NCBI GenBank assembly: GCA_022749295.1
Contig: CP062007.1
Location: forward strand, 3,566,377 to 3,630,376
DNA: 64,000 nucleotides
Direction of reading: 5' to 3'
Source of the DNA: Flavobacteriaceae bacterium GSB9
Lineage (GTDB): Bacteria > Bacteroidota > Bacteroidia > Flavobacteriales > Flavobacteriaceae
Shown: positions 1-64,000 of the stretch, piece by piece
Layout of the letters: each line of letters starts with the position of its first letter
How positions within the stretch are numbered: position 1 is the stretch's first letter
Position numbers and translations under genes: made by a program
Notes under the pieces: generated by a model
What the model saw: the letters and a program-made list of their open reading frames with translations, nothing else
What the model was told of the DNA's origin: nothing
Database searches by the model: none

Positions 1-380
1 TTTTCAATTTCAGTAGCTATAGGGCTTAAAATGTGGGCACCAACGTTTGGATTAATAGTTGATGCCAATAATTCACCTAAGGCTCCAATTGGCGAAGCAG
101 ATGAAGTTATATATCCCATAAATTTAGGATGCCCATTCAACAACGAATGGTTAAGTAATAAATCCGTTGCTCTAGTTATTAGTTCTGTTGAGGATATACC
201 ATTTTCAGGTAAAGGAGAGCTTCCTAATATATCTTGTAATTGACTTGGAGTTTCATTTGTTGTAACAGGTTTTTTGTCAATGTTATAGATAAAATCAGAA
301 ATGTTATCTATTAATTGGTGTCCAATTTTCCGAAACTCTTCTCTGTTTATTTCAATGGAATTAATTCTATTTTCTTTCAA
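1..380 (-). CDS. PLP-dependent group II decarboxylase family protein, N-terminal part (runs off left edge)
   Basis: The minus strand encodes the start of a pyridoxal-phosphate decarboxylase of the aromatic-L-amino-acid/glutamate decarboxylase superfamily. The visible segment has the hallmark N-terminal pattern HPKFMGYITSSASPIGALG followed by a stretch matching LASTINPNVGA and SPIATEIE, which in this family forms part of the substrate and dimer region. The PLP lysine lies beyond the window. No ATG is available in frame; I chose the TTG at 378-380 because an in-frame stop lies about 90 bases upstream. The family is clear; the substrate cannot be assigned from this fragment. Confidence 0.75.
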   Translation of the reverse strand, partial: MKENRINSIEINREEFRKIGHQLIDNISDFIYNIDKKPVTTNETPSQLQDILGSSPLPENGISSTELITRATDLLLNHSLLNGHPKFMGYITSSASPIGALGELLASTINPNVGAHILSPIATEIE

Positions 381-454
381 AATATAAGGTTGTCCTAATG
401 TGTTATCATCATGTTTGTTTATGAGTAGTAGCGATTTTGTTTTGTTGCAGCACG

Positions 455-940
455 TTATTCAACTTTTTTTAAAGGTGAGTGATGTTCATGCACCATTTTC
501 CACCCATCGTTAGTTTTAACAAATAATAACGTTATTTGATCGTTTACTATCACTAAATCTTCATCAAATTTTAAATGGAAATCAGAATGAAAAGTTACAT
601 TTGCTACATTGCCATAAACGGCTATTTGTAAATCTTTTGCATCAAATTTAATAACTTCTGAAACAGAACCGAATACATTCCGTTCATGAGCTTCATTAGC
701 TTTATCACCATTACGCGGTTCTCCATTTTTAAATTCTGTAAATTTTGGACCATAAGCGTGGAAAGAAATAAGTTTGTCTAAATCTTTATCCTTGATGCTT
801 TGTGCGATCGCACCAAATGTTTCCATTACTTCTTGTTTAGCTTCAGGGAATTCATCATTTATTAAGTCTTCTTGAGCATTGCAGCTGGTAAAGAACAGAC
901 CTAAAGTGATGAAAAGTGTAAAGGTTAATTTTGATTTCAT
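455..940 (-). CDS. SnoaL/NTF2-like lipoprotein
   Basis: A 161-residue protein with a lipoprotein signal peptide (hydrophobic stretch, then SCN with the lipobox Cys at about residue 20). The mature part has the alternating helix/strand pattern of SnoaL-like/DUF4440 NTF2-fold proteins: an acidic helix with IKDKDLDKLISF, a central AVYGNVANVTFHSDF strand pair, and a C-terminal TLLFVKTNDGWKMVHEHHS strand typical of this fold. It is probably anchored in the periplasm or outer membrane. Members of this fold bind small molecules or act as isomerases; no substrate is evident. The next gene (hydrolase-AraC fusion) lies about 110 bp upstream on the same strand. Confidence 0.7.
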   Translation of the reverse strand: MKSKLTFTLFITLGLFFTSCNAQEDLINDEFPEAKQEVMETFGAIAQSIKDKDLDKLISFHAYGPKFTEFKNGEPRNGDKANEAHERNVFGSVSEVIKFDAKDLQIAVYGNVANVTFHSDFHLKFDEDLVIVNDQITLLFVKTNDGWKMVHEHHSPLKKVE

Positions 941-1050
941 AATGTAATACTTATTTAAATTAATACAACAAATATCACTTAAAGCAAATTCTCAGAACTT
1001 GCAAAAAAGTTCAAAAAACATTCTAAAAAGTCCAAAAGTGCGAGTTAGAA

Positions 1051-2247
1051 TTAGAGTACTCTATTTTTAACCCGAAATTGAAGTGGGGTAATATCAAATT
1101 GTTCTTTAAAGGATTTGTTATAATGTGATGAATTTACGAATCCACATTCATAGCATATTTGGTTTATATTTAAACTACTTTCAATAAGAAGTTTTTTAGA
1201 ATAATCAAGGCGTTTAGTTTTAATCCATTTAGAAGGTGTAGTATCATAAACAGCTTTAAAATCCCTCTTGAAAGTTGAAAGGCTTCTGCCACATAATTTA
1301 GCAAATTCTTCAACCTTTAAATTATATAAAAAATTTTCGGACATAACTGTTTCTAAATCAATACCTAATTTTTTGTTTTCTTTATTGTTCCTATTGAAAT
1401 CTGTTCTATTGGGGCGAATCCCAGTAACAAATTCTTGTATTTCTGCTAAAATCGGATATGTATCTCCAGTCCAGAAAAGATGATCTTTTCCTTTAAATGT
1501 AACAAATTTAGAATTTGGTATTCGCTCGGCGATATATCTGCCTTCTTCAACTAGGATTTCGATATCTCCTTCCCTAAAAAGTAAAAGTGTTGGAGCTTTT
1601 ATTGAATCTAAAATATTAGTCACATCAATGTGTGTACATTGTTTATGTAAAATCAAGGCAGCTTTTGGGCTTCCACCAGAACGCAAATAACTGGCTAGCC
1701 AATGCATGAATCCATTATCATGAGCAAGAGAAGGTACAAGTGTTCTCAATTCATCTAATTTACCATGTGCCCAATTGTTTTCAATTAATCTATTTGAAAC
1801 TTCACGTTCTTCATCTGTTGGTGCCCATGGATAATCTTCAGAATATCTACGTTTAGCAAAAATTCCGAAACCAATGATGCCCAATGTCTTTCCTGGATAA
1901 TTTAAAGAGAATAATAAACTTACTGAGCCTCCTTCTGAATGGCTAAATAAAAATGCTTTTTCTGATTTTGTAGCGTCCATTACTGCATTGATATCCTCCA
2001 TTCGTTCTTCCATAGTAGAACACTCATCAGATCTGTCTGACAGCCCAGTACCTCTTTTGTCGAATATTATTAATCGTGAGAAGAATGTAAGTCTTGTTAA
2101 AAATGCAGCATATCTAGGTTCAGACCACATCATATCAATATTTGATACCCAACCAGGAATATAAATAATGTCTACAGGACCTTCTCCTATTACCTGATAG
2201 GCAATATTAAAAGCTCCGCTTTTTGTATAATTAGTTCTAGGTTTCAA
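1051..2247 (-). CDS. alpha/beta hydrolase fused to AraC-type DNA-binding domain
   Basis: A 398-residue two-domain protein. Residues about 10-275 form an alpha/beta hydrolase with an RLIIFDKRGTGLSD segment, a nucleophile elbow FSHSEGG (Ser in place of the first Gly of GxSxG), a candidate acid in FREGDIEI and the histidine in GKDHLFW. Residues about 300-398 are an AraC helix-turn-helix pair (LKVEEFAKLCGRSLSTFKRDF and INQICYECGF...HYNKSFKEQF). A hydrolase module of this type is more often fused to adenylate cyclase, so here it may act as a ligand-sensing or signal-hydrolysing input to transcription. The regulated genes are unknown; neighbouring esterase genes are candidates. Confidence 0.8.
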   Translation of the reverse strand: MKPRTNYTKSGAFNIAYQVIGEGPVDIIYIPGWVSNIDMMWSEPRYAAFLTRLTFFSRLIIFDKRGTGLSDRSDECSTMEERMEDINAVMDATKSEKAFLFSHSEGGSVSLLFSLNYPGKTLGIIGFGIFAKRRYSEDYPWAPTDEEREVSNRLIENNWAHGKLDELRTLVPSLAHDNGFMHWLASYLRSGGSPKAALILHKQCTHIDVTNILDSIKAPTLLLFREGDIEILVEEGRYIAERIPNSKFVTFKGKDHLFWTGDTYPILAEIQEFVTGIRPNRTDFNRNNKENKKLGIDLETVMSENFLYNLKVEEFAKLCGRSLSTFKRDFKAVYDTTPSKWIKTKRLDYSKKLLIESSLNINQICYECGFVNSSHYNKSFKEQFDITPLQFRVKNRVL

Positions 2248-2304
2248 AAGTAAAATATCAAAATCTCAAAATATATTGATTAAGCAGTCTGTTTTATTAC
2301 GAAC

Positions 2305-2420
2305 AACGTTTCTTATAAGAATAATGTGGTTTTGTTAGCGGGTTTTTTTCATATAACATCAGAGTAGACACGCATAAGCTTTGGGTTATGTGCTAAAACA
2401 TACATTGTTTTATACTGTAT
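2305..2420. repeat. decayed attC-like repeat
   Basis: It begins AACGTTTCTTATAAGAATA and keeps the order of landmarks of S4 (20043), including the GTGGTTTTGT, CAGAG...CACGC and ACATT...TTATA segments. The terminal GTT has degenerated. It is probably an old copy outside the main array. Confidence 0.45.
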
Positions 2421-2435
2421 AGGCAGATGGTATTG

Positions 2436-2843
2436 TTATTTAACAATATTTTTGACTTCCCAAAAAGTGATTTCTGGTGGTCCAGCTATGAAGTTTTTGG
2501 AATTGGCCATGAACTCTTGCAAATGTGCAGTATTCATATGCTCGGTATTATAATAATCCTGATCTTTCCATTCTTCGTAGAGTAAGATATTTGTGTTGTC
2601 GGTGGGGTCAACATGAAGTTTTATTGAGATAAAATTTGGCTCTTCTTTAACTTTTTCAAAAAGATTAATTAATGCTGAAACCGCATGACCCCCTTTGTCT
2701 GGTTGGGCTTTAAATTTGAGTAGAACAATTACATTTTGTCCTGAATTAATACCTGATTCATTTTTAAGGGGATACCATCCAACTAGAACGAATATCGATG
2801 CTGCTAGAATTAGGATTACTGCTAAACTTTTATTGGTTTTCAT
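2436..2843 (-). CDS. antibiotic biosynthesis monooxygenase (ABM)-domain protein with membrane anchor
   Basis: 135 residues. The first 25 form a hydrophobic signal or anchor (AVILILAASIFVLVGWYPL). Residues about 38-130 follow the ABM/dimeric alpha-beta-barrel pattern: VIVLLKFKAQPDKGG, then an alpha helix, NFISIKLHVDPTDNTNILLYEEWKD, and a C-terminal HLQEF...FIAGPPEITFWEV. Such domains are small quinol/phenol monooxygenases or detoxification proteins; an exported form is less usual. No partner gene is obvious. Confidence 0.7.
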   Translation of the reverse strand: MKTNKSLAVILILAASIFVLVGWYPLKNESGINSGQNVIVLLKFKAQPDKGGHAVSALINLFEKVKEEPNFISIKLHVDPTDNTNILLYEEWKDQDYYNTEHMNTAHLQEFMANSKNFIAGPPEITFWEVKNIVK

Positions 2844-3376
2844 ATCAGAAATATTTTTAGAAGTTAAAATTGTTACTTGGTTTTCTGCCGTAACTTAAAG
2901 ATAGTGAATTCCAATGAATTCCGATGAGGAGTTTAGCCGTAAGCAGTTTTACACTTCTTAAGTTTACAATCTTTTAACTTTGATGTTTTAATCAGAAAGA
3001 ACAAAAGAGAGAAATAAGGTTATATTATAGAGTGAAGCAAAGACTTCGACAACATTGATAATCCTCTCTCTTTTCCTACTATTATTTCGTTCAGTTCTGT
3101 GAGTATAAAACTCGATTTAAAGTTGTTGAGGCAGCACTAGTTTACTCTTTCCAAATTCAGTTCTTATAAATAAATGTAAAGAAATATATGGAGTTGACAT
3201 CAGTAAACCTATTTCAGGAAAGTTCAGTTTTTAAATTACAGCCAACGAATCTCAATATACGTTGGACAGGATTTCCAAGCTCCGACTTATCAAATCGATA
3301 TCATTTTGAGTAAAAGTAACAAAGTATCATTTACCTACATCCCCGGCTTAGGTATTCTGTGTTTTTTTTCTTATAA
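2844..3376. other. intergenic region with repeat and IS remnants
   Basis: This 533-bp stretch has no convincing gene. Bases 2888-2946 resemble the middle of attC-like site S22 (CCGTAACTTAAAGATAG and the GAATTCCGATGAGGA segment). Bases 3203-3226 are an orphan terminal inverted repeat of the IS3-family element found at 15803. The rest is unremarkable AT-rich sequence. Confidence 0.5.
3203..3226. repeat. orphan IS3-family terminal inverted repeat
   Basis: These 24 bases match the right end of the intact element (17136-17159) at all but one position, with AAACCTATTTCAGGAAAGTTCA. There is no transposase next to it. It is either a solo end left by deletion or a target used by a one-ended event. 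Confidence 0.6.
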
Positions 3377-4939
3377 TTATTTTGCCCACTTTTGGCCTTC
3401 CTCGGTAAACCTCCATTGAAAGTATGAATCCAAAACTTTCATCGCGTTCTCATCCGGAACATTGGATGCATGAGGCTTTTCATTGAGATACATGAGTTGC
3501 TGATTTTCCATGGTAAACTCTGGCCAATCGGGCAATCCTTCAGCGTTTGGATGACCATATTTAGTGAAGTTGACCCAGTAACTACTCATGGTTTCAGAAA
3601 GGGCAATATCAGCCTCGGTGGTTTGGGGATTTCCCTTGTCTAGCGTCATGAAAACGTAAGGAATCTCACTGCCGTGCGGTGAACCAAATCCATGCATAGA
3701 AGAACCCTCAGGGTGGTCTGGATGCTGATCAAAATAATAAAGGAATACGTTTGAATTGCCTGTTTGAGCTTGAAGTCGGGCCCAAGTCCAGGAATGCCAA
3801 CCAAAAGCAGCAGCACTGGTGAGATCACGAGCTGATTTAGGCACTGAATTTTCTCCTACAGGAAAGACCGAAAGTAACGTGTCTGCAAACGGACCATAGC
3901 GTTGTTGTACTCTGGCGATATGCTCTTCGGGGGTTTTAGCAGTAAGGAAGAATGCACACTCATCAGAATTATAACCAACAAGCACATCGACATCATTATA
4001 CTTACCTTCCTTATACAACTGGAATTGGTTACCTGGTATAACATATCCATCTACGTTAGGCCATGCGCCGCCCATGCCAGGTTTTATTGGCAGCTCTTCC
4101 ACTTTAAGCTTACGCAAATCTGTTATGGAGGACACGTTGGCTTCTATTAGAAAGTCTTTACCGTCTTCTTCAGCCTTTTGTAATGTCTTCATGTTTTCAC
4201 CTGGATACGTGGTCTCTCTGGTTGGGCCAAAAGAACCTCCACTTTGAGAAATGGCACCACGGAACAAGCCTTTGGCCAATGGCGAAGCACACAACATGCT
4301 GACCGATATCCCTCCAGCAGATTCTCCGAAAATGGTAACCTTCTCCGGATCACCTCCAAAACCGGCAATGTTATCTTGTACCCATTGCAAACCTGCAATC
4401 TGGTCGAGCAGCCCATAATTACCAGAAACCTTTTGTGGGTTTTCGGCGCTCAACTTCGGGTGCGCCAGGAAGCCAAGTTTCCCTACTCTGTAGGCAATAC
4501 TCACCACGATAATCCCTTTTTGAGTCAAATGCTCACCGGTACATACAGGCTCTGCCGCAGATCCATAGCTAAATCCACCTCCATATATCCAAACTAACAC
4601 GGGCAGTTTTTCATTGGGCGATTGAGCGGGTGTCCATACATTCAGATACAGACAGTCTTCGCTCTTACCCGCTGGTGGTTCGCCATGTTGGTAGGGAGAA
4701 GGACCAAATTCTTTGGTCTCTTTTATGCCTTCCCAGGGTTCTACAGGTGCTGGGGCTTTCCAGCGCAAGTCGCCCACTGGTGGTTTGGCAAAAGGAATTC
4801 CTTTAAATACACTAAGCCCGTTCTCTTTCAATCCTTGAACGGAACCGCCTGTAACCTCTACTGTATCCAAAGTTTGCTCAACGCAAGAAACCATAAGGCC
4901 TAAGCAAAGGATGGATACAAAAAATCTTATCGTCTTCAT
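3377..4939 (-). CDS. type B carboxylesterase, lipoprotein
   Basis: 520 residues, full length for the carboxylesterase/para-nitrobenzyl-esterase family. A lipoprotein signal ends at VSC (residue 19). Family motifs run in order: GIPFAKPPVGDLRW, EDCLYLNVWTP, the oxyanion segment WIYGGGFSYGS, the nucleophile elbow FGESAGG at about residue 207, and the catalytic histidine in GSPHGSEIPYVF at about 423. It hydrolyses carboxylic esters, probably outside the cytoplasm or on the outer membrane. About 60 bp separate it from the next hydrolase gene on the same strand, so the two may be co-transcribed. Its GC content is visibly higher than that of the cassette array. Confidence 0.9.
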   Translation of the reverse strand: MKTIRFFVSILCLGLMVSCVEQTLDTVEVTGGSVQGLKENGLSVFKGIPFAKPPVGDLRWKAPAPVEPWEGIKETKEFGPSPYQHGEPPAGKSEDCLYLNVWTPAQSPNEKLPVLVWIYGGGFSYGSAAEPVCTGEHLTQKGIIVVSIAYRVGKLGFLAHPKLSAENPQKVSGNYGLLDQIAGLQWVQDNIAGFGGDPEKVTIFGESAGGISVSMLCASPLAKGLFRGAISQSGGSFGPTRETTYPGENMKTLQKAEEDGKDFLIEANVSSITDLRKLKVEELPIKPGMGGAWPNVDGYVIPGNQFQLYKEGKYNDVDVLVGYNSDECAFFLTAKTPEEHIARVQQRYGPFADTLLSVFPVGENSVPKSARDLTSAAAFGWHSWTWARLQAQTGNSNVFLYYFDQHPDHPEGSSMHGFGSPHGSEIPYVFMTLDKGNPQTTEADIALSETMSSYWVNFTKYGHPNAEGLPDWPEFTMENQQLMYLNEKPHASNVPDENAMKVLDSYFQWRFTEEGQKWAK

Positions 4940-5000
4940 TTTGTCTTTATTTGATGGTTAGTTTTTGTAGGAATCGGGTTGTATTGATTGCTCTGGCTAT

Positions 5001-6329
5001 TTACAGCACTTTCCATACTTGTATGGATATATATCCGTCTTTGCCTTCCGGTTTACAAACATAGATAGCATTATTTAGCCAGGCATATTTTGAATCTATT
5101 GGGGCTTCAAATTTAGGTGCGGCTCTGAAATAGAACGCTTTAGAACTTTCCTCTGAGGGTTCATGTATCAATCCTGTGTTACGTATATGAATCAATACCC
5201 CGTCATCTGTCTTGATGGTGTATATAGCATTCAATTCCGTGCGATTAAGATTTTGGTTTCGATATTGATAATCAGCGCCTCCGTTTAATACCACGCCTTT
5301 CATCTTAGGACCACTAAAGGTACCTCCGGTAATCGGAATAATGATCCTATCTCCATGAGGCGTAGCACCTAATGACATAGAATCGTCAATGGTCACTTGC
5401 AATTCGCAAACAAATTCTAATGCTGGCGGAGTAAACTCCATAGGGGCAGTATTTCCAGTTTCAGTCTCAAAACCCTTTGCTTTCATGGTCCACCCTGGAT
5501 AATCCGACAAATCATTATTCAAAAAAATATGAGAATTGTCTTTGTTTTTAAACTGCCAATCCAGCCAATCAATCGTCAATTGAGCAAAAGACCCTCCATA
5601 CTTCTCCGAGAAAGTTGCTCCGTGACCAGCTGTAGTATGGTCAGCAAATACGACGGGCACATGACTGATTCGATCATAATCTAAAACGGCATTTTCGTAG
5701 GCAATGTCAGTCTTACCTCCTATCATATAGATAATTGGGGCGTGCAACATTGGCAATGATGCTGAACTCGCACCAGCCATGGTCATGTTGCCCATGCCGG
5801 CATTCAAAATCAAATAGGTCTTAATGCGTGCGTCATTAGCAATTCGCAGAGTTTGTGCCCCACCACACGAGTGTCCACCTGCCGCTATTTTGTCCAAATC
5901 TACCTTGTCGTAATAATCACTGCCTTGGGTTCTGGCCTGTTTCGTTATCCAGTCCAGCGCTTTCAGGAGTTCATCATCAGCAGTGGACTCGTGTACCCGC
6001 TCTTCCACAGTCATTTGCAAAGTTCCAATAGCAACTATGATGTAACCATGCGAGGCAATCTCTGATAATAAGCGCTCTTGATGGATGGACGAATTCATGC
6101 ATCCGCCATTCGCCCAAACGAGTATGGGTAATTTGCCTTGTTGCTTAGCTGCCTTTTGTATATTTTCAGGTCTATAGACCACAAAATCAGGAAGTGACTG
6201 TTCTGTCACGGCAATGGACGGATAATTGCCACTGCCTCCTTGATCTATAAGCTTCGTCTTGATTACCTGTGAGTAACCGACTCTCAGTGAAAAAACGAGC
6301 AGTAAAATAGTTAAATAGTGTTTTCTCAT
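5001..6329 (-). CDS. exported alpha/beta hydrolase fused to DUF3237 domain
   Basis: 442 residues with an N-terminal signal peptide (cleavage near GYSQ). Residues about 45-275 are an alpha/beta hydrolase of the PET-hydrolase/chlorophyllase-like group: LPILVWANGGC, the nucleophile elbow GGHSCGGAQT, DIAYENAVLDYD, and a histidine in TTAGHGATF. Residues about 300-442 match the DUF3237 pattern (ALEFVCELQVTID, LGATPHGDRIIIPITGGTFSGP, VVLNGGADYQ, and a C-terminal YAWLNNAIYVCKP). The fusion suggests one exported enzyme acting on an ester or polyester-like substrate. It pairs with the carboxylesterase gene downstream. Confidence 0.8.
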   Translation of the reverse strand: MRKHYLTILLLVFSLRVGYSQVIKTKLIDQGGSGNYPSIAVTEQSLPDFVVYRPENIQKAAKQQGKLPILVWANGGCMNSSIHQERLLSEIASHGYIIVAIGTLQMTVEERVHESTADDELLKALDWITKQARTQGSDYYDKVDLDKIAAGGHSCGGAQTLRIANDARIKTYLILNAGMGNMTMAGASSASLPMLHAPIIYMIGGKTDIAYENAVLDYDRISHVPVVFADHTTAGHGATFSEKYGGSFAQLTIDWLDWQFKNKDNSHIFLNNDLSDYPGWTMKAKGFETETGNTAPMEFTPPALEFVCELQVTIDDSMSLGATPHGDRIIIPITGGTFSGPKMKGVVLNGGADYQYRNQNLNRTELNAIYTIKTDDGVLIHIRNTGLIHEPSEESSKAFYFRAAPKFEAPIDSKYAWLNNAIYVCKPEGKDGYISIQVWKVL

Positions 6330-6402
6330 CTATATTCATATTAAGATGTTACATTTCTTCAAATGTCTTGTCCTGAAATATGGCTACAGGTTAATAATTG
6401 AT

Positions 6403-6625
6403 TTACGCTGTTTTTAAATATACCATATTAGGTGTTTTGAAGTCTAAAGATAAATGTAATCTTATTTCATTGTATAAATTAATAGCATTTTTTGTCGCTC
6501 TCTTTGCGTGGGCCACGTCAGTAAAGGTCTGGTCAAGATAAAATTCATCTTTTAAGATGCCGTTTACACGCTCAGCCATGGCATTTTCATAGCAATGATT
6601 ATCTTCCGTTATACTAATTTTGATG
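6403..6625 (-). pseudogene. C-terminal fragment of an IS3-family transposase (second type)
   Basis: The minus strand reads in one frame ITEDNHCYENAMAERVNGIL, then KDEFYLDQTF and NLYNEIRLHLSL, ending at a TAA. This is the DDE-domain end of an IS3-family OrfB, with the catalytic Glu region ENAMAERVNG. It is not the same protein as the transposase at 15853. No start is available. Confidence 0.7.
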
Positions 6626-6665
6626 TTTTTCTATTTAAAATTTGCGTGTATACATTACTACAATA

Positions 6666-7169
6666 TTATATACCTTTATCCGAATGGTGAATGAGTTTTT
6701 GATTATGGTGCTTTCTGTTTTTAATGGCTATATCGAGGGCCTCTTTGTAAAGCGACGTTCTCATATGATTGTCGAGTTTGTATCCCATAATCTTCTTGGA
6801 ATATGCTTCTGTGACCAAAGCTAAGTAGTTATGGCCATTTTCTGTATTAGTGTAAGTGATGTCACTACCCCAGAGCTGTTCAGGTCGAGTAGGGACGTGG
6901 TCTTTTGCAAGGTTTTTGTATTTTTTGTACATATGGTTTGAGTTAGTTGTTGTGATATAGTTTTTACGTTTCTCTATCAGTAAGTTATTGTACCTTAAAA
7001 ACCTATAGGATTTGTCCCTGCCTATTTTGATTAATAAAGTCTTGCTTTTGTTGTGCTTTGAGCATTTTGTATAAGGCTTGTTTAGATATCCCAAAACATC
7101 CATAGAGCCACTTTCTTTTATGCGGGCTTTTTTCTTTACCTCTATCTCTTTTGCCAATGTTTTGGGCAA
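6666..7169 (-). pseudogene. broken IS3-family transposase, internally deleted
   Basis: The 167-residue frame joins an OrfA-like segment (PKTLAKEIEVKKKARIKESG) directly to OrfB-like sequence (GRDKSYRFLRYNNLL, NYITTTNSNHMY, LWGSDITYTN, NHMRTSLYKEAL) and stops at HHSDKGI, before the catalytic Glu. Compared with 15853-17105 it has lost the middle and the C-terminus, and the OrfA start at about 7240 is out of frame. Confidence 0.75.
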
Positions 7170-7312
7170 TGACCAGTAGTTTGGTCTCTAGATTGACTTT
7201 TTGGTAGCTTTTTTTCGGCAGTGGTCTTTTTTTGTTTTCATAAGTGACTATAATTAAATGATTAATTTTTAGTCAACCTATTTCAGGAAAGTTCACGGGT
7301 CAAAATGTGCTA

Positions 7313-7432
7313 CAACGGTCTTATATATGAAAAGTAGCAGGCTTTAGTAAAAATACTTTTCTTTAGTTGAAAGATAATAAAAAAGCGCAAACCTAATGAC
7401 TTGCGCAAGTTCTGCTATTTTTTATATATGTT
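7313..7432. repeat. attC-like repeat outside the main array
   Basis: It runs from AACGGTC to GTT with inner stem ATATATGAAAAGTAGC paired with GCTATTTTTTATATAT, the same stem class as S46. The GTT is followed by GCTAGCAATAG. With the ATTGCTAAC box at 10268 this suggests an old large cassette spanning 7430-10276. Confidence 0.65.
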
Positions 7433-7445
7433 GCTAGCAATAGTT

Positions 7446-8186
7446 TTATTTTACCTTTCTTTTTGTTAAAGGAATCATCATTGGTGTTTTCTTCATGTAA
7501 TCCAAATATTTAGATTTAAAATTACTCTTTAGATCTTTCTCTTCGTACAGTGCTCCAATAAAGAAATAGGCAGTCAAAAGAATGGCAAATACTAAATGAG
7601 TTGCAGACATTTTAGGTGTAAACCATAACCCCATTATTCCACCTAAGTATAATGGATGTCTTGTATATTTATAAAATGAAACTACTTTAAATCCTAAATC
7701 TGTATATGGCTTATTTAATAACTCTAAATAGGTTTGTCGCAGTCCAAATAAATCAAAATGGTTGATTAAAAATGTACTAATAAATAAAATTAACCAGCCT
7801 AAAAAGAATAAAACATACATAGTATAGTATAGAATACTTCCTTCTTTAACTGACCATATATTACCACCAATTGGTTCCCAATTCCATATAAGAATAAAAA
7901 GTAAAATTCCTGCTTGTAATACATAAGTACTTCTTTCTATTGGTCTTGGTAGAATTTTTGTTATCCAGTTCTTAAATGATTTTCTCGCCATTACACTATG
8001 AGGTATTGCAAAAAGCAATACAAGTCCAATGTTCTTTGATATGGCATAGTAAAATGGTGCTTCTGGATTTCTATCAATTGATATTTCTGGTATTAGATGA
8101 CTTATTGATAAAATCCAGAATAGTAAAGAAGCAAAACCAATAAAATATGCAACTATAGAGTAAACGAACATTAATATTTTTTTCAT
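7446..8186 (-). CDS. MddA/NnrU-like membrane methyltransferase
   Basis: 246 residues with five to six predicted membrane helices. The C-terminal half carries the isoprenylcysteine-methyltransferase-like SAM site: YKYTRHPLYLGGIMGLWFTP, then SATHLVFAILLTAYFFIGAL and YEEKDL. The HPLYLG motif followed by W-x-TP and the EE-D tail fits methanethiol S-methyltransferase (MddA), which makes dimethyl sulfide from methanethiol. NnrU-type relatives cannot be excluded. A YdhR-like gene lies 65 bp upstream on the same strand. Confidence 0.7.
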   Translation of the reverse strand: MKKILMFVYSIVAYFIGFASLLFWILSISHLIPEISIDRNPEAPFYYAISKNIGLVLLFAIPHSVMARKSFKNWITKILPRPIERSTYVLQAGILLFILIWNWEPIGGNIWSVKEGSILYYTMYVLFFLGWLILFISTFLINHFDLFGLRQTYLELLNKPYTDLGFKVVSFYKYTRHPLYLGGIMGLWFTPKMSATHLVFAILLTAYFFIGALYEEKDLKSNFKSKYLDYMKKTPMMIPLTKRKVK

Positions 8187-8250
8187 GATAATTAGATTAA
8201 AAAATGAACAGAAAAATTGGTCATTATAAAATTAATAACCAATCCCCTTT

Positions 8251-8565
8251 TTAAGCTATTATGGCATCATTTAATACAATTGCCATGTTGTATTCCTCCA
8301 CTCTTAATGTTTCGGCAATTACCCCATAACGTTCAGGTATTTTGGCAGCCAATTCTGAGGTCCAGAATGTTCCTCTTGCACTTTTAGTTTCAAATAAATA
8401 AATACCACTTATTGCTCCTGTAGATTCTTCTGCTAGATAGTACTTTTCAACGAGCCCAGGCACATTTCTAAAAATATCTAAATCTTCATTACAAACTTGC
8501 ATTAACTTTTCTTGGCTATGAGAAGAGTTAAACTTTACTGATAAAACCGCTGTTACTTTTTTCAT
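8251..8565 (-). CDS. YdhR-like putative monooxygenase
   Basis: 104 residues, the usual length for the YdhR family of dimeric alpha/beta-barrel proteins. It has an opening strand TAVLSVKFNSSHSQEKLMQV, a central GLVEKYYLAEESTGAISGIYLFETK, and a C-terminal AAKIPERYGVIAETLRVEEYNM. It is probably cytoplasmic. The activity is inferred only from fold; members are annotated as possible monooxygenases of aromatic compounds. Confidence 0.65.
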   Translation of the reverse strand: MKKVTAVLSVKFNSSHSQEKLMQVCNEDLDIFRNVPGLVEKYYLAEESTGAISGIYLFETKSARGTFWTSELAAKIPERYGVIAETLRVEEYNMAIVLNDAIIA

Positions 8566-8689
8566 TTTATTAAATTTTAAGTGATTAATAATTACTGTAA
8601 CAAAAGTATAGGTGAAAAGGGTTTACAGTATAGACTAAAAAGTCTTAAAAATGGACTTTAAAGTTTTTTGCAACTAACCTTTTTTACAA

Positions 8690-8829
8690 ATTACAATATT
8701 GAATAAGGTGTTGTTTTGTGTTTTTGATTAAATGTATATATCAAGTGTTGTGTGTCTTCAGAACCACATTTAAAAGAAATTTGATTCATGGGAAGGTCTG
8801 AATATAATAGGCTATGAATATCTAAATCA
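8690..8829 (-). pseudogene. C-terminal AraC-type HTH remnant
   Basis: In one minus-strand frame the sequence reads DLDIHSLLYSDLPMNQISFK, then CGSEDTQHLIYTFNQKHKT. This parallels DLAIHRLSHTDLPINQVSFE and CGFEDTSHFIRVFKQ in the intact AraC protein at 9391. It lies directly downstream of the broken cyclase and has no start of its own. Confidence 0.6.
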
Positions 8830-9299
8830 AACTTTCCTTATTTTGCAATAACTGAGAATTCTTGATGCTGTATTCAGAACATCGCCAATAAATATACGTT
8901 CCTTATTATCAAAGGACCAATTACTTACCATTACTTCACCGTAATGAACACGTGCTTTAAAATCCGGAGCTATTCCATATTTACATATAAATTCCTTTTC
9001 GGAATACATAAGCTTTTTTTTCATTCTATGATAACATTTTATTGGATTCTCAATATCTAATTTCTTATTAGAGGGCCATGTTACCACAATCTCACCACCA
9101 CAATCTGCAATGGAGCCTAGAAGAGACTCAAATAATCCTTCAATAAATAGAAGTACTGTTCTGTTCCAATTTGCTCTGCAAAGGAGGTAGAAGACTTCAT
9201 GTCTATAAACATGAATATCCGCTTTTCTAGTTTTGACTTAGCTGGTCTTATTGCTCTGGAACACTTAATTGATGAATATGGAATAGTGAAAGTTTGCAT
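8827..9299 (-). pseudogene. broken class III adenylate/guanylate cyclase
   Basis: Two frames together cover a degraded cyclase catalytic domain. The first (9117-9299) has the metal-binding start RIFMFIDMKSSTSFAEQIG. The second (8827-9087) has DCGGEIVVTW upstream of its first ATG, then VHYGEVMVSNWSFDNKERIF and IGDVLNTASRI, the usual second half. The frames are out of register around 9088-9120 and the segment carrying the second metal Asp is shortened. It is very unlikely to be active. Confidence 0.7.
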
Positions 9300-9390
9300 T
9301 GTTACATATTTCGTTATTGTTAACAGTACAAAAATAATCGCTTAGGTCACCTCTAATAGACAAAAAAACTAAGAAATAGACTTTAAGTTT

Positions 9391-10257
9391 TTACTTTCCT
9401 TCCAGATGGCGATACTGTAAAGGTGTTGTATTGTAATTTTGTTTAAATACACGAATAAAATGAGAGGTATCTTCAAAACCACATTCAAAAGAGACTTGAT
9501 TTATCGGAAGGTCTGTATGCGATAAACGATGAATAGCTAAATCTAACTTTCGCTCTTTTAGCCAACGCCCTGGCGTTGTTTTATAATATTGTTTGAAAGA
9601 TTTTTTGAATTTAGATAAACTCATGTTACAAAGTTGCGCATAATCTTCAATTTTTAGATTATAGGCAAAATTTTCTTCCATCATGCGAGTCATGTGATAT
9701 TCTTGATTTTGACATAATGAAATAAAGTAATCCGTTAGGTCATGATGATTTCTGTTAACACAGAAACTTAAAAGCAGCTCTTCAAATTTAAGTTTAAGTA
9801 ATTCACTATTCGGTTTTTTATCTAATGTGAGATAAGAGTATATAGAACTACAATAGTTTTCTAATAGTTGATTGGATTCTATTCTTAAAACAGCATCCTG
9901 GTTGGTTAGCTGTTTCTGGGTTGTATCGAGAAACTTAGAGTTTTTATTCAGAAATGACTTAATAAAACTGTCAGGAATAAAAAAGAAAATAGCACAGAAT
10001 TGATCATCAAAAAACTGATGAGTAAGGTTTGCCCCTTTTTTTATAAAAAGAATATCACCTTTTTCAACCACATAATCATGATATATGGTTCTCCACATTT
10101 TTTTACCTGAGGTGATAAATGCAAAATAGTTGCTATCTGACCATATTCCGAATTTTGTTTCTTCTTGGATACATGTATATTCCACAAATAAAAGTTCATT
10201 TACTTCCATTTTAAGAAAGGTATCGTCTTGTTTTATAGAGGAATAAAGGTTTACCAT
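9391..10257 (-). CDS. AraC-family transcriptional regulator
   Basis: 288 residues. The N-terminal about 170 residues form a cupin-like sensor domain (for example GDILFIKKGANLTHQF). The C-terminal 100 are two helix-turn-helix motifs: LKIEDYAQLCNMSLSKFKKSF and INQVSFECGFEDTSHFIRVF, with the family signature TPLQYR at the end. It resembles the HTH of the hydrolase-AraC fusion at 1051. An attC-like repeat starts 17 bp upstream of the start codon. The targets are unknown. Confidence 0.85.
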   Translation of the reverse strand: MVNLYSSIKQDDTFLKMEVNELLFVEYTCIQEETKFGIWSDSNYFAFITSGKKMWRTIYHDYVVEKGDILFIKKGANLTHQFFDDQFCAIFFFIPDSFIKSFLNKNSKFLDTTQKQLTNQDAVLRIESNQLLENYCSSIYSYLTLDKKPNSELLKLKFEELLLSFCVNRNHHDLTDYFISLCQNQEYHMTRMMEENFAYNLKIEDYAQLCNMSLSKFKKSFKQYYKTTPGRWLKERKLDLAIHRLSHTDLPINQVSFECGFEDTSHFIRVFKQNYNTTPLQYRHLEGK

Positions 10258-10273
10258 TCTTCAAATTATTGCT

Positions 10274-10399
10274 AACGGTTTGTGTATAGTTTCGTTTCGT
10301 GAAAATCCGCGAGGATTTTCCGCCGTAAACCGAAGATAGCAAATTTGCGAGGACTTTCGCAAGTAGGCAAGAAGCCAGCAATAAATTATTCAAGGTGTT
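10274..10399. repeat. attC-like repeat outside the main array
   Basis: 126 bp, AACGGTTTGTGTATAGTTTC to GTT. Its middle (GAAAATCCGCGAGGATTTTC and TAAACCGAAGATAGCAAATT) is nearly that of S8 and S58. It is followed by ACCCAACG, which pairs with TGTTGGGT at 12423, so 10397-12433 behaves as a cassette. Confidence 0.75.
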
Positions 10400-10495
10400 A
10401 CCCAACGTTTTTCTTTCAGTCAACTTTCTATACATAGTGACTTATATTGTTTATCTTTAACTAAATAAGAAACGCATTTTAATTCCTAAAAATTA

Positions 10496-11056
10496 ATGAA
10501 GCTTTATATCAAATATATGGTAAGCTTAAGATGCAAGCTTTTTGTTAAATATGAGTTAGAAAAATTGGGTTTACACTACAATAGTGTTGAGCTTGGAATG
10601 ATTGAAATAAAAGAAGATATTTCCGAGTCTCAAAAACAAGAATTTAAATCAAATTTAGCGATAGCAGGGTTAGAGTTAATAGATGATAATAGAAGTATTC
10701 TTATAGACAAAATTAAAAACGTGATTATAGAAATGATTCATTATTCTGATGAAGTCCTAAAAGTTAATTATTCAGATTACATAGCGCAAAAATTGAATTA
10801 TGATTACACGTATTTATCAAATTTGTTTTCAGAAGTAAAAGGAATTACTATTCAGCATTTTATTATTAAACACAAAATAGAAAGAACAAAAGAATTGATA
10901 CTTTACAATGAACTTAATCTCACGGAAATCGCCTATAAATTGGATTACAGTAGTGTTGCTCATTTGTCTAACCAATTCAAAAAAGTTACTGGTCATTCAC
11001 CTTCCTTTTATAAAAAAATTGGGCAAAAAAGAAAGCAGAATTTAGAGAATCTGTAA
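10496..11056 (+). CDS. short AraC-type regulator of stress cluster
   Basis: 186 residues. The C-terminal about 100 residues carry the AraC HTH pair (VNYSDYIAQKLNYDYTYLSN and LNLTEIAYKLDYSSVAHLSN, ending SPSFYKK). The N-terminal 80 residues (MVSLRCKLFVKYELEKLGL) form the short ferredoxin-like domain seen in Bacteroidota regulators of this type. It heads a plus-strand group with the CsbD-like, basic-peptide and cupin genes, all bounded by attC-like repeats. It probably controls that group. Confidence 0.75.
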   Translation: MKLYIKYMVSLRCKLFVKYELEKLGLHYNSVELGMIEIKEDISESQKQEFKSNLAIAGLELIDDNRSILIDKIKNVIIEMIHYSDEVLKVNYSDYIAQKLNYDYTYLSNLFSEVKGITIQHFIIKHKIERTKELILYNELNLTEIAYKLDYSSVAHLSNQFKKVTGHSPSFYKKIGQKRKQNLENL

Positions 11057-11150
11057 CATGTGTAATCTTATATGTCAGTTGTGTAACACAATTTAAGGCT
11101 TTTGTCGTCATCTTTGTGATTGTAGTACAATTAAGCACTACTTTAAATAC

Positions 11151-11402
11151 ATGATTATGGAAACCAAGAAAAAAGAAGGCGAGAAAAAAACTAGTGAGCT
11201 ATTTAAATTTAGTGGAGATTGGGACAAACAATCAAAAGCCTTGAAGGTAAAATATCCAAAATTAACTTCAGAAGATGTGAAATTTGAAAGTGGTAAAGAA
11301 TTAGATTTAATCAAAAGATTAGAAAACAAGTTACAGAAGGACAGAAATGAAGTTGTAGGTATCTTGAAATCAAATTATAAAAGCATTACAAATGCAATTT
11401 AG
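11151..11402 (+). CDS. CsbD-like general stress protein
   Basis: 83 residues with a highly charged N-terminus. The core W..QSKALKVKYPKLTSEDVKF followed by GKELDLIKRLENKLQKDRNE matches the CsbD/YjbJ pattern (W, K-x-K, LT..D, G+...L...+...G/K). A second ATG two codons downstream (11157) is equally plausible as start. A strong terminator follows at 11428. It is probably cytoplasmic and induced by stress. Confidence 0.65.
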   Translation: MIMETKKKEGEKKTSELFKFSGDWDKQSKALKVKYPKLTSEDVKFESGKELDLIKRLENKLQKDRNEVVGILKSNYKSITNAI

Positions 11403-11427
11403 AATATTAAGTTAAGCCTATGAATTA

Positions 11428-11458
11428 AGAACAGTTTAGTAAAAAACTGTTCTTTTTT
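11428..11458 (+). terminator. rho-independent terminator
   Basis: AAGAACAGTTT, a short loop, AAACTGTTCTT, then a run of T. It ends the CsbD-like transcript. Confidence 0.8.
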
Positions 11459-11595
11459 ATTGGCTTTATTTTAAATCAGTGATTTATGTAACTATAGCTA
11501 CAAGGTGTATAACTTAATATACTATCTCATCGTTAACTTTGTAAAGCTATTAATCAGTTAGAGAAGTCCAGATAAATTAAATTATTTGGGGTTAC

Positions 11596-11624
11596 AAAAG
11601 CAGACTTAAAAGTCTGCTTTCTTG
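11596..11624 (+). terminator. rho-independent terminator
   Basis: AAGCAGACTT, short loop, AAGTCTGCTT, then TCTTGTTTT. The 140 bp before it (11459-11595) contain no ORF that I can support, so it may end a small RNA or be a second terminator. Confidence 0.6.
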
Positions 11625-11718
11625 TTTTGATGAAATAGTATGATGCATATAACTACGGTTTTCATCTGTATAAAATAAACTATAACTCCTTATTAATTAA
11701 CGTTAAAAAATTATAATC

Positions 11719-11832
11719 ATGTCAAAAGAAAAAAGCGGCAAAGCTAAAAATAGTAAAACAGCACCAACTAAGACTGCCAAAGAAAAGAAACAAGCTAAAG
11801 CAGAAAAGAGACGAATAAAAAGGGACGAGTAA
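11719..11832 (+). CDS. small lysine-rich peptide (37 aa)
   Basis: A 37-codon ORF (MSKEKSGKAKNSKTAPTKTA, then KEKKQAKAEKRRIKRDE) ends 14 bp before the cupin gene. More than a third of the residues are Lys or Arg, and Ala/Thr repeats resemble nucleic-acid-binding tails. Small peptides of this composition are common in Bacteroidota stress clusters. The function is unknown. Confidence 0.6.
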   Translation: MSKEKSGKAKNSKTAPTKTAKEKKQAKAEKRRIKRDE

Positions 11833-11846
11833 ATACAATTTGTATT

Positions 11847-12197
11847 ATGAAGAATTATGAATTTGAAAACCTTAAGGCATTCAACATTAGTGATAATCTG
11901 AAATATGTTTCCAATACCATAATTGTTAAACACATTTTAAATGAAAAAACAGGTAATATAATGGCTTTAGCGTTGGACTATGGTAAAGTGTATAAGCCCA
12001 AACTAACACCTTTTTCAACTTTTGTGAATGTCATTGAAGGAAAATCAGAAATTGTGGTAGACGAAATATCTACCTACTTACAAAAGAATGATTCCATGAT
12101 TATTCCAGGTCATGTTCTATACACAATTGAAGCAAATGAAAGGTTTAAGATGCTTTCAATCATTTTAAAAAGTGGCTATGATGATTTAGAACCATAG
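11847..12197 (+). CDS. cupin-domain protein
   Basis: 116 residues forming a single small cupin. The central segment TPFSTFVNVIEGKSEIVVDE and the second motif PGHVLYTIEANERFKMLSII give the two cupin beta-strand blocks. The usual His pair of motif 1 is absent (PFSTF), so metal binding is doubtful. It lies 14 bp behind the Lys-rich peptide gene and 16 bp before another small gene, suggesting one operon. Confidence 0.7.
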   Translation: MKNYEFENLKAFNISDNLKYVSNTIIVKHILNEKTGNIMALALDYGKVYKPKLTPFSTFVNVIEGKSEIVVDEISTYLQKNDSMIIPGHVLYTIEANERFKMLSIILKSGYDDLEP

Positions 12198-12213
12198 AAT
12201 AAAATCAATAATT

Positions 12214-12390
12214 ATGAGTAATTTATTTAAATCAGGTGATATAGTGTGTGCAAAAGTTAATCCTACAAAATCTCTAAAAGTTAGAATTTTTGCTAGAAAA
12301 GTCTATTATTGTGATGTATGTAATCATCCAGAAGAAAAAGAAGAAGTTTATTTTGAAAGAGAAATTGAATTTTATAAAAATGAAAACTAG
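12214..12390 (+). CDS. small protein with CxxC motif (58 aa)
   Basis: The ORF starts at an ATG 16 bp after the cupin stop. It encodes MSNLFKSGDIVCAKVNPTKS ... VYYCDVCNHPEEKEEVYFER. The N-terminal part looks like a small SH3-like strand set; YYCDVCN could bind zinc with the upstream Cys. No family is recognised. Operon position and codon use support it being real. Confidence 0.6.
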   Translation: MSNLFKSGDIVCAKVNPTKSLKVRIFARKVYYCDVCNHPEEKEEVYFEREIEFYKNEN

Positions 12391-12430
12391 ATATAGCTGA
12401 TTTAGGAAAGTTCTTTTGGTAATGTTGGGT

Positions 12431-12574
12431 AAAGGTTTTGTATATGGTTCGTAGCGTGTAAAAAGGTAATATCTTTTCGGTTAAGCACAATACAAATTTA
12501 AAAATTTGGTGATTTCGTAAATAAGTCTTGATCTTGTAGTTATAACTTATTGGTTATGAATTGTATACGTTGTT
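12431..12574. repeat. decayed attC-like repeat
   Basis: AAAGG in place of AACGG, then TTTTGTATATGGTTCGTAGCG. The end TTGTATACGTTGTTAG keeps the closing arm and GTT. The stem GTATA/TATAC is retained but the middle is diverged and longer (144 bp). Confidence 0.55.
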
Positions 12575-12602
12575 AGTTGTAGTGTTTATTACCATTAGAA
12601 TT

Positions 12603-12983
12603 TTATGTTTTTGCAAAATGATTTTTCACAAAAGCAACTTGTTCATTATCCGTAATATTATCTGACGATTCTATATCAATTTTTATATTCTTAAAATGTA
12701 AATCTTTATTCAAGTAATTACGAAGTTCTACTTTTGCATTTGTTGGTCCAAATAGCAGTACATGTTTATACTTTAAAATTTGAGCTCCAATTTTGTCATA
12801 AAATTTTTCATTCATTTGCTGTCTCTTATTATGCATAAGACTTTCGCTACGCATTAAGGCTTCTTCCTTAGTTTCTGAAGTAAAATTTGATAGAATAGGG
12901 CTATATTTGTTTTTTGAATTTATATCAATCAAATTAGCGACTGAATGATCCATCCAGATACCTAAATTGTTATTTGTTTTCAT
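12603..12983 (-). CDS. small eRF1/host-factor-like protein of stress cluster
   Basis: 126 residues beginning LGIWMDHSVANLIDIN, with a central VLLFGPTNAKVELRNYL. This pattern is reminiscent of the bacterial eRF1-like/RNA-binding families (a strand IWMDHS followed by LFGP-x-x-AK). It heads a minus-strand run ending with the BON protein. The assignment is tentative; it could simply be a Bacteroidota-specific stress protein. Confidence 0.5.
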   Translation of the reverse strand: MKTNNNLGIWMDHSVANLIDINSKNKYSPILSNFTSETKEEALMRSESLMHNKRQQMNEKFYDKIGAQILKYKHVLLFGPTNAKVELRNYLNKDLHFKNIKIDIESSDNITDNEQVAFVKNHFAKT

Positions 12984-12994
12984 TGTATTAAGAT

Positions 12995-13309
12995 TTAGTG
13001 TTTTTGAATTTTTCCAAGAATACTTTCTATAGAGGTTTTTATTTTATCAATTGCTCCTGTCACAGCAATATCCATAGTACTTGCTTGATTAGTAATAGCA
13101 ATAGGTTGTCTGCCTTCAAGTCTGGCTTCTAATAGACACGAGATGTCATTAAATCCGTCCTTTTTTCCATTCTCATCTTTCAAGTGAACTTCTATTCTAG
13201 TGATATGAGATTCGAACCTTTGTAGTGCTTCTGCAATTTGAGAAGTAAAAAAATCGTTACTTCTTTTTTTGCCAGTAAGGGTTTTGTCGGTATTTATTTG
13301 TATTGTCAT
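12995..13309 (-). CDS. HPF/RaiA-like ribosome-associated protein
   Basis: 104 residues, the size of short HPF/RaiA. It has the beta-alpha-beta-beta-beta-alpha order: MTIQINTDKTL, an alpha helix ending EALQRFESHITRIEVHLKDE, CLLEARLEGRQPIAITNQ, and a C-terminal helix AVTGAIDKIKTSIESILGKI. This family binds the 30S decoding centre and hibernates ribosomes. Co-location with CsbD- and BON-like genes supports a stress role. It lies 11 bp from the next downstream gene. Confidence 0.75.
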   Translation of the reverse strand: MTIQINTDKTLTGKKRSNDFFTSQIAEALQRFESHITRIEVHLKDENGKKDGFNDISCLLEARLEGRQPIAITNQASTMDIAVTGAIDKIKTSIESILGKIQKH

Positions 13310-13312
13310 ATT

Positions 13313-13525
13313 TTACAGTTTTTTAATGCTTTTTGTATACGTTTCTAATAATCTATTTAGGGAATCTAAATAGCCTTTTAGATCTTTGCTACTTATTCCT
13401 TTTACCTTATTGGATAGGAAGTTTCTAGGGATTTCATTCAAGTATTTAATCAATTCTGGATATTCCTCTTGAATTTTTATGGTTATCAGTCGGATTTTAT
13501 CATTAAGGTCATTTTGAGATTCCAT
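13313..13525 (-). CDS. hypothetical helical protein of stress cluster
   Basis: 70 residues, all predicted helix (NDLNDKIRLITIKIQEEYPE, then LDSLNRLLETYTKSIKKL). It ends 3 bp before the HPF-like gene starts, so the two are almost certainly translated from one message. No family is recognised. Confidence 0.6.
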   Translation of the reverse strand: MESQNDLNDKIRLITIKIQEEYPELIKYLNEIPRNFLSNKVKGISSKDLKGYLDSLNRLLETYTKSIKKL

Positions 13526-13594
13526 TTTCTATAAGTTTTGAAAAACTAAAAGCTTCTTTAATTTAAAGTTGCTTTTAATAAATGCTATACTGAA

Positions 13595-13849
13595 TTAACA
13601 AATTACCGCATGTTGCTTACCTGCTTTTTGAGTTTTATTGGAAAGGGTTACCTGACGATGAGCAGCAATTGTACTTTTTTCTGCTTTTTCATGATTTTCA
13701 TTTTCATGATGTGTTGCGGCTTCAAGGTGGTATTTGGCTGCAGTTAGCAAATGAGCTGCTGCTTTTCTGTTTTTTTTACTCCTTTTTAAGGTTTCTCCTA
13801 TTGGACTAATCGCTTTTCCTTTTTTGAGATTTACTTTTGTGGTTTTCAT
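13595..13849 (-). CDS. Ala/His/Lys-rich small protein
   Basis: 84 residues. The basic N-terminus MKTTKVNLKKGKAISPIGET is followed by a helix rich in Ala, His and Glu (KAAAHLLTAAKYHLEAATHH). This resembles Bacteroidota stress or nucleoid-associated small proteins. It starts 9 bp after the BON-domain gene. No biochemical role can be read from it. Confidence 0.55.
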   Translation of the reverse strand: MKTTKVNLKKGKAISPIGETLKRSKKNRKAAAHLLTAAKYHLEAATHHENENHEKAEKSTIAAHRQVTLSNKTQKAGKQHAVIC

Positions 13850-13858
13850 TATATCGCT

Positions 13859-14098
13859 TTAAAAATTAAGTTCTAGTTCATTATTTACATGCCAGATTCC
13901 AGGGGTTTTCCCAACAATGCGTTCTGCCTCCTCTTTTTGATATAAAGAAATTGTTTTTCCAGAAAGTGTTACTGCGGTACCTGACACTTTTATATTTATA
14001 TCATTATGATTAATAGAACTTCGTCTAAGGGCATTTTTAACATCTTTTTGTTTAATGGCATCTATCACATCAGACTGTAATTCTGCATTATTTTTCAT
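13859..14098 (-). CDS. BON-domain protein
   Basis: 79 residues making a single BON domain: LQSDVIDAIKQKDVKNALRR, INIKVSGTAVTLSGKTISLY, the helix QKEEAERIVGKTPGIWHVNN, and a final ELELNF. It lacks a signal peptide. BON domains bind phospholipid and occur in osmotic-stress proteins such as OsmY. It is first in the minus-strand stress run, after the small gene at 14119. Confidence 0.75.
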   Translation of the reverse strand: MKNNAELQSDVIDAIKQKDVKNALRRSSINHNDINIKVSGTAVTLSGKTISLYQKEEAERIVGKTPGIWHVNNELELNF

Positions 14099-14118
14099 CT
14101 TTATTATTTTTTATTTTG

Positions 14119-14241
14119 TTACTTTTTAATAGTTGGTTCATAAATCTTATAGTCTTTGTTTAGTTGGTTGATATTACCAGTTGGATTTGTTGGATGAGTC
14201 TGTTCTATTGTTCTTTTAAATTTCTTTCTATCTTTAATCAT
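14119..14241 (-). CDS. small protein (40 aa) of stress cluster
   Basis: A 40-codon ORF reads MIKDRKKFKRTIEQTHPTNP, then TGNINQLNKDYKIYEPTIKK. It lies 20 bp upstream of the BON gene in the same direction. It resembles the short conserved leader peptides seen in Bacteroidota stress operons, but I do not recognise a family. Confidence 0.5.
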   Translation of the reverse strand: MIKDRKKFKRTIEQTHPTNPTGNINQLNKDYKIYEPTIKK

Positions 14242-14487
14242 TCCATGTTTTTTATTTTAATTGTTCATTTATAGTATACAGCTTTAATACTTAAACATAG
14301 CCAATACTATCTTAAAGTTAGTAACTTATGCTAAAGACTTAACTATTAGTGACCCTATTAAATTTAAGTTCAGCTAATATTTTTATTTCAAGGGATTATT
14401 GTAGCCTCTAATTTCTCTGTTATACCGAAATAGGGCTGTTTAGAGTTATGTAGCTTTTATGCAGAAACGTCGCTCTACATTACAGCT
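14242..14487. other. intergenic stretch, probable promoter area of the minus-strand stress run
   Basis: No gene is visible. The AT-rich sequence presumably carries the promoter for the minus-strand cluster. It ends with the box ATTACAGCTAAC, which nearly pairs with GTTAGTTGTAGT at 12572, marking 12572-14490 as a cassette-like segment. Confidence 0.4.
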
Positions 14488-14608
14488 AACGGTTGGGCTA
14501 TGATTCCGTTGCGAGGTAAATCCTGTGGTTTTCTCGAGTAGGAATCAGCTTATTAAAAGTAAACATATTTTTTAAAGTTGGATGGAGCAATGGATTATAG
14601 CCGTTGTT
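14488..14608. repeat. attC-like repeat outside the main array
   Basis: 121 bp, AACGGTTGGGCTATGATTCC to GTT, with stem GGCTATGATTC / GGATTATAGCC like S3 and S13. It is followed by GTGGGTAGTTATTTAACG and a 190-bp gap before the gene at 14799. Confidence 0.7.
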
Positions 14609-14766
14609 GTGGGTAGTTATTTAACGTTTTTTTAAAACTATATGTTCATTTTAATTTTTTCAAATCATTTGTGAATTGTTCTATCTTAGGCCGGTAATTC
14701 TCACTAAACATTGTCCTATATTATCTATCGTGTAACATTTTGGACGTTAAATGGTAATTTTCGATT

Positions 14767-14774
14767 TAGATTTG
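14767..14774 (+). promoter_or_regulatory. possible Bacteroidota -7 element
   Basis: TAGATTTG matches the Bacteroidota -7 consensus TAnnTTTG, 24 bp before the ATG at 14799. A TTTG lies further upstream, but at a spacing slightly too long for the -33 element. Confidence 0.35.
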
Positions 14775-14798
14775 AAATGAATCAGTAAAACAAAAATT

Positions 14799-15734
14799 AT
14801 GAAGACTACAATTGAAAACTCCAAACGTAAATCAAAAAGTAAAACGAGTAATAAGCCTAAATTGAAAAACTCAAGAGAGGCTGATATTAGATCCAGCGAA
14901 AATATTTTGTATGGGGGTATTGTACTACCTCAATGGGTTGATTTGAATGATGACTTTTTAGTACCAATTGGTATTTCGGATTCAATTTACCAACCTAGAG
15001 AGGGCATCTTCCCCAATCCTTCAGAATATGTTTATAGTGGGCGTTTAAATTATCCCAGAAGTGCAAGCAAAGCTACTCCTGCTGGAAAGTTCTGCCTTGG
15101 GCTGGCTTTGGGAAAGAAAATTATCGGCCCAAGTATTGATTTTGGATACGATAACAACGTAGACCAAACAACCACAGTATCCTCTGAAATTAAGTATGAA
15201 TTTGGACTGAAAAGGAATAGAACATATAATATATCATCATTATTTAACTGTATTACAGACGAAAGAAATTTACAACTTTACTATTTTGGAGAAAGTGACA
15301 CACCTCCATATAGAGTAAATCCTGGGGGATCGTTGAAAGGACGAGTTTGGATGATAATAGAACTGGACGGTCGAGAAATTTATGTAGCTAGAAGTCCATT
15401 CTTGTATTGGAAAAAACAATATCAAAACAATGTTGATATTAAAGAGATATTGAGATCTGTTAACTTAAACTATTTGTTCAATAATCGTGATTCTCGACAA
15501 CTTACAGTAACGTATAGGGTAGAGATTCAAGCCATAGAGCATACTTATCTTAACGATAACTTGCTTAATAACAATACAGATAGACAAGTTTTTATCGGAT
15601 GTAATTTTACGGATAGTGAAGTATATAATAATCCAGATATGGGTGAAATTGCATTCCTTTTTGACATGGAAGGCAAGCCTGAGTTCCATATTGGTATATT
15701 AAATATCAATAATGTTCAATTATTGGAAGTATAA
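14799..15734 (+). CDS. hypothetical protein, beta-rich
   Basis: 311 residues, no signal peptide. The very basic 30-residue N-terminus (SKRKSKSKTSNKPKLKNSRE) is followed by a soluble, probably beta-rich body with YSGRLNYPRSASKATPAGKF, LKGRVWMIIELDGREIYVAR and SRQLTVTYRVEIQAIEHTY. I recognise no family. It has its own terminator and is the last plus-strand gene before the array. Confidence 0.6.
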   Translation: MKTTIENSKRKSKSKTSNKPKLKNSREADIRSSENILYGGIVLPQWVDLNDDFLVPIGISDSIYQPREGIFPNPSEYVYSGRLNYPRSASKATPAGKFCLGLALGKKIIGPSIDFGYDNNVDQTTTVSSEIKYEFGLKRNRTYNISSLFNCITDERNLQLYYFGESDTPPYRVNPGGSLKGRVWMIIELDGREIYVARSPFLYWKKQYQNNVDIKEILRSVNLNYLFNNRDSRQLTVTYRVEIQAIEHTYLNDNLLNNNTDRQVFIGCNFTDSEVYNNPDMGEIAFLFDMEGKPEFHIGILNINNVQLLEV

Positions 15735-15765
15735 GCTTTGTTATTAATTATTTAAATGGAGATTC

Positions 15766-15795
15766 TTAAAAAGCCGAAGTTACATTCGGCTTTAT
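15766..15795 (+). terminator. rho-independent terminator
   Basis: AAAAAGCCGAA, loop GTTACA, TTCGGCTTTA. It lies 35 bp after the stop of the gene at 14799 and just left of the IS. Confidence 0.8.
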
Positions 15796-15852
15796 TCATT
15801 TATGTATTATACTGAAATAGGTTGACTCTTTTTTGGTTACTATTGCTGGTTC

Positions 15853-16626
15853 TTAAAACTTGAGTTCAAGTAAATTTACATTATTTTTTCGATAGGATTT
15901 GTATTTGATGTTTGGATTGAGATGCACATCAGCAGGTTTTCTTAATTTTAAGCTAAAATGTGTTCTTAGATTGTTGTAAATATATACTGCTTGTTTGGTC
16001 ATTTTCTGAGCTAATTCAGTGCTTTTAATGGTTTGTTTTAGTCCGTATTCATATTTTAACGTTCTGTTAATGCGTTCGGCAACAGCGTTTTCATACGGAT
16101 CGTATTGTTCAGTCATGCTCATTGTAATTCCGTTATCTTCAGCAAACTTTGTGTATTCAGGGTTGCAGTACTGGAAGCCTCTATCGGAATGATGAATGAG
16201 TTTTTGGTTGGGATACTTTCTGTTTTTAATGGCCATATCGAGCGCTTTTCTGCAAAGTGATGTTCTCATATGGTTATCGAGGTTATAGCCCATAATTTGC
16301 TTGGAATAGGCGTCTGTGACCAATGCTAAATAGTTGTGTCCGTTTTCAGTTTTAATGTACGTTATATCGCTTACCCATAGCTGTTCAGGTCGTTTAGGGA
16401 CGTGGTCTTTGATCAGGTTTTTGTATTTTCTGTACATATGGTTTGAGTTTGTGGTTGTGATGTAATTTTTAGTTTTAGGAATGAGTAGCTTGTTAAGTCT
16501 AAGGAACCGATAGAACTTGTCTCTTCCTATCTTAACATCAGCTTTAATAAAGTCTTGTTTTAGTTCAGTATAGAGTTTAATCCCACCCGTTTTAGAGCCT
16601 ACTTTTTTACGGTATTCCTTGACCAT
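15853..16626 (-). CDS. IS3-family transposase OrfB (DDE domain)
   Basis: 257 residues from the ATG at 16626; in the OrfAB fusion the frame continues upstream, reading FYKRLKAQQKQEIDHQKLIK. DDE catalytic residues are visible in WVSDITYIKT (Asp), LIHHSDRGFQY (Asp) and NAVAERINRTLK (Glu). The active product is expected as a fusion made by -1 frameshifting from orfA, as in most IS3 elements. The full-length frame suggests it is functional. Confidence 0.9.
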   Translation of the reverse strand: MVKEYRKKVGSKTGGIKLYTELKQDFIKADVKIGRDKFYRFLRLNKLLIPKTKNYITTTNSNHMYRKYKNLIKDHVPKRPEQLWVSDITYIKTENGHNYLALVTDAYSKQIMGYNLDNHMRTSLCRKALDMAIKNRKYPNQKLIHHSDRGFQYCNPEYTKFAEDNGITMSMTEQYDPYENAVAERINRTLKYEYGLKQTIKSTELAQKMTKQAVYIYNNLRTHFSLKLRKPADVHLNPNIKYKSYRKNNVNLLELKF

Positions 16627-16646
16627 TTTTATTAGCTTCTGATGGT

Positions 16647-17105
16647 CTATTTCTTGTTTTTGTTGTGCTTTGAGCCTTTTGTAGAAGGCTTGTTTGCTAA
16701 TCCCAAAACATCCATAGAGCCATTTTCTTTTATACGGGCTTTTTTCTTTTTCTCTATCTCTTTTGCTAATGTTTTGGGCAATGACTTTTTTGACATATCG
16801 ACGCCAGTAATAAGTTCCATATCAGCGATGATGTCCTGCTGGAAGTCTTTTTGGAACTCCAGTTCTTCAATTTTTTCCTTTAGTCTTTTAATTTCATCGT
16901 TCTTGCTCATACCATTGTTTTGTTGTACTAAGGTACTGTATTTTCTTAACCAATAGGCAATGGTTGTCCTAGGGACATCATATTTTTTGGAAGCCTGATT
17001 GTTAGAGATGTGTCCAGTAAGGATTTGGTCAACGACCAAAAGTTTGGTTTCTAGATTGACTTTTTGGTAGCTTTTTTTTCGCCAGTGGTCTTTTTTTGTT
17101 TTCAT
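16647..17105 (-). CDS. IS3-family OrfA (HTH protein)
   Basis: 152 residues. An N-terminal helix-turn-helix (VNLETKLLVVDQILTGHISN, NQASKKYDVPRTTIAYWLRK) is followed by a leucine-zipper coiled coil (DEIKRLKEKIEELEFQKDFQ). The frame ends in a Lys-rich tail at 16647, where the OrfB frame overlaps at -1. It binds the terminal repeats and supplies the N-terminus of the OrfAB transposase. Confidence 0.88.
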   Translation of the reverse strand: MKTKKDHWRKKSYQKVNLETKLLVVDQILTGHISNNQASKKYDVPRTTIAYWLRKYSTLVQQNNGMSKNDEIKRLKEKIEELEFQKDFQQDIIADMELITGVDMSKKSLPKTLAKEIEKKKKARIKENGSMDVLGLANKPSTKGSKHNKNKK

Positions 17106-17176
17106 AAGTGACTATAATTAAATGATTAATTTTTAGTCAACCTATTTCAGGAAAGTTCACTGTTTTAATTGTAGCC

Positions 17177-17301
17177 AACGGTCTCGTATAACCGTCAGTT
17201 ACGGGTTAATATGCGTTAATTTTCGGTTTAGCACAGACGTTAGCAATTCCGAGTGGATTCTGACGTAGTCGAATCCGCCGTAATTGCGGTTATACATTGT
17301 T
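17177..17301. repeat. attC-like site S1 (first of main array)
   Basis: AACGGTC...GTT, stem GTATAACCG / CGGTTATAC. GTTACCTACC at its end pairs with GGTAGGTAAC at 17756, on the far side of the next gene. Confidence 0.85.
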
Positions 17302-17303
17302 AC

Positions 17304-17753
17304 CTACCGTATTTTTCTTTTTATTTTTCTCCATTTACGTTTGTTCATTTCCACGAAAATCAGTCCATTTTTCCCACGTTGACCATAAATCGCGAATGTT
17401 TGGTCAGTCGGTTTGTGCAAAGTAATTTTCGTAACGTTTTCCAATTCTATGAGATTCCAAATGTTCTTTTCGTCAATCGGATATTCATTAATCACAACAA
17501 GAGGAGTATCAGGAATTGTTGATTGGTCTCGTATAATTACTTTGGTCGTAGCAGAGCGATGAGAGATACGAACTCCATTTTCATTCAGTGTGTCCCTTTC
17601 AGTCGGCTTAAAATTCAGATAATCGTATGCTTGATTTTCAATATATTCTTTCAGCGTGGTTTTTCCGTCCAGTTCTTTCCAATCCGTCACAATTTCCTGC
17701 GCATTCGAATTCAATCCGATTATGATTATCGTTATGGAAAGTAGTTTTCTCAT
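17304..17753 (-). CDS. exported TonB-plug-like protein
   Basis: 149 residues with a signal peptide (LLSITIIIIGLNSNAQ). The C-terminal 80 residues, with PLVVINEYPIDEKNIWNLIE, LENVTKITLHKPTDQTFAIY and GQRGKNGLIFVEM, match the TonB-dependent-receptor plug fold (the pattern in which a residue of the GxRGxNGVI type closes the domain). It has no barrel. The stop codon overlaps the end of S1. It is the first cassette gene and may act as a regulator or decoy of receptor signalling. Confidence 0.65.
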   Translation of the reverse strand: MRKLLSITIIIIGLNSNAQEIVTDWKELDGKTTLKEYIENQAYDYLNFKPTERDTLNENGVRISHRSATTKVIIRDQSTIPDTPLVVINEYPIDEKNIWNLIELENVTKITLHKPTDQTFAIYGQRGKNGLIFVEMNKRKWRKIKRKIR

Positions 17754-17762
17754 ATGGTAGGT

Positions 17763-17886
17763 AACGGTTTGTGTAACCTCGTCGTTGCGTGGTTTTGGTA
17801 CTAAAATAATTAAAAAGAACGGACTTTTCCGCTTGCGAGGATTTTCCGATGAGGAAAATCAGAAGCAATGCGGGTTACACGTTGTT
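17763..17886. repeat. attC-like site S2
   Basis: AACGGTTTGTGTAACC ... GGTTACAC...GTT. The outer stem has an inner inverted repeat around the TTTTCCG segments. GTGCAAC follows and pairs with GTTGCAC at 18597. Confidence 0.82.
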
Positions 17887-17897
17887 GTGCAACGTTT

Positions 17898-18293
17898 TTA
17901 TTTATACTTGGCTTTATTCTGTTCAATTGTTATTTTAAGGGCAGAACTTGAAATATTCGCATAATTTGATTCAATATCTTGTTTTACTCTTTTATATAGG
18001 CAATTATCCTTCTGCATTTTTTTAAGTATTGGGTATATTCCATTTTTTTTACGACTAACAATACTCGCCACAATCCTAATTGCCAAACCCAATTTGATTT
18101 TTTTATAAGATAAGTCATCAAAATTCCATCGACTATGTTTTAGTTTGCTATTTTTTTTAATGTCCTTTAATAGCAATTCTGTTTTGGTTGGTTTCTTTAC
18201 TTTTTTTTGCTTTTTCTTCTGTTCCAGATTTGCAAAAGGGTGGAAGGTACTAAAGCCTCTTCCTCCTCGATTTTCATATTTTAATTTAGTCAT
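17898..18293 (-). CDS. hypothetical basic protein, two-gene cassette
   Basis: 131 residues, strongly basic (EQKKKQKKVKKPTKTELLL). The C-terminal half looks helical. It lies 15 bp downstream of the gene at 18308 inside the same cassette. No family is recognised; the charge suggests nucleic-acid or ribosome binding. Confidence 0.6.
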   Translation of the reverse strand: MTKLKYENRGGRGFSTFHPFANLEQKKKQKKVKKPTKTELLLKDIKKNSKLKHSRWNFDDLSYKKIKLGLAIRIVASIVSRKKNGIYPILKKMQKDNCLYKRVKQDIESNYANISSSALKITIEQNKAKYK

Positions 18294-18307
18294 AATATTT
18301 AAGTGAC

Positions 18308-18565
18308 TTAACCAATTTTTTTAATGAATTGGTCTTTAGCTCGCAAGTAAATTCGTCCATCTGGTTTTTGGCAAACTTTTACATTTTCCGTTATGAATTT
18401 AGTTCCGATTGGATGTGATTCTCTTTCACTTTTACTACATTCAATTACCAAGTTTGTTGGTAAGTTTTGTCCACTTAAAGGTCTTACTCTAATTCTACCT
18501 GTTTCCTTGTCCTTAAAGTTTTCACATTTTATGTTTTCATAATAGTTACCTACAATTAATTCCAT
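18308..18565 (-). CDS. hypothetical small beta-rich protein
   Basis: 85 residues beginning ELIVGNYYENIKCENFKDKE, then GRIRVRPLSGQNLPTNLVIE, with no signal peptide. It looks like a small OB- or SH3-like barrel. It is the 5' gene of a two-gene cassette with 17898. Confidence 0.6.
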   Translation of the reverse strand: MELIVGNYYENIKCENFKDKETGRIRVRPLSGQNLPTNLVIECSKSERESHPIGTKFITENVKVCQKPDGRIYLRAKDQFIKKIG

Positions 18566-18603
18566 TTTGTTCAGGTTTTTGTTGATTTGGTCAAATGTTG
18601 CAC

Positions 18604-18727
18604 AACGGTTTGGCTATGATTTCGGCGTGGAATCGTCCGCAGGACTATTCCGCAGAGAAATCAAGCTAATTTAATGTTTTTACTTTTGGTTTTTGCACTG
18701 TCGCCACGCTGAATTATAGCCGTTGTT
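18604..18727. repeat. attC-like site S3
   Basis: AACGGTTTGGCTATGATTTC...GTT, stem GGCTATGATT / AATTATAGCC. Confidence 0.85.
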
Positions 18728-18743
18728 GTAAATAGTTGTTTTT

Positions 18744-20018
18744 TCAAAAATCAAATTCAGGATGCTGTTGGTCTAAATCTCTTTCATCATCGTAAAATTC
18801 ATTATCATACAAAGAACCGCCATCTTCAACTTCTCGTTCATCTACATAATCAATTCTATCCTCATAGTTCATTGTTTCTTCTTTGTCTAGTATTGACTCA
18901 ATTTCTTGTGAATCTAAATCTTGAAAGAATATTTGATATATGATTTCTTCAGGAATCCAATAATAATCTAAATCATTTGAATACTTTTTTACAAAGTCTT
19001 TACTCCAATTAATACCAACATTGCCCGATAAATTATACCAAACAACTTTATTAGCATATTTGTCTATTAATTCATTGCTCCATTTAACTTTTGTATTGCT
19101 ACACAGATAATTCCAATTAATATTATTATAAAATTTATCAATGTTTTCTTCTGTCCAGGGAAAACTTTCATTTCCGCTTAATTGTTTCCAATCCCAATTT
19201 TCATTAAACGCTTGAATCGTTTGTGAATCAAAAGTTATAGCGTTGTTCAATGATAAATATTCCCAATCCCATTCACTCTTAAATTTTTCAATTAACTCGA
19301 ATGACCAAGGAAGTGAAGTGTTTCTTGATAAACTTGGCCAATGCCAAAATCTTTTTCTTTTTGAAATATAATCTATGCTCCAAGGGATTGTTGCAGAATT
19401 TGACATTTCAAACCAATCTTTCTCATTGTTTCTACCAAACATAAAACCAGCAGTCCAATCCCATTTTTCAACTTCGATATAATTTTTTTCACAAAACTCA
19501 TATACGTTGTCTGTAATATTTTCAATTTTGGATTTCACGAAATTTTCAAGCCATTCTATGTTTAAATTTTTTGCCATAGCTTCAAAATCTAAATTATAGA
19601 AAAACTTGTCTACAATTTCTGGTGACCAATCTACATTTTCTAAAGTGCTTAATCTTTGCCAATTAATTTTTTCATCGAAAGTTTCTAAAAATTCAGTAGA
19701 AATATTTATCTGCTCGTTTAAAATAATCCAATCCCAATCCCAAAATTCTTCAAAGTTTTTAAGAAAATCTATAGACCAAGGTAAAGAAGGGTTTGAACTT
19801 AAATACTTCCAATTTAATTCAGATGAAAACTGATTAATAAATTCAATGTTCCAATTTATATTTTCGTTCATAGAAATTAGTCCAAAATCTAATTTTGTAT
19901 CAAAAATTCCAGCGTATTTATCTATCAAATTTGAGTTCAATGGATAGTAACCCGAGATTATTTTTTTAACAATCAGTTTTTTCCCTTTTTTAATATTTTC
20001 TAAAAATTCTTCAAGCAT
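18744..20018 (-). CDS. tryptophan-rich tandem-repeat protein
   Basis: 424 residues. About eleven degenerate repeats of roughly 26 residues run from about residue 40 to 365, each resembling LSxNxxLPWSxExIxKF followed by WDWxxL (for example SRNTSLPWSFELIEKFKSEW, SGNESFPWTEENIDKFYNNI, SGNVGINWSKDFVKKYSNDL). The tail is very acidic (DERDLDQQHPEFDF). No signal peptide or membrane helix. It probably forms a cytoplasmic solenoid for protein binding. It is one of the largest cassettes in the array. I do not recognise the family with certainty. Confidence 0.75.
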   Translation of the reverse strand: MLEEFLENIKKGKKLIVKKIISGYYPLNSNLIDKYAGIFDTKLDFGLISMNENINWNIEFINQFSSELNWKYLSSNPSLPWSIDFLKNFEEFWDWDWIILNEQINISTEFLETFDEKINWQRLSTLENVDWSPEIVDKFFYNLDFEAMAKNLNIEWLENFVKSKIENITDNVYEFCEKNYIEVEKWDWTAGFMFGRNNEKDWFEMSNSATIPWSIDYISKRKRFWHWPSLSRNTSLPWSFELIEKFKSEWDWEYLSLNNAITFDSQTIQAFNENWDWKQLSGNESFPWTEENIDKFYNNINWNYLCSNTKVKWSNELIDKYANKVVWYNLSGNVGINWSKDFVKKYSNDLDYYWIPEEIIYQIFFQDLDSQEIESILDKEETMNYEDRIDYVDEREVEDGGSLYDNEFYDDERDLDQQHPEFDF

Positions 20019-20042
20019 TTAGTTTGTTTCACAATTATTTAC

Positions 20043-20166
20043 AACGTTTCTGTATAAGAATAGTGCGGTTTTGTGTCCGAGGATTTTCCGCAGGAAAATC
20101 AGAGTGACCAAACACGCACTAACTTTAGGTTTTGTACTAAACTACGCATTATTTTTATATGGTGTT
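20043..20166. repeat. attC-like site S4
   Basis: AACGTTTCTGTATAAG...GTT, stem GTATAAGAATAGTGCG / CGCATTATTTTTATA. Same class as S11, S33 and S45. Confidence 0.83.
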
Positions 20167-20178
20167 AGCAACAGACTT

Positions 20179-20892
20179 TTATTCATTTTTCAAAAACTTA
20201 TTTATCCGTTCTCCAATTTCTTGAATTGTTAAAAGAACAGCTTCGTTTTTAATTCGGTTTGCTGCTTCACTGTCGTTCAATTCGTTTTCTTGTCTTTTGG
20301 ATTGGTATTCTTTAGTCACAATTGTTGAGAAAGGAATTAGTCCAGTCCTAACATCCAAAATTATCAATTGAGTTGTTGCGAAAGCTTTAATGTCAGATTT
20401 TGAAAACAGCTTATATTTTGAGTACAAATCACTATTGATAGAATAAATTACAACAATATCAGATTGTGTTCTAACTGCCGCTTCTCGAATGTTTGTAAAA
20501 GTTGGATTATTTGATATTAATAAATCTGGAATTTTTGAAACTTTTTGAACTCTTTCCGATTGCTTAAACTTTGTGGTAAACAAGTCTAAATATTCTTGTT
20601 GCGATTTTAAATACTCTTCATTGTTCCAATAATAATTTCTTCGGTTTTGGGTGCTTTCCAGTTTTACGAGTGAAACTCTCAAATTTTTTGGCAGAGAATA
20701 ATTTCCATCAAGTATTTTTTGTATGTTTTCTTCCGATATCGTGGAAGTTTTATCATTAAACAATGATTGTGTTATAGGTTGTTCAGCTTCATAATATCCG
20801 TGTGCTGAAATTCCTTGAGTTGATTGTCCAATTTGTCTACTTGCACAAGAAGAAAGAGCAATTATTAGAATTAGGTAAAATGTGTTCTTCAT
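20179..20892 (-). CDS. lipoprotein of unknown function
   Basis: 237 residues. A lipoprotein signal (LILIIALSSCASRQ) precedes a soluble domain with NLRVSLVKLESTQNRRNYYW, AAVRTQSDIVVIYSINSDLY and FATTQLIILDVRTGLIPFST. This pattern of a query-type nucleotide-fold segment followed by LDVRTG recalls Bacteroidota lipoproteins related to CsgG-type assembly, but the match is weak. A cassette gene in one reading direction with its neighbours. Confidence 0.65.
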   Translation of the reverse strand: MKNTFYLILIIALSSCASRQIGQSTQGISAHGYYEAEQPITQSLFNDKTSTISEENIQKILDGNYSLPKNLRVSLVKLESTQNRRNYYWNNEEYLKSQQEYLDLFTTKFKQSERVQKVSKIPDLLISNNPTFTNIREAAVRTQSDIVVIYSINSDLYSKYKLFSKSDIKAFATTQLIILDVRTGLIPFSTIVTKEYQSKRQENELNDSEAANRIKNEAVLLTIQEIGERINKFLKNE

Positions 20893-20918
20893 TATGTTTT
20901 TTGTCTTAGTTTGTTGCT

Positions 20919-21041
20919 AACGGTCTCGGCTATGAGTAGTTGCGTGGGTTAGTACTTAAAATTGCAAGTACACACCAAGCTGAAAATCCGCGAGGATTTT
21001 CAGAAGTAGGCGAGAACAAGCAATTACTTATAGCCATTGTT
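20919..21041. repeat. attC-like site S5
   Basis: AACGGTCTCGGCTATGAGTA...GTT, stem GGCTATGAGTAGTTGC / GCAATTACTTATAGCC. Nearly the same as S59. Confidence 0.85.
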
Positions 21042-21052
21042 GCCACACGTTT

Positions 21053-21931
21053 TTATAAATCAGTATCTATTTCGTTTAGGATTCTACCTTTTTTACTGAA
21101 TAGATATTTTCCTTTTGTTAATTTGTATAATGGAATAGCATATCCTAAAGTCAAAAATACTCGTTCCTGGTCTTCTTTAATTGTGCCTAATTCAACTCCA
21201 AAACCTAATTGAAAGTCTAATACTCCTATTGTTAAAACAGGCGCAAAAACATTATTGTCTTCAGTTCCTGCTGAAAACAAAAATCCTCCGTGAATTGAAA
21301 ATGAGTTTACAAAATCACTATTTTCTAAATCTCCATTCTCATCTCTATAATCTGTCATTGTTCCCCAACTTTTTCCAAATCCCGCACCAATTGAATTGAA
21401 CATTTGAATATCTCCGAATTTAGTGTCATTGTCTTTAGTAAAATTAAATCTTGCTATAGGAATTGAGAAATTTGTATTCCAAATAGTAGCTTTATATTTT
21501 ATTGTTTTGTTTTTAAATGCAAGTTTTGATTTTTCATTTAGATTGAATTCCGCAATTTTAGTGTTTACATTTTGCTCAATCTGTTTCAAACTTTCAATTC
21601 TTTCAGGAATAGTTTCTGGATTATTTGCATTATCAAGTTTGGATACTTTTGAAGTTAAATCAAATAAAGTTGCTTTAATTTTTAAAATTTCTATCTCTTT
21701 TGTTTTAAGTTCAGTTTTTTTCGTTTTTATCAGTTCAGAGTTGTCTCCATCAGATTTTTCCAATTCTTGAATAAATTTTGATAAAAATTCATAGTCACTT
21801 TGTTTTTCAGATAGTAATTTTTCTTGGGAATTAATTTCTGTCTTTAATGATTCAATTGTTTTTTCTTGAGAAAAAATTGCCAAAGAGAATAGCAAGAAAA
21901 ATAAAAGTGAAATTGATTTGATTTTTTTCAT
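21053..21931 (-). CDS. exported protein with coiled coil and outer-membrane-like C-terminus
   Basis: 292 residues. The signal peptide (ISLLFFLLFSLAIFSQ) is followed by about 110 residues of coiled coil (SLKTEINSQEKLLSEKQSDY onwards). The C-terminal half alternates strands and Gly (FGKSWGTMTDYRDENGDLEN, VFAPVLTIGVLDFQLGFGVE, RVFLTLGYAIPLYKLTKGKY), consistent with a small beta-barrel in the outer membrane. The function is unknown. Confidence 0.65.
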   Translation of the reverse strand: MKKIKSISLLFFLLFSLAIFSQEKTIESLKTEINSQEKLLSEKQSDYEFLSKFIQELEKSDGDNSELIKTKKTELKTKEIEILKIKATLFDLTSKVSKLDNANNPETIPERIESLKQIEQNVNTKIAEFNLNEKSKLAFKNKTIKYKATIWNTNFSIPIARFNFTKDNDTKFGDIQMFNSIGAGFGKSWGTMTDYRDENGDLENSDFVNSFSIHGGFLFSAGTEDNNVFAPVLTIGVLDFQLGFGVELGTIKEDQERVFLTLGYAIPLYKLTKGKYLFSKKGRILNEIDTDL

Positions 21932-21968
21932 AATTATTGATTTTTGGTTAGTTTTTCAAATGTGTGGC

Positions 21969-22092
21969 AACGGTTTGGCTATGGTTTCGTTGCGTGAAAA
22001 TCCGCTAGGATTTTCCGCCGTAAACCGAAGATAGTAAATTTGCGAGGACTTTCCGAGAGGAAAGTCAGAAGCAATGAACTATAGCCGTTGTT
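21969..22092. repeat. attC-like site S6
   Basis: AACGGTTTGGCTATGGTTTC...GTT, stem GGCTATGG / CTATAGCC. Copies of this class are highly similar (S8, S29, S56, S58). Confidence 0.87.
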
Positions 22093-22100
22093 GTGTACAG

Positions 22101-22571
22101 TTATTTTCTCCAATATGTTTTTCCGTCGGCTAATTTTATTTCCGATATTTTGTCCGAGTAATAAATTCCGCTGTCCAATTCAGTCACTTTGATTTTTAAC
22201 TCCACTTTTTTATTGTCGGTAATTAATTTATTTCGGTCAAACTTTTTTAGTTTTTTGTATTCTGATTCAGATAGATAAACTTTCTTAATGTCAGATTCCG
22301 TTTTTAAATTTATCCAAGGCGATTTAAGTAAATCATTTGCTTTTAGAATGTCAAAAACGCGGATAATTTCTAATTCATCTTTTCCCGCATTTTTGCTCCA
22401 GCGAATACTGTCAAAAGATTTCTCGAAATTCTCAATTGTTTTGTCATCAGCTCCATAAAAACTTCCAAAATCAATTAATTTGAAATATAAATCTCCCTTA
22501 AATTCGGTCTCATTTTTTGAACAAGACAGAGTTAAAAGTCCGATTATTATTGTCAGCGTGATGTTTTTCAT
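22101..22571 (-). CDS. small lipoprotein
   Basis: 156 residues from the internal ATG at 22571, chosen because it begins a clean lipoprotein signal (MKNITLTIIIGLLTLSCSKN); the longer frame would read through the attC-like site. The mature part contains FKGDLYFKLIDFGSFYGADD and SDIKKVYLSESEYKKLKKFD. No known family. Confidence 0.7.
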   Translation of the reverse strand: MKNITLTIIIGLLTLSCSKNETEFKGDLYFKLIDFGSFYGADDKTIENFEKSFDSIRWSKNAGKDELEIIRVFDILKANDLLKSPWINLKTESDIKKVYLSESEYKKLKKFDRNKLITDNKKVELKIKVTELDSGIYYSDKISEIKLADGKTYWRK

Positions 22572-22581
22572 AATTGTACAC

Positions 22582-22707
22582 AACGGTCTTGTGTATGGAA
22601 AGTTGCGTGTTTGTGTGCGAGGATTTTCCGAAGGAAAATCAGAAGCTAGTAAGCAAAGCAACTAACATTGGTTAAGCTAAAAATAGCAATTTTTTATACA
22701 CGGTGTT
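22582..22707. repeat. attC-like site S7
   Basis: AACGGTCTTGTGTATGG...GTT, stem GTGTAT / ATACAC, terminal hairpin GATTTTCCGAAGGAAAATC. Confidence 0.85.
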
Positions 22708-22720
22708 ACCTACAGTATTT

Positions 22721-23305
22721 TTATTTTTTATAGTTATGGTGAAAATATATTACGTCAAGAAATAATTTCCGATACATCATTTTTTCAAATTTTTTTTCGG
22801 GAATACTGTTTAGAGCATTTGCTAAATTTCCATCATTGAAGTTCAGGTCTCCAGATTTTTCAATCTCCCATAAAGATTCCATTACTTTATATTGCCAACT
22901 TGTTTTGTCTACAATTTTTTCTCTTAAGACAATTTGGTCGTAGCATTTTAATTGCGCTTGTCCGATGAAAGGTAATAAGAGAAATGGGTCAAATCCAAGT
23001 TGCAATTTTAACTTGTCAAAAAAATCAGAATCAATGTCTTTGTTTTTTATTTTGTCAAATAACTTCAGATATCCATTTTTAGTTATATCGGTTAAATAGC
23101 CTTCTTTGACTAAAGCTAGTTCCAATAATTTATGGATATTCTTTTTGTCAGTCAGATTTCCTCCAGCTGGTCCGGTTTCAATTCGTTCAGAGTATTTCGA
23201 TTCAATACAGATTTCAAATTCTTTATCAGCTAAATCTGATGAGCTTTTTTTTGAATCACATGATATGATAAATACTAAAATTATTATTTGAAGCAGTTTT
23301 TTCAA
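22721..23305 (-). CDS. lipoprotein of unknown function
   Basis: 194 residues. A lipobox in FIISCDSKKS is followed by an acidic soluble domain (ESKYSERIETGPAGGNLTDK ... LQLGFDPFLLLPFIGQAQLK). Helical content is high. A single-gene cassette between S7 and S8, with box GTTACCTAC / GTAGGTAAC. Confidence 0.65.
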   Translation of the reverse strand: MKKLLQIIILVFIISCDSKKSSSDLADKEFEICIESKYSERIETGPAGGNLTDKKNIHKLLELALVKEGYLTDITKNGYLKLFDKIKNKDIDSDFFDKLKLQLGFDPFLLLPFIGQAQLKCYDQIVLREKIVDKTSWQYKVMESLWEIEKSGDLNFNDGNLANALNSIPEKKFEKMMYRKLFLDVIYFHHNYKK

Positions 23306-23315
23306 TATTGTAGGT

Positions 23316-23439
23316 AACGGTTTGGCTATGGTTTCGTTGCGTGAAAATCCGCGAGGATTTTCCGCCGTAAACCGAAGATAGCAAATTTGCGAGGACTTTC
23401 CGATAGGAAAGTCAGAAGCAATGAACTATAGCCGGTGTT
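23316..23439. repeat. attC-like site S8
   Basis: AACGGTTTGGCTATGG...CTATAGCCGGTGTT. Class as S6. Followed by GTACGTA, pairing with TACGTAC before S9. Confidence 0.88.
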
Positions 23440-23451
23440 GTACGTAGTGTT

Positions 23452-23874
23452 TTATTTTTTCCAATTTTTCAACTGTTCGTATATTTCTGGTTCAACTTCT
23501 TCAAATCCGTTATGACTAAAATGTTCAATTTTCAGCCATTTTAATTCGTTTTTTTTGAATTTAAGTAAGTATTTAGAAGTCGAACTATGAGGGTCATATT
23601 TGTCAACATCAAGTTGGGTCATGTTGATTCCAATTTCTATTGTATCTCCGTACGTTTTATAAAATCCGTCATATTCCCAACCAATTTCACAGGAATAATA
23701 AGTCACTTTATTGTCAGTTTGAAATTTTAAAGAATCTGTACAGTAATTATAAACCACGTCCGAAGTCCATATCCGTTCAGTCAAGTCCGATTCTTTAATT
23801 TTAAAATTTTCCTTACAATTCGAGAATAGAATTGAAGCTACTACTAAAAATATGAAAGTTAAATTTTTGTTCAT
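23452..23874 (-). CDS. small lipoprotein
   Basis: 140 residues with lipobox FSNCKENF. The body (LTERIWTSDVVYNYCTDSLK, VTYYSCEIGWEYDGFYKTYG) has the look of a lipocalin-like small beta-barrel. Exported; function unknown. One-gene cassette. Confidence 0.65.
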   Translation of the reverse strand: MNKNLTFIFLVVASILFSNCKENFKIKESDLTERIWTSDVVYNYCTDSLKFQTDNKVTYYSCEIGWEYDGFYKTYGDTIEIGINMTQLDVDKYDPHSSTSKYLLKFKKNELKWLKIEHFSHNGFEEVEPEIYEQLKNWKK

Positions 23875-23889
23875 TTCAACATTACGTAC

Positions 23890-24014
23890 AACGGTCTCGT
23901 ATAACCGTCAGTTACGGGTTAATATGCGTTAATTTTCAATTAAGCAGTGACTTTAGCAATTCCGAGTGGATTCGGACGTAGTCGAATCCGCCGTAATTGC
24001 GGTTATACATTGTT
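23890..24014. repeat. attC-like site S9
   Basis: AACGGTCTCGTATAACCG...CGGTTATACATTGTT. Class as S1. Confidence 0.87.
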
Positions 24015-25254
24015 AGCTACCGTTTTTTATCAATTCATTAACGTATTCCTTTATTTCAGGATTAATCTTATTACTTTCATAAACATTAATCAATGCTTCA
24101 ATTTCCCCACCTGCTCTGAATATTGATTTTGCCTTGGACAATCTTGAACGTTGAGAGTTTTCTGTGAAGCTATTATATTTAAAATACTTGTTTGAAATTT
24201 CTTGATGATTTATGTCTATGTTTTTTGAAATCTCAGGATAAAGAATAGTTGCATAAATTTCTTTACCAATAGCTCTTAACGACTTTTCAATGTTTAACTC
24301 AGATTCAATTTCATTTTCACTTTCCTCTAATATTGTTTTATTTGATTTTGAAGTCTCCCTTTCTTTTGAATTATTGACTTTTGATAGTTTAGGTTTGTTT
24401 TTTGGATTTTCAAACCATTTAATTTCACCAATAGAATTATCTGACTCGGGTACAATATATTTAATTGATTGTTCATCAAATTCTGCATACTCGTTAGGGA
24501 AAGAATTTACAAGGTATTCTCTAACATAGTTTATTAGTATATTTTCTTCTCCGATATTATTTCCATTATATTCAATATGATTTCTTTTGGGAACTAAAAA
24601 TGAATTAAATGGATGAATAAGTCTCAAAAAGTGAGCTCTTAAAATTTCAAGTTGTTCATTTGTTAGGGTATTATTTATCTTTCTAATGAAATTTGGCTCT
24701 TGAAACAATTCCCTTGCAGGATTTGGAAATAATGTTGTTAGATTGATGTCTCTATATCCATATCCAGTTGGTTTTATGTGAGCTTGATACCATCCTTTAG
24801 CATTTATATTAGCTCTTTTGGCTCCCTTTGGGGAATAAAAACTTAATTCTTTTTCCTCAGATACCTGACCAAATCCGACAATCAATTTTTTCTGACCGAA
24901 TAATTGCACTAAGTCTTCATAACTGTATGGTATTCCTGCTAGTTTCATTCCCGTGAACAATAAAGTAAACGTATTATCGCAAAATGAAAGTCTAGTCTTG
25001 TCTTTATATTCACTTAGAAACCCTCTACGTTGAAGATGGTATTTAGCTTTTGTATATGATCCATAAAGCCTTAAAAAGAAAACGGGACTTTTAGAGTTTA
25101 TATATTTTAATAAAGAAGAATGTATTTTTTTTATTTCTTCTTTTTTTTCGAATTGAAATTGGATTAGATTCTCAAAAAAGTTCGGAATATCTTTAGCATA
25201 ACCATTTTGAACTTTTGGAAGCATCTTATTATCTAGTTCATTAAATACATTCAT
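24013..25254 (-). CDS. hypothetical protein (413 aa)
   Basis: A soluble protein without signal peptide. N-terminal half: FFENLIQFQFEKKEEIKKIH, FFLRLYGSYTKAKYHLQRRG, LVQLFGQKKLIVGFGQVSEE. The middle has GWYQAHIKPTGYGYRDINLT and RAHFLRLIHPFNSFLVPKRN, with conserved-looking His, Arg and Asn residues. A charged linker of Ser/Lys/Glu precedes a helical C-terminus. The arrangement could suit a nuclease or restriction-type enzyme, but I recognise no family and claim no function. The stop codon overlaps the end of S9. Confidence 0.6.
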   Translation of the reverse strand: MNVFNELDNKMLPKVQNGYAKDIPNFFENLIQFQFEKKEEIKKIHSSLLKYINSKSPVFFLRLYGSYTKAKYHLQRRGFLSEYKDKTRLSFCDNTFTLLFTGMKLAGIPYSYEDLVQLFGQKKLIVGFGQVSEEKELSFYSPKGAKRANINAKGWYQAHIKPTGYGYRDINLTTLFPNPARELFQEPNFIRKINNTLTNEQLEILRAHFLRLIHPFNSFLVPKRNHIEYNGNNIGEENILINYVREYLVNSFPNEYAEFDEQSIKYIVPESDNSIGEIKWFENPKNKPKLSKVNNSKERETSKSNKTILEESENEIESELNIEKSLRAIGKEIYATILYPEISKNIDINHQEISNKYFKYNSFTENSQRSRLSKAKSIFRAGGEIEALINVYESNKINPEIKEYVNELIKNGS

Positions 25255-25271
25255 TTTTCCTAATGGTAGCT

Positions 25272-25396
25272 AACGGTCTCGTATAACCGTCAGTTACGGG
25301 ATTAAAGTTAATAATTTTCGGTTAAGCACTGACGTTAGCAATTCCGAGTGGATTCGGACGTAGTCGAATCCGCCGTAATTGCGGTTATACATTGTT
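25272..25396. repeat. attC-like site S10
   Basis: AACGGTCTCGTATAACCG...CGGTTATACATTGTT. Class as S1. Followed by GCCAGTA, pairing with TACTGGC at 26106. Confidence 0.87.
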
Positions 25397-25408
25397 GCCA
25401 GTAGTTAT

Positions 25409-26101
25409 TTAACTCACTATTTCTGGTCCAATTCCGCCAATCCATTCCCATTTTCCATTAATCTTTTTATAAATATACGTTCCTGAATTTGCACATAAAG
25501 AACCGCAGGAATATGAATATCTGAAAAATGCTATTTTTTTATCGATAGAAAATAAAGGCAGTTCTAAACTGTAATAACCACTACCCATTTTATAGATTTC
25601 ATTCCAATAAGTTTCTAAATCCACTTTTTCTATAAGGTCATCTAAATATTTTCGTTCAATCTTTTTTCGAGGAATATTTTTAGGTTTTAAAACGATTCCT
25701 TTTTGTGATTCAGTTTGTTCGTAAATAAAACTGATGTCATTTTTGTCAATTAATTCGCTTAATGAACTGTCTTTGTCCTTTTCGGTTAGTTTTATCAAAT
25801 CCGCATTCCAATATTCCGATTCCATCGGGAAAATCTTAATCGGTTTGTTCACTATCATTCCGTCAGTTCTCAATACGTCTTTAAAGAAATTTAAATAGTC
25901 CGATTCTGAAATTTTGGGTTTTTCTATGGTACTGTATTCAGGTATTACTTTTTCGCTTTTTTTCTCAACTATTTGTGTTTTTTTCGTGTCAATTTTGGTT
26001 TCGATTGATTCTGTTACTTTCTCATTTTCAGAATCGGTTTTTTGCTTGCAAGAAGTCGCAATGAATATCAAAATTATTAAGACTGGCAGAAGTTTTTTCA
26101 T
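25409..26101 (-). CDS. lipoprotein of unknown function
   Basis: 230 residues from the ATG at 26101, which starts a lipoprotein signal (MKKLLPVLIILIFIATSCKQ). A charged linker leads to a domain with SDYLNFFKDVLRTDGMIVNK and a C-terminal IAFFRYSYSCGSLCANSGTY plus IYKKINGKWEWIGGIGPEIV. The CG-x-LC and KKINGKW elements are typical of Bacteroidota lipoproteins of unknown function. Confidence 0.7.
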   Translation of the reverse strand: MKKLLPVLIILIFIATSCKQKTDSENEKVTESIETKIDTKKTQIVEKKSEKVIPEYSTIEKPKISESDYLNFFKDVLRTDGMIVNKPIKIFPMESEYWNADLIKLTEKDKDSSLSELIDKNDISFIYEQTESQKGIVLKPKNIPRKKIERKYLDDLIEKVDLETYWNEIYKMGSGYYSLELPLFSIDKKIAFFRYSYSCGSLCANSGTYIYKKINGKWEWIGGIGPEIVS

Positions 26102-26111
26102 AATTACTGGC

Positions 26112-26236
26112 AACGGTTGGTATAAGAATAGTGCGGTTTTGTGTCCGAGGATTTTCCGCAGGAAAATCAGAGAGACCAAATACGCACTAACCTTTTGATT
26201 TAGGATTAAACTTAAGCATTATTTTTATACAATGTT
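26112..26236. repeat. attC-like site S11
   Basis: AACGGTTGGTATAAGAATAG...TTATACAATGTT. Class as S4. Confidence 0.85.
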
Positions 26237-26532
26237 GTGTTTTCGTTGTTTTTTCTTTCGATTTTTGGACGGCCGTAGATTTTCTTTTTTTTTGCGTTTC
26301 ACTGGTCAGTCCACCGCAACAGTTGCGCGTTGCTTTGGTCAGTCGGACGTTTTTTTGATTTTTTCCGTAATCAAGCTAAAAGTCAGATGTTTTGCGTTTG
26401 AGTGAAATCCGTTGAGCAATATTTGAAATTCCGCAATACGATTTTTCAGTTTTTACTTTCTTAAAATTCAAAAAAAAATCGAAAATCAAACTAGGTTTTT
26501 TTTCGTTTTGAGTGCGTTCCGCAATGAAACAC
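26237..26532. other. non-coding cassette between S11 and S12
   Basis: No ORF of 60 codons on either strand. It carries a T-rich tract and the near-palindrome CGCAACAGTTGCG at 26315-26327, also present in the 424-bp non-coding cassettes. Its end boxes pair (GTTGTGTTT ... AAACACAAC), so it is a cassette in its own right. Confidence 0.7.
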
Positions 26533-26657
26533 AACGTTTATGTATAAGGAAAGTTGCGTGTTTGTGTGCGAGGATTTTCCGAAGGAAAATCAGAAGCTAG
26601 CAAACGAGCAACTAACTTTGTTTTAGCTAAAACTAGCAATTTTTTTTATACGGTGTT
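26533..26657. repeat. attC-like site S12
   Basis: AACGTTTATGTATAAGG...TTATACGGTGTT, terminal hairpin GATTTTCCGAAGGAAAATC. Confidence 0.85.
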
Positions 26658-26669
26658 GCCAGTAGTTTT

Positions 26670-27326
26670 TTATTTTTTAAATATCATTTTCAAATCCGCA
26701 AATAGATAAAATCCAACAAATCCAAAAGTACCCAATGCTAAAATGTATTGTCCATTCGGAATTATTAGAAAAATGTTAAGTCCGATTAAAAACAGACAAA
26801 ACGGATACGTAAATAATCTGATTAATATATTTTTCAGTGACCATTCCTTTTCTGGTTTCTTTTCCTCAACTTCTATGTCTAAAAACTCAAATATTTCGTC
26901 AAGTTGATTTTGCTTTTCGGATTGATAAAGTTTTCTAAAAACGGTAATAAAAATTAGCAAGAAAACCGAAACGATTAGAATTGCCAACCAATTTTCCAAA
27001 AAGTCAAAATCGGTTGAGAAATTTTTAAAAACAAAGTAGATAATTCCGATTGAAAATAATCCAACGATTGTTTTTCCTATTGGATTTAATTTGTGCGTTA
27101 TGTTTGTCAGATGATTATTAGCGTTTAATTCAAACGTGAAAATTGGATAAAAAGCCACATTCCAAATGCTTTGATTCCAAACTTTTATTTCGTTCCGACC
27201 AATTTCTCCTTTTGGTCTAAAATCACGAGAAAAAACATTCCATAAATGATTAAGATAAGTGTTTTCTTTTCTCAATTCAATTAGTTTTTCTATGTCTTTT
27301 TTTGTGATTTCCAATGTTTTTTTCAA
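26670..27326 (-). CDS. multi-pass membrane protein
   Basis: 218 residues. Four membrane segments: TIVGLFSIGIIYFVFKNF, WLAILIVSVFLLIFITVF, LFTYPFCLFLIGLNIFLII and YILALGTFGFVGFYLFADL. A 75-residue cytoplasmic N-terminus precedes them. No family is recognised. Single-gene cassette with box GTTGCCAGTA / TACTGGCAAC. Confidence 0.65.
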   Translation of the reverse strand: MKKTLEITKKDIEKLIELRKENTYLNHLWNVFSRDFRPKGEIGRNEIKVWNQSIWNVAFYPIFTFELNANNHLTNITHKLNPIGKTIVGLFSIGIIYFVFKNFSTDFDFLENWLAILIVSVFLLIFITVFRKLYQSEKQNQLDEIFEFLDIEVEEKKPEKEWSLKNILIRLFTYPFCLFLIGLNIFLIIPNGQYILALGTFGFVGFYLFADLKMIFKK

Positions 27327-27335
27327 ATTACTGGC

Positions 27336-27459
27336 AACGGTTTGGCTATGATTTCGGCGTGGAATCGTCCGTAGGACTATTCCGCAGAGAAATCAGCTTG
27401 GTTAAAATTACATATTTTTCAAAATAGGGCATAAGCCACGCTGAATTATAGCCGTTGTT
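27336..27459. repeat. attC-like site S13
   Basis: AACGGTTTGGCTATGATTTC...TATAGCCGTTGTT. Class as S3. Confidence 0.85.
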
Positions 27460-27494
27460 GTAAACAGTTGTTTTTATTCATTTTTTAATTCCGA

Positions 27495-28061
27495 TTACCA
27501 GAATTTATACCATTTTTTCTGTTCAGTTGTTGATTCACTCAATTCAGGTGGAACAGTTTTCGAGCCTTCTATTAGTCCATAAACTGCTGTATTAAATCCG
27601 GATTCTACTTCCAAGTCGTTTTGGCATTGTTGGATTATGAATGCTGTTGACATCGCACAAGCTACAGACATTTCCTTTTCGGTCAACTTGTGCTTTTTCA
27701 TTATTTCAGTTGCCTTTGCTTGAGTCAAGTTCAACGATTGAAGAAAGTCAAGTTCGGTTTTTTGGATTTCAGCGGATTCCATTTTGTTATTATCGATATT
27801 CACACCCATATTGGATAATACAGCTCCAATTACATTTATCAATTCAGGTCCTTCTTCGTTCGCTTGGTTAGAAAGGACTGCTGTTCCAGGTTTTGCATCA
27901 TCGATATTCAGTCCGAATGATTTGAATAAAAATGAACCTGATAATCTTGCTGAAGTTGCGATAGCGGTTGCAGAATGTACTTCTCTATTTTTTCCAATCG
28001 CACTTGCAATTAGGTCAACTATTTCTCCTGTTGCTTTATTCTGATTTTGGCTTATTTCCAT
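27495..28061 (-). CDS. hypothetical soluble helical protein
   Basis: 188 residues, no signal peptide. Mostly helical (GEIVDLIASAIGKNREVHSA, TAIATSARLSGSFLFKSFGL, LTEKEMSVACAMSTAFIIQQ). It ends in a basic WYKFW. No family is recognised; the small, self-contained helical shape would suit an immunity protein, but no cognate toxin is visible. Confidence 0.55.
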   Translation of the reverse strand: MEISQNQNKATGEIVDLIASAIGKNREVHSATAIATSARLSGSFLFKSFGLNIDDAKPGTAVLSNQANEEGPELINVIGAVLSNMGVNIDNNKMESAEIQKTELDFLQSLNLTQAKATEIMKKHKLTEKEMSVACAMSTAFIIQQCQNDLEVESGFNTAVYGLIEGSKTVPPELSESTTEQKKWYKFW

Positions 28062-28090
28062 TTATTGGGTTTGTTTGGGCAATTGTTTAC

Positions 28091-28214
28091 AACGTGTTTG
28101 TGTATGATTAGTGGCGTGTTTAAGCACCTAATTTAGCAAATAAAAACCGAATAGAAAATCCGCGAGGATTTTCGTAAGTAGGCTCTAACCAAGCCATTAA
28201 TTATAAACGGTGTT
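28091..28214. repeat. attC-like site S14
   Basis: AACGTGTTTGTGTATGATTA...ATTATAAACGGTGTT. The stop codon of the next gene lies inside its right end. Confidence 0.82.
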
Positions 28215-28700
28215 GGCAACTGGCTTTTTTCCGTTCGCTATTTTCTTAATTATTATTCCGCTAATAAAAGTCGAGATTATTGTTAAAAATAAAATCATTC
28301 TATAATTCACATTATTTTGATGATATTTTAAAATTCCGTCATTCATTATTGGGTTCGTTATTGTTATTTTTATAAAATGACTTTCGAGAAAGCAATAAAG
28401 ACAGTAAAAAGTCGGAATTAAAATCAGATAGATTAGATTCAGTCCGATTATTTTTTTCAAAGAACTTACCTTTCGAGATGTGAAATAAAATCCGATTGGT
28501 ATTAAAGTCAGAATAAAAGCAATGTCCGTTTCAAAAAGTCGAAAGTCCTTTCCGCCATAAAATCCGAGTTTGTAATCCGCCAAATATTTTACCGTTCTGC
28601 GAGTCAAAATCCGATAATCCAATTCGTATCGCATTCCGATAATAAAAGTCAGAATTACAATGAGAATTAGTAAAATCAGTTTTCGTTTTCCTTTCAGCAT
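28197..28700 (-). CDS. four-helix membrane protein, C-terminus encoded by attC-like site
   Basis: 167 residues with four membrane helices (ILLILIVILTFIIGMRYELD, IAFILTLIPIGFYFTSRK, IIGLNLIYLILIPTFYCLY, MILFLTIISTFISGIIIKKI). A paralogue (about 85 percent similar by eye) is at 46696. The last residues (VANTVYN, then TAA) are read from S14 itself. Its cassette box is GTTGGCAAC / GTTGCCAAC. Confidence 0.65.
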   Translation of the reverse strand: MLKGKRKLILLILIVILTFIIGMRYELDYRILTRRTVKYLADYKLGFYGGKDFRLFETDIAFILTLIPIGFYFTSRKVSSLKKIIGLNLIYLILIPTFYCLYCFLESHFIKITITNPIMNDGILKYHQNNVNYRMILFLTIISTFISGIIIKKIANGKKPVANTVYN

Positions 28701-28722
28701 ATTGGTTTTTCAGCTTGTTGCC

Positions 28723-28849
28723 AACGTTTATGTGTAAGGAACGTTGCGTGCTTGTGTGCGAGGATTTTCCGAAGGAAAATCAGATGCAAGCAAGCAAAGC
28801 AATAACCAAACGGCTTAACTAAAATAAGCAATGTTTTTTACACGGTGTT
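28723..28849. repeat. attC-like site S15
   Basis: AACGTTTATGTGTAAGG...TTACACGGTGTT, hairpin GATTTTCCGAAGGAAAATC. Confidence 0.85.
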
Positions 28850-28862
28850 GGCAACTGGCTTT

Positions 28863-29534
28863 TTATTTCCGTTTGTATTTTCTTTTTTTATTTTGTTCAA
28901 TTACACTTTTAATTAGCACAATAGCCAAAAGTAAACAAGGTAAATACCAAGAAATGATTTTTCTGTTCATTAAAATCATGGCGATAATTAACAAACTCCA
29001 TAGCACAATATCTGTTACTTTTTTATTTCTTTTTTCTTTTTTCTTTTTTTGGTCAAACCTTAAATTTTCTTCAATAGCTTCTTGTGGAATGCTGTATGTT
29101 TCTTCTCCGTTATATTCTAAGCAATTTTCAATGTCTTGAATTAACATTTTTCGGGAATAGAATATTTCCTCGTCTGCGTACAAAACAACAGATTGGCTTA
29201 AGTCAATAAGTCCGATTGAAATTATATTTATGCAAGCACTTACTAATTCGTCAGCACCAAACGTGAATGAAATTCCAAAATCTTTGTCCGTTAAATCTTT
29301 TTTCAGGTTGGGAAAATCGGAAAGAATTTCTGTTGCGGGATTAAAATAAATTTCGACAAAGGTTTGATTTCCGTTCAGCACACAATCTATTGAGTCAATT
29401 TGGTTAAGATTGTCAAATTCTTCAAAGTCAGTTAAGAATTTAAAATCATAACCTAACTCTTTAATTTTATTTTCAAGTTCAATTTTTGTCGGAAGTTTAT
29501 CTTTCTGAACAAAATTTATTAATGTCATTGACAT
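28863..29534 (-). CDS. hypothetical protein with two C-terminal membrane helices
   Basis: 223 residues. The soluble N-terminal 165 residues (LPTKIELENKIKELGYDFKF, DKDFGISFTFGADELVSACI) precede two helices (VTDIVLWSLLIIAMILM and KIISWYLPCLLLAIVLI) and a basic tail. It may be anchored to the inner membrane. The N-terminal part resembles small SUKH/immunity-like folds, but this is weak. Confidence 0.55.
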   Translation of the reverse strand: MSMTLINFVQKDKLPTKIELENKIKELGYDFKFLTDFEEFDNLNQIDSIDCVLNGNQTFVEIYFNPATEILSDFPNLKKDLTDKDFGISFTFGADELVSACINIISIGLIDLSQSVVLYADEEIFYSRKMLIQDIENCLEYNGEETYSIPQEAIEENLRFDQKKKKEKRNKKVTDIVLWSLLIIAMILMNRKIISWYLPCLLLAIVLIKSVIEQNKKRKYKRK

Positions 29535-29565
29535 AGTTTCTTGTGTGTTTTTTCAGCTTGTTGCC

Positions 29566-29692
29566 AACGTTTATGTGTATGGAAAGTTGCGTGCTTGTGT
29601 GCGAGGATTTTCCGAAGGAAAATCAGAAGCTAGCAAGCAAAGCAACTGACATTGGTTTAGTATAAAACTAGCAATTTTTTATACACGGTGTT
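29566..29692. repeat. attC-like site S16
   Basis: AACGTTTATGTGTATGG...ATACACGGTGTT, hairpin GATTTTCCGAAGGAAAATC. Confidence 0.85.
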
Positions 29693-30275
29693 GTGTGCTG
29701 GCGTTTTTTATCAGTTTATAATTTTCTTGTTCTTTATCAGTGAATATTATCGTCAAATGGTCAGCCCAATAATAATTATCCTTTTTATTTTCTTTAATCT
29801 CAAGTGCTGAAATCCATATTTTTTCATTTCCGAATTCGATTTGCCAAGTTTGAGGAAGTTTGATTGGTTTTTTTTCACCTTTGGTCACAAATTCATTATT
29901 CACTTTCTCAACTTCTTGACTGTAACTTTCGTCCCAAAGAACAACTATTTCAGTTATCTTTTTTTCCTTCAACTTTTTCCAGTTCAGATTGTCAGTCAGC
30001 GAAATTGTTTTAAATCCTTCCTTTTTCTTTAATTCGGTCAATTTATCAAATCCGATTCCGTAACAATAGAACTCATTGTCCCATTTAATTTGAATCAATT
30101 CATTATTGTCGAGTCGGAAAATTACATTCATATCGACAGAGTGAAGGTCAGACGAATGTTCCCAATATTCAGAATCCGTTTCATAGTCCAACTCTTGGTA
30201 AAAAACTTCAATTATTTTTCGTCCGATAAAAGTCGAGTTGATTCTGTCGTAATATTTTAATTCTTTATCGGTCAT
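29679..30275 (-). CDS. hypothetical protein (198 aa), C-terminus in attC-like site
   Basis: Start at the ATG at 30275 (MTDKELKYYDRINSTFIGRK); the upstream frame would read through S17. The domain has HSVDMNVIFRLDNNELIQIK and WQIEFGNEKIWISALEIKEN. The last residues (ASTQHRV) are encoded in S16. Soluble, no signal, unknown family; similar size to immunity-type proteins. Confidence 0.6.
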   Translation of the reverse strand: MTDKELKYYDRINSTFIGRKIIEVFYQELDYETDSEYWEHSSDLHSVDMNVIFRLDNNELIQIKWDNEFYCYGIGFDKLTELKKKEGFKTISLTDNLNWKKLKEKKITEIVVLWDESYSQEVEKVNNEFVTKGEKKPIKLPQTWQIEFGNEKIWISALEIKENKKDNYYWADHLTIIFTDKEQENYKLIKNASTQHRV

Positions 30276-30291
30276 TTTTTCGCTTGCACAC

Positions 30292-30416
30292 AACGTTTGG
30301 TGTATGGTTAGTTGCGTGTGCAGCAACTAATTTAGTAAACAAATACTTGCCAGAGGAAATTCCGAAGGAATTTTCGTGATAAGCACTAGCCATAGCAATT
30401 AATTATACACGGTGTT
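30292..30416. repeat. attC-like site S17
   Basis: AACGTTTGGTGTATGG...ATACACGGTGTT. The long stem TGTATGGTTAGTTGC pairs with GCAATTAATTATACA. Confidence 0.84.
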
Positions 30417-30430
30417 GTGCACAGTAATTT

Positions 30431-31865
30431 TTAATTCAATTTATTCAATTCCGTTTCCAATTGGTCAAGTGTGAATTCTTTGAAATCGTTAAGTTCAAAA
30501 TTTTTAGAATCCGTCATTGATTCTTCAACTGCAAGCGTTGGTTTTCCATTTGAATAACTTATTCCAATAACTTTTATCTCTTTTCCTTTTGGAATGTTCT
30601 TAAAGACTAAATTTCCGTTTTCATAAGTTCCTGTCATTATGCTCTTGATTTCTTTAAATACTATTTGAATTTTAGTTTCAGTTGGGTTGTTTGTTTTAAC
30701 AATAAAATCTGTTTTTTCGCTGTCATCAATTTCCCAAAACCTATCACAATTTATCCATCCCATTTCTGTGGCTGAAAACATATAATATTCCAATGCATTT
30801 GGGTCAATTTGTTGAATAGCCTTATTTGTCAGGTTAGAATATTGATTTCTGAATTTTTGTTTAAATCGATTCCAATTTATGAAACGACTACCCGAAATGC
30901 TTAAATAATAATCCCAGTCATTTTTTACTTCTCTATCGTAAGATTCGATATCAAAAGCAGGCGCAGATTTTAAAAATTCTTTTGCGAGTTTTAAAGCTTC
31001 ATCATTTTGTTTTCTTTCAGAATGGCTTTCAGGTCGGAAATTATACATTATGCCTTCCTTACTGATGTTAAAATCAAAACTAGCTGTCCAGTTGTTTCTG
31101 TTGAATTTTAAGGCGACTATACTATCTACGTTTGATGGATTCTCAATATAATCTATAATTGTTTGGTTACTATCTTTTAGCTTTAAATCAAAAAAAGTTG
31201 CTGTACTACCCGAAGACCAAAAACCATAATCGTATAAGTCATCTGTCATTTCAATAGGATATTCAATTTCATATCCAATGTCCACTCCAGTTATATCCAA
31301 ACTATCAATTTCGGCTATGCTTTCTTGTGTCGATTTTGTTTCAAAGAATTTATAGTCAGGAATCCAAGTTTTTATACTATCATTTAATTTTAACTCATAG
31401 AACAAATCCATTTCTTTATCCAATCCGTTCTTTGGAAATCCAACAACAAAAGCTTTTCCTTTTTTTACTAAAAGACTTTTACCCTTCACTTCTGCATTGA
31501 CATATATCATTCCATTTGTTTCTAGGATTCTATCTCCAGAAATAGTTTGTAGATTTTCAAAAATCATATCAGTAAGACTAAAACACTCTTTAAGTTCAAT
31601 TGTAATAGGTTCATTTGGTTCTGTTCCATCTTCGTATTGAAAAGCATTAGCAGGGATATAAATAGATGTTCCTTTTTTACCTTTTAATACACTTTCTTCG
31701 TTTGCTTGAATTTTGAAATTCTCTGATGTTGGATAAAGAACAGACTTAATTTCGGCAATAGAAGCAACAGGAATATTCCTATCCTTTTTTTTTATCTGAT
31801 GAGCAATTAATAAATAACATTGAAGTTATCAAAATTCCCAAAATTAACTTGATGTTTCTTGTCAT
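30431..31865 (-). pseudogene. lipoprotein gene with homopolymer frameshift
   Basis: The reading frame from 31567 down (378 residues, for example FENLQTISGDRILETNGMIY and LLVKKGKAFVVGFPKNGLDK) continues upstream in the same frame with EIKSVLYPTSENFKIQANEE. The signal peptide (MTRNIKLILGILITSMLFIN, then CSS) begins at 31865 but is one base out of register. The break is at a run of nine T (31785-31793); eight would restore one 470-residue lipoprotein. This is either a sequencing or assembly error, a recent mutation, or phase variation. Confidence 0.7.
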
Positions 31866-31880
31866 AGTCTTATTGTGCAC

Positions 31881-32005
31881 AACGGTCTCGTATAACCGTC
31901 AGTTACGGGTTAATATGCGTTAATTTTCGGTTTGGCACAGACGTTAGCAATTCCGAGTGGATTCGGACGTAGTCGAATCCGCCGTAATTGCGGTTATACA
32001 TTGTT
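31881..32005. repeat. attC-like site S18
   Basis: AACGGTCTCGTATAACCG...CGGTTATACATTGTT. Class as S1. Confidence 0.87.
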
Positions 32006-32018
32006 GTAGGTAGTGCTT

Positions 32019-32642
32019 TTATAATTGTGGCCATCCGAAACTATTTAGTTTTTTTGTTACCATATTATATTCTTTCAGCCTAACATTTGTTTCAAACCAA
32101 CCGTGCCAACCTCCAATCCAGCTTTCTGTCAATTGGTCTTTTAATCCATAAGGGTCTTTACTAAAATCAATAAATTGAATTACTATTATTTTTTGTCCGT
32201 CTTCAATAAACCCTAAATATTGTCGGTCAAATTTTATGCTCCTTTTTGCTTCTTTTTTATTCCATTTCATTAGGTTTTGGAAATCCTTTTGCCTTTCTTC
32301 AAGAGTCCATTCTGGGTCGTCTTTAAATCTCACAAAATTTTGATTGTACGCAAACCTTTTGTCGGAATCCAAATACTGCTTATTTATTTCAATTTCCGCT
32401 TCTCTGATTTCATTTTCAGTCGGTGTAAATCTGTTTGATAATCTACCTTTATTGAATCCAGCTTCATATTCTTTCGGAAATATCACTCCTGTACTTTTTT
32501 CTAAATCAAGAATTTTCATTTCTCTTTTTACTTCTTCAGAAAGTGGTTCGAGTACAACTCCGTGATTTACGTTGAACTTGGAACTTCCACAACTTAATGT
32601 CAAAGTCAAAATGAATGATATGTAAATTGTCTTTTTCAGCAT
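32019..32642 (-). CDS. lipoprotein of unknown function
   Basis: 207 residues, lipobox TLSCGSSK. The body has IFPKEYEAGFNKGRLSNRFT, RFKDDPEWTLEERQKDFQNL and IKFDRQYLGFIEDGQKIIVI. The C-terminal ESWIGGWHGWFETNVRLKEY is aromatic-rich. Exported; no family recognised. Cassette box GTTGTAGGTA / TACCTACAAC. Confidence 0.65.
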   Translation of the reverse strand: MLKKTIYISFILTLTLSCGSSKFNVNHGVVLEPLSEEVKREMKILDLEKSTGVIFPKEYEAGFNKGRLSNRFTPTENEIREAEIEINKQYLDSDKRFAYNQNFVRFKDDPEWTLEERQKDFQNLMKWNKKEAKRSIKFDRQYLGFIEDGQKIIVIQFIDFSKDPYGLKDQLTESWIGGWHGWFETNVRLKEYNMVTKKLNSFGWPQL

Positions 32643-32649
32643 TACCTAC

Positions 32650-32773
32650 AACGGTCTCGTGTATGAGTAGTAGCGGATTTCTAATCACTAACTTTTCAGT
32701 TTTGCACAGACCTTTGTTCTATATTTTATCTCTCGTTTTATCACTTAAACCGCTATTACTTATACACATTGTT
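32650..32773. repeat. attC-like site S19
   Basis: AACGGTCTCGTGTATGAGTA...TATACACATTGTT. The long stem GTGTATGAGTAGTAGCGG pairs with CCGCTATTACTTATACAC; the loop is unlike other classes. Confidence 0.82.
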
Positions 32774-34141
32774 AGCATTTGTAATTCTTTCTTGAATTTC
32801 TCCATTTTTTATAACTACATCTATAGATAACGTATTCGAGATATCTTCTAAAGGGTTTTCGCTCAGAATAACCATGTTCGCATGCTTCCCTGCTTCTAAG
32901 GTGCCATAATCTTCTTGAACACCTAACATGGTTGCTGCATTAAGTGTGGCGCACTTGATAATACGTAAAGGGTTCATTCCTCCCTTTTGATAATTCTGCA
33001 TTTCTTCATGAACATTGAGACCTGTAATATTATATGCAGTTACAGAGCCTGGGTCTGTCCCAAGTACAATATTGACACCAAGAGAATCGAGCTTGTTGAT
33101 ATCAAATAGCCCAGGATTTATACGGTTTTCCCATTCTTCAATTTCCATGTTAAACCACTTTTTTATCATACCTACAGCCATTTGCTTGGCTTGCTCTTGA
33201 TTTGCTTTTAACTCCTCACGCTCAATATCAAACACATCCCACACTTCAGTGTCTAACAGCTCCGGATGTAGGGCGTAATTCACGAAGTTTAGCATGTTCG
33301 AAGTGGTAACCCATGATATATTCTTTTCTTTGATTTGCATGATTAAATCAAGATCATTTTCTAAATCAATTGGACCCGCAAAATGCATCATAGCATCTAC
33401 ACCGTGCGCTACACTTAGTCTAACTTCTTCCATATCGCTGATGTGTGATACTAACATGAGGTTATTGGCATGAGCCTCTTTTGCAATTTTACGAATCAAT
33501 ACCGTATCAATGCGTTCAATGAAAGGAGGCGCAGGACCATTTTCAATTTCTAACTTGATTCCAATAGCTCCATTGGCTTTGGCATCACGAATTATTTCAG
33601 GAATGGCTGATCCATCCTTCAAAATATAGACGTTTTCACCATCCACCCATTTTGTTTGGGGGGCGGTTTTCATAGGGTGTGCACCTTCTATGGTAACATA
33701 GGGACTTGTATACCAAATTTTAGGAGAAGTGATTTGATTACTAATTTCTAATGAATCGATTAATAGAAGATTAGGGTAAGGTGCCTGGGAGCCTCCGGGG
33801 ATAAACACATTTGTCACACCAAAGTGGATTAGCTGCTTTAACATCCTGCGATGATCGACAGAGTCACGATACAGATGGAAATGATTATCAAAAAGACCAG
33901 GAATCATATATTTTCCTGAGCCATCAACCACGGTATCAGCAACTGAGTAATTTCTAAGTGTATCTATTTTTACAATACGGCCTTCCCGTATATAGATGTT
34001 TTGATTGTAACGCTCACTATTTCCAGTCCCATCAATTAACGTAATATTTTTAATAAGCATGTCTGCCGACGTATTTTCTGTGGTGGGCTCATTACAGGAC
34101 ATTAGTAGTATTGGTATCAAATAAATTATTGCTCTTTTCAT
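32756..34141 (-). CDS. lipoprotein amidohydrolase (imidazolonepropionase-like)
   Basis: 461 residues, lipobox LLMSCNEP. The metal-dependent hydrolase motifs are present: DNHFHL, the conserved Lys region GIKLEIENGP, HISDMEEV, the AVAHG-like SVAHGVDAMMHFAG and GTDPGSV. The fold is a TIM-barrel amidohydrolase of the imidazolonepropionase/dihydroorotase group, probably at the outer membrane. The C-terminal residues NANNVYK are encoded in S19. Its relative at 53189 is a second amidohydrolase cassette. Confidence 0.85.
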   Translation of the reverse strand: MKRAIIYLIPILLMSCNEPTTENTSADMLIKNITLIDGTGNSERYNQNIYIREGRIVKIDTLRNYSVADTVVDGSGKYMIPGLFDNHFHLYRDSVDHRRMLKQLIHFGVTNVFIPGGSQAPYPNLLLIDSLEISNQITSPKIWYTSPYVTIEGAHPMKTAPQTKWVDGENVYILKDGSAIPEIIRDAKANGAIGIKLEIENGPAPPFIERIDTVLIRKIAKEAHANNLMLVSHISDMEEVRLSVAHGVDAMMHFAGPIDLENDLDLIMQIKEKNISWVTTSNMLNFVNYALHPELLDTEVWDVFDIEREELKANQEQAKQMAVGMIKKWFNMEIEEWENRINPGLFDINKLDSLGVNIVLGTDPGSVTAYNITGLNVHEEMQNYQKGGMNPLRIIKCATLNAATMLGVQEDYGTLEAGKHANMVILSENPLEDISNTLSIDVVIKNGEIQERITNANNVYK

Positions 34142-34161
34142 TATTTAGTTTTATAAATGCT

Positions 34162-34286
34162 AACGTTTATGTATAAGGAAAGTTGCGTGTTTGTATGCGA
34201 GGATTTTCCGAAGGAAAATCAGAAGCTAGCAAACGAGCAACTAACATTGGTTGAGCTAAAATTAGCAATTTTTTTTATACGGTGTT
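34162..34286. repeat. attC-like site S20
   Basis: AACGTTTATGTATAAGG...TTATACGGTGTT. Class as S12. Confidence 0.85.
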
Positions 34287-34298
34287 GGCAATAGTTTT

Positions 34299-35048
34299 TT
34301 ATTCATATTTTCCATACCAATTCAGTTCATCTTTCCAATCAATTTTTTCGTAGTCAACTTGGTCGTTAGTATAAACTCTAAATATTCTTTTATAACCTGT
34401 TGAAATTAAAATATTTTTAATTGAGTCTATTTTTTGATTATTTAAACTTTTATCAATCAGCAAATTAAACTGAAAATTTATCGAATCCAATTCAGTTTCT
34501 TGAGAAGCAATAAAAGCAATAGTCTCATATTTAATTTCGTCTAATCCACGAGTTTTGTCACTATCAGTTTTTGCCATTAATTTACCATTTCTAAATCCGA
34601 CGTAAACGTCCAATCCAATTCCTTTTTCTTTACTTAAAATCAAATTGTTTTTAGAAGGTAAGTCAATGGTCAATTGTAATCGTTTCAGATAATAATCATA
34701 GGCATTTTTAATTCGCAAAATAGATGGTCCAAAAACGCTGTCTGTTGGTTTTTTAATAAAGAGTGTATCCAGATTTTTACTTAATCTATAATCGAATTCT
34801 TTAGTTTTAATTCCGAAACTGTCAAGTCCTTTAATTGTTTCAAGATATAATTTTGAACTGTCAATCTCCCATTTGTTTATGTAAGACATTCCCCATTCAT
34901 TTACAATTAGAGAATCTTGATAAAATTCAAATTCATTCAGTCCATTTATGACACTCCAATTACCAATTAGTTTGTCTTTTTCTTTATCGAAAGAAGAACA
35001 AGATTGTAAAATCAAAACTAAAATTATTATTCTATAAATGGTTTTCAT
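34299..35048 (-). CDS. lipoprotein of unknown function
   Basis: 249 residues, lipobox LQSCSSFD. The domain starts with LIGNWSVINGLNEFEFYQDS, resembling a lipocalin-like strand set, and continues with LSKNLDTLFIKKPTDSVFGP and IGLDVYVGFRNGKLMAKTDS. Exported; unknown role. Single-gene cassette. Confidence 0.6.
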   Translation of the reverse strand: MKTIYRIIILVLILQSCSSFDKEKDKLIGNWSVINGLNEFEFYQDSLIVNEWGMSYINKWEIDSSKLYLETIKGLDSFGIKTKEFDYRLSKNLDTLFIKKPTDSVFGPSILRIKNAYDYYLKRLQLTIDLPSKNNLILSKEKGIGLDVYVGFRNGKLMAKTDSDKTRGLDEIKYETIAFIASQETELDSINFQFNLLIDKSLNNQKIDSIKNILISTGYKRIFRVYTNDQVDYEKIDWKDELNWYGKYE

Positions 35049-35061
35049 TCAAATTATTGCC

Positions 35062-35185
35062 AACGTGGTTGTGTATGATTTCGTTGCGTGTTTAAGCATT
35101 AAAGTTAGCAAATAAATCACAGATAGAAAGTCCGCGAGGACTTTCGTAAGTAGGCTATAACTAGCAATGAATTATACACGGTGTT
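35062..35185. repeat. attC-like site S21
   Basis: AACGTGGTTGTGTATGATTTC...ATACACGGTGTT. Confidence 0.83.
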
Positions 35186-35198
35186 GTGTGCAGTTTTT

Positions 35199-35501
35199 TT
35201 ATTTCAGTCGTTTTTTAATATCCATTCTTTGGTGCAAAACTCTAACTATTTCCACAATATCATTTTCCACTTTTCTATAAAAAATCAAATGGGATTTTAT
35301 TTTAGTCACTCGATAATTCTTTCGAGTTTGTTCCGCTGACTTTCCAGTCATAAAGTTGTCAGCAATAAATTCAATTTCCGTAATTATCAAGTCGTAATAT
35401 CTGTCAGCTTGTTCTTTAGACCATTTATTAAGCGTATAAATCCAAATTTTATCTAAATCCTCAATCGCTTGTTGACTTATGCGATATTTGTTTTTACTCA
35501 T
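35199..35501 (-). CDS. ParE/RelE-family toxin
   Basis: 100 residues. The family features are the opening YRISQQAIEDLDKIWIYTLN, a middle KWSKEQADRYYDLIITEIEF, and the C-terminal strand pair with RVTKIKSHLIFYRKV and VRVLHQRMDIKKRL. ParE inhibits gyrase and RelE cleaves mRNA; which one applies is not settled here. It overlaps the antitoxin gene by 4 bp and forms a two-gene cassette with it. Confidence 0.88.
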   Translation of the reverse strand: MSKNKYRISQQAIEDLDKIWIYTLNKWSKEQADRYYDLIITEIEFIADNFMTGKSAEQTRKNYRVTKIKSHLIFYRKVENDIVEIVRVLHQRMDIKKRLK

Positions 35502-35740
35502 AAGTGTTTACGATGTAATTCTTTCAGATGTTGTTTTGGGTCAAAATTTTCAACAAATCCACTATTTTCTCCAACTTCGAGAGCTTTAATCAGTTCCCTT
35601 TCCTTTTTTTCTTCACGTTCTAACAAACGTAAAGCAGAACGAATTACTTCGCTAACCGAACCATATCTTCCAGAATTTACTTCTTCTCTTATAAAATCCT
35701 CAAAATGATTTCCGAGTGATATTGATGTGTTTTTTCCCAT
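35498..35740 (-). CDS. ParD-like antitoxin
   Basis: 80 residues from the ATG at 35740. ribbon-helix-helix start TSISLGNHFEDFIREEVNSG, then RYGSVSEVIRSALRLLEREE, the classic ParD pattern. The C-terminal tail (GFVENFDPKQHLKELHRKHL) wraps the toxin. The upstream in-frame residues before this ATG look like read-through of the cassette end. It probably represses its own promoter. Confidence 0.88.
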   Translation of the reverse strand: MGKNTSISLGNHFEDFIREEVNSGRYGSVSEVIRSALRLLEREEKKERELIKALEVGENSGFVENFDPKQHLKELHRKHL

Positions 35741-35798
35741 TTTGACTATATTTTTACTCAAATATACCAAATCTTGGTAACGTAGCCAAATTGCACAC

Positions 35799-35919
35799 AA
35801 CGTGATTGTGTATGGCTCGTTGCGGGAAATCAGCTATGATTTTCCGCCGTAACCTAAAGATAGCAAATTGCAATGAATTCCGATTAGGAATTCAGCCGCA
35901 ATGAGCTATACACGGTGTT
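35799..35919. repeat. attC-like site S22
   Basis: AACGTGATTGTGTATGGCTC...GAGCTATACACGGTGTT. The segment AATTCCGATTAGGAATTC forms an inner hairpin. Confidence 0.83.
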
Positions 35920-35931
35920 GTGCGTAGGTTT

Positions 35932-36450
35932 TTATTTTTTATTCAATTCAAATGTTCCTTTGTCTTTTGGGTAGCTTGAATCATATTCGCCATTTATTCC
36001 AGTTCCGTCATTATCCTTCATTCCATCGTATTCAATGAACTGTCCATTTCCAATTGCCATTTTAGCTTTAAAGAATCTGCGATTAGATTCACGATTTTCA
36101 TTCGGCTGACTTTTCTGTCCAACGTTATTTCCATTAATATCCGATTCCGAAAAGTTTCCTGATAATTCCACTATTTTACTTTGTCCAGGCTTGTAAAGAC
36201 TCCAAAGATTGTAATAAATCAACGTTTCGCTTTTAAATTCAGCGTTGTGATTTTCGGGAATTGTTGTCAGTACTTTACCACTAACAAGTGTATATTCAGA
36301 ACTGTTCCATTTTCCGTTCCAATTTGATTCCGCAAAGTTTTCAGGGATTGAAGTTTTATAGACAATTTCGTTTGATATAAACACAACAACAAAGAGTATC
36401 AAAATCGTAATTAAAATCCGCTTTAATATTTTCAGAAACCTATTTTTCAT
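35932..36450 (-). CDS. membrane-anchored hypothetical protein
   Basis: 172 residues. One N-terminal membrane helix (ILITILILFVVVFISNEIVY) is followed by an exported domain with WNGKWNSSEYTLVSGKVLTT and SDINGNNVGQKSQPNENRES. No family is recognised. Confidence 0.6.
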   Translation of the reverse strand: MKNRFLKILKRILITILILFVVVFISNEIVYKTSIPENFAESNWNGKWNSSEYTLVSGKVLTTIPENHNAEFKSETLIYYNLWSLYKPGQSKIVELSGNFSESDINGNNVGQKSQPNENRESNRRFFKAKMAIGNGQFIEYDGMKDNDGTGINGEYDSSYPKDKGTFELNKK

Positions 36451-36480
36451 TCAGAGTTCAGTTTTTCTCAACTTACGCAC

Positions 36481-36606
36481 AACGTGTTTGTGTAAGGATA
36501 GTTGCGTGTGCGAGCAACTAACTTACTAAAAATGGAACGAACCAGAGGAAAATCCGTAGGATTTTCCGAGTAGGCTAGAACCAAGCAATTATTTTTACAC
36601 GTTGTT
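36481..36606. repeat. attC-like site S23
   Basis: AACGTGTTTGTGTAAGG...TTACACGTTGTT. The long stem GTGTAAGGATAGTTGC pairs with GCAATTATTTTTACAC; class as S32, S43 and S48. Confidence 0.85.
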
Positions 36607-36614
36607 GGCAATAG

Positions 36615-37157
36615 TTATTTTCTTATATAATCCTCTGCTATTTTGTCGATTAAGTTTATCCATTGGGATTTTAGATTTTCTTTATCGTCAAACCTTTTTT
36701 CATTTCTTAAATAAGTTTGATACTCCGAACCATTTATATTTAGTCGTATGGAGTATCCGTAATTATGACTCATCCATAATTTTGATTTTGGCTCTATCGT
36801 TTTTATTTCCGCTTCGTTTTCTAAATAGAAGTCCAAAATATTTTTTAATTCAGGACATTCAGTGATTGGAAATTCTGTGAATTTGTTATTCTTTTTGTAC
36901 TTAATAACTTTTAAAAATTCTTTTCCATTTTCTTTCCATTAAAACAAGTAAGTTGCTTTATTTCCACGACCATTGTCAAAGAAGTAGTAAGCTTCAAGTA
37001 AAGTGTCAACTTTTTTGGCGGTCAGTTCAGTCCGAAAATCAGCGATTTTTTCGTCCATTTTAAAGTCAAAACTTTTCTGTTCAGTTTGTCCAAATGATAT
37101 TATGGAAACAAATACTAAAAAGAAAAACAGAACTTTATTTTTTAAACGGACTTTCAT
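36615..37157 (-). pseudogene. exported protein interrupted by one in-frame stop
   Basis: From the ATG at 37157 the frame has a signal peptide (LKNKVLFFFLVFVSIISFGQ) and runs to a TAA at 36939-36941. It then continues in the same frame with WKENGKEFLKVIKYKKNNKF, and further to NEAEIKTIEPKSKLWMSHNY. There is no frameshift, so a single nonsense mutation splits a protein of about 180 residues. Confidence 0.7.
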
Positions 37158-37167
37158 AATTATTGCC

Positions 37168-37292
37168 AACGGTCTCGGCTATGATTACGTTGCGGAAAAA
37201 TCCGCAGGATTATTCCGCCGTAAAACAAAGATAATAAAAGTGAAAGGATTTTCCGATAGGAAAATCCGCCGCAATGAATTATAGGCAATGTT
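37168..37292. repeat. attC-like site S24
   Basis: AACGGTCTCGGCTATGATTA...ATTATAGGCAATGTT. Confidence 0.8.
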
Positions 37293-37548
37293 AGCTACGG
37301 TATTTTATTTTTAACAGATGCTTTAATTTATTTTTTGCGCTTAATGCGAGTCAGTTTTAGGTAATATTTTCTTTTTTTAGAATTAGATTTGCCGTGAGGA
37401 AGGTCAGTCGCAGGCAATAGTTGCGCTCTGCTTTGGTCAGTTTGGTTGAGTGAGAAATCAGTTTAGTTTTATGCGCTTTTAAAATCAGTTTTATAAGTTT
37501 TGAAACCGATTAAATTACTTTTTCAGAGCCGAGTGAGATATTGTAGCT
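37293..37548. other. non-coding cassette between S24 and S25
   Basis: No ORF of 60 codons on either strand. It shares GATTTGCCGTG and AAGGTCAGTCG segments with the 424-bp non-coding unit. End boxes GTTAGCTAC and GTAGCTAAC pair. Confidence 0.65.
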
Positions 37549-37673
37549 AACGGTAAATGTATGGAAAGTGCGAGTTTGTGTGCGAGGATTTTCCGAAGGA
37601 AAATCAGAAGCTAACAAACGAGCAAAGACCATTCGATTAAGGACTAAAGTAAGCATTTTTTATACATATTGTT
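37549..37673. repeat. attC-like site S25 (3' site of non-coding unit, copy 1)
   Basis: AACGGTAAATGTATGG...TATACATATTGTT. Identical or nearly so to S34 and S37. Confidence 0.86.
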
Positions 37674-37972
37674 AGCGCACGTTTTCTTTTTTCTTACAAT
37701 TTGTATTTTTTAATCACAAAAATATGCCGTGACTAATTTTCTTTTTTACCGCAACAGTTGCGTTTGCGATATTTAGCGTAGCTTCTTTTTCTTTTATCCA
37801 GATTTAGATTTGCCGTGCAGAAGATCAGTCGTTCGCAACAATTGCGTTTTGATTGGCAAAAGTCAGAAGTTTAGAGTAGGAGTGAAGTCAGTTGAGTATG
37901 GTTTTAAGAACTATTTTTATACCACTTTTTTGTAATTTTTTGACTTTAGTGTGCTTTATGAGAATGTGCGCT
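37674..37972. other. non-coding cassette, copy 1 of 3
   Basis: With S25 it makes a 424-bp unit (37549-37972). There is no ORF of 60 codons. It holds two short near-palindromes, CGCAACAGTTGCG at 37750 and CGCAACAATTGCG at 37834. The end boxes GTTAGCGCAC and GTGCGCTAAC pair exactly. Confidence 0.75.
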
Positions 37973-38096
37973 AACGGTTCGTGTAAGAATCCGTTGCGGA
38001 AAATTAATGAATTATGAGAGAAAAAAGAAACAAAATTAAGATAGAAAGAGGACTTTCCGAAGGAAATGTCCGAAGCAATGGTTTTTACACATTGTT
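37973..38096. repeat. attC-like site S26
   Basis: AACGGTTCGTGTAAGAATCC...TTTTTACACATTGTT. The middle is unusual, with a run of AGAGAAAAAAGAAAC. Confidence 0.78.
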
Positions 38097-38188
38097 GGCA
38101 AATCGTTTTTTTACATCAATTAAAGAATTATTCATACAGTATTATATTCAAAACAGTAATTATGGTAAATTACAAATAATACTTTTAA

Positions 38189-38605
38189 TTATTCAGGTTT
38201 TAATATTTGCCATATTAATAATCCAGCATTTAAAAGACCTATAATAATGTTTGCGATAGTACTATATTTATTGAATTTAGAGTTTTTTTCATTTAGCTTA
38301 TTAGCTTTAATATTGGATTCAGCTAGATTTAATTCTGAAACTGATTTTTCAATATATTCTAAATGTTTTATTCCGTTAAATTCAATTTTAGCTTTTAATT
38401 GGTCTTTTGTAATAGTTGGAGAACTTCCTCCAAAAGTGAAAAATGGGAATATTACAGATATGTATTTTTCAGGTTCTACCGATAAAGATTTTAATTTACT
38501 CTCAAGTAATTTTCTATCATCTATAAAATCTATCACATCAATAAAATCTCCATTATCTTTTTCCTTTAAATGTTTGAGTATTTTATATTCTAAAGTGTCT
38601 TTCAT
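38189..38605 (-). CDS. hypothetical protein with C-terminal membrane helix
   Basis: 138 residues. The N-terminal TLEYKILKHLKEKDNGDFID, followed by DRKLLESKLKSLSVEPEKYI, resembles a small winged-helix-like domain. The last 25 residues form a membrane helix (STIANIIIGLLNAGLLIWQI). About 90 bp of its 3' segment before S26 is AT-rich and non-coding. No family is named with confidence. Confidence 0.6.
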   Translation of the reverse strand: MKDTLEYKILKHLKEKDNGDFIDVIDFIDDRKLLESKLKSLSVEPEKYISVIFPFFTFGGSSPTITKDQLKAKIEFNGIKHLEYIEKSVSELNLAESNIKANKLNEKNSKFNKYSTIANIIIGLLNAGLLIWQILKPE

Positions 38606-38632
38606 TTTTGTAATGAGTGGTAAATGTTTGCC

Positions 38633-38757
38633 AACGGTTAAGCTAAGATTACGTTGCGGAAAAATCCGCAGGATTCTTTCCGCCGAGAGACGAAGATAGC
38701 AAAAGTGTATGGATTTTCCGATAGGAAAATCCGCCGCAATGAATTTTAGGTATTGTT
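38633..38757. repeat. attC-like site S27
   Basis: AACGGTTAAGCTAAGATTAC...ATTTTAGGTATTGTT. The stem AAGCTAAGATT pairs with AATTTTAGGT imperfectly. Confidence 0.78.
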
Positions 38758-39088
38758 ACCAAAAGTAGTTTTATGCGGAAGTGATAGCAAAGAAGCCTAA
38801 AAAAGCGAAATTGATTGCGTTTCGATTGCGTAAAGGTTTGTTTTTTTTCTTGCGTTGGCTTTTTTTACATTGGTTGAGCAACACCTTTTGCAAAAGGTAA
38901 ACGCATCCGAAATCCGATGATTTTTTTAGGTTTTAAACAGCCTTAAATATTTTCTAAAAATTAGCAAATAGGCGAGAGGTCAGTCGTCCGTTAAATTTTG
39001 GCTGATAAACACTTTATTTTTTTAATTTCTTTAAAAAGGCAAGAGAGCAAAAATATCCGAATTGGGATTTTATAAAGCTATTTTTGGT
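38758..39088. other. non-coding cassette between S27 and S28
   Basis: About 330 bp with no ORF of 60 codons. Mixed A/T tracts and GCGAAATTGATTGCGTTTCG-type repeats. End boxes GTTACCAAAA and TTTTTGGTAAC pair. Confidence 0.65.
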
Positions 39089-39211
39089 AACGGTATGTAT
39101 AAGGTTTGTTGCGTGAAAATCCGTGAGGATTTTCAGATTAAGAAACCAAGATAGTAAAATTGCGAGTATTTTCTGTAGGAAAATCCGAAGCAATGAACTT
39201 TATATGGTGTT
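39089..39211. repeat. attC-like site S28
   Basis: AACGGTATGTATAAGG...CTTTATATGGTGTT. Confidence 0.8.
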
Positions 39212-39225
39212 GTAGGGTGTTTTTG

Positions 39226-39702
39226 CTAGTTTAATTCAGGTAGTTTTGGAATATGTTCTAACTCAAGTATTTTTTTCGGTATAAGGTCAGATTGAGATAT
39301 TTCAATTACTTCTTCATTTCGTCCATCCGCTTTCCATTTTGTTTTTGCTATAACTTTTAAAATTCTATCATTTTGATTTCTTTCATATGGAAGAGTATTT
39401 TTAAAATCAGTCCAGTATGTGATTTCAAGTTTTTCCAATTTGGTTAGGTCACAATTATGATTCTTGAAATGTTCAGGTAACCAATCCAAATAGTCGTTCA
39501 TTAATTGTTGGCTTTCCATATATGCAGCATCAGTCGGTTTAATAGATTTATTTATAAAGTCAAAAGTCGCCTTACTCTCAATTCCAGCATTATGTAATTC
39601 AATCAATACGTTTAAGGCTAGACGTCCACTTTTCATGTAGTCAATACTAGTGAATGAATGAACAAAATTGTGAATTGCTGACTTGTAATTTTTATACTTC
39701 AT
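39226..39702 (-). CDS. hypothetical soluble protein (158 aa)
   Basis: No signal peptide. Contains FVHSFTSIDYMKSGRLALNV, HNAGIESKATFDFINKSIKP and YESQQLMNDYLDWLPEH-like helices, then a C-terminal strand region ILKVIAKTKWKADGRNEEVI. I do not recognise the family. Single-gene cassette. Confidence 0.6.
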   Translation of the reverse strand: MKYKNYKSAIHNFVHSFTSIDYMKSGRLALNVLIELHNAGIESKATFDFINKSIKPTDAAYMESQQLMNDYLDWLPEHFKNHNCDLTKLEKLEITYWTDFKNTLPYERNQNDRILKVIAKTKWKADGRNEEVIEISQSDLIPKKILELEHIPKLPELN

Positions 39703-39722
39703 GTCTTTTTTAAATACCCTAC

Positions 39723-39846
39723 AACGGTTTGGCTATGGTTTCGTTGCGTGAAAATCCGCGAGGATTTTCCGCAGTAAACCGAAGATAGCAAATTTGCGAG
39801 GACTTTCCGAGAGGAAAGTCAGAAGCAATGAACTATAGCCGGTGTT
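39723..39846. repeat. attC-like site S29
   Basis: AACGGTTTGGCTATGG...CTATAGCCGGTGTT. Class as S6. Confidence 0.87.
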
Positions 39847-39858
39847 ACCAAACGTTTT

Positions 39859-40242
39859 TTATTTTTTCAATCCTTTGTAAATAATTACAATAGAAAAAAG
39901 TCCGAGTAAAATTCCATAAACAAAATCATTGGAATTTTCATATTCGTTCAAGAATATAAGTTCATCCATTTTTTCATTTGTCAGCATTTTGATTTCTTTT
40001 TTGTCAACAACTAATTCGCAAAATATTCTATTCAAATTTTTCACGAATATTTGTCCGTTAAATTCAAGTTTGCAGTATTCTCCTCTGCGTCCTAAATTGT
40101 CACAGTCTTTTGGAGAGTCAATAACTTGAGCAACTACAATTTTATTTTCTTCTGTTATGCGTTTTATTGTAAATTCGTGATTAAGATTTATTAGAGTCAC
40201 TAATAAGATAATTAACCCGCCAATTATTAGTCCGTATTTCAT
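39859..40242 (-). CDS. small two-helix membrane protein, paralogue of 56530
   Basis: 127 residues from the ATG at 40242 (MKYGLIIGGLIILLVTLINL). The longer frame would cross S30. Membrane helices flank a soluble loop with the Cys pattern DCDNLGRRGEYCKLEFNGQI and LNRIFCELV. The paralogue at 56530 keeps the layout TNEKMDELIFLNEYENSNDF. Confidence 0.65.
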   Translation of the reverse strand: MKYGLIIGGLIILLVTLINLNHEFTIKRITEENKIVVAQVIDSPKDCDNLGRRGEYCKLEFNGQIFVKNLNRIFCELVVDKKEIKMLTNEKMDELIFLNEYENSNDFVYGILLGLFSIVIIYKGLKK

Positions 40243-40289
40243 TATAACTGATAGTATTTTTTGTAGCAAAGGTAATTTTAATGTTTGGT

Positions 40290-40412
40290 AACGGTTTGTA
40301 TATGAAAAGTAGGCGGTTTTGAAGTACAAAACTTTCGGTTAGGCATAAACTTTGATACGAGCCAAAAGCCTTAATTTTATTGATGTTTCGCCTATTTTTT
40401 ATATACATTGTT
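40290..40412. repeat. attC-like site S30 (3' site of SUKH-like cassette, copy 1)
   Basis: AACGGTTTGTATATGAAAAG...TTTTTATATACATTGTT. The long stem GTATATGAAAAGTAGGCG pairs with CGCCTATTTTTTATATAC. One base differs from S50. Confidence 0.87.
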
Positions 40413-40424
40413 AGGCACTGGCTT

Positions 40425-41015
40425 TTATTTTCCTTTATTTGCATCTTCTCTTAATTCTAATTCCATTTCTAACTGTTGAAACCAAAATCCATCACTTTCA
40501 ATTACTTCTGAATCGGCATTTTTTAAGTCCAATTTTAACACTTCGAATTGTCCGTCCGTAAAATCAGAGTTGAGAAACGCATCTTCACCATTCTCCGCTT
40601 GTACTCTTTTTATAAAATCCCGATAAGCTATTAAGCATTTAGCCATGGCGGAGAGGTCAGAATTAAAAGGTTGCGAACTGAAATAATCTTCATGGTCGAG
40701 ATATTCTATTCGGTCATTATTTCCTGTATTTATTACAATTGGGTCTCCGTCATTACAAGTACCAATTACTATGTACTTTTCAAATTCGGGTTCTAAAAAG
40801 TCATAAATGGTTGTCAGTTTTTGAACACTATCATAAACATCATTAGAATCTTTTGAGAAAGATAGAAAAGGTGCAGCGCTATCTGGTAATCCCGATTTTA
40901 CAAGAAATTCAATTGAACTTTCTGAAAGTCCAAGTCCTTTCAGTTTTTCTCCACTGATTGGATTGAGATTGTCATCGTCCAAAGTCCATATGTTTTTAAA
41001 TTCTTCTGGTTTCAT
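40425..41015 (-). CDS. SUKH-like (SMI1/KNR4) protein, cassette copy 1
   Basis: 196 residues, identical in the predicted protein to 55788. SUKH-type landmarks: IEFLVKSGLPDSAAPFLSFS, YDFLEPEFEKYIVIGTCNDG, DPIVINTGNNDRIEYLDHED and a C-terminal LKNADSEVIESDGFWFQQLE. SUKH proteins often act as immunity factors to polymorphic toxins. The duplicate cassette is exactly 742 bp with its 3' site. Confidence 0.8.
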   Translation of the reverse strand: MKPEEFKNIWTLDDDNLNPISGEKLKGLGLSESSIEFLVKSGLPDSAAPFLSFSKDSNDVYDSVQKLTTIYDFLEPEFEKYIVIGTCNDGDPIVINTGNNDRIEYLDHEDYFSSQPFNSDLSAMAKCLIAYRDFIKRVQAENGEDAFLNSDFTDGQFEVLKLDLKNADSEVIESDGFWFQQLEMELELREDANKGK

Positions 41016-41031
41016 TTTTCAGCTTGTGCCT

Positions 41032-41155
41032 AACGTTTGGTATATGGAAAGTTGCGTGTTTGTGTGCGAGGATTTTCCGAAGGAAAATCAGAAGCTAGCA
41101 AACGAGCAACTAACATTGGTTTAGCTAAAACTAGCAATTTTTTATATACTGTGTT
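41032..41155. repeat. attC-like site S31
   Basis: AACGTTTGGTATATGG...TATATACTGTGTT, hairpin GATTTTCCGAAGGAAAATC. Confidence 0.84.
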
Positions 41156-41166
41156 GTAGTGCGTTT

Positions 41167-41607
41167 TTATTCTTTTTTAAATATAACAAATCCAACTAAA
41201 ATTCCGTTTTCACTAATAGAGTCAGTATAAACTATTGCAATTGGTTCGTTCAAAAATCCAGTAATTACTTTGTCAATTTCCTTTTTCGGTAAACTAAAAG
41301 GTAATCGACTATTATTGTCCTCGTCAAATTCCGCTATTGCTTTTTTTCCGACTAGAAATTTTATTTTCCGACTTATAATATCAGAATTGAAGTCGTAGAA
41401 AACAGATACATTTAAATTTTCATATTCGTCCGTGGTATTCAATTCTACAGTATAAATTGTTGAATTAAAGTGGTTGCTTTGAATTAATAACTCCGAATCT
41501 TTGGATAATTTCCAAGTCGTAATAGTATCCGTTTCTACTTTCGCAAAAGTAGAGTTTGATATTCCGAAAGCTATTGTCAGAATTAATATTTTAATCAGGT
41601 TTCTCAT
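41167..41607 (-). CDS. exported hypothetical protein (146 aa)
   Basis: Start at the ATG at 41607, which begins a signal peptide (MRNLIKILILTIAFGISNST). The mature part alternates strands: KLSKDSELLIQSNHFNSTIY, VELNTTDEYENLNVSVFYDF, DEDNNSRLPFSLPKKEIDKV. Exported; unknown. Cassette box GTTGTAGTGC / GCACTACAAC. Confidence 0.6.
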   Translation of the reverse strand: MRNLIKILILTIAFGISNSTFAKVETDTITTWKLSKDSELLIQSNHFNSTIYTVELNTTDEYENLNVSVFYDFNSDIISRKIKFLVGKKAIAEFDEDNNSRLPFSLPKKEIDKVITGFLNEPIAIVYTDSISENGILVGFVIFKKE

Positions 41608-41625
41608 TTTTCTCAAATGCACTAC

Positions 41626-41750
41626 AACGTTTGGTGTAAGGATAGTTGCGTGATTAAGCAACTAACTTAACAAAAATGGAACGAACCAGAGGAAAATCCG
41701 CAGGATTTTCCGAGTAGGCAAGAACCAAGCAATTATTTTTACACTTTGTT
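41626..41750. repeat. attC-like site S32
   Basis: AACGTTTGGTGTAAGG...TTACACTTTGTT. Class as S23. Confidence 0.84.
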
Positions 41751-41773
41751 AGCAAACGTTTTACTTTTTATTG

Positions 41774-42694
41774 TTATTTACTACGTGGTTTAAGTCGTAC
41801 TTTATAGTATCTAGAGTTGCCATTGATTTTTTCAATATCCCCTTCATTTTTTTTGTTTAATCTTAATCTATAATATTTAGTAAAAGACTTAGAAGAAGTT
41901 GTTATCATGCAATATTTGTTGGTACTATTTTCTATACAGATTTCTGACTGACTTTTGCTTGGAATGATTATATCTATTCTTGAGTGCTTTTCTAGTTTAT
42001 ATACTTTGCCGTTTACATTAACCAACATTACATCCTTTATTTCATTTTTGGATTCTCTAAATAGAACAATTTTAGCTGAATCTTTATCAATATTACTTGG
42101 ACGATGCGAATTGTTTTTAAATTTTCTAGAATTAGAATCATTTATTAATTTTAAAATTATTGGCAGTTCCCCTTTTCTTTTAATGTTTTCTAAGTTTTTA
42201 AGAGCTATTTTATCATCGGAAAACACATTTTTTAGAATTTCTCGGTTTGAGATATAATATTTTACTGGACGCAGTCCATAATAACTATTCGAAACATCAG
42301 AACTAAAAACTTTTTCAAATAAAGTGTCTTTTTCGATATACCAGTATGTAAAAAGGTTTTCAACAGCATACGATCCTGATCCCGACCCAATAAAAGAAGT
42401 GCTACTATTCATTAGCCCTCTGTACAATTTAATGTCTCCGTCAATAATAAGTTCTGCAAATTCTTTTTTGTTTTCATAAAACGCATTGTTTTCATAACTG
42501 TAAAAGCCCTTAATTTTATCAATTTCAATTTCAATATTTCCTTTTGAATCAATTGGTTTATATTTAAATTTTCCTTTTGAAATAGAAAAATTTTCAATGG
42601 ATGTGGTGTCATTTGTTTTGGTAACAAAAAAGGACTGACTGTAAATATTTAAAGACATAAAGATGAATGCCCAAATTGAAAATTTTAATCTCAT
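41774..42694 (-). CDS. exported hypothetical protein (306 aa)
   Basis: The signal peptide ends near SLNIYSQ. The first domain (SIENFSISKGKFKYKPIDSK, GNIEIEIDKIKGFYSYENNA) and the second (DSAKIVLFRESKNEIKDVML, VNGKVYKLEKHSRIDIIIPS) look like small carboxypeptidase-regulatory or lipocalin-like strands. Exported; unknown function. Confidence 0.6.
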   Translation of the reverse strand: MRLKFSIWAFIFMSLNIYSQSFFVTKTNDTTSIENFSISKGKFKYKPIDSKGNIEIEIDKIKGFYSYENNAFYENKKEFAELIIDGDIKLYRGLMNSSTSFIGSGSGSYAVENLFTYWYIEKDTLFEKVFSSDVSNSYYGLRPVKYYISNREILKNVFSDDKIALKNLENIKRKGELPIILKLINDSNSRKFKNNSHRPSNIDKDSAKIVLFRESKNEIKDVMLVNVNGKVYKLEKHSRIDIIIPSKSQSEICIENSTNKYCMITTSSKSFTKYYRLRLNKKNEGDIEKINGNSRYYKVRLKPRSK

Positions 42695-42710
42695 TTTTTT
42701 AATGTTTGCT

Positions 42711-42837
42711 AACGGTTACGTATAAGAATAGTGCGTAGTTTGTGTGCGAGGATTTTCCGAAGGAAAATCAGATGCAAGCAAACAAGTACTAACTTTTGAT
42801 TTAGAAATAAACTTACGCATTATTTTTATACAATGTT
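42711..42837. repeat. attC-like site S33
   Basis: AACGGTTACGTATAAG...TTATACAATGTT. Class as S4. The boxes of the following cassette match only at GTTGTG. Confidence 0.8.
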
Positions 42838-42849
42838 GTGGCTAGTTTT

Positions 42850-43335
42850 TTATATTTCACTTAATCCAATTAGGCTTAAAAATCCAACAATGGTTAATAC
42901 AGTATCCATAGTGTTCAATTTTCGGTTGTCTTTTGGTGAAAACCAAGCTGCAACCATAAATTCTTGTTTTGTAAAAATTAAACTTATTATTCTGAATAAA
43001 GTTAAAAGAATTACAAGTCCAATTAATGTTCTGTCATAATTTGCATAAGAACCAACCACTGAATCAAAATCCGAATTTCTTTTTAGGCCGTTTAATATAT
43101 ACCATTGTAATAGTCCAATGCCAAACCAAATTAGTGTAATTGACTTTTCTCTAAATCTTTGGTAATACATCCAGAAAAGAGATATTGGTCCACCGAAAGT
43201 CAATACTAAAAGTAATGTATTAATAGTCTTTTGAGGGAAAATGGAGAACTTATAACAAAAGTATATAAGTCCGCCGAACAGAATATAAATTCCGATGCAG
43301 ATTAAGTCAATTATTTTTAATTTACCTCTGGTCAT
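42850..43335 (-). CDS. multi-pass membrane protein (161 aa)
   Basis: Four to five membrane segments: IIDLICIGIYILFGGLIYFC, TINTLLLVLTFGGPISLFWM, SITLIWFGIGLLQWYILNGL, TLIGLVILLTLFRIISLIF and VLTIVGFLSLIGLSEI. No motif is recognised. Confidence 0.6.
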   Translation of the reverse strand: MTRGKLKIIDLICIGIYILFGGLIYFCYKFSIFPQKTINTLLLVLTFGGPISLFWMYYQRFREKSITLIWFGIGLLQWYILNGLKRNSDFDSVVGSYANYDRTLIGLVILLTLFRIISLIFTKQEFMVAAWFSPKDNRKLNTMDTVLTIVGFLSLIGLSEI

Positions 43336-43349
43336 TTTAAATTAGGCAC

Positions 43350-43474
43350 AACGGTAAATGTATGGAAAGTGCGAGTTTGTGTGCGAGGATTTTCCGAAGG
43401 AAAATCAGAAGCTAACAAACGAGCAAAGACCATTCGATTAAGGACTAAAGTAAGCATTTTTTATACATATTGTT
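43350..43474. repeat. attC-like site S34 (3' site of non-coding unit, copy 2)
   Basis: AACGGTAAATGTATGG...TATACATATTGTT. Matches S25 and S37. Confidence 0.86.
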
Positions 43475-43773
43475 AGCGCACGTTTTCTTTTTTCTTACAA
43501 TTTGTATTTTTTAATCGCAAAAATATGCCGTGACTAATTTTCTTTTTTACCGCAACAGTTGCGTTTGCGATATTTAGCGTAGCTTCTTTTTCTTTTATCC
43601 AGATTTAGATTTGCCGTGCAGAAGGTCATTCGTTCGCAACAATTGCGTTTTGATTGGCAAAAGTCAGAAGTTTAGAGTAGGAGTGAAGTCAGTTGAGTAT
43701 GGTTTTAAGAACTATTTTTTTACCACTTTTTTGTAATTTTTTTTACTTTAGTGCGCTTTGTGAGAATGTGCGC
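43475..43773. other. non-coding cassette, copy 2 of 3
   Basis: With S34 it makes a 424-bp unit (43350-43773) differing from copy 1 by only a few bases. Same end boxes and the same palindromes. Confidence 0.75.
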
Positions 43774-43900
43774 TAACGGTTTAGGCTATGGTTTCGTTGC
43801 GGAATGATTCGGCAGAATTATTCCGCCGTAAACCAAACATTGTAAACACGCAGGAATTTCCGTTGAGGAAATTCCGCCGCAATGAACTATAGCCAGTGTT
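43774..43900. repeat. attC-like site S35
   Basis: AACGGTTTAGGCTATGGTTT...CTATAGCCAGTGTT. Confidence 0.84.
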
Positions 43901-43920
43901 GTAAGCTGGCTTTTTTATTT

Positions 43921-44412
43921 TTAAAATTTCCACCAAGGTTTTTTCGGTTCCATTGGTTTTACTTCACTTTCTATTTTCCAAAACTCTCCGTCATATTTTT
44001 CATCCGCTTTTTTGTTTGTCACGCTTACTCCATAAGGATAAATTCCGTCCTCAAGTCCGTTTTGAATTCTTTTCATTAATTTTTGAATTGGCCAACATCG
44101 AGTTCCGTCTGACAAATTCACTTCAATATTCACTTCTCCGTGTGGGTCATTGTCGTCAGTAATCCATTTCGAATCAGGAACATTTTTTATTAAAGTTTCT
44201 CCAATATATGAGCCAATCGAAAATATTTTACCGCCATAACCTTTGGCAAGTCGACCACCTTTTATCGGTTGTCCGTCTTTAGTGTATTTTTGGATAAATC
44301 GGTCAATTTCAATTAAACTTCCCATTGAATAATCTAGTTCAATTCCGTCCGATTTGAATGCTTTAACTGTCCAATCGGATTGCTTTTTTATATCTTCTAA
44401 TAATGTTGCCAT
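43921..44412 (-). CDS. hypothetical soluble protein (163 aa)
   Basis: Starts at the ATG at 44412 (MATLLEDIKKQSDWTVKAFK). The middle has RLAKGYGGKIFSIGSYIGET and VNIEVNLSDGTRCWPIQKLM, and the end is aromatic (PKKPWWKF). No signal peptide. The IGSYIGE-type segment suggests a small conserved fold shared with DUF-type immunity proteins, not identified. Confidence 0.6.
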   Translation of the reverse strand: MATLLEDIKKQSDWTVKAFKSDGIELDYSMGSLIEIDRFIQKYTKDGQPIKGGRLAKGYGGKIFSIGSYIGETLIKNVPDSKWITDDNDPHGEVNIEVNLSDGTRCWPIQKLMKRIQNGLEDGIYPYGVSVTNKKADEKYDGEFWKIESEVKPMEPKKPWWKF

Positions 44413-44434
44413 TCGGTTTTTTTAGCTTGCTTAC

Positions 44435-44559
44435 AACGTTTGGTATATGGAAAGTTGCGTGTTTGTAAGCGAGGATTTTCCGAAAGAAAATCAGAAGCCA
44501 GCAAACAAAGCAACTCACATAGGTTAAGCTAAAACTAGCAATTTTTTATATACTTTGTT
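44435..44559. repeat. attC-like site S36
   Basis: AACGTTTGGTATATGG...TATATACTTTGTT. Class as S31. Confidence 0.84.
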
Positions 44560-44572
44560 GTAAGCAGTTTTT

Positions 44573-45142
44573 TTATTTTTCTATTTCCTTAAATATTCTT
44601 TTTAAAGCACCTTTAATTCCATCGGGTACAGTTTTTACTGCATCAGGATAATCCAAATAAGAATTTCCTTTTTGTGTGTTGTGTTTTGTATGCAAAACCA
44701 AATTTCCATCAGAGTCAAAATATTGCATTTCAACTTCTGTGTCTTGACTTTTGCCAATTGGAATAAGCATCATGCTATATTTTGTATTAATGAACTTAAG
44801 CTGTGTAAAAATGATTCCGTCCAATTTATTTGAAGTACATATATCGGATATTTTTTGTTTTTCAAGGTCAGTCCATTTTTCAAAGTTTGGGTATTGTATG
44901 TTTTTAGATTCAATTTCCATTTTTTTTAGTTCAGAACTCATTATTGTGTCATAATTCTCAGAAGTTCCGTTTACAATTTGGTCAATTATTGGTTCATTTT
45001 CGAGTTGACTAAATCCGAGTGTTTTTGGTTTTGTCAGAACTATAGTTTCTTTTTTATAAAGCGTTTTAGTTCCGAAAGCAGCACAATTTGTTAAGAGAAC
45101 AGTTATGCCTAAAATTAATGTTAGTTTAAGTAGGTTTCTCAT
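44573..45142 (-). CDS. lipoprotein of unknown function
   Basis: 189 residues, lipobox LLTNCAAFG. Domain segments: PIIDQIVNGTSENYDTIMSS, SDICTSNKLDGIIFTQLKFI and NTKYSMMLIPIGKSQDTEVE. The query-binding look (DGIIFTQLKF, IGKSQDTEVEMQYFD) recalls curli-assembly-type lipoproteins, without certainty. Exported. Confidence 0.65.
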   Translation of the reverse strand: MRNLLKLTLILGITVLLTNCAAFGTKTLYKKETIVLTKPKTLGFSQLENEPIIDQIVNGTSENYDTIMSSELKKMEIESKNIQYPNFEKWTDLEKQKISDICTSNKLDGIIFTQLKFINTKYSMMLIPIGKSQDTEVEMQYFDSDGNLVLHTKHNTQKGNSYLDYPDAVKTVPDGIKGALKRIFKEIEK

Positions 45143-45159
45143 TTTCTGAAATTGCTTAC

Positions 45160-45284
45160 AACGGTAAATGTATGGAAAGTGCGAGTTTGTGTGCGAGGAT
45201 TTTCCGAAGGAAAATCAGAAGCTAACAAACGAGCAAAGACCATTCGATTAAGGACTAAAGTAAGCATTTTTTATACATATTGTT
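45160..45284. repeat. attC-like site S37 (3' site of non-coding unit, copy 3)
   Basis: AACGGTAAATGTATGG...TATACATATTGTT. Matches S25 and S34. Confidence 0.86.
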
Positions 45285-45583
45285 AGCGCACGTTTTCTTT
45301 TTTCTTACAATTTGTATTTTTTAATCGCAAAAATATGCCGTGACTAATTTTCTTTTTTACCGCAACAGTTGCGTTTGCGATATTTAGCGTAGCTTCTTTT
45401 TCTTTTATCCAGATTTAGATTTGCCGTGCAGAAGGTCAGTCGTTCGCAACAATTGCGTTTTGATTGGCAAAAGTCAGAAGTTTAGTGTAGGAGTGAAGTC
45501 AGTTGAGTATGATTTTAAGAACTATTTTTAAACCACTTTTTTGTGATTTTTTTGACTTTAGTACGCTTTGTGAGAATGGGCGC
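45285..45583. other. non-coding cassette, copy 3 of 3
   Basis: With S37 it makes a 424-bp unit (45160-45583). Near-identical to copies 1 and 2, with one change in the right box (GGGCGCTAAC instead of GTGCGCTAAC). Confidence 0.75.
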
Positions 45584-45707
45584 TAACGGAGAGTGTATGG
45601 TGTTGTGCGGGATTACGAAGCGATTTCTTATCAAGTTACACCGACTTATTTTTACGAGCCACAAACACCCGAAAACTTCCGAAACCCGCATGCACTATAC
45701 ACATTGT
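45584..45707. repeat. attC-like site S38 with unrelated loop
   Basis: AACGGAGAGTGTATGG...TATACACATTGTT. The stem GTGTATGGTGTTGTGCGGG pairs with CCCGCATGCACTATACAC, but the about 90-nt interior shares nothing with any other class. Only the architecture is kept. Confidence 0.8.
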
Positions 45708-46306
45708 TGTGCAATCGTACTTTTTTTTATTGTTTCTATTTTATTATTTATCTCTATTATTTCTTGGTCAGTTAATTCCTGAATCTTATAAATATGCTCC
45801 TCTATTAAAGTTTGCAACTCAATCGAATGATTATTAATAACTATTGAATCCAAATGTGAAAAATCAAATCGAGTTTTAAATGAATCATTAAGACGTATTC
45901 CTTTTTTGTCAATTATTATGGTTCTGGTCAGAAAGATAAAACCTAAGAGGATAAAGCCAAATCCGTACGCATAATCCTCCTTTATAAAACCAAAAAGTAA
46001 CTCCTCAGTATCAGAATCAGTATATCCATCATGAATTCTTAGTAAACCTATGATTGACCATAAAATCAAATATATCCAGTTGTATTTTTTAAGTCGAAGT
46101 ATAATCTTATTCTTTAAGATTGGGCTTTGAAATCTCGAAACGTAAAAGGTATATAATAGAACACCATAAGCTACAATAATCAAAATTTCAATGGTCAATC
46201 TGGAACTTAAGAGGTCACTGAAAAAATAGAATATTAAAATTATCCCGATTAATAATCCAAAGGCGATTCTGAAAAATCTAACTGCGTCTCTCATTTTATT
46301 TGTCAA
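45695..46306 (-). CDS. membrane protein with C-terminal PH-like region
   Basis: 203 residues. Four membrane helices (IAFGLLIGIILIFYFFSDLL, LTIEILIIVAYGVLLYTFYV, WIYLILWSIIGLLRIHDGY and YGFGFILLGFIFLTRTIIID) are followed by KKGIRLNDSFKTRFDFSHLD and SIVINNHSIELQTL, a bacterial-PH-like strand set. The last residues (IAQQCV) are encoded by S38. First gene of a two-gene cassette with 46344. Confidence 0.65.
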   Translation of the reverse strand: MTNKMRDAVRFFRIAFGLLIGIILIFYFFSDLLSSRLTIEILIIVAYGVLLYTFYVSRFQSPILKNKIILRLKKYNWIYLILWSIIGLLRIHDGYTDSDTEELLFGFIKEDYAYGFGFILLGFIFLTRTIIIDKKGIRLNDSFKTRFDFSHLDSIVINNHSIELQTLIEEHIYKIQELTDQEIIEINNKIETIKKSTIAQQCV

Positions 46307-46343
46307 TTTTATAATTTAATCTTTATCATATCACATAATCAGG

Positions 46344-46547
46344 TTATAATGAATCTAAACACACTTTGAACTTATCTCGCTTATGCTTAGTAATCTGACA
46401 CATAATAGGAACTCCATTCAAAATTTTATCTAATCTCTCGTTAGCTGTCTTTAACCCCAATCCAGTTTGGTGGTCTATCAAAGCGCTGACAAATCTTATC
46501 CAATCTTGCCGCTTTTCTTCGAAATATTTTATTGTATCAAATCTCAT
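46344..46547 (-). CDS. hypothetical small protein (67 aa)
   Basis: Start at the ATG at 46547 (MRFDTIKYFEEKRQDWIRFV); the longer frame starts with GTG inside the cassette box and is less likely. Contains SALIDHQTGLGLKTANERLD and IKHKRDKF-type basic end. It resembles the helical ends of ribosomal-type or HTH proteins, but is not identified. Lies 37 bp upstream of the membrane protein gene. Confidence 0.5.
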   Translation of the reverse strand: MRFDTIKYFEEKRQDWIRFVSALIDHQTGLGLKTANERLDKILNGVPIMCQITKHKRDKFKVCLDSL

Positions 46548-46586
46548 TTCTTTCAATCTAACAGCGATGCACCGAGTATGTTGCAC

Positions 46587-46713
46587 AACGTGATTGTGTA
46601 TGGTTAGTTGCGTGTGTAAGCAACTAATTTAGTAAACAAAAACGAACCAGAGAAAATTCCGAAGGAATTTTCCAAATAAGCACTTGCCAAAGCAATTAAT
46701 TATACACGGTGTT
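46587..46713. repeat. attC-like site S39
   Basis: AACGTGATTGTGTATGG...ATACACGGTGTT. The stem pairs GTGTATGGTTAGTTGC with GCAATTAATTATACAC. Confidence 0.83.
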
Positions 46714-47199
46714 GGCAACTGGCTTTTTTTCGTTCGTTATTTTCTTAATTATTATTCCGCTAATAAAAGTCGAAATTATTGTCAAAAATATAATCATTCT
46801 GTAATTCACGTTATTTTGATGATATTTCAAAACTCCGTCATTCATTATTGGATTGGTTATAGTTATTTTTATAAACTGACTTTCGAGATAGCAAAAAAGA
46901 CAGTAAAAAGCCGGAATTAAAATCAGATAGACTAAATTCAGTCCGATTATTTTGGTAAAAGAACTAACTTTTCGAGATGTGAAATAAAATCCGATTGGAA
47001 TTAAAGTCAGAATGAAAGCAATGTCGGTTTCAAAAAGTCTAAAGTCCTTTCCTCCATAAAAACCGAGTTCATAATTCGCAAAATATTTTACTGTTCTGCG
47101 AGTCAAAATCCGATAATCTAATTCGTATTGCATTCCGAAAATAAAAGTCAGAATTACGATGAAAACTAATATAATAAGTTTTCGATTTTTTTTTAGCAT
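46696..47199 (-). CDS. four-helix membrane protein, paralogue of 28197
   Basis: 167 residues with the same layout as 28197 (ILVFIVILTFIFGMQYELDY, AFILTLIPIGFYFTSRKVSS, IIGLNLVYLILIPAFYCLFC, IIFLTIISTFISGIIIKKIT) and the same C-terminal VANTVYN encoded by the attC-like site. It overlaps the next gene by 7 bp in the same cassette. Confidence 0.65.
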   Translation of the reverse strand: MLKKNRKLIILVFIVILTFIFGMQYELDYRILTRRTVKYFANYELGFYGGKDFRLFETDIAFILTLIPIGFYFTSRKVSSFTKIIGLNLVYLILIPAFYCLFCYLESQFIKITITNPIMNDGVLKYHQNNVNYRMIIFLTIISTFISGIIIKKITNEKKPVANTVYN

Positions 47200-47612
47200 T
47201 TTCTTTTTAAGAATAAATAGAAGCCAAACTGAACGAGTAAATTTGGAATCAAAAAGATTAAAAGAATGATTGTGAAAAAGTATAAATATTCAAAATCAAA
47301 TGAAATTTCGTTTTGAGAAATACTTATCCAAGCTACGAGAATTACCATTAATACTAAAAGAGTAATTCCAATTTTAATACTTGGTTTAAATATCTTTTTT
47401 ATGACGTCTTTTGTAATCTCGAAGTTTTTATATTTTCCATAACCATCTCCATAAAAAGCTAAAGCAGCAAGAGGTATTAAAGCTCCTGAAATAACTCCAA
47501 AACTCGAATGACCTTGAAATGATGAATAAATCAAAATTCCGCCAACAATTGCGTTAATTATTCCAGCAATAACTATCGCTAGATTTATGTAATGATTTTT
47601 CAGTAATGCCAT
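47193..47612 (-). CDS. multi-pass membrane protein
   Basis: 139 residues with four membrane helices (INLAIVIAGIINAIVGGILI, ISGALIPLAALAFYGDGYGK, IGITLLVLMVILVAWISI and LYFFTIILLIFLIPNLLVQF). It overlaps the 46696 gene start, so the two are probably translationally coupled. The paralogue cassette at 28197 lacks this gene. Confidence 0.6.
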   Translation of the reverse strand: MALLKNHYINLAIVIAGIINAIVGGILIYSSFQGHSSFGVISGALIPLAALAFYGDGYGKYKNFEITKDVIKKIFKPSIKIGITLLVLMVILVAWISISQNEISFDFEYLYFFTIILLIFLIPNLLVQFGFYLFLKRKC

Positions 47613-47628
47613 TTTTCAGCTTGTTGCC

Positions 47629-47750
47629 AACGTTTGGTGTATGGTTAGTGGCGTGTTTAAGCACCTAATTTAGCAAATACAAACCAAATAGAAAATCCGC
47701 GAGGATTTTCGTAAGTAGGCTAGAACTAGCCATTAATTATACACGGTGTT
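47629..47750. repeat. attC-like site S40
   Basis: AACGTTTGGTGTATGG...ATACACGGTGTT. Confidence 0.84.
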
Positions 47751-47763
47751 GTAGGTAGTGTTT

Positions 47764-48207
47764 TTATCTAAATCCAACATTATTGTTGTTATAAAAAATT
47801 GTTTTAATTCCGTTATTTTCAAAAATGGAGCAAATTTTTTTAGAGGTAATTTTGTTACAGTTAAAGCGTAATGTTTTTCCAAAATATTCAATTTTAAAAT
47901 GCGCTGGAGTCCGATACATGTAATCGTAATAGGTGACAACTTTTATTTTGTCAAATGGAATGTCTGCTTTTTTTACTCCAATTAGGTTTAGTGGATATTT
48001 TACTGTGATTTTTTTGGTTTCAAAATCTATTATTACTTTTTTAATCCATTTTTTATTATTTAGAATTAGGATTATTAAAAATACTAGAATAGAAAATAAT
48101 ATAATTATTATCGGATTGTTCGTAAAATTAAACGATAACATTGTTATTAACAAAGTCAGTGTAAAGACTTTTAGCATCCCTCTAAAATATTCAGGTTCAA
48201 ATTTCAT
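47764..48207 (-). CDS. membrane protein with PH-like C-terminus
   Basis: 147 residues. Two membrane helices (GMLKVFTLTLLITMLSFNFT and IIIILFSILVFLIILILNNK) precede a strand-rich segment (VIIDFETKKITVKYPLNLIG, VVTYYDYMYRTPAHFKIEYF) of PH type. Resembles 45695 in layout. No family name. Confidence 0.6.
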   Translation of the reverse strand: MKFEPEYFRGMLKVFTLTLLITMLSFNFTNNPIIIILFSILVFLIILILNNKKWIKKVIIDFETKKITVKYPLNLIGVKKADIPFDKIKVVTYYDYMYRTPAHFKIEYFGKTLRFNCNKITSKKICSIFENNGIKTIFYNNNNVGFR

Positions 48208-48228
48208 TCGGTTTCTCGCATTACCTAC

Positions 48229-48353
48229 AACGTTTATGTATAAGGAAAGTTGCGTGTTTGTGTGCGAGGATTTTCCGAAGGAAAATCAGAAGCTAGCAAA
48301 CGAGCAACTAACTTTGGTTTAGCTAAAACTAGCAATTTTTTTTATACGGTGTT
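48229..48353. repeat. attC-like site S41
   Basis: AACGTTTATGTATAAGG...TTATACGGTGTT. Class as S12. Confidence 0.85.
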
Positions 48354-48487
48354 GCCAGTAGTTTTTTATGTCCGTTTGATAGTTTTTTTGTTTTAATTCA
48401 GTTCTTATCGTATCAAAAGTCAAAAGTTTGCGTTATATTTTTATATATAGATTTCTCATCCATTTTTATGTTTGGTAATTTCCATTT

Positions 48488-48691
48488 TTATTTGTCATTA
48501 TAAGTGGGGAAGTTATGATTTGAAATACTATCTAAAGGATATTTTTTATTAAATTCCGTTATAATCTTTTTCAAGCTATCGTTTTCTGATTTTAGGACTT
48601 TAATTTTAGCTTCAAATTTTGGCATTAGATGATAAGGACAACAGCTAAAAGTCATTAAAGTCAGAAATGTAATTAGTAATGCTTTATTCAT
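48488..48691 (-). CDS. small lipoprotein (67 aa)
   Basis: Signal with lipobox MTFSCCPY, then a heptad segment (MPKFEAKIKVLKSENDSLKK, IITEF), a small coiled coil. About 130 bp between S41 and this gene is non-coding. The size suggests a simple membrane-anchored coiled-coil peptide. Confidence 0.55.
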   Translation of the reverse strand: MNKALLITFLTLMTFSCCPYHLMPKFEAKIKVLKSENDSLKKIITEFNKKYPLDSISNHNFPTYNDK

Positions 48692-48711
48692 GGTTTTTTT
48701 AAATTACTGGC

Positions 48712-48836
48712 AACGGTTCGTATAACCGTCAGTTATCGGTTTAATTTACTTTGTTTTTCGGTTTAGCACTGTCGTTAGCAATTCCGAGTGGATTCGGACG
48801 TAGTCGAATCCGCCGTAATTGCGGTTATACATTGTT
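48712..48836. repeat. attC-like site S42
   Basis: AACGGTTCGTATAACCG...CGGTTATACATTGTT. Class as S1. Confidence 0.86.
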
Positions 48837-48849
48837 GTAAAACGTTTTT

Positions 48850-49299
48850 TTATTTCCGTTTGTAATTGCGTTTCCATTCTTTAAATCCGATTACGTCATC
48901 TCTAACTTCTTTTATCCACTTTTCTCCCTTTGTCGAGTTCAAGTGTTCAAATACTATTCTGTTGTAAGCAATTATTATGTCATTTTCTGGTCCAGTACAA
49001 CCAAATTCGTAAAAGTAAATTCCGTATTCTTTTTCAAATTGTGGGTCAGTAGCTATTATTGTTGGTGCAATTCCGCCCATTAGCAACAAAAATGGATTTC
49101 CGTTTTTAATATCTAATTCCGCCATTTTTTCAGCTTCTTTTATGTCTGTAATAAAAGTCAGTTTAGAAGCTCCAGAATTATTTAATTGCTCATCGCTCAA
49201 TTCTCCAATTCTTGAGAATATAACAGTTTCTTCTCCGTCCGTTTGTGCATTTAAAGTCAATGTCAAAATTCCGATAAATAGCGTCAATATGAATTTCAT
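48850..49299 (-). CDS. exported hypothetical protein (149 aa)
   Basis: Signal peptide ends near TLTLNAQ. The mature part has SRIGELSDEQLNNSGASKLT, PFLLLMGGIAPTIIATDPQF and EKEYGIYFYEFGCTGPENDI. The EYGIYFYEFGC segment is a recognisable Bacteroidota pattern of unknown function. Exported. Confidence 0.6.
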   Translation of the reverse strand: MKFILTLFIGILTLTLNAQTDGEETVIFSRIGELSDEQLNNSGASKLTFITDIKEAEKMAELDIKNGNPFLLLMGGIAPTIIATDPQFEKEYGIYFYEFGCTGPENDIIIAYNRIVFEHLNSTKGEKWIKEVRDDVIGFKEWKRNYKRK

Positions 49300-49321
49300 A
49301 CGGTTCTCTTAAATGTTTTAC

Positions 49322-49447
49322 AACGTGTTTGTGTAAGGATAGTTGCGTGTGCAAGCAACTAACTTACTAAAAATGGAACGAACCAGAGGAAAATCCGCAG
49401 GATTTTCCGAGTAGGCTAGAACCAAGCAATTATTTTTACACGGTGTT
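49322..49447. repeat. attC-like site S43
   Basis: AACGTGTTTGTGTAAGG...TTACACGGTGTT. Class as S23. The next gene's stop lies in its right end. Confidence 0.85.
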
Positions 49448-50008
49448 GTGCACAGTTTTTGTTCTTTTATTTCGTCCAATTATTGTTGTCAGTCCGATTA
49501 AAATTAGCGCTAAAATAAGACCTTGAATCCAAGTCAGATAAAATCCGCTCCAAGGTGAAGTCAGCCAATCAGATTCTCTTTCAGGGTCAAATTGTCTGAT
49601 ATTGTAGTCGGCAAAAAAAATCACGTACTTTTCAAAATACCAACCAATTTTCATCATAACCGAAACGAAAAGTAAATAAAATGGCTTTAGTCCGATATTT
49701 TTATAAAGTAGAGAAAACGGAAGGAAAACGACTGAAAACATCATTATCCAATAACTCAACCAGTATTTTCCAGTCGCTCGATTGAGAAAAGCAGATTGGT
49801 CAGGATAAACAATTAATCCAATCAGGAAGTAAATCAAGTTGACTATTGCGTACCCAATTATTATCCATTTTATTATTCGGTATGCTTTTTTGAACTGTAA
49901 TCTGTCTTTGAAAAGTAATTGAAGAATTAACAAAGTCAGAATCATTGCTGGTAAGCAATAAATCAGATTTGCGTTAATCAATTCAAGTATTCTATCAAAT
50001 ATTTCCAC
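49436..50008 (-). CDS. multi-pass membrane protein, C-terminus in attC-like site
   Basis: 190 residues with five membrane helices (LIYCLPAMILTLLILQLLF, IIKWIIIGYAIVNLIYFLIG, YWLSYWIMMFSVVFLPFSLL, PFYLLFVSVMMKIGWYF and FYLTWIQGLILALILIGLTT). The last residues (KTVHNTV) are read from S43. No family is recognised. Confidence 0.6.
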   Translation of the reverse strand: MEIFDRILELINANLIYCLPAMILTLLILQLLFKDRLQFKKAYRIIKWIIIGYAIVNLIYFLIGLIVYPDQSAFLNRATGKYWLSYWIMMFSVVFLPFSLLYKNIGLKPFYLLFVSVMMKIGWYFEKYVIFFADYNIRQFDPERESDWLTSPWSGFYLTWIQGLILALILIGLTTIIGRNKRTKTVHNTV

Positions 50009-50038
50009 TCAAGATTTTGGTTTGGTCAAATTGTGCAC

Positions 50039-50162
50039 AACGGTTTTGTATAACAATCAGTTGCGGATTGGTTTGAAACTAAGATAGCTAAAATTACCGA
50101 CTTTTATGCTTGCGCGGTTTTGTCCGCAGTACACAAAGCCGCAATTGTTGTTATACGGTGTT
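50039..50162. repeat. attC-like site S44
   Basis: AACGGTTTTGTATAACAATC...GTTATACGGTGTT. The long stem GTATAACAATCAGTTGCGG pairs with CCGCAATTGTTGTTATAC. Confidence 0.83.
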
Positions 50163-50174
50163 GGCGGTAGTTTT

Positions 50175-50696
50175 TTATTTTAGTTCGTCTCTTTCTTTCA
50201 AATATTCATTTATAAAGTCTACATTTTCTTTTAGTTCTCCATTTGAATTTGTAACAGCTAAATTTAATAGATAGTCAACTCTTGCTTTTTCATCTTCATA
50301 ATCAATTTTTTCAGTCCATAACAGTTGGTCAAGAATACCAATTCCCCAACCAATTACATTTTTGTCATTTATGAATTCTTCTACCCAATCATAACTTTTT
50401 TTTACAGCAAGATGCTTAATTAGCCAAACTGCCATATTTTTTCTTTCAGAGTTTAAGTCAGATTGATATATTGAATAAGCGTAGTCAGTTGCAAGTTCAG
50501 AGGAAATAAGACTCAAACAGCTCATCGCTAATTCCGCTCCAAGCTCATTAGATATTGCTTTCTCAACGGTTTCTTTAATCCATTTTTCTCCAAGAATATT
50601 TTCAATAGCCAATTTTGCATAATCAGTTCCACCACATTCCGAATTTTTAGTGATTGAGCCAATTTCAGTTCCTATTTTTTTCCAATCTGTATTCAT
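50175..50696 (-). CDS. hypothetical helical-repeat protein (173 aa)
   Basis: No signal peptide. Successive helices (YAKLAIENILGEKWIKETVE, NELGAELAMSCLSLISSELA, SERKNMAVWLIKHLAVKKSY) resemble a short HEAT-like immunity protein. The C-terminus is acidic. Not identified to family. Confidence 0.6.
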   Translation of the reverse strand: MNTDWKKIGTEIGSITKNSECGGTDYAKLAIENILGEKWIKETVEKAISNELGAELAMSCLSLISSELATDYAYSIYQSDLNSERKNMAVWLIKHLAVKKSYDWVEEFINDKNVIGWGIGILDQLLWTEKIDYEDEKARVDYLLNLAVTNSNGELKENVDFINEYLKERDELK

Positions 50697-50711
50697 TTTT
50701 TAATTACCGCC

Positions 50712-50836
50712 AACGGTTCGTATAAGAATAGTGCGTAGTTTGAGTGCGAGGATTTTCCGAAGGAAAATCAGATGCAAGCAAACAAGCACTAACTTTTGAT
50801 TTAGGAATAAACTTACGCATTATTTTTATACATTGT
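50712..50836. repeat. attC-like site S45
   Basis: AACGGTTCGTATAAGAATAG...TTATACATTGTT. Class as S4. Confidence 0.85.
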
Positions 50837-50848
50837 TGTGTGTAGTTT

Positions 50849-51265
50849 TTATTTAGTTTCATATTCCGTTTTGTATAATTCCAAAAACTTTGAAGTCAGA
50901 ATATTAATTTCCTTTTTCTTTTTTAATTTAAAGTCAATATACGTAATCAGAAACGGAACTATAAAAAAAGGAATAGCTAAAAACCATTTTCCTTTAACCA
51001 ATGAAATTATTGAGAAAATAATTCCGATTCCCAATGCAATATTTACGTGAACTTTCATAGATTTCTTAAAATCAAAATCCAATTCAAATTTGTTTTCGCT
51101 ATTTAGAATTCCAATTATTCTATGGTTGCCACCAGAATTAAATAATCCGTATTTTCTATTTAATTCAATTCTGTTCGGACTTATATTTCCATCATAAAAT
51201 CCATTCAGAATTAATTTATTCAAAATGTTTAATGATTTCTCGTTATTTGAAATGGTTTCTTTCAT
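50849..51265 (-). CDS. hypothetical membrane protein (138 aa)
   Basis: The N-terminal 65 residues (LNILNKLILNGFYDGNISPN, GNHRIIGILNSENKFELDFD) are soluble; two membrane helices follow (VNIALGIGIIFSIISLVKG and WFLAIPFFIVPFLITYIDF). Single-gene cassette with box GTTGTGTGTA / TACACACAAC. Confidence 0.6.
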   Translation of the reverse strand: MKETISNNEKSLNILNKLILNGFYDGNISPNRIELNRKYGLFNSGGNHRIIGILNSENKFELDFDFKKSMKVHVNIALGIGIIFSIISLVKGKWFLAIPFFIVPFLITYIDFKLKKKKEINILTSKFLELYKTEYETK

Positions 51266-51281
51266 TCCTCAAATTACACAC

Positions 51282-51403
51282 AACGGTTTGTATATGAAAA
51301 GTAGCGGATTTTAGTCACTAACTTTTCGGATTATAACAGACCTTTAATTTATTCATTTTGTTTCGTTTAAGCGATTAAATCGCTATTTTTTATATACGTT
51401 GTT
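51282..51403. repeat. attC-like site S46
   Basis: AACGGTTTGTATATGAAAAG...TTTATATACGTTGTT. The stem GTATATGAAAAGTAGCGG pairs with CGCTATTTTTTATATAC. Confidence 0.84.
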
Positions 51404-51415
51404 GTAAGCAGTACT

Positions 51416-51784
51416 TTATTTTTGCCACAGTTCAAATATTTCATTATCAGCACAACTCGCTGACTTTATGGCGTTCTCAAAATTAAATCCGTCATATTTG
51501 GAAACTATTTCATAAACTTTATTCCATCCGTCTGAACCTTGCGGAATAGAACAGCCTTTTCCATTTCCCATTAAAATTAACCACACATCAGGAAGGAAAG
51601 GACCTTCGTCTGTATTGATTAATTTTATTTCTTCAATTTCATTCCAGTCGATTTGTTCCGTTTTCCTCTTGGGATGAGTAACTTTTACATAAACGTCCGT
51701 GATTTCGGTTTCGTAATAATCTTCAGGTTGTTTTCTTTTTGTACTCTCGTTTTTTGAACCAAATAATTTATTCCAAAATACCAT
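51416..51784 (-). CDS. hypothetical PH-like protein (122 aa)
   Basis: No signal peptide. Strand-rich: YETEITDVYVKVTHPKRKTE, IDWNEIEEIKLINTDEGPFL, DVWLILMGNGKGCSIPQGSD and a final helix. The layout is that of a small PH-like immunity or DUF domain. Ends 1 base into the following HD-domain gene, so the two genes are coupled. Confidence 0.6.
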   Translation of the reverse strand: MVFWNKLFGSKNESTKRKQPEDYYETEITDVYVKVTHPKRKTEQIDWNEIEEIKLINTDEGPFLPDVWLILMGNGKGCSIPQGSDGWNKVYEIVSKYDGFNFENAIKSASCADNEIFELWQK

Positions 51785-52395
51785 TAGCTTAATTGTTTTA
51801 ATTCAAGTTTTAGATTCTCTTTTGCTTGGTTTTCGTAAAGTTGTTTAAAATAATCAGTTTTATATATGAAATTCAATTCTAATATATTTTTCAGCACTTT
51901 TTTTCTTCCTTTTCTGTACATAAAGTCTGGATAAATATGATATTCTTTTCTTATGTTCTCACTGTAAGTTTTATATTCTTTAGGGCTTTTTCCTAAAATT
52001 GAAAGGTCTAAATCCAAAAGTATATTCGTGTCATTATCTTCCGAAATTTTATGTTCTTTTGTCGCTTCAATTTGTGAAATACATTCATTGAGTTTGTCAA
52101 ATGAAGTTTTGGCAATTCTATTTTTAAATGTTACAGCACTTTGGTATTCATTATTACTTTTGGTGGGTTTGTAAATTATGTCGTGATAATAAATGGCAAA
52201 TAATAAACAGTCTATATCTTTAATTTCCGATTGAATTTTGTTCAACTCTGAAAGCATATTTTCTAAATGCTCAAGATTATGATAATGCCGTGATTTTGAT
52301 GAGTAATTGTTCTCAATTTCATTCCAGCATTCCAAATTATAATCTTCGTTTTCCGAGTATTTTCTAATTAAATACAGAAATTTTTCTTTTATCAT
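51784..52395 (-). CDS. HD-domain phosphohydrolase-like protein
   Basis: 203 residues. HD-type motifs in order: SRHYHNLEHLENML, IYYHDIIYKPTKSNNEYQSA, ATKEHKISEDNDTNILLDLD and LSILGKSPKEYKTYSENIRK. This is the layout of the predicted metal-dependent phosphohydrolase group (HD superfamily, COG4339-like). Substrate unknown. Second gene of a two-gene cassette. Confidence 0.8.
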   Translation of the reverse strand: MIKEKFLYLIRKYSENEDYNLECWNEIENNYSSKSRHYHNLEHLENMLSELNKIQSEIKDIDCLLFAIYYHDIIYKPTKSNNEYQSAVTFKNRIAKTSFDKLNECISQIEATKEHKISEDNDTNILLDLDLSILGKSPKEYKTYSENIRKEYHIYPDFMYRKGRKKVLKNILELNFIYKTDYFKQLYENQAKENLKLELKQLS

Positions 52396-52419
52396 CTCGG
52401 TTTTTTGGGTATTGCTTAC

Positions 52420-52542
52420 AACGTTTGTGTGTATGATTAGTGGCGTGTATAAGCCACTAATTTAGCAAATACAAACCGAATAGAAAATCCGCGAGGATTT
52501 TCGTAAGTAGGCTAGAACTAGCCATTAATTATACACGTTGTT
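52420..52542. repeat. attC-like site S47
   Basis: AACGTTTGTGTGTATGATTA...ATTATACACGTTGTT. Confidence 0.83.
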
Positions 52543-52558
52543 GCCATACGTACTTTTT

Positions 52559-53035
52559 TTATTCAGTTATAATTTGTTTCCATTTGTCAGATTCCGCAAA
52601 CTCTTTTACAATTCGGTTTCGTTCTGTGAGTAAATCAGTTATATATTTTTTGAGAAAAAGTATGTCCGCTAACTTACCTAAAATTCCGAATGGTGATTTA
52701 TAATCAAAAAAATCAGTCATCAACGTTCCGCCATTCAATTCAGCAAAGTGATGTTCGTGTTTAAATTCATTAAATGCTCCGCTAACCATTTCGTCCGCAA
52801 AATAATTCGGTCGGTCAAATTCCGTTATTTTGGAAGTCAGTTTTTGATAAATTCCAAAATGTTTTGCTCGCCAAGTCACGCTTTCATTCAGTCCGATTAA
52901 TCCGCTTGTTTTTCCAGCGATTGCAGTTTCATTCGTGTGTTCAGTTGATATTTTGTGTAAATCAATGCTCCGAGAAAGGTCAAAGACTATTTCCTTATCA
53001 GCTTTAATTTCAGTTCGTAATTCAATTCTCGGCAT
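52559..53035 (-). CDS. SRPBCC (START-like) protein
   Basis: 158 residues with the polyketide-cyclase/START layout: PRIELRTEIKADKEIVFDLS at the start, TWRAKHFGIYQKLTSKITEF in the middle, and FKHEHHFAELNGGTLMTDFF before a long C-terminal helix (LADILFLKKYITDLLTERNR). It resembles the short SRPBCC proteins sometimes annotated as cell-division inhibitor. Binds a small hydrophobic ligand, identity unknown. Confidence 0.8.
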   Translation of the reverse strand: MPRIELRTEIKADKEIVFDLSRSIDLHKISTEHTNETAIAGKTSGLIGLNESVTWRAKHFGIYQKLTSKITEFDRPNYFADEMVSGAFNEFKHEHHFAELNGGTLMTDFFDYKSPFGILGKLADILFLKKYITDLLTERNRIVKEFAESDKWKQIITE

Positions 53036-53055
53036 TCAGTTTGGGTATGTATGGC

Positions 53056-53180
53056 AACGGTTTGTGTAAGGATAGTTGCGTGTGCAAGCAACTAACTTAC
53101 TAAAAATGGAACGAACCAGAGGAAAATCCGCAGGATTTTCCGAGTAGGCTAGAACCAAGCAATTATTTTTACACGGTGTT
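53056..53180. repeat. attC-like site S48
   Basis: AACGGTTTGTGTAAGG...TTACACGGTGTT. Class as S23. Confidence 0.85.
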
Positions 53181-53188
53181 GTGCGTAG

Positions 53189-54442
53189 TTATTTTTTGTC
53201 ATTTCTAATTATTTCACCTTCTTTCATGACAAAATGAACAGTCTTTATTGCCTCAATGTCCTTAAGAGGGTTGTTTTCAACAGCAATTATATCAGCATAA
53301 TAATTAGGCTCAAGGATTCCTCTTTCATTATCAATGCCTAGAAGTTCAGCTGATTTGATTGTCATGGTCTGTAAAATATATGAAGCTGGTATTTCTGCTG
53401 CTTTCCACGTTTCTAAAACTTTAAGACTCGATTGTACACGGTTTAATTCTGGCAAGTTAACAATGATATCTGTTCCAAAAGCCATTGGAGTCCCAATTTT
53501 ATAAGCTCTTTTAAGTCTGTCAATAAGCATATTGTTTAAAGCTGTTGCTGTTGTGGAATCCATGCCATAAGCATACCAATTGTCATAAGAGAAGTCTGTG
53601 CCTACTAGAAAGATTCCTTTTTCTTTCATTAATTGAAGCTGTTCATTGCTCAATCCAAATCCGTGTTCAATTCCAGCTGCACCTCCTGAAATGACATTTG
53701 TCGCTGCTATACCTCCTTGTACATGAACAGTTACTTTTATGTCGTATTTTTTTGCTTCGTCAACAGCTGCTTTTATATCTTCCTCATTATAAATTCCATT
53801 ATCCTCACTAACTAATTTAATTACAGTAGCACCATAATAAATATTCTTTCTTACAGCTTTCTTTATTTCATCAGGAGTATCTGCATCTATATATTCAAAA
53901 TTCCAAAAATGTTCGTGCTCTGGATTCACACCGCTAGATTGTCCACCATAGGGGGCAATAATTTTACCTGCATATATAATAGTAGGACCTTGAACCCAAC
54001 CTTTATTAATAGCTTTAATGATGTCTGCGGTGGCGTAGTTTGCATCATTACCTATTTCTTTAATTGTTGTGAATCCATTATCTAAAAATTCTTTAGCAAC
54101 AACTGTTCCCCTTATTGCACGGAGAGATGTGCTTTCGCCTACGAATTTCTTTTCCATCTGAACATTTCTATGAGGATAGTTAGATGTTATATGAACATGG
54201 CAGTCCATTAAACCAGGTAACACCCATGAGTTTGATAGGTCAATTATACTATCTGTCTTGTCATAGTTTAAGTTAGTTCCTACCTCCTTTATTTTACCAT
54301 TTTGAACAATTATTATTTGATTCTCCAAAATTTTGCCGTTACGAGCATCGAAGAAATGACCTGCCTTGATTACAGTATTTTGAGCATTTATTATTATTGA
54401 AGTTATAAGAAAGACTAAGAGAAATATTGTTTTTTTTGTCAT
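53189..54442 (-). CDS. exported amidohydrolase
   Basis: 417 residues from the ATG at 54442, which starts a signal peptide (TIFLLVFLITSIIINAQ). Amidohydrolase motifs: LPGLMDCHVHITSNYPH, the conserved Lys region in ATVIKLVSEDNGIYNEED, KVTVHVQGG, AAGIEHGFG and MAFGTDIIVNL. Imidazolonepropionase-like TIM-barrel enzyme, probably exported. It is a different protein from the amidohydrolase at 32756; two unrelated cassettes carry the same enzyme class. Confidence 0.85.
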   Translation of the reverse strand: MTKKTIFLLVFLITSIIINAQNTVIKAGHFFDARNGKILENQIIIVQNGKIKEVGTNLNYDKTDSIIDLSNSWVLPGLMDCHVHITSNYPHRNVQMEKKFVGESTSLRAIRGTVVAKEFLDNGFTTIKEIGNDANYATADIIKAINKGWVQGPTIIYAGKIIAPYGGQSSGVNPEHEHFWNFEYIDADTPDEIKKAVRKNIYYGATVIKLVSEDNGIYNEEDIKAAVDEAKKYDIKVTVHVQGGIAATNVISGGAAGIEHGFGLSNEQLQLMKEKGIFLVGTDFSYDNWYAYGMDSTTATALNNMLIDRLKRAYKIGTPMAFGTDIIVNLPELNRVQSSLKVLETWKAAEIPASYILQTMTIKSAELLGIDNERGILEPNYYADIIAVENNPLKDIEAIKTVHFVMKEGEIIRNDKK

Positions 54443-54491
54443 TATATTTTTGCTTTTAGAGTTTTGTTTAGTCTTGATTTTAATTACGCAC

Positions 54492-54613
54492 AACGCTGAG
54501 TATATGCAAAGTAGGCGATTGCTGGAATCAAACTTATCAAACCGTTAAAATTTTGATACGGGCTACAGCCTTTGAATTTACTACTATTTCGCCTATTTTG
54601 TATATACATTGTT
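54492..54613. repeat. attC-like site S49
   Basis: AACGCTGAGTATATGCAAAG...TATATACATTGTT. The stem GTATATGCAAAGTAGGCG pairs with CGCCTATTTTGTATATAC. Confidence 0.83.
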
Positions 54614-54621
54614 GTGTGGAG

Positions 54622-55620
54622 TTATTCTTCAATCAGTTTGTTAATTCTATCTTTATCAACATCACTAAAATTGTAAATTTCAAGTTTATCTGTCAGAGCT
54701 TTTAAATCATCAATGTACTTTTTTCTATTTCTTTTAGTACACTTAATAATTTCATCTTTACTTTCACTTACTTCATCCTCGTACAAATAGAATAAATTGT
54801 CTTTGTCTTTGAAAAATGAAGTGAAGATTTTAATTTTCTTATACTCATTATTTATTTTGCTTGAGTCAATAATACATTCAAAAGTATCAGGGTCAGCGTC
54901 CTTAACTTGTTTTTTATGGTAAAAGACATTGTTTTTATCAATCAAGATATGTGTCCGAATAATTCTTGTTGTCAATGGGTCAACCACTCCAGACAAAAAC
55001 GGTTTGCCACAGAAATATAAATTATTCTTATCGCATGCCCATGCTGAAAATCCGTCATCAGTTAAGAAATCGTATTTTTCTAAAAAGTCTTGCGAATATC
55101 CCGAATCCTCTCTAATTACTCTGAATGACTCAGAATCTGCTGAATCAATGATTTCGTCAGAATGAAATACAATATTTGAATCTTTAGCATAAAATCTGTT
55201 TAGAGTTTTAAATGTGTCTTTATCAAAATCGAACATTTGTCCATTTACAAAAAGATGCTCATTGTCTGCAAAAAAATGCTCCGAAATATTAATTAAATCT
55301 TCGGTAAAATCCTCCTTTACTTTTTTACCAAACCAGAAAAGGGTATTGTCAATCTTGAAATAGCCATAACTCTTATAATCCTTAAAAGTTGAGTAGCCTT
55401 TTTTTAAACATTTAGATTCGTGAAAAATTCTTTCTTTATCATAAAAGTATGTGTTAGAAAGAAAAGTCAAGGATTTTAAATCAGCTTCTTTTACCAATTC
55501 AAAATTCCCTGTATGAAATGATTTGAAATATAAATTATTGGAATTATCCGTGTAGAAATATTCCTGTCCTTTAAATTTCTTGTAACTATCCTTATTTCTC
55601 GAAAAAAGTTTCATAATCAT
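54622..55620 (-). CDS. DKNYY-repeat protein
   Basis: 332 residues without signal peptide. The DKNNLYF / DKNNVFY / DKDNLFY units (ACDKNNLYFCGKPFLSGVVD, IDKNNVFYHKKQVKDADPDT, KDKDNLFYLYEDEVSESKDE) and the A-DP-TF link are the signature of the DKNYY family, whose repeats form a beta-rich solenoid. The function of the family is unknown; members occur in Bacteroidota. Confidence 0.75.
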   Translation of the reverse strand: MIMKLFSRNKDSYKKFKGQEYFYTDNSNNLYFKSFHTGNFELVKEADLKSLTFLSNTYFYDKERIFHESKCLKKGYSTFKDYKSYGYFKIDNTLFWFGKKVKEDFTEDLINISEHFFADNEHLFVNGQMFDFDKDTFKTLNRFYAKDSNIVFHSDEIIDSADSESFRVIREDSGYSQDFLEKYDFLTDDGFSAWACDKNNLYFCGKPFLSGVVDPLTTRIIRTHILIDKNNVFYHKKQVKDADPDTFECIIDSSKINNEYKKIKIFTSFFKDKDNLFYLYEDEVSESKDEIIKCTKRNRKKYIDDLKALTDKLEIYNFSDVDKDRINKLIEE

Positions 55621-55652
55621 ATTAGTTCAAGCGGTCTGCGTTAATTCCACAC

Positions 55653-55775
55653 AACGGTTTGTATATGAAAAGTAGGCGGTTTTGAAGCACAAAACTTTCG
55701 GTTAGGCATAAACTTTGATACGAGCCAAAAGCCTTAATTTTATTGATGTTTCGCCTATTTTTTATATACATTGTT
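55653..55775. repeat. attC-like site S50 (3' site of SUKH-like cassette, copy 2)
   Basis: AACGGTTTGTATATGAAAAG...TTTTTATATACATTGTT. Matches S30 but for one base. Confidence 0.87.
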
Positions 55776-55787
55776 AGGCACTGGCTT

Positions 55788-56378
55788 TTATTTTCCTTTA
55801 TTTGCATCTTCTCTTAATTCTAATTCCATTTCTAACTGTTGAAACCAAAATCCATCACTTTCAATTACTTCTGAATCGGCATTTTTTAAGTCCAATTTTA
55901 ACACTTCGAATTGTCCGTCCGTAAAATCAGAGTTGAGAAACGCATCTTCACCATTCTCCGCTTGTACTCTTTTTATAAAATCCCGATAAGCTATTAAGCA
56001 TTTAGCCATGGCGGAGAGGTCAGAATTAAAAGGTTGCGAACTGAAATAATCTTCATGGTCGAGATATTCTATTCGGTCATTATTTCCTGTATTTATTACA
56101 ATTGGGTCTCCGTCATTACAAGTACCAATTACTATGTACTTTTCAAATTCGGGTTCTAAAAAGTCATAAATGGTTGTCAGTTTTTGAACACTATCATAAA
56201 CATCATTAGAATCTTTTGAGAAAGATAGAAAAGGTGCAGCGCTATCTGGTAATCCCGATTTTACAAGAAATTCAATTGAACTTTCTGAAAGTCCAAGTCC
56301 TTTCAGTTTTTCTCCACTGATTGGATTGAGATTGTCATCGTCCAAAGTCCATATGTTTTTAAATTCTTCTGGTTTCAT
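55788..56378 (-). CDS. SUKH-like (SMI1/KNR4) protein, cassette copy 2
   Basis: 196 residues, same protein as 40425. Flanks on both sides differ from copy 1 beyond the AAC triplets, so the cassette was duplicated as a unit of 742 bp (55653-56394). Confidence 0.8.
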   Translation of the reverse strand: MKPEEFKNIWTLDDDNLNPISGEKLKGLGLSESSIEFLVKSGLPDSAAPFLSFSKDSNDVYDSVQKLTTIYDFLEPEFEKYIVIGTCNDGDPIVINTGNNDRIEYLDHEDYFSSQPFNSDLSAMAKCLIAYRDFIKRVQAENGEDAFLNSDFTDGQFEVLKLDLKNADSEVIESDGFWFQQLEMELELREDANKGK

Positions 56379-56394
56379 TTTTCAGCTTGTGCCT

Positions 56395-56519
56395 AACGGT
56401 TCGTATAACCGTCAGTTATCGGTTTAGTTTACTTTGTTTTTCGGTTAAGCACTGTCGTTAGCAATTCCGAGTGGATTCGGACGTAGTCGAATCTGCCGTA
56501 ATTGCGGTTATATAGTGTT
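56395..56519. repeat. attC-like site S51
   Basis: AACGGTTCGTATAACCG...CGGTTATATAGTGTT. Class as S1. Confidence 0.85.
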
Positions 56520-56529
56520 ACCACACGTT

Positions 56530-56943
56530 TTATTCTTGTTTTTTCAAGGTTTTGTATGCTTTTATAATTATTATGGACGCAACCCCAATTAGTATAAATC
56601 CGTATAGAAAATCATTATCGGTTTCATATTCATCTTGGAAAATGAATCGGTCGTTATTTTCGTTGGTCAGTAATTTAAAGTTTTCAGCACCTTTAATTTC
56701 TTCACAGTACTTTGCTTTAGTACGTTTAACAAAAGTCTTTCCGTTAAATTTAAATTTTAGGAAATAATTACTTCTTCCACTATCATAACAGTCGATGATT
56801 TTTACATCAACAGTTTTATTCCTTTCCGTTATTTTTTTATCCAAATAGCCATTTCTAATTATGATTAAGCTCACCAAAATCATAAATACTCCGCCAAGAA
56901 TAAGTCCGTATTTATTTAAAAATGTTAGTGTTTTGTTTTTCAA
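56530..56943 (-). CDS. small two-helix membrane protein, paralogue of 39859
   Basis: 137 residues. Helices YGLILGGVFMILVSLIIIR and FLYGFILIGVASIIIIKAY flank a loop with NKTVDVKIIDCYDSGRSNYF and FKFNGKTFVKRTKAKYCEEI. Same architecture as 39859 with lower identity. Confidence 0.65.
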   Translation of the reverse strand: MKNKTLTFLNKYGLILGGVFMILVSLIIIRNGYLDKKITERNKTVDVKIIDCYDSGRSNYFLKFKFNGKTFVKRTKAKYCEEIKGAENFKLLTNENNDRFIFQDEYETDNDFLYGFILIGVASIIIIKAYKTLKKQE

Positions 56944-56964
56944 GGTTTTTCTTAAATGTGTGGT

Positions 56965-57089
56965 AACGGTTTGTATAACCGTCAGTTATCGGTTTAGATT
57001 ACTTTGTTTTTCGGTTTAGCACAGGTTTTAGCAATTCCGAGTGGATTCGGACGCAGTCGAATCCGCCGTAATTGCGGTTATATATTGTT
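56965..57089. repeat. attC-like site S52
   Basis: AACGGTTTGTATAACCG...CGGTTATATATTGTT. Class as S1. Both flanks carry the same box GTGTGGTAAC. Confidence 0.85.
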
Positions 57090-57103
57090 ACCACACGTAT
57101 TTT

Positions 57104-57703
57104 TTAGTTTTCACCCATTGTCAATTTGAAATAGATATCACATTCTTTCATTAGAGTTTTGTTTAAGTCCTTTTTATATTCAGAACTGCTAAAACTACCA
57201 TATTCTTCTTCTATTAATTTTTTATTTTGGATTACAAGATTAAATAGTTTGTCATTTACAATTTTATTTAGAGTAGCCGAGCTTTTGTCTGAACTATTAT
57301 TAAGTAATTCACACATTTTGTTAGCCACGTTGGTAACTGATTTATTTTCTTTTTTAGATTCTGTAATAGATATTTTTTGTGTTATTTTTTGAAAAGTTTG
57401 ACATTTTTTTATTGCTTGTAATGAAATCTTCTCTCCGATAAATAAAGCAATTTCTTGTTGAGTTTTATTAGGGTATTTAGTCTTAAATTCTTTTACTAGT
57501 GAGTTTAACTCTTCAGGGTATTTTTTATAAATTTCATTGGATTTAGTTTGAACTAATTTAAAAAGCTCAGCTTTCGGCTTATCCAAATCAGATGACTTGA
57601 ACGAATTACATAATTCCTCTGCGAATAAATTTAAATTGGATTGAGATTTTGCACAACTTGTAAATGCAATTGATAAAATTAAAATGAGTAATGTTTTTTT
57701 CAT
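57104..57703 (-). CDS. lipoprotein of unknown function
   Basis: 199 residues, lipobox AFTSCAKS. Mostly helical (AKAELFKLVQ-type segments, TKSNEIYKKYPEELNSLVKE, NKTQQEIALFIGEKISLQAI). Exported helical lipoprotein; unknown. Box GTTACCACAC / GTGTGGTAAC, shared with both neighbours. Confidence 0.6.
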   Translation of the reverse strand: MKKTLLILILSIAFTSCAKSQSNLNLFAEELCNSFKSSDLDKPKAELFKLVQTKSNEIYKKYPEELNSLVKEFKTKYPNKTQQEIALFIGEKISLQAIKKCQTFQKITQKISITESKKENKSVTNVANKMCELLNNSSDKSSATLNKIVNDKLFNLVIQNKKLIEEEYGSFSSSEYKKDLNKTLMKECDIYFKLTMGEN

Positions 57704-57712
57704 ATGTGTGGT

Positions 57713-57836
57713 AACGTGTTTGTGTATGATTTCGTTGCGTATTTCAGCAACTAAATTAGCAAATACAAACCGAATAGAAAATCCGCGAGGATTTTCGTAA
57801 GTAGGCGAGTACTAGCAATGAATTATACACGGTGTT
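57713..57836. repeat. attC-like site S53
   Basis: AACGTGTTTGTGTATGATTT...ATTATACACGGTGTT. Confidence 0.83.
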
Positions 57837-57847
57837 ACCACACGTTT

Positions 57848-58450
57848 TTAATTCGGATAAATCGATAATCTTATTTGATTATAAGAACCTTTAGGATTTC
57901 CAAAAGCAAATAAATACGCATTCATTCCGTTTTTATTCAGCCATTTTATTCCGTCTCGATAAGTTCCATCATCTTTTGGGTTTTCAGACTGCATTTCCGT
58001 AAAGGTTGGTTCTCCGTACTTTTCAGTTAGCATTTCAGTCAGTTCTGTAAATTTTTTCTTAAACGCTTTTTTTGTTTTCAAATTTTGTTTCTCCGTTTTG
58101 AAACTTTTCTTTTTTAAGTCATTCCACTCGTAAGTAGTAACTCGGATTGTACTGTCTTTTGTATAGTAGTAACCAACTTCAAGTGAAAAGTTCGGTTTTA
58201 TAATCCGTTTAAAGTCTCGAGAAATTTCAAGTTCATAATTGTCCTTATTCGGATAAATATTTTCTCCAAGTCCAACTTTATGTGTTCGAGTAATATCTTC
58301 GGATTTCAGGCTTTTTTCAAGTTCTGGTGCGTAATTCAGATTCAGATTTTCATAATTAAAAACCCGTTCATTTTGGAATACTTTTTTTGAAGTTCCGCAT
58401 CCAACTAATAAAGTCAGGAAGATAATTGATATGACGATTGTTTTTCTCAA
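57848..58450 (-). CDS. lipoprotein of unknown function
   Basis: 200 residues, lipobox LLVGCGTSK. The body has ISRDFKRIIKPNFSLEVGYY, KTEKQNLKTKKAFKKKFTEL and a C-terminal FAFGNPKGSYNQIRLSIYPN. Exported; unknown. Same box as the previous cassette. Confidence 0.6.
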   Translation of the reverse strand: MRKTIVISIIFLTLLVGCGTSKKVFQNERVFNYENLNLNYAPELEKSLKSEDITRTHKVGLGENIYPNKDNYELEISRDFKRIIKPNFSLEVGYYYTKDSTIRVTTYEWNDLKKKSFKTEKQNLKTKKAFKKKFTELTEMLTEKYGEPTFTEMQSENPKDDGTYRDGIKWLNKNGMNAYLFAFGNPKGSYNQIRLSIYPN

Positions 58451-58459
58451 ATGTGTGGT

Positions 58460-58583
58460 AACGTTTGGTATAAGAAAAGTTGCGTGTTTGTGTGCGAGGA
58501 TTTTCCGAAGGAAAATCAGAAGCTAGCAAACGAGCAACAAACTTTGGTTTAGCTTAAACTAGCAATTTTTTTTATACGGTGTT
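58460..58583. repeat. attC-like site S54
   Basis: AACGTTTGGTATAAG...TTATACGGTGTT, hairpin GATTTTCCGAAGGAAAATC. Confidence 0.85.
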
Positions 58584-58594
58584 GCCAGTAGTTT

Positions 58595-59335
58595 TTATTC
58601 AATTAGTTTAGTTAAATCCACATTCGTAATTTCTTCAAAAATTTGAGCAGCCAATTCTGTGTCAATTTTTCCCATTCCAAAGCTTACAATCTTTCCAATA
58701 AGCATCATTTTCAAATCTTTTTTACTGATTTTTTTACTTTTTCCTTTTAGTTGCTCAATTTCTTCAAATATTATTTCTTGTCCAAACCCAAGTTTCTCAA
58801 GCTTTTCCAAAACAGAGTTAATTCGGTCGTGAAGTTCAGTAAGTTCTTTTAGAGAATAATCAACATCGTCATCTGCTAATTCACTTTCTGGAACTTGGTA
58901 GTTGTCAAATATATTTTGTTGACGTTGAATTTCAGAGTTGAAATTCCGTATGTTACTCAATTCCGAACGATTAATTCTCTCTTTTTCCTTTAAAAAGCTT
59001 AATTCTTGACTTTGTCTTTTTTTATTTTCATTATCAATAGCTTTTGTTAAATAATCTTGATTTCGAGACAATTCTTTTCGTTTATCAGCCAGCTTTTTTT
59101 CAAAGTCAGCAACTTTTGCACTTACACGTATTAATTCTTTTGATTTACTGTCTATTTGTCTTTGATAACTTTGAGCTGTAGAAAGGCTCTTAGTTGAAAA
59201 AACTCTTTTAGATAAATCATTGATTTTAGAATTCAAATCAACTTCTTTTTTCCTTTCAGCAACCTGCTTTTTCATTAAATCCGCAATTTGAGAATTTAAT
59301 TGACTGACTTTATTTCTATAATTACTTACTGACAT
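58595..59335 (-). CDS. coiled-coil protein
   Basis: 246 residues, no signal peptide. Residues 1-150 form an almost unbroken heptad pattern (NYRNKVSQLNSQIADLMKKQ, FEKKLADKRKELSRNQDYLT, ENKKRQSQELSFLKEKERIN). The C-terminal 100 residues (LHDRINSVLEKLEKLGFGQE, KKISKKDLKMMLIGKIVSFG) form a compact helical domain. It may be an effector-associated or scaffold protein; not identified. Confidence 0.65.
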   Translation of the reverse strand: MSVSNYRNKVSQLNSQIADLMKKQVAERKKEVDLNSKINDLSKRVFSTKSLSTAQSYQRQIDSKSKELIRVSAKVADFEKKLADKRKELSRNQDYLTKAIDNENKKRQSQELSFLKEKERINRSELSNIRNFNSEIQRQQNIFDNYQVPESELADDDVDYSLKELTELHDRINSVLEKLEKLGFGQEIIFEEIEQLKGKSKKISKKDLKMMLIGKIVSFGMGKIDTELAAQIFEEITNVDLTKLIE

Positions 59336-59361
59336 TATTGGCTGGTTTTCAAATTACTGGC

Positions 59362-59487
59362 AACGTTGATGTATATGGAAAGTTGCGTGTTTGCGTGCGA
59401 GGATTTTCCGAAGGAAAATCAGAAGCTAGCAAACGAGCAACTAACATTGGTTTAGGATAAAACTAGCAATTTTTTATATACTGTGTT
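59362..59487. repeat. attC-like site S55
   Basis: AACGTTGATGTATATGG...TATATACTGTGTT. Class as S31. Confidence 0.84.
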
Positions 59488-59500
59488 GTACACAGTACTT

Positions 59501-60043
59501 TTATTTCCATTTTTCTATTAATTCAACCACTCCGTTTTTAATTCCGTCATAAAAGTTTCCATTTTTAAATTCAGGAATGATGGTCTGTTCAATTACATTT
59601 TTACAAATTTGGTCAGTCAAAATGAGTTCAGTTCCAAATCCAGTTGCAATTCCGATTTTCTGACAAGGTTTACAAAGCAGAATTATCAGTCCATTATCTT
59701 TTTCCGCTGTTCCAACTCCCCAATATTTTCCCAAATCCGTTGCCATTTTTTGTATGTCAGAATATGGATTTATACTATCAATTGTTACAACAACTATTTG
59801 TCGGGTTGTTTCAATATTGTAGTCATAAATAATGTTCGACAGTTCTTTCCTTTGTGAAGGACTAAATATGCTGTCATAATCATTCAATATTAGACCTTTA
59901 AGTTTTGTTTCTCGAAATTTTTCAACTGATGAGAAATCAAATTCAGTAGTAGTTTTTTTTGTTTCAGTTTCCTGTGCTGAACCTCTGCAAGAAAGCAGAT
60001 TTAAAGTCAGAAAAAGGATTAATATTTTAGTTCCGATTTTCAT
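59501..60043 (-). CDS. TPM-domain lipoprotein
   Basis: 180 residues from the ATG at 60043 (MKIGTKILILFLTLNLLSCR, lipobox LLSCRG). The TPM-domain core is clear: LSNIIYDYNIETTRQIVVVT, DIQKMATDLGKYWGVGTAEK, DNGLIILLCKPCQKIGIATG, FGTELILTDQICKNVIEQTI. TPM domains occur in membrane-assembly and photosystem-repair proteins. Here on a lipoprotein, probably facing the periplasm. Confidence 0.85.
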   Translation of the reverse strand: MKIGTKILILFLTLNLLSCRGSAQETETKKTTTEFDFSSVEKFRETKLKGLILNDYDSIFSPSQRKELSNIIYDYNIETTRQIVVVTIDSINPYSDIQKMATDLGKYWGVGTAEKDNGLIILLCKPCQKIGIATGFGTELILTDQICKNVIEQTIIPEFKNGNFYDGIKNGVVELIEKWK

Positions 60044-60059
60044 TTTTCGTATTGTGTAC

Positions 60060-60183
60060 AACGGTTTGGCTATGGTTTCGTTGCGTGAAAATCCGCGAGG
60101 ATTTTCCGCCGTAAACCGAAGATAGCAAATTTGCGAGGACTTTCCGAGAGGAAAGTCGGAAGCAATGAATTATAGCCGGTGTT
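60060..60183. repeat. attC-like site S56
   Basis: AACGGTTTGGCTATGG...TATAGCCGGTGTT. Class as S6. Confidence 0.87.
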
Positions 60184-60196
60184 GGGTGTAGTTTTT

Positions 60197-60640
60197 TTAA
60201 TTAAGATTTATAATTTTATCAGCTATTTCTTTATTTTCCGATAATGGTTCGTAAATCGTATCAATTTTATTTTCATAATTTATAGTTTTTTGTAAAAAAA
60301 GGTCCAGAAAATACATTTTATTTTGATTTGGGTCAGCAGTTGAAAATTCTACTTTGCAATATAATTTGTCATTCACTATAAAATAGTCATGTCCACAATC
60401 TTCTCCTTTATATTTTATCCCATTAAAATAAAATTCATAATAGTAATTTGAACTACAGTTTCTGTCTGTCAAATTTTTAGTTTTCTTATATATTTTTCCA
60501 AAAGTGAAAGAGTAATTTTCAGAAATGTCATTTTCCTTTTTTATACTTTTTGAGATAATAAATCCAATAATCAGAATAAATCCGAGATAAATAAAAATTC
60601 TGATTCCATTTGATTTATTCAAAGTCTTAAGAGTTTTCAA
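60197..60640 (-). CDS. membrane-anchored hypothetical protein (147 aa)
   Basis: One N-terminal membrane helix (GIRIFIYLGFILIIGFIISK) and a soluble C-terminal part with NRCSSNYYYEFYFNGIKYKG, then EDCGHDYFIVNDKLYCKVEF, containing paired Cys. Its cassette shows the clearest terminal boxes: GTTGGGTGTA and TACACCCAAC. Confidence 0.6.
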   Translation of the reverse strand: MKTLKTLNKSNGIRIFIYLGFILIIGFIISKSIKKENDISENYSFTFGKIYKKTKNLTDRNCSSNYYYEFYFNGIKYKGEDCGHDYFIVNDKLYCKVEFSTADPNQNKMYFLDLFLQKTINYENKIDTIYEPLSENKEIADKIINLN

Positions 60641-60649
60641 ATTACACCC

Positions 60650-60772
60650 AACGGTTGGTGTAAAGATAGTTGCGTGGTTAAGCCCTCAAGATAGCAAAAG
60701 GAAAAATACGAAAGGAAAGTCCGCAGGACTTTCCGATGAGCAATGACCTAGCAATTATTTTTACACGGTGTT
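60650..60772. repeat. attC-like site S57
   Basis: AACGGTTGGTGTAAAGATAG...TTACACGGTGTT. Confidence 0.83.
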
Positions 60773-60788
60773 GGCAAATCGTTTTATT

Positions 60789-61268
60789 TTAGAATCCGAT
60801 TCCAAAAGATTTTTTGTCAGTTATCATTTTTTTCTTTTTTCTAACCCCCAAAATTGTAAAAATCAAAGTAAAAATTGGCAAATAAAAGGGAAGCCTTGAG
60901 TTTAAGAAATAATAGACCAATAAATCCAAGACAATTCCAAATCCGAGATATTTTATTAGATTTCCATTATTATTTCTAAAATCTCTTTCTATAGTCAAAA
61001 ATTGACCACTTTTGAGCACATATTTACCATACAAATCAAGTGATGTTTTTTTCCCAGTTGGTAAATCGGTCACTTTAAGTTCATCAATATAATCAGCCAT
61101 TAAAGATTTATATTTTTCCGATTCTTTGTTGTTGTGGAATTTCAATAACTGATTTATAATGTTTAATGTAGAATTAAAGTGAATTTGCTTTTTTATTTCC
61201 TCCGTTTCAGATTCAAATAAGTTTATAAATTCCTCTAATTTTTCTTTTAAAACTTCGTTTTTCATCAA
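60789..61268 (-). CDS. hypothetical protein with C-terminal membrane helices (159 aa)
   Basis: Helical, Glu/Lys-rich N-terminal segment (LEEFINLFESETEEIKKQIH), a middle NNKESEKYKSLMADYIDELK, and two membrane helices near the C-terminus (YLGFGIVLDLLVYYFL and FYLPIFTLIFTILGVRKKK). Unknown family. Confidence 0.55.
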   Translation of the reverse strand: MMKNEVLKEKLEEFINLFESETEEIKKQIHFNSTLNIINQLLKFHNNKESEKYKSLMADYIDELKVTDLPTGKKTSLDLYGKYVLKSGQFLTIERDFRNNNGNLIKYLGFGIVLDLLVYYFLNSRLPFYLPIFTLIFTILGVRKKKKMITDKKSFGIGF

Positions 61269-61294
61269 TGATAGAGAATTTCTAAATGTTTGCC

Positions 61295-61418
61295 AACGGT
61301 TTGGCTATGGTTTCGTTGCGTGAAAATCCGCGAGGATTTTCCGCCGTAAACCGAAGATAGCAAATTTGCGAGGACTTTCCGCGAGGAAAGTCAGAAGCAA
61401 TGAACTATAGCCGGTGTT
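61295..61418. repeat. attC-like site S58
   Basis: AACGGTTTGGCTATGG...CTATAGCCGGTGTT. Class as S6. Confidence 0.87.
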
Positions 61419-61429
61419 GTGTGTAGTTT

Positions 61430-61981
61430 TTATTTCAATTCATTTTTTACTTTCTTTTCCAAACGTTCTAATGTGCGTATGTTATAAATTGAATCATTAT
61501 AACTTAACCATTCTTTTTTAAAATCAGAATAATAACGTCTATGCATTTTATCAAAATCGGATGCTTTTAAATCTTTTACGCTCAATTTTCTAAAACTATC
61601 AACTTCTTTTTCCATTCTGCGCCGATACGTTTCAAGTAAATCAAATTTAACTTGAGCAACTCTTAAATTTCTTGGGTCAGTTGTATCAGATATTTTTGCG
61701 TTTTTAGGCTCAAAAACTGTATGAGACCTAAATAAAATCGGGTCATTTACATTAAACCTAGAGTGAAGTCCTATTCTTGCGTCAAGGTCTTTTAATTCGG
61801 GGTCTGTAGTAAAATTAAAGTCAGAATATTTAAGTTTTCTATTCTCCGTCCAAACAATTTTGTCCTTAAGGGTCAAGTATTCCGAAAAGTCATAATAGTA
61901 ACTCATAAAAAACAATCGAAATGTTATAAATCCAAGGATTATTATGGAAATTGCCAGAATAATTTTTCTTTTTCTATTCAT
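61430..61981 (-). CDS. membrane-anchored hypothetical protein (183 aa)
   Basis: N-terminal membrane helix (IILAISIIILGFITFRLFFM) followed by a soluble domain with VWTENRKLKYSDFNFTTDPE, LKDLDARIGLHSRFNVNDPI, LRVAQVKFDLLETYRRRMEK and basic helices. The WTENRKLKYSDF start and the VAQVKFDLLE helix resemble DUF922-like exported peptidase-type proteins; no HExxH is visible. Not assigned. Confidence 0.6.
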   Translation of the reverse strand: MNRKRKIILAISIIILGFITFRLFFMSYYYDFSEYLTLKDKIVWTENRKLKYSDFNFTTDPELKDLDARIGLHSRFNVNDPILFRSHTVFEPKNAKISDTTDPRNLRVAQVKFDLLETYRRRMEKEVDSFRKLSVKDLKASDFDKMHRRYYSDFKKEWLSYNDSIYNIRTLERLEKKVKNELK

Positions 61982-61998
61982 GTTCTCAAATTACACAC

Positions 61999-62120
61999 AA
62001 CGGCTCGGCTATGAGTAGTTGCGTGGGTTAGTACATAACTTTGCAAGTACATACCAAACTGAAAATCCGCGAGGATTTTCAGAAGTAGGCGAGAATAAGC
62101 AATTACTTATAGCCATTGTT
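61999..62120. repeat. attC-like site S59 (last complete in window)
   Basis: AACGGCTCGGCTATGAGTAG...CTTATAGCCATTGTT. Class as S5. No second boundary is seen to its right before the window ends. Confidence 0.84.
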
Positions 62121-62128
62121 GTACAGCG

Positions 62129-64000
62129 TTATTTATATTCAGATTTCATTTGTTTTATTAATTTTAAGCCTTCTCCTTCAAAATTTTGTTCATTAATATC
62201 TTGTATCAGAGTCTTAATTGCCTGTAACTTTCTAGAATCACTAATTTCCAAATTGCCAATAACTTTTAAAGCAAAAAGAATTTCTTCATTTTCATCTCTT
62301 GCCAACAAATTTTTAATTTTTTCAGCAATTGAATTGTGAATTACCTTATCTGAAAAGCTTGATTTCGAAAATGATTCTATAAGACATTCGAAATTGGAAT
62401 CTTCACGGTCAATTCCTCTTAAAGTAGATTTTATGGACTTAATGACAATATCCTTACTGACCTTTTCCTCCTCAATTTTTTCAAAGACATCATTTATTTT
62501 ATCACATTCAATATCTTTAAGAATAGCTGTAATGATATTTTCAATTAATACGTTTTTATCTAATTTCATTAGTAGCTTTAGTAAATCAAATTTTTTACTA
62601 TCACTTTGTTTAGATATTACTTCTTCAAAATCCTTAGCGAGAACACTATTTGCAAGAGATTCTGAAATCCATTGTATTATTTCCTCTTCATTATCTTCGT
62701 TAATTAGATTTATATAGCTTGTATAAATTGACTGAATTTGTTGTTCTGTTAAACCTTTCTCCGCATTTGTTTTTTCAAGCATTAATTGTAATGTGTTTGA
62801 GATTTCCTTTTTTGTATTCCAATCTGTGACTTGATTAAATCTATTGATTATATTCTCTACAAATGGCCAATTATACGTTTTGAATTTAGAAATGATATAT
62901 TGAAAGAGTTTGTTTGTAAAAACAATTAATTCTTGTGATTCGTTCTTTGAATAATATTGATTTAACCAAGAGAATAAATTATTCTTATGAGTTGGCTGGT
63001 CAGTAATACAATAAAGCTCTGTAATTGTATTAAGAAAAATCTTTAATGTGTTTTGATAATTTTCTTTATTCCATTGTGAATTGTATTGTTGCCATAGCCA
63101 ACTTTGTTTTCCATTAATAAGGTTATACAAATCTGTTCTTATTTTCGTGTCTTTTACACTTACTATAAATGGATTCAATTTGGTTAACCAAAAAGGTGTT
63201 TTTACCAAATCATTTATTGCATTTATAAATGGAATGATTTTATTTATGATATTGTTTATTTGAGTATCTGATAAACCGATTATCTCATCATACAGAGTTA
63301 TGAGTTCTAATTTTTGATTAGAATCTTGATTCTCAATGTTATTTTCAATTTTATTTACATATTCATCAATAAGTGAACTTTCGATTAAATTTTCTATTAC
63401 AGTTCTATCTGTCAATAGCTCTTTAGCTTTATCAGTGAAGTTTGTGTCATTTGATAAATATTTTGAAAATGTTGCAGAAACACCTTTTAACTTGTTGGGT
63501 TCAGTTTTAAATATATCAATAAATTCAAGTATTAATTCTTGACTATCCTCATTATTATTTATATCATTATAAAGATTTTTTAAGATGTTATCGGATAATT
63601 TTGGGTGTTTTTTGATAAATTCTAAAGTAATCTCTGAATCAATCAATGATAAAATATTGTTCCGTTTTGGGGAACTTATAAAACTCCTGAAACCGCCTAA
63701 AAACTTACTTGATTTATAAATGTAATCTTCTACCTGACTTCTCAATTCATTATCATTCGCTAGGCTAAAAATTAATGATGTCAAGTTTACAATAGTTGTT
63801 TTTAATTCACCTCTCTTAAGTGCAGTCTCAAATCTTAAATCAATAAATTCAATTAATTTATCAAATTTAATTTCATCAGATTCGAGTTGTTGTTTAATTC
63901 CTTTTAAATCATTTGATTGAACTAAATTATTCGTTTTGTCAGGGATGTCTTTGAAGGAATCTTTATTTATAAAAAATAATTCATAGTTATTATGGTTAGG
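62129..64000 (-). CDS. large helical-repeat protein, 5' end beyond window
   Basis: The frame is open to the right edge, so the start is outside; the first possible start inside the window (TTG at 63784) is unlikely to be real. At least 620 residues, almost entirely helical, with segments such as ILSLIDSEITLEFIKKHPKL, QELILEFIDIFKTEPNKLKG, SESLANSVLAKDFEEVISKQ, ALKVIGNLEISDSRKLQAIK. It resembles an ARM/HEAT-like solenoid. Could be the C-terminal part of a larger defence- or repair-type protein; the N-terminal part would decide. Confidence 0.65.
   Translation of the reverse strand, partial: PNHNNYELFFINKDSFKDIPDKTNNLVQSNDLKGIKQQLESDEIKFDKLIEFIDLRFETALKRGELKTTIVNLTSLIFSLANDNELRSQVEDYIYKSSKFLGGFRSFISSPKRNNILSLIDSEITLEFIKKHPKLSDNILKNLYNDINNNEDSQELILEFIDIFKTEPNKLKGVSATFSKYLSNDTNFTDKAKELLTDRTVIENLIESSLIDEYVNKIENNIENQDSNQKLELITLYDEIIGLSDTQINNIINKIIPFINAINDLVKTPFWLTKLNPFIVSVKDTKIRTDLYNLINGKQSWLWQQYNSQWNKENYQNTLKIFLNTITELYCITDQPTHKNNLFSWLNQYYSKNESQELIVFTNKLFQYIISKFKTYNWPFVENIINRFNQVTDWNTKKEISNTLQLMLEKTNAEKGLTEQQIQSIYTSYINLINEDNEEEIIQWISESLANSVLAKDFEEVISKQSDSKKFDLLKLLMKLDKNVLIENIITAILKDIECDKINDVFEKIEEEKVSKDIVIKSIKSTLRGIDREDSNFECLIESFSKSSFSDKVIHNSIAEKIKNLLARDENEEILFALKVIGNLEISDSRKLQAIKTLIQDINEQNFEGEGLKLIKQMKSEYK

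Follow-up and report, generated by a model that had tools for sequence, protein, structure and literature searches.

Results

Organization of the cassette array

The window, a stretch of 64,000 nucleotides from Flavobacteriaceae bacterium GSB9, ends where its contig ends. Using a purpose-written site finder, for which AAC...GTT ends and L-box pairing served as criteria, exactly 59 attC-like sites of 121-127 bp each were detected between 17177 and 62120, all in a single orientation (Table 1). A covariance model constructed from 72 own sites, the 59 of the window and 13 others, recovered the 59. The imperfect palindromes described in an earlier sequence-only reading are confirmed. At gathering scores, Rfam gave no match. 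The array crosses the ends of the circular contig, continuing past base 64000 into C1:1-10129 with 12 further sites. An ORF of 1053 aa spans the contig junction, and the matching 7-base code of the junction-spanning cassette (see below) supports the circular form. The far end of the array is interrupted by an insertion sequence between the sites at 17177-17301 and 14488-14608.

Table 1. Features of the GSB9 array in window coordinates. Sites marked "both" were called by the site finder and by the covariance model.
Feature	Position	Strand	Basis or remark
main array stretch, 59 sites	17177..62120	-	continues to attI-like site and recombinase C1:10740-11867 (-)
part of 1053-aa cassette gene	62129..64000	-	crosses junction into C1:1-1290
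attC-like site	61999..62120	-	both
attC-like site	61295..61418	-	both
attC-like site	60650..60772	-	both
attC-like site	60060..60183	-	both
attC-like site	59362..59487	-	both
attC-like site	58460..58583	-	both
attC-like site	57713..57836	-	both
attC-like site	56965..57089	-	both
attC-like site	56395..56519	-	both
attC-like site	55653..55775	-	both
attC-like site	54492..54613	-	both
attC-like site	53056..53180	-	both
attC-like site	52420..52542	-	both
attC-like site	51282..51403	-	both
attC-like site	50712..50837	-	both
attC-like site	50039..50162	-	both
attC-like site	49322..49447	-	both
attC-like site	48712..48836	-	both
attC-like site	48229..48353	-	both
attC-like site	47629..47750	-	both
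attC-like site	46587..46713	-	both
attC-like site	45585..45708	-	both
attC-like site	45160..45284	-	both
attC-like site	44435..44559	-	both
attC-like site	43775..43900	-	both
attC-like site	43350..43474	-	both
attC-like site	42711..42837	-	both
attC-like site	41626..41750	-	both
attC-like site	41032..41155	-	both
attC-like site	40290..40412	-	both
attC-like site	39723..39846	-	both
attC-like site	39089..39211	-	both
attC-like site	38633..38757	-	both
attC-like site	37973..38096	-	both
attC-like site	37549..37673	-	both
attC-like site	37168..37292	-	both
attC-like site	36481..36606	-	both
attC-like site	35799..35919	-	both
cassette with ParD/ParE toxin-antitoxin pair	35199..35800	-	genes 35498-35800 and 35199-35501
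attC-like site	35062..35185	-	both
attC-like site	34162..34286	-	both
attC-like site	32650..32773	-	both
attC-like site	31881..32005	-	both
attC-like site	30292..30416	-	both
attC-like site	29566..29692	-	both
attC-like site	28723..28849	-	both
attC-like site	28091..28214	-	both
attC-like site	27336..27459	-	both
attC-like site	26533..26657	-	both
attC-like site	26112..26236	-	both
attC-like site	25272..25396	-	both
attC-like site	23890..24014	-	both
attC-like site	23316..23439	-	both
attC-like site	22582..22707	-	both
attC-like site	21969..22092	-	both
attC-like site	20919..21041	-	both
attC-like site	20043..20166	-	both
attC-like site	18604..18727	-	both
attC-like site	17763..17886	-	both
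attC-like site, last before insertion sequence	17177..17301	-	both
attC-like site past insertion sequence	14488..14608	-	both
attC-like site, outlying	10274..10399	-	covariance model, 75 bits
attC-like site, outlying	7314..7435	-	covariance model, 56 bits

The array is headed by a tyrosine recombinase gene located 10.7-11.9 kb past the window (C1:10740-11867, minus strand). The earlier remark that no integrase is visible therefore holds within the window but not beyond the contig junction, and the suggestion of an integrase-less cluster falls, as both a recombinase and an attI-like site stand at the array head. The order of the locus is recombinase, an attI-like dyad ending in GTT, and then the cassettes, each consisting of GTT plus code, a gene nearly always in the sense direction, and the complementary code plus AAC...CGTT. 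Two loci of the GSB9 genome share about 1.5 kb, including the partner gene, recombinase and attI, and diverge directly after the GTT of attI; the same recombinase and attI followed by different first cassettes is the arrangement that marks an integron platform. Among named loci, the code allowed the attI junction to be located in 48 of 60, and 44 of these 48 junctions have a dyad whose arms each contain 8 or more paired bases (with at most one mismatch). Unlike in Vibrio-type integrons, the recombinase has a divergent zinc-ribbon gene next to it in 77 of 80 named loci; among the 20 fetched array-type loci, for which about 1.5 kb of upstream sequence each was at hand, only 12 showed this gene.

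Cassette-private codes and cassette genes

Each cassette carries a private code of 6-7 bases, the two halves of which are complementary across the gene and lie directly outside GTT and AAC. At least 6 complementary bases were found in 68 of 71 consecutive site pairs, 55 of them with 7; after re-dealing of partners, such matches numbered 2.24 on average and never more than 8. The box complementarity first noticed in the sequence-only reading is borne out. Within a single site, a code match of at least 6 bases occurred in only 4/72. Across four arrays, 138 of 148 cassettes have an intact code; in named relatives the code matches in 155 of 191 pairs, failing in the other 36, and in a further set of relatives it matches in 99 of 118.

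The longest ORF of the cassette is in the sense direction in 63/72 and antisense in 2/72, and 7/72 hold no ORF of 60 aa; a uniform gene direction, as claimed earlier, is the rule but with these exceptions. As in Vibrio-type integrons, the cassettes are mostly uncharacterized and most of their genes gave no Pfam match; one toxin-antitoxin pair is included, and the N-terminal part of the 1053-aa protein matches KAP-family P-loop NTPases. Near-identical cassettes exist at different places, with identity running from boundary to boundary, both within and between arrays. One cassette of 425 bp is 99.5% identical over 431 bp to the genome of another genus, the identity block ending at -4/+2 of the cassette. 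Such cassette-bounded identity probably represents footprints of cassette mobility.

Structure of the sites

The outer arms of the sites covary: 98.2% of 963 cells are paired, both sides being changed in 151 cells, and the covariation score is 0.412 as against 0.092 in shuffles (0/500) and at most 0.072 in slid structures. As in attC of the VCR type, AAC/GTT triplets mark R''/R', the L box is paired, C precedes GTT, and the central spacer is unpaired and asymmetric (3 bases on one side and 5 or 6 on the other in 72/72 own sites). Two attC features are lacking. GTTRRRY is the attC core consensus, and it was matched in just 11 of 153 cases, the R box being the private code instead. Extrahelical bases on the R''-L'' arm are absent from all 72 own and all 150 aligned sites, this arm being 16 bases long with no extra base; where a surplus base exists, it sits on the opposite arm, which is one base shorter in 5/72 and 4/150. 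In the available part of PMC2727003, the first extrahelical base of attC is reported as absolutely conserved.

Two positions at which A faces C are found in 72/72 own sites; among the 150 aligned sites of 19 other loci, each of the two positions shows this in 148. On the opposite strand these gene-strand mismatches become G.T pairs, and the bottom strand folds more stably in 69/72 own sites, a bias also known from Vibrio-type sites. Covariation and strand bias speak for the predicted single-strand folding. Against it, in minimum-energy folds of the whole site alone, which often favor internal hairpins, no outer-arm pair was formed in 38/72 top-strand and 21/72 bottom-strand cases. Across loci, the palindromes are mostly 120-130 bp long, with others of about 60, 160 and 190 bp.

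The recombinase at the array head

Against the IntI model TIGR02249, the GSB9 recombinase scored 201.8 bits, below the cut-off of 265; the two recombinases scanned gave 201.8 and 205.8 bits. The IntI insertion of about 42 residues (I2 region, before the HxxR motif) is missing, and the alignments to TIGR02249 and IntI4 (2a3v) both break at this position. The search of the flanking genome thus yielded a tyrosine recombinase, but one without the IntI-specific patch, and the earlier proviso that the enzyme might not be IntI applies. The inter-motif spacing is 58-59 residues in array-type recombinases (28 measured of 30), 100 in IntI (24 of 30) and 62-66 in the Xer type (22/22). Like XerA, XerC and XerD, the protein has a catalytic core without the insertion; it scores 235.2 bits against the XerA-type model NF040815, above the cut-off of 220, and archaeal XerA-like proteins are its best solved-structure matches. 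Unlike these, the array-type recombinases form a clade apart from Xer and XerA (99/93). Xer-type genes, for which the names XerC/XerD are deduced from score and tree, occur separately in the same genomes in a clade of their own, distinguishing the array type from a housekeeping Xer/dif enzyme. The active-site motifs, including the residues that we take to be catalytic, are invariant in 15 aligned rows.

Distribution of sites and recombinase

Of the 249 genomes searched in the family, identified as Flavobacteriaceae from named relatives, 228 hold sites and none has IntI above the TIGR02249 cut-off; the same search detected IntI in 107 of 392 genomes across the phylum. All 20 array-type recombinase loci fetched from complete genomes hold sites, 226 in total, every one downstream and on the recombinase strand (as read from the table, and scripted for the 150 aligned). 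In contrast, 20 XerC/XerD-type control loci from the same genome set carried none. Every named locus with 5 kb or more of downstream sequence, 34 in all, carries sites, and named relatives gave 255 downstream matches against 7 upstream. Exceptions exist: the named loci L100 and L111 have no site despite more than 2 kb downstream, and genomes G062 and G144 have sites, yet no array-type recombinase above 137.3 bits. Of 10 site-bearing genomes from outside the family, 5 gave no recombinase match at E 1e-40; some of the ten carry true IntI, and the covariance model may therefore catch classical attC there. On a Rufibacter tibetensis plasmid (Cytophagales), the recombinase has the same spacing of 58 and is followed by same-strand genes and coded sites; its sites differ in being short, about 60 bp, only 2 pass the script while the longer code chain was read by eye, and the plasmid is typed as mobilizable.

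Discussion

A large integron-type cassette array is present in a member of Bacteroidota, as the sequence-only reading had proposed. The locus is similar to sedentary chromosomal integrons such as the Vibrio superintegron in that an integrase and attI are followed by many single-gene cassettes, most of them in the sense direction; the system resembles an integron in working but fails the IntI test. Under the IntI-specific domain required by integron surveys, as stated in their available parts, it would be classed with CALIN as integrase-less, from which it differs by the recombinase and attI at its head. We assign a probability of about 0.78 to an integron-like array with a patchless head recombinase, a system that likely takes up, keeps and reorders one-gene cassettes via predicted folded single strands.

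Among other explanations, the same array and recombinase might operate on double-stranded or cruciform sites by two strand exchanges, like Xer at dif, with no single strand involved. The recombinase passes NF040815 and lacks the insertion said to confer single-strand activity on IntI, and the outer arms often stay unpaired when whole sites are folded, all in agreement with this model. It is nonetheless rather unlikely, given arms that covary as a hairpin, strands that differ both by the invariant A.C/G.T pairs and in stability, and palindromes far from the 28 bp of dif sites.

Neutral persistence of a decayed, inactive array could account for the outlying and uncoded sites and for the broken far end, but is very improbable in view of the intact codes, the near-identical cassettes at different places and in another genus, and the invariant active-site motifs. 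Also hard to accept is an old classical array that has lost its IntI or is served by one located elsewhere, the neighboring recombinase being a bystander. The integrase-less status by survey rules and the two genomes with sites but no array-type recombinase would fit; the lack of IntI throughout a family rich in sites, and the array-type recombinase heading every fetched array while XerC/XerD-type loci are siteless, make it most improbable. Many similar palindromes would also result if REP- or transposon-type repeats lay among unrelated genes, but such repeats are not expected to show private codes, a constant orientation or a neighboring recombinase with attI. Rfam had no match, and this idea, contradicted by codes and recombinase, has a negligible chance.

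For the integron-like array with a patchless recombinase, we infer from sequence that the enzyme is active, that it uses a single strand and that it chooses between strands. It would cut at the GTT of attI and the GTT of the folded site. In a cassette that is free as a circle, the two halves of the code would come together again as a complete R arm; this would account for codes that pair across the gene yet can otherwise be of almost any sequence. Because the invariant A.C mismatches become G.T pairs on the bottom strand, that strand would be the one that folds, and the zinc-ribbon protein beside most main-branch recombinases could be an accessory factor or regulator. The chances are about even that this is a second integron lineage, Flavobacteriaceae-wide and on Cytophagales plasmids, which recombines cassettes as single strands although it lacks the I2 helix, chooses the strand by A.C/G.T pairs rather than by extrahelical bases, and is aided by a zinc-ribbon protein. 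The array-type recombinase may be a living sister of IntI that predates gain of the insert.

Our literature search found no report of such a patchless-recombinase integron-like system. According to the available part of PMC7790495, cassette capture requires the I2 insertion, no other protein contains it, and integron integrases alone carry out single-strand recombination. A patchless recombinase heading covarying attC-like arrays renders the claim of I2 necessity directly testable, and the private codes offer a built-in readout of cassette boundaries. A RefSeq-wide survey lists, in its available part, one complete integron in Bacteroidetes proper, that of Salinibacter (PMC9024848), in contrast to the 228 Flavobacteriaceae genomes holding sites here. 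Because surveys of this kind demand the IntI-specific domain, a patchless recombinase would not be counted, and a large, likely mobile gene pool may have remained uncounted.

Sites and arrays in the genome

The sequence-only reading had counted 59 attC-like sites in 17177-62120, and a purpose-written finder returned the identical number. The same finder located 12 further sites in the first 10.2 kb of contig C1, a single contig of 3,630,376 bases with the window at its end; a match at 15552 lacked the motifs common to the sites and was discarded as false. A covariance model trained on 72 sites recovered those of the finder and added the outlying and weak matches listed in the table. Rfam gave nothing at gathering scores. 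The contig is circular: an open frame of 1053 aa spans the junction of its ends and the junction-spanning cassette has a matching code. The N-terminal 430 residues of this frame match KAP-family P-loop NTPases.

Features of the window outside the main stretch of sites (positions in the window)
Feature	Position	Remark
attC-like site	14488-14608	additional finder match outside the main stretch
Outlying site	10274-10399	added by the covariance model
Outlying site	7314-7435	added by the covariance model
Weak model match	2305-2421	covariance model
Weak model match	12432-12574	covariance model
Insertion sequence	15853-17105	integrase-core (rve) transposase pair

The insertion sequence breaks the far end of the array, and the codes of the cassette holding it no longer match. 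Among the genes scanned, window 1-14000 contains ordinary ones (carboxylesterase, AraC-type regulators and a DUF3237 protein) together with the two outlying sites. At E up to 0.001 the model gave 127 matches in the genome, 118 within three arrays as we delimit them and 9 elsewhere. Isolated attC-like sites lie far from the arrays, for example at C1:1514790, 1082723 and 332987.

Cassette codes and structure of the sites

The bases just outside GTT and AAC form a code that is private to each cassette. In this array the codes are complementary across the gene over at least 6 bases in 68 of 71 consecutive pairs (shuffles: mean 2.24, maximum 8), and complementarity within one site was found in 4 of 72. 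With the outlying sites added, codes matched in 69/72 cassettes of this array, in 6/7 and 31/33 of the genome's other arrays and in 32/36 of a congener; the counts were 155/191 in named and 99/118 in unnamed relatives. Of 148 codes, 147 start with A or G. The classical attC core, GTTRRRY, in contrast fits just 11 of 153. On our interpretation the code would rebuild the R arm in the free cassette circle. Six pairs of homologous cassettes differ in code; in each a single base is changed, which disrupts one of the codes, and no double change was detected among the pairs compared.

For the 14 named pairs of the outer arms, 98.2% of the 963 cells from the 72 sites show standard pairing and 151 changes are double-sided; their covariation was 0.412, against 0.092 after shuffling and at most 0.072 with the partner slid. 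By DNA folding the strand opposite the genes is the more stable in 69 of 72 sites. Whole-site minimum-energy folds often leave the outer arms unpaired (38/72 on the top and 21/72 on the bottom strand), and the site hairpin is therefore argued from covariation, not from energy. The extrahelical bases typical of attC are absent, the left arm being 16 bases long in all 72 own sites and in all 150 sites aligned from other loci. At two facing positions A stands opposite C on the gene strand in 72/72 own sites, and each of these positions is kept in 148 of the 150 aligned sites from 19 other loci (150 of 155 matches were taken in, and the congener's locus L177 was excluded). The same A opposite C occurs just outside the code in 130 of 148 cassettes. 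The A.C of the gene strand corresponds to G.T pairs on the other strand, a consistent strand mark that would presumably be put to use.

Single sites at loci L214, L215 and L216 adjoin tyrosine recombinases, about 300 aa long and present in multiple copies, which are perhaps a transposon family targeting such sites.

Array head and platform

Read along the gene strand, the array starts behind a tyrosine recombinase of 375 aa (C1:10740-11867, minus), which is followed by TATATAGTTAATATTAACTATATACAATTGTT and next by the first cassette's code. Two further loci of this genome, C1:2.19 Mb and 3.11 Mb, show the same order. They have about 1.5 kb in common, comprising attI, recombinase and partner gene; the first 1455 bases contain a single mismatch. 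Immediately past the attI GTT they diverge, and their first cassettes differ. Since the near-identical platform of zinc-ribbon gene, recombinase and attI (L020:9302-10833, at 2.19 Mb, and L021, at 3.11 Mb) adjoins different tRNA genes, the platform itself may be mobile.

Among the 60 recombinase loci of named genomes with a downstream site, the attI junction was located by code in 48. It lies 38-84 bases past the recombinase stop in 44 of these, the others being at 113, 134, 177 and an outlying 588. A dyad of at least 8 paired bases per arm, with at most one mismatch, lies within 45 bases before the junction in 44/48 (median 10.5; shuffled mean 5.7).

Association of recombinase and sites across genomes

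The scan of named genomes gave 80 recombinase loci, the best of 530, and a site follows downstream on the recombinase strand in 60. This holds for 52/54 loci with at least 2 kb available and for 34/34 with at least 5 kb; 13 contigs end within 300 bases. Site matches numbered 255 downstream versus 7 upstream, despite 1.9 times more upstream DNA searched; this count uses 262 of 268 model matches, two on the minus strand (one overlying a plus-strand site) and four partial ones being left out. In 20 complete genomes, picked for having sites, the recombinase profile found 88 places. Of these, 26 scored above 230 bits and 40, at 110-138 bits, were of XerC/XerD type; the 22 intermediate ones were set aside. 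All 20 fetched of the 26 array-type loci contained sites, 226 in total, and none was found in 20 of the 40 XerC/XerD-type loci fetched as controls. Two genomes (G062 and G144) contain sites with no recombinase above 137.3 bits.

Sites were present in 228 of 249 genomes of the Flavobacteriaceae and in 84 of 392 of the phylum; in this wider set, at least 20 genomes from a single genus of the family (g112) lack them. Of ten site-bearing genomes outside the family, five have an array-type recombinase at E 1e-40; because some of the ten have IntI, part of the 84 may carry classical attC sites.

Recombinases of array type are also borne by plasmids of Rufibacter tibetensis (L212), Chryseobacterium (L210) and Persicobacter (L211). 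Same-strand genes follow the recombinase on the first two; L212 has coded sites of about 60 bp, and L210 carries a group II intron reverse transcriptase as well as palindromes of 140 bp that are near-perfect. In the plasmid collection (49 Acinetobacter records), a tyrosine recombinase with 52.6% identity over 61% of the query is common on Acinetobacter plasmids; one uncultured-bacterium record names it TnpF. The phage collection gave a single weak record. In another part of the phylum (L220, G292:C44) recombinase and array are divergently oriented, not codirectional.

The zinc-ribbon gene divergently adjoins the recombinase in 77 of the 80 named loci and was found in none of 20 Xer-type loci. 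Of the 20 array-type loci from other genomes, where about 1.5 kb upstream was available per locus, just 12 yielded it, and the gene is thus chiefly a feature of certain branches. Its protein has 1244 relatives, the best 120 of which bear only the source names 'hypothetical', 'Zn-ribbon', 'RING finger' or 'uncharacterized'. Family matches were weak, some being to HNH endonucleases, and the sequence had no match in PDB. The predicted structure is good (91.1) and gave no convincing match (best E 0.28 in PDB and 0.016 in viral models).

Relation to IntI and Xer

The recombinase scored 201.8 bits, below the IntI cut-off of 265, and passed the XerA-type model NF040815 (235.2 bits, cut-off 220), for which a sister enzyme fell short at 214.5 bits. 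Between KGxKxR and HxLRH lie 58-59 residues in the array type (28 measured of 30), 100 in IntI of other Bacteroidota (24 of 30) and 62-66 in the Xer type (22/22). IntI above cut-off was found in none of the 249 family genomes and, by the identical search, in 107 of 392 across the phylum. The predicted recombinase structure (15 rows) was poor, with a mean pLDDT of 62.5, and was set aside.

A tree of the three groups alone leaves the root unplaced. In an enlarged tree, which included two archaeal XerA fragments and only 15 of the 30 IntI rows, the array type and IntI stand apart from XerC, XerD and XerA (99/93), and IntI forms one clade (100/100) beside the array type (90/71). Support for the array-type group as such is weak (81/18), and the tree therefore fits loss of the insert as well as never having had it.

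Content and probable movement of the cassettes

In near-identical cassettes the identity stops at or near the cassette boundaries. A pair between two arrays is 99.6% identical over 756 bases with block ends at -6/+3 from the boundaries, a pair within this array 99.6% (-10/+3) and a pair in the congener 100% over 414 bases (-2/+3); one cassette and its counterpart in another genus agree in 99.5% of 431 bases (-4/+2). In other pairs the block continues into an adjacent site of similar sequence (about -140/+24 at most), and one case shows two neighbouring cassettes copied together. An 88% counterpart among the 114 foreign loci exists for only 3 of 112 own cassettes, all of one family.

The longest frame per cassette (four arrays, n=148) is sense in 131, antisense in 4 and absent in 13. 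Pfam gave few matches for 66 cassette proteins, nine families in all, including amidohydrolase, SUKH-4, ParD, ParE, TPM, MORN and DKNYY. One cassette protein matches a candidate defence family.

Standing of the system

No report of such a system was found in the literature searched, which excluded bioRxiv and included few subscription papers; a term search of PMC8352920 returned no Bacteroidota word. The recombinase falls short on both of the defining tests for IntI, and the sites on two of those for attC; the system is not placed in the IntI family. Catalysis by the recombinase, its choice of strand and a role of the zinc-ribbon protein are what we infer. The testable platform features are present, and the system probably works like an integron.
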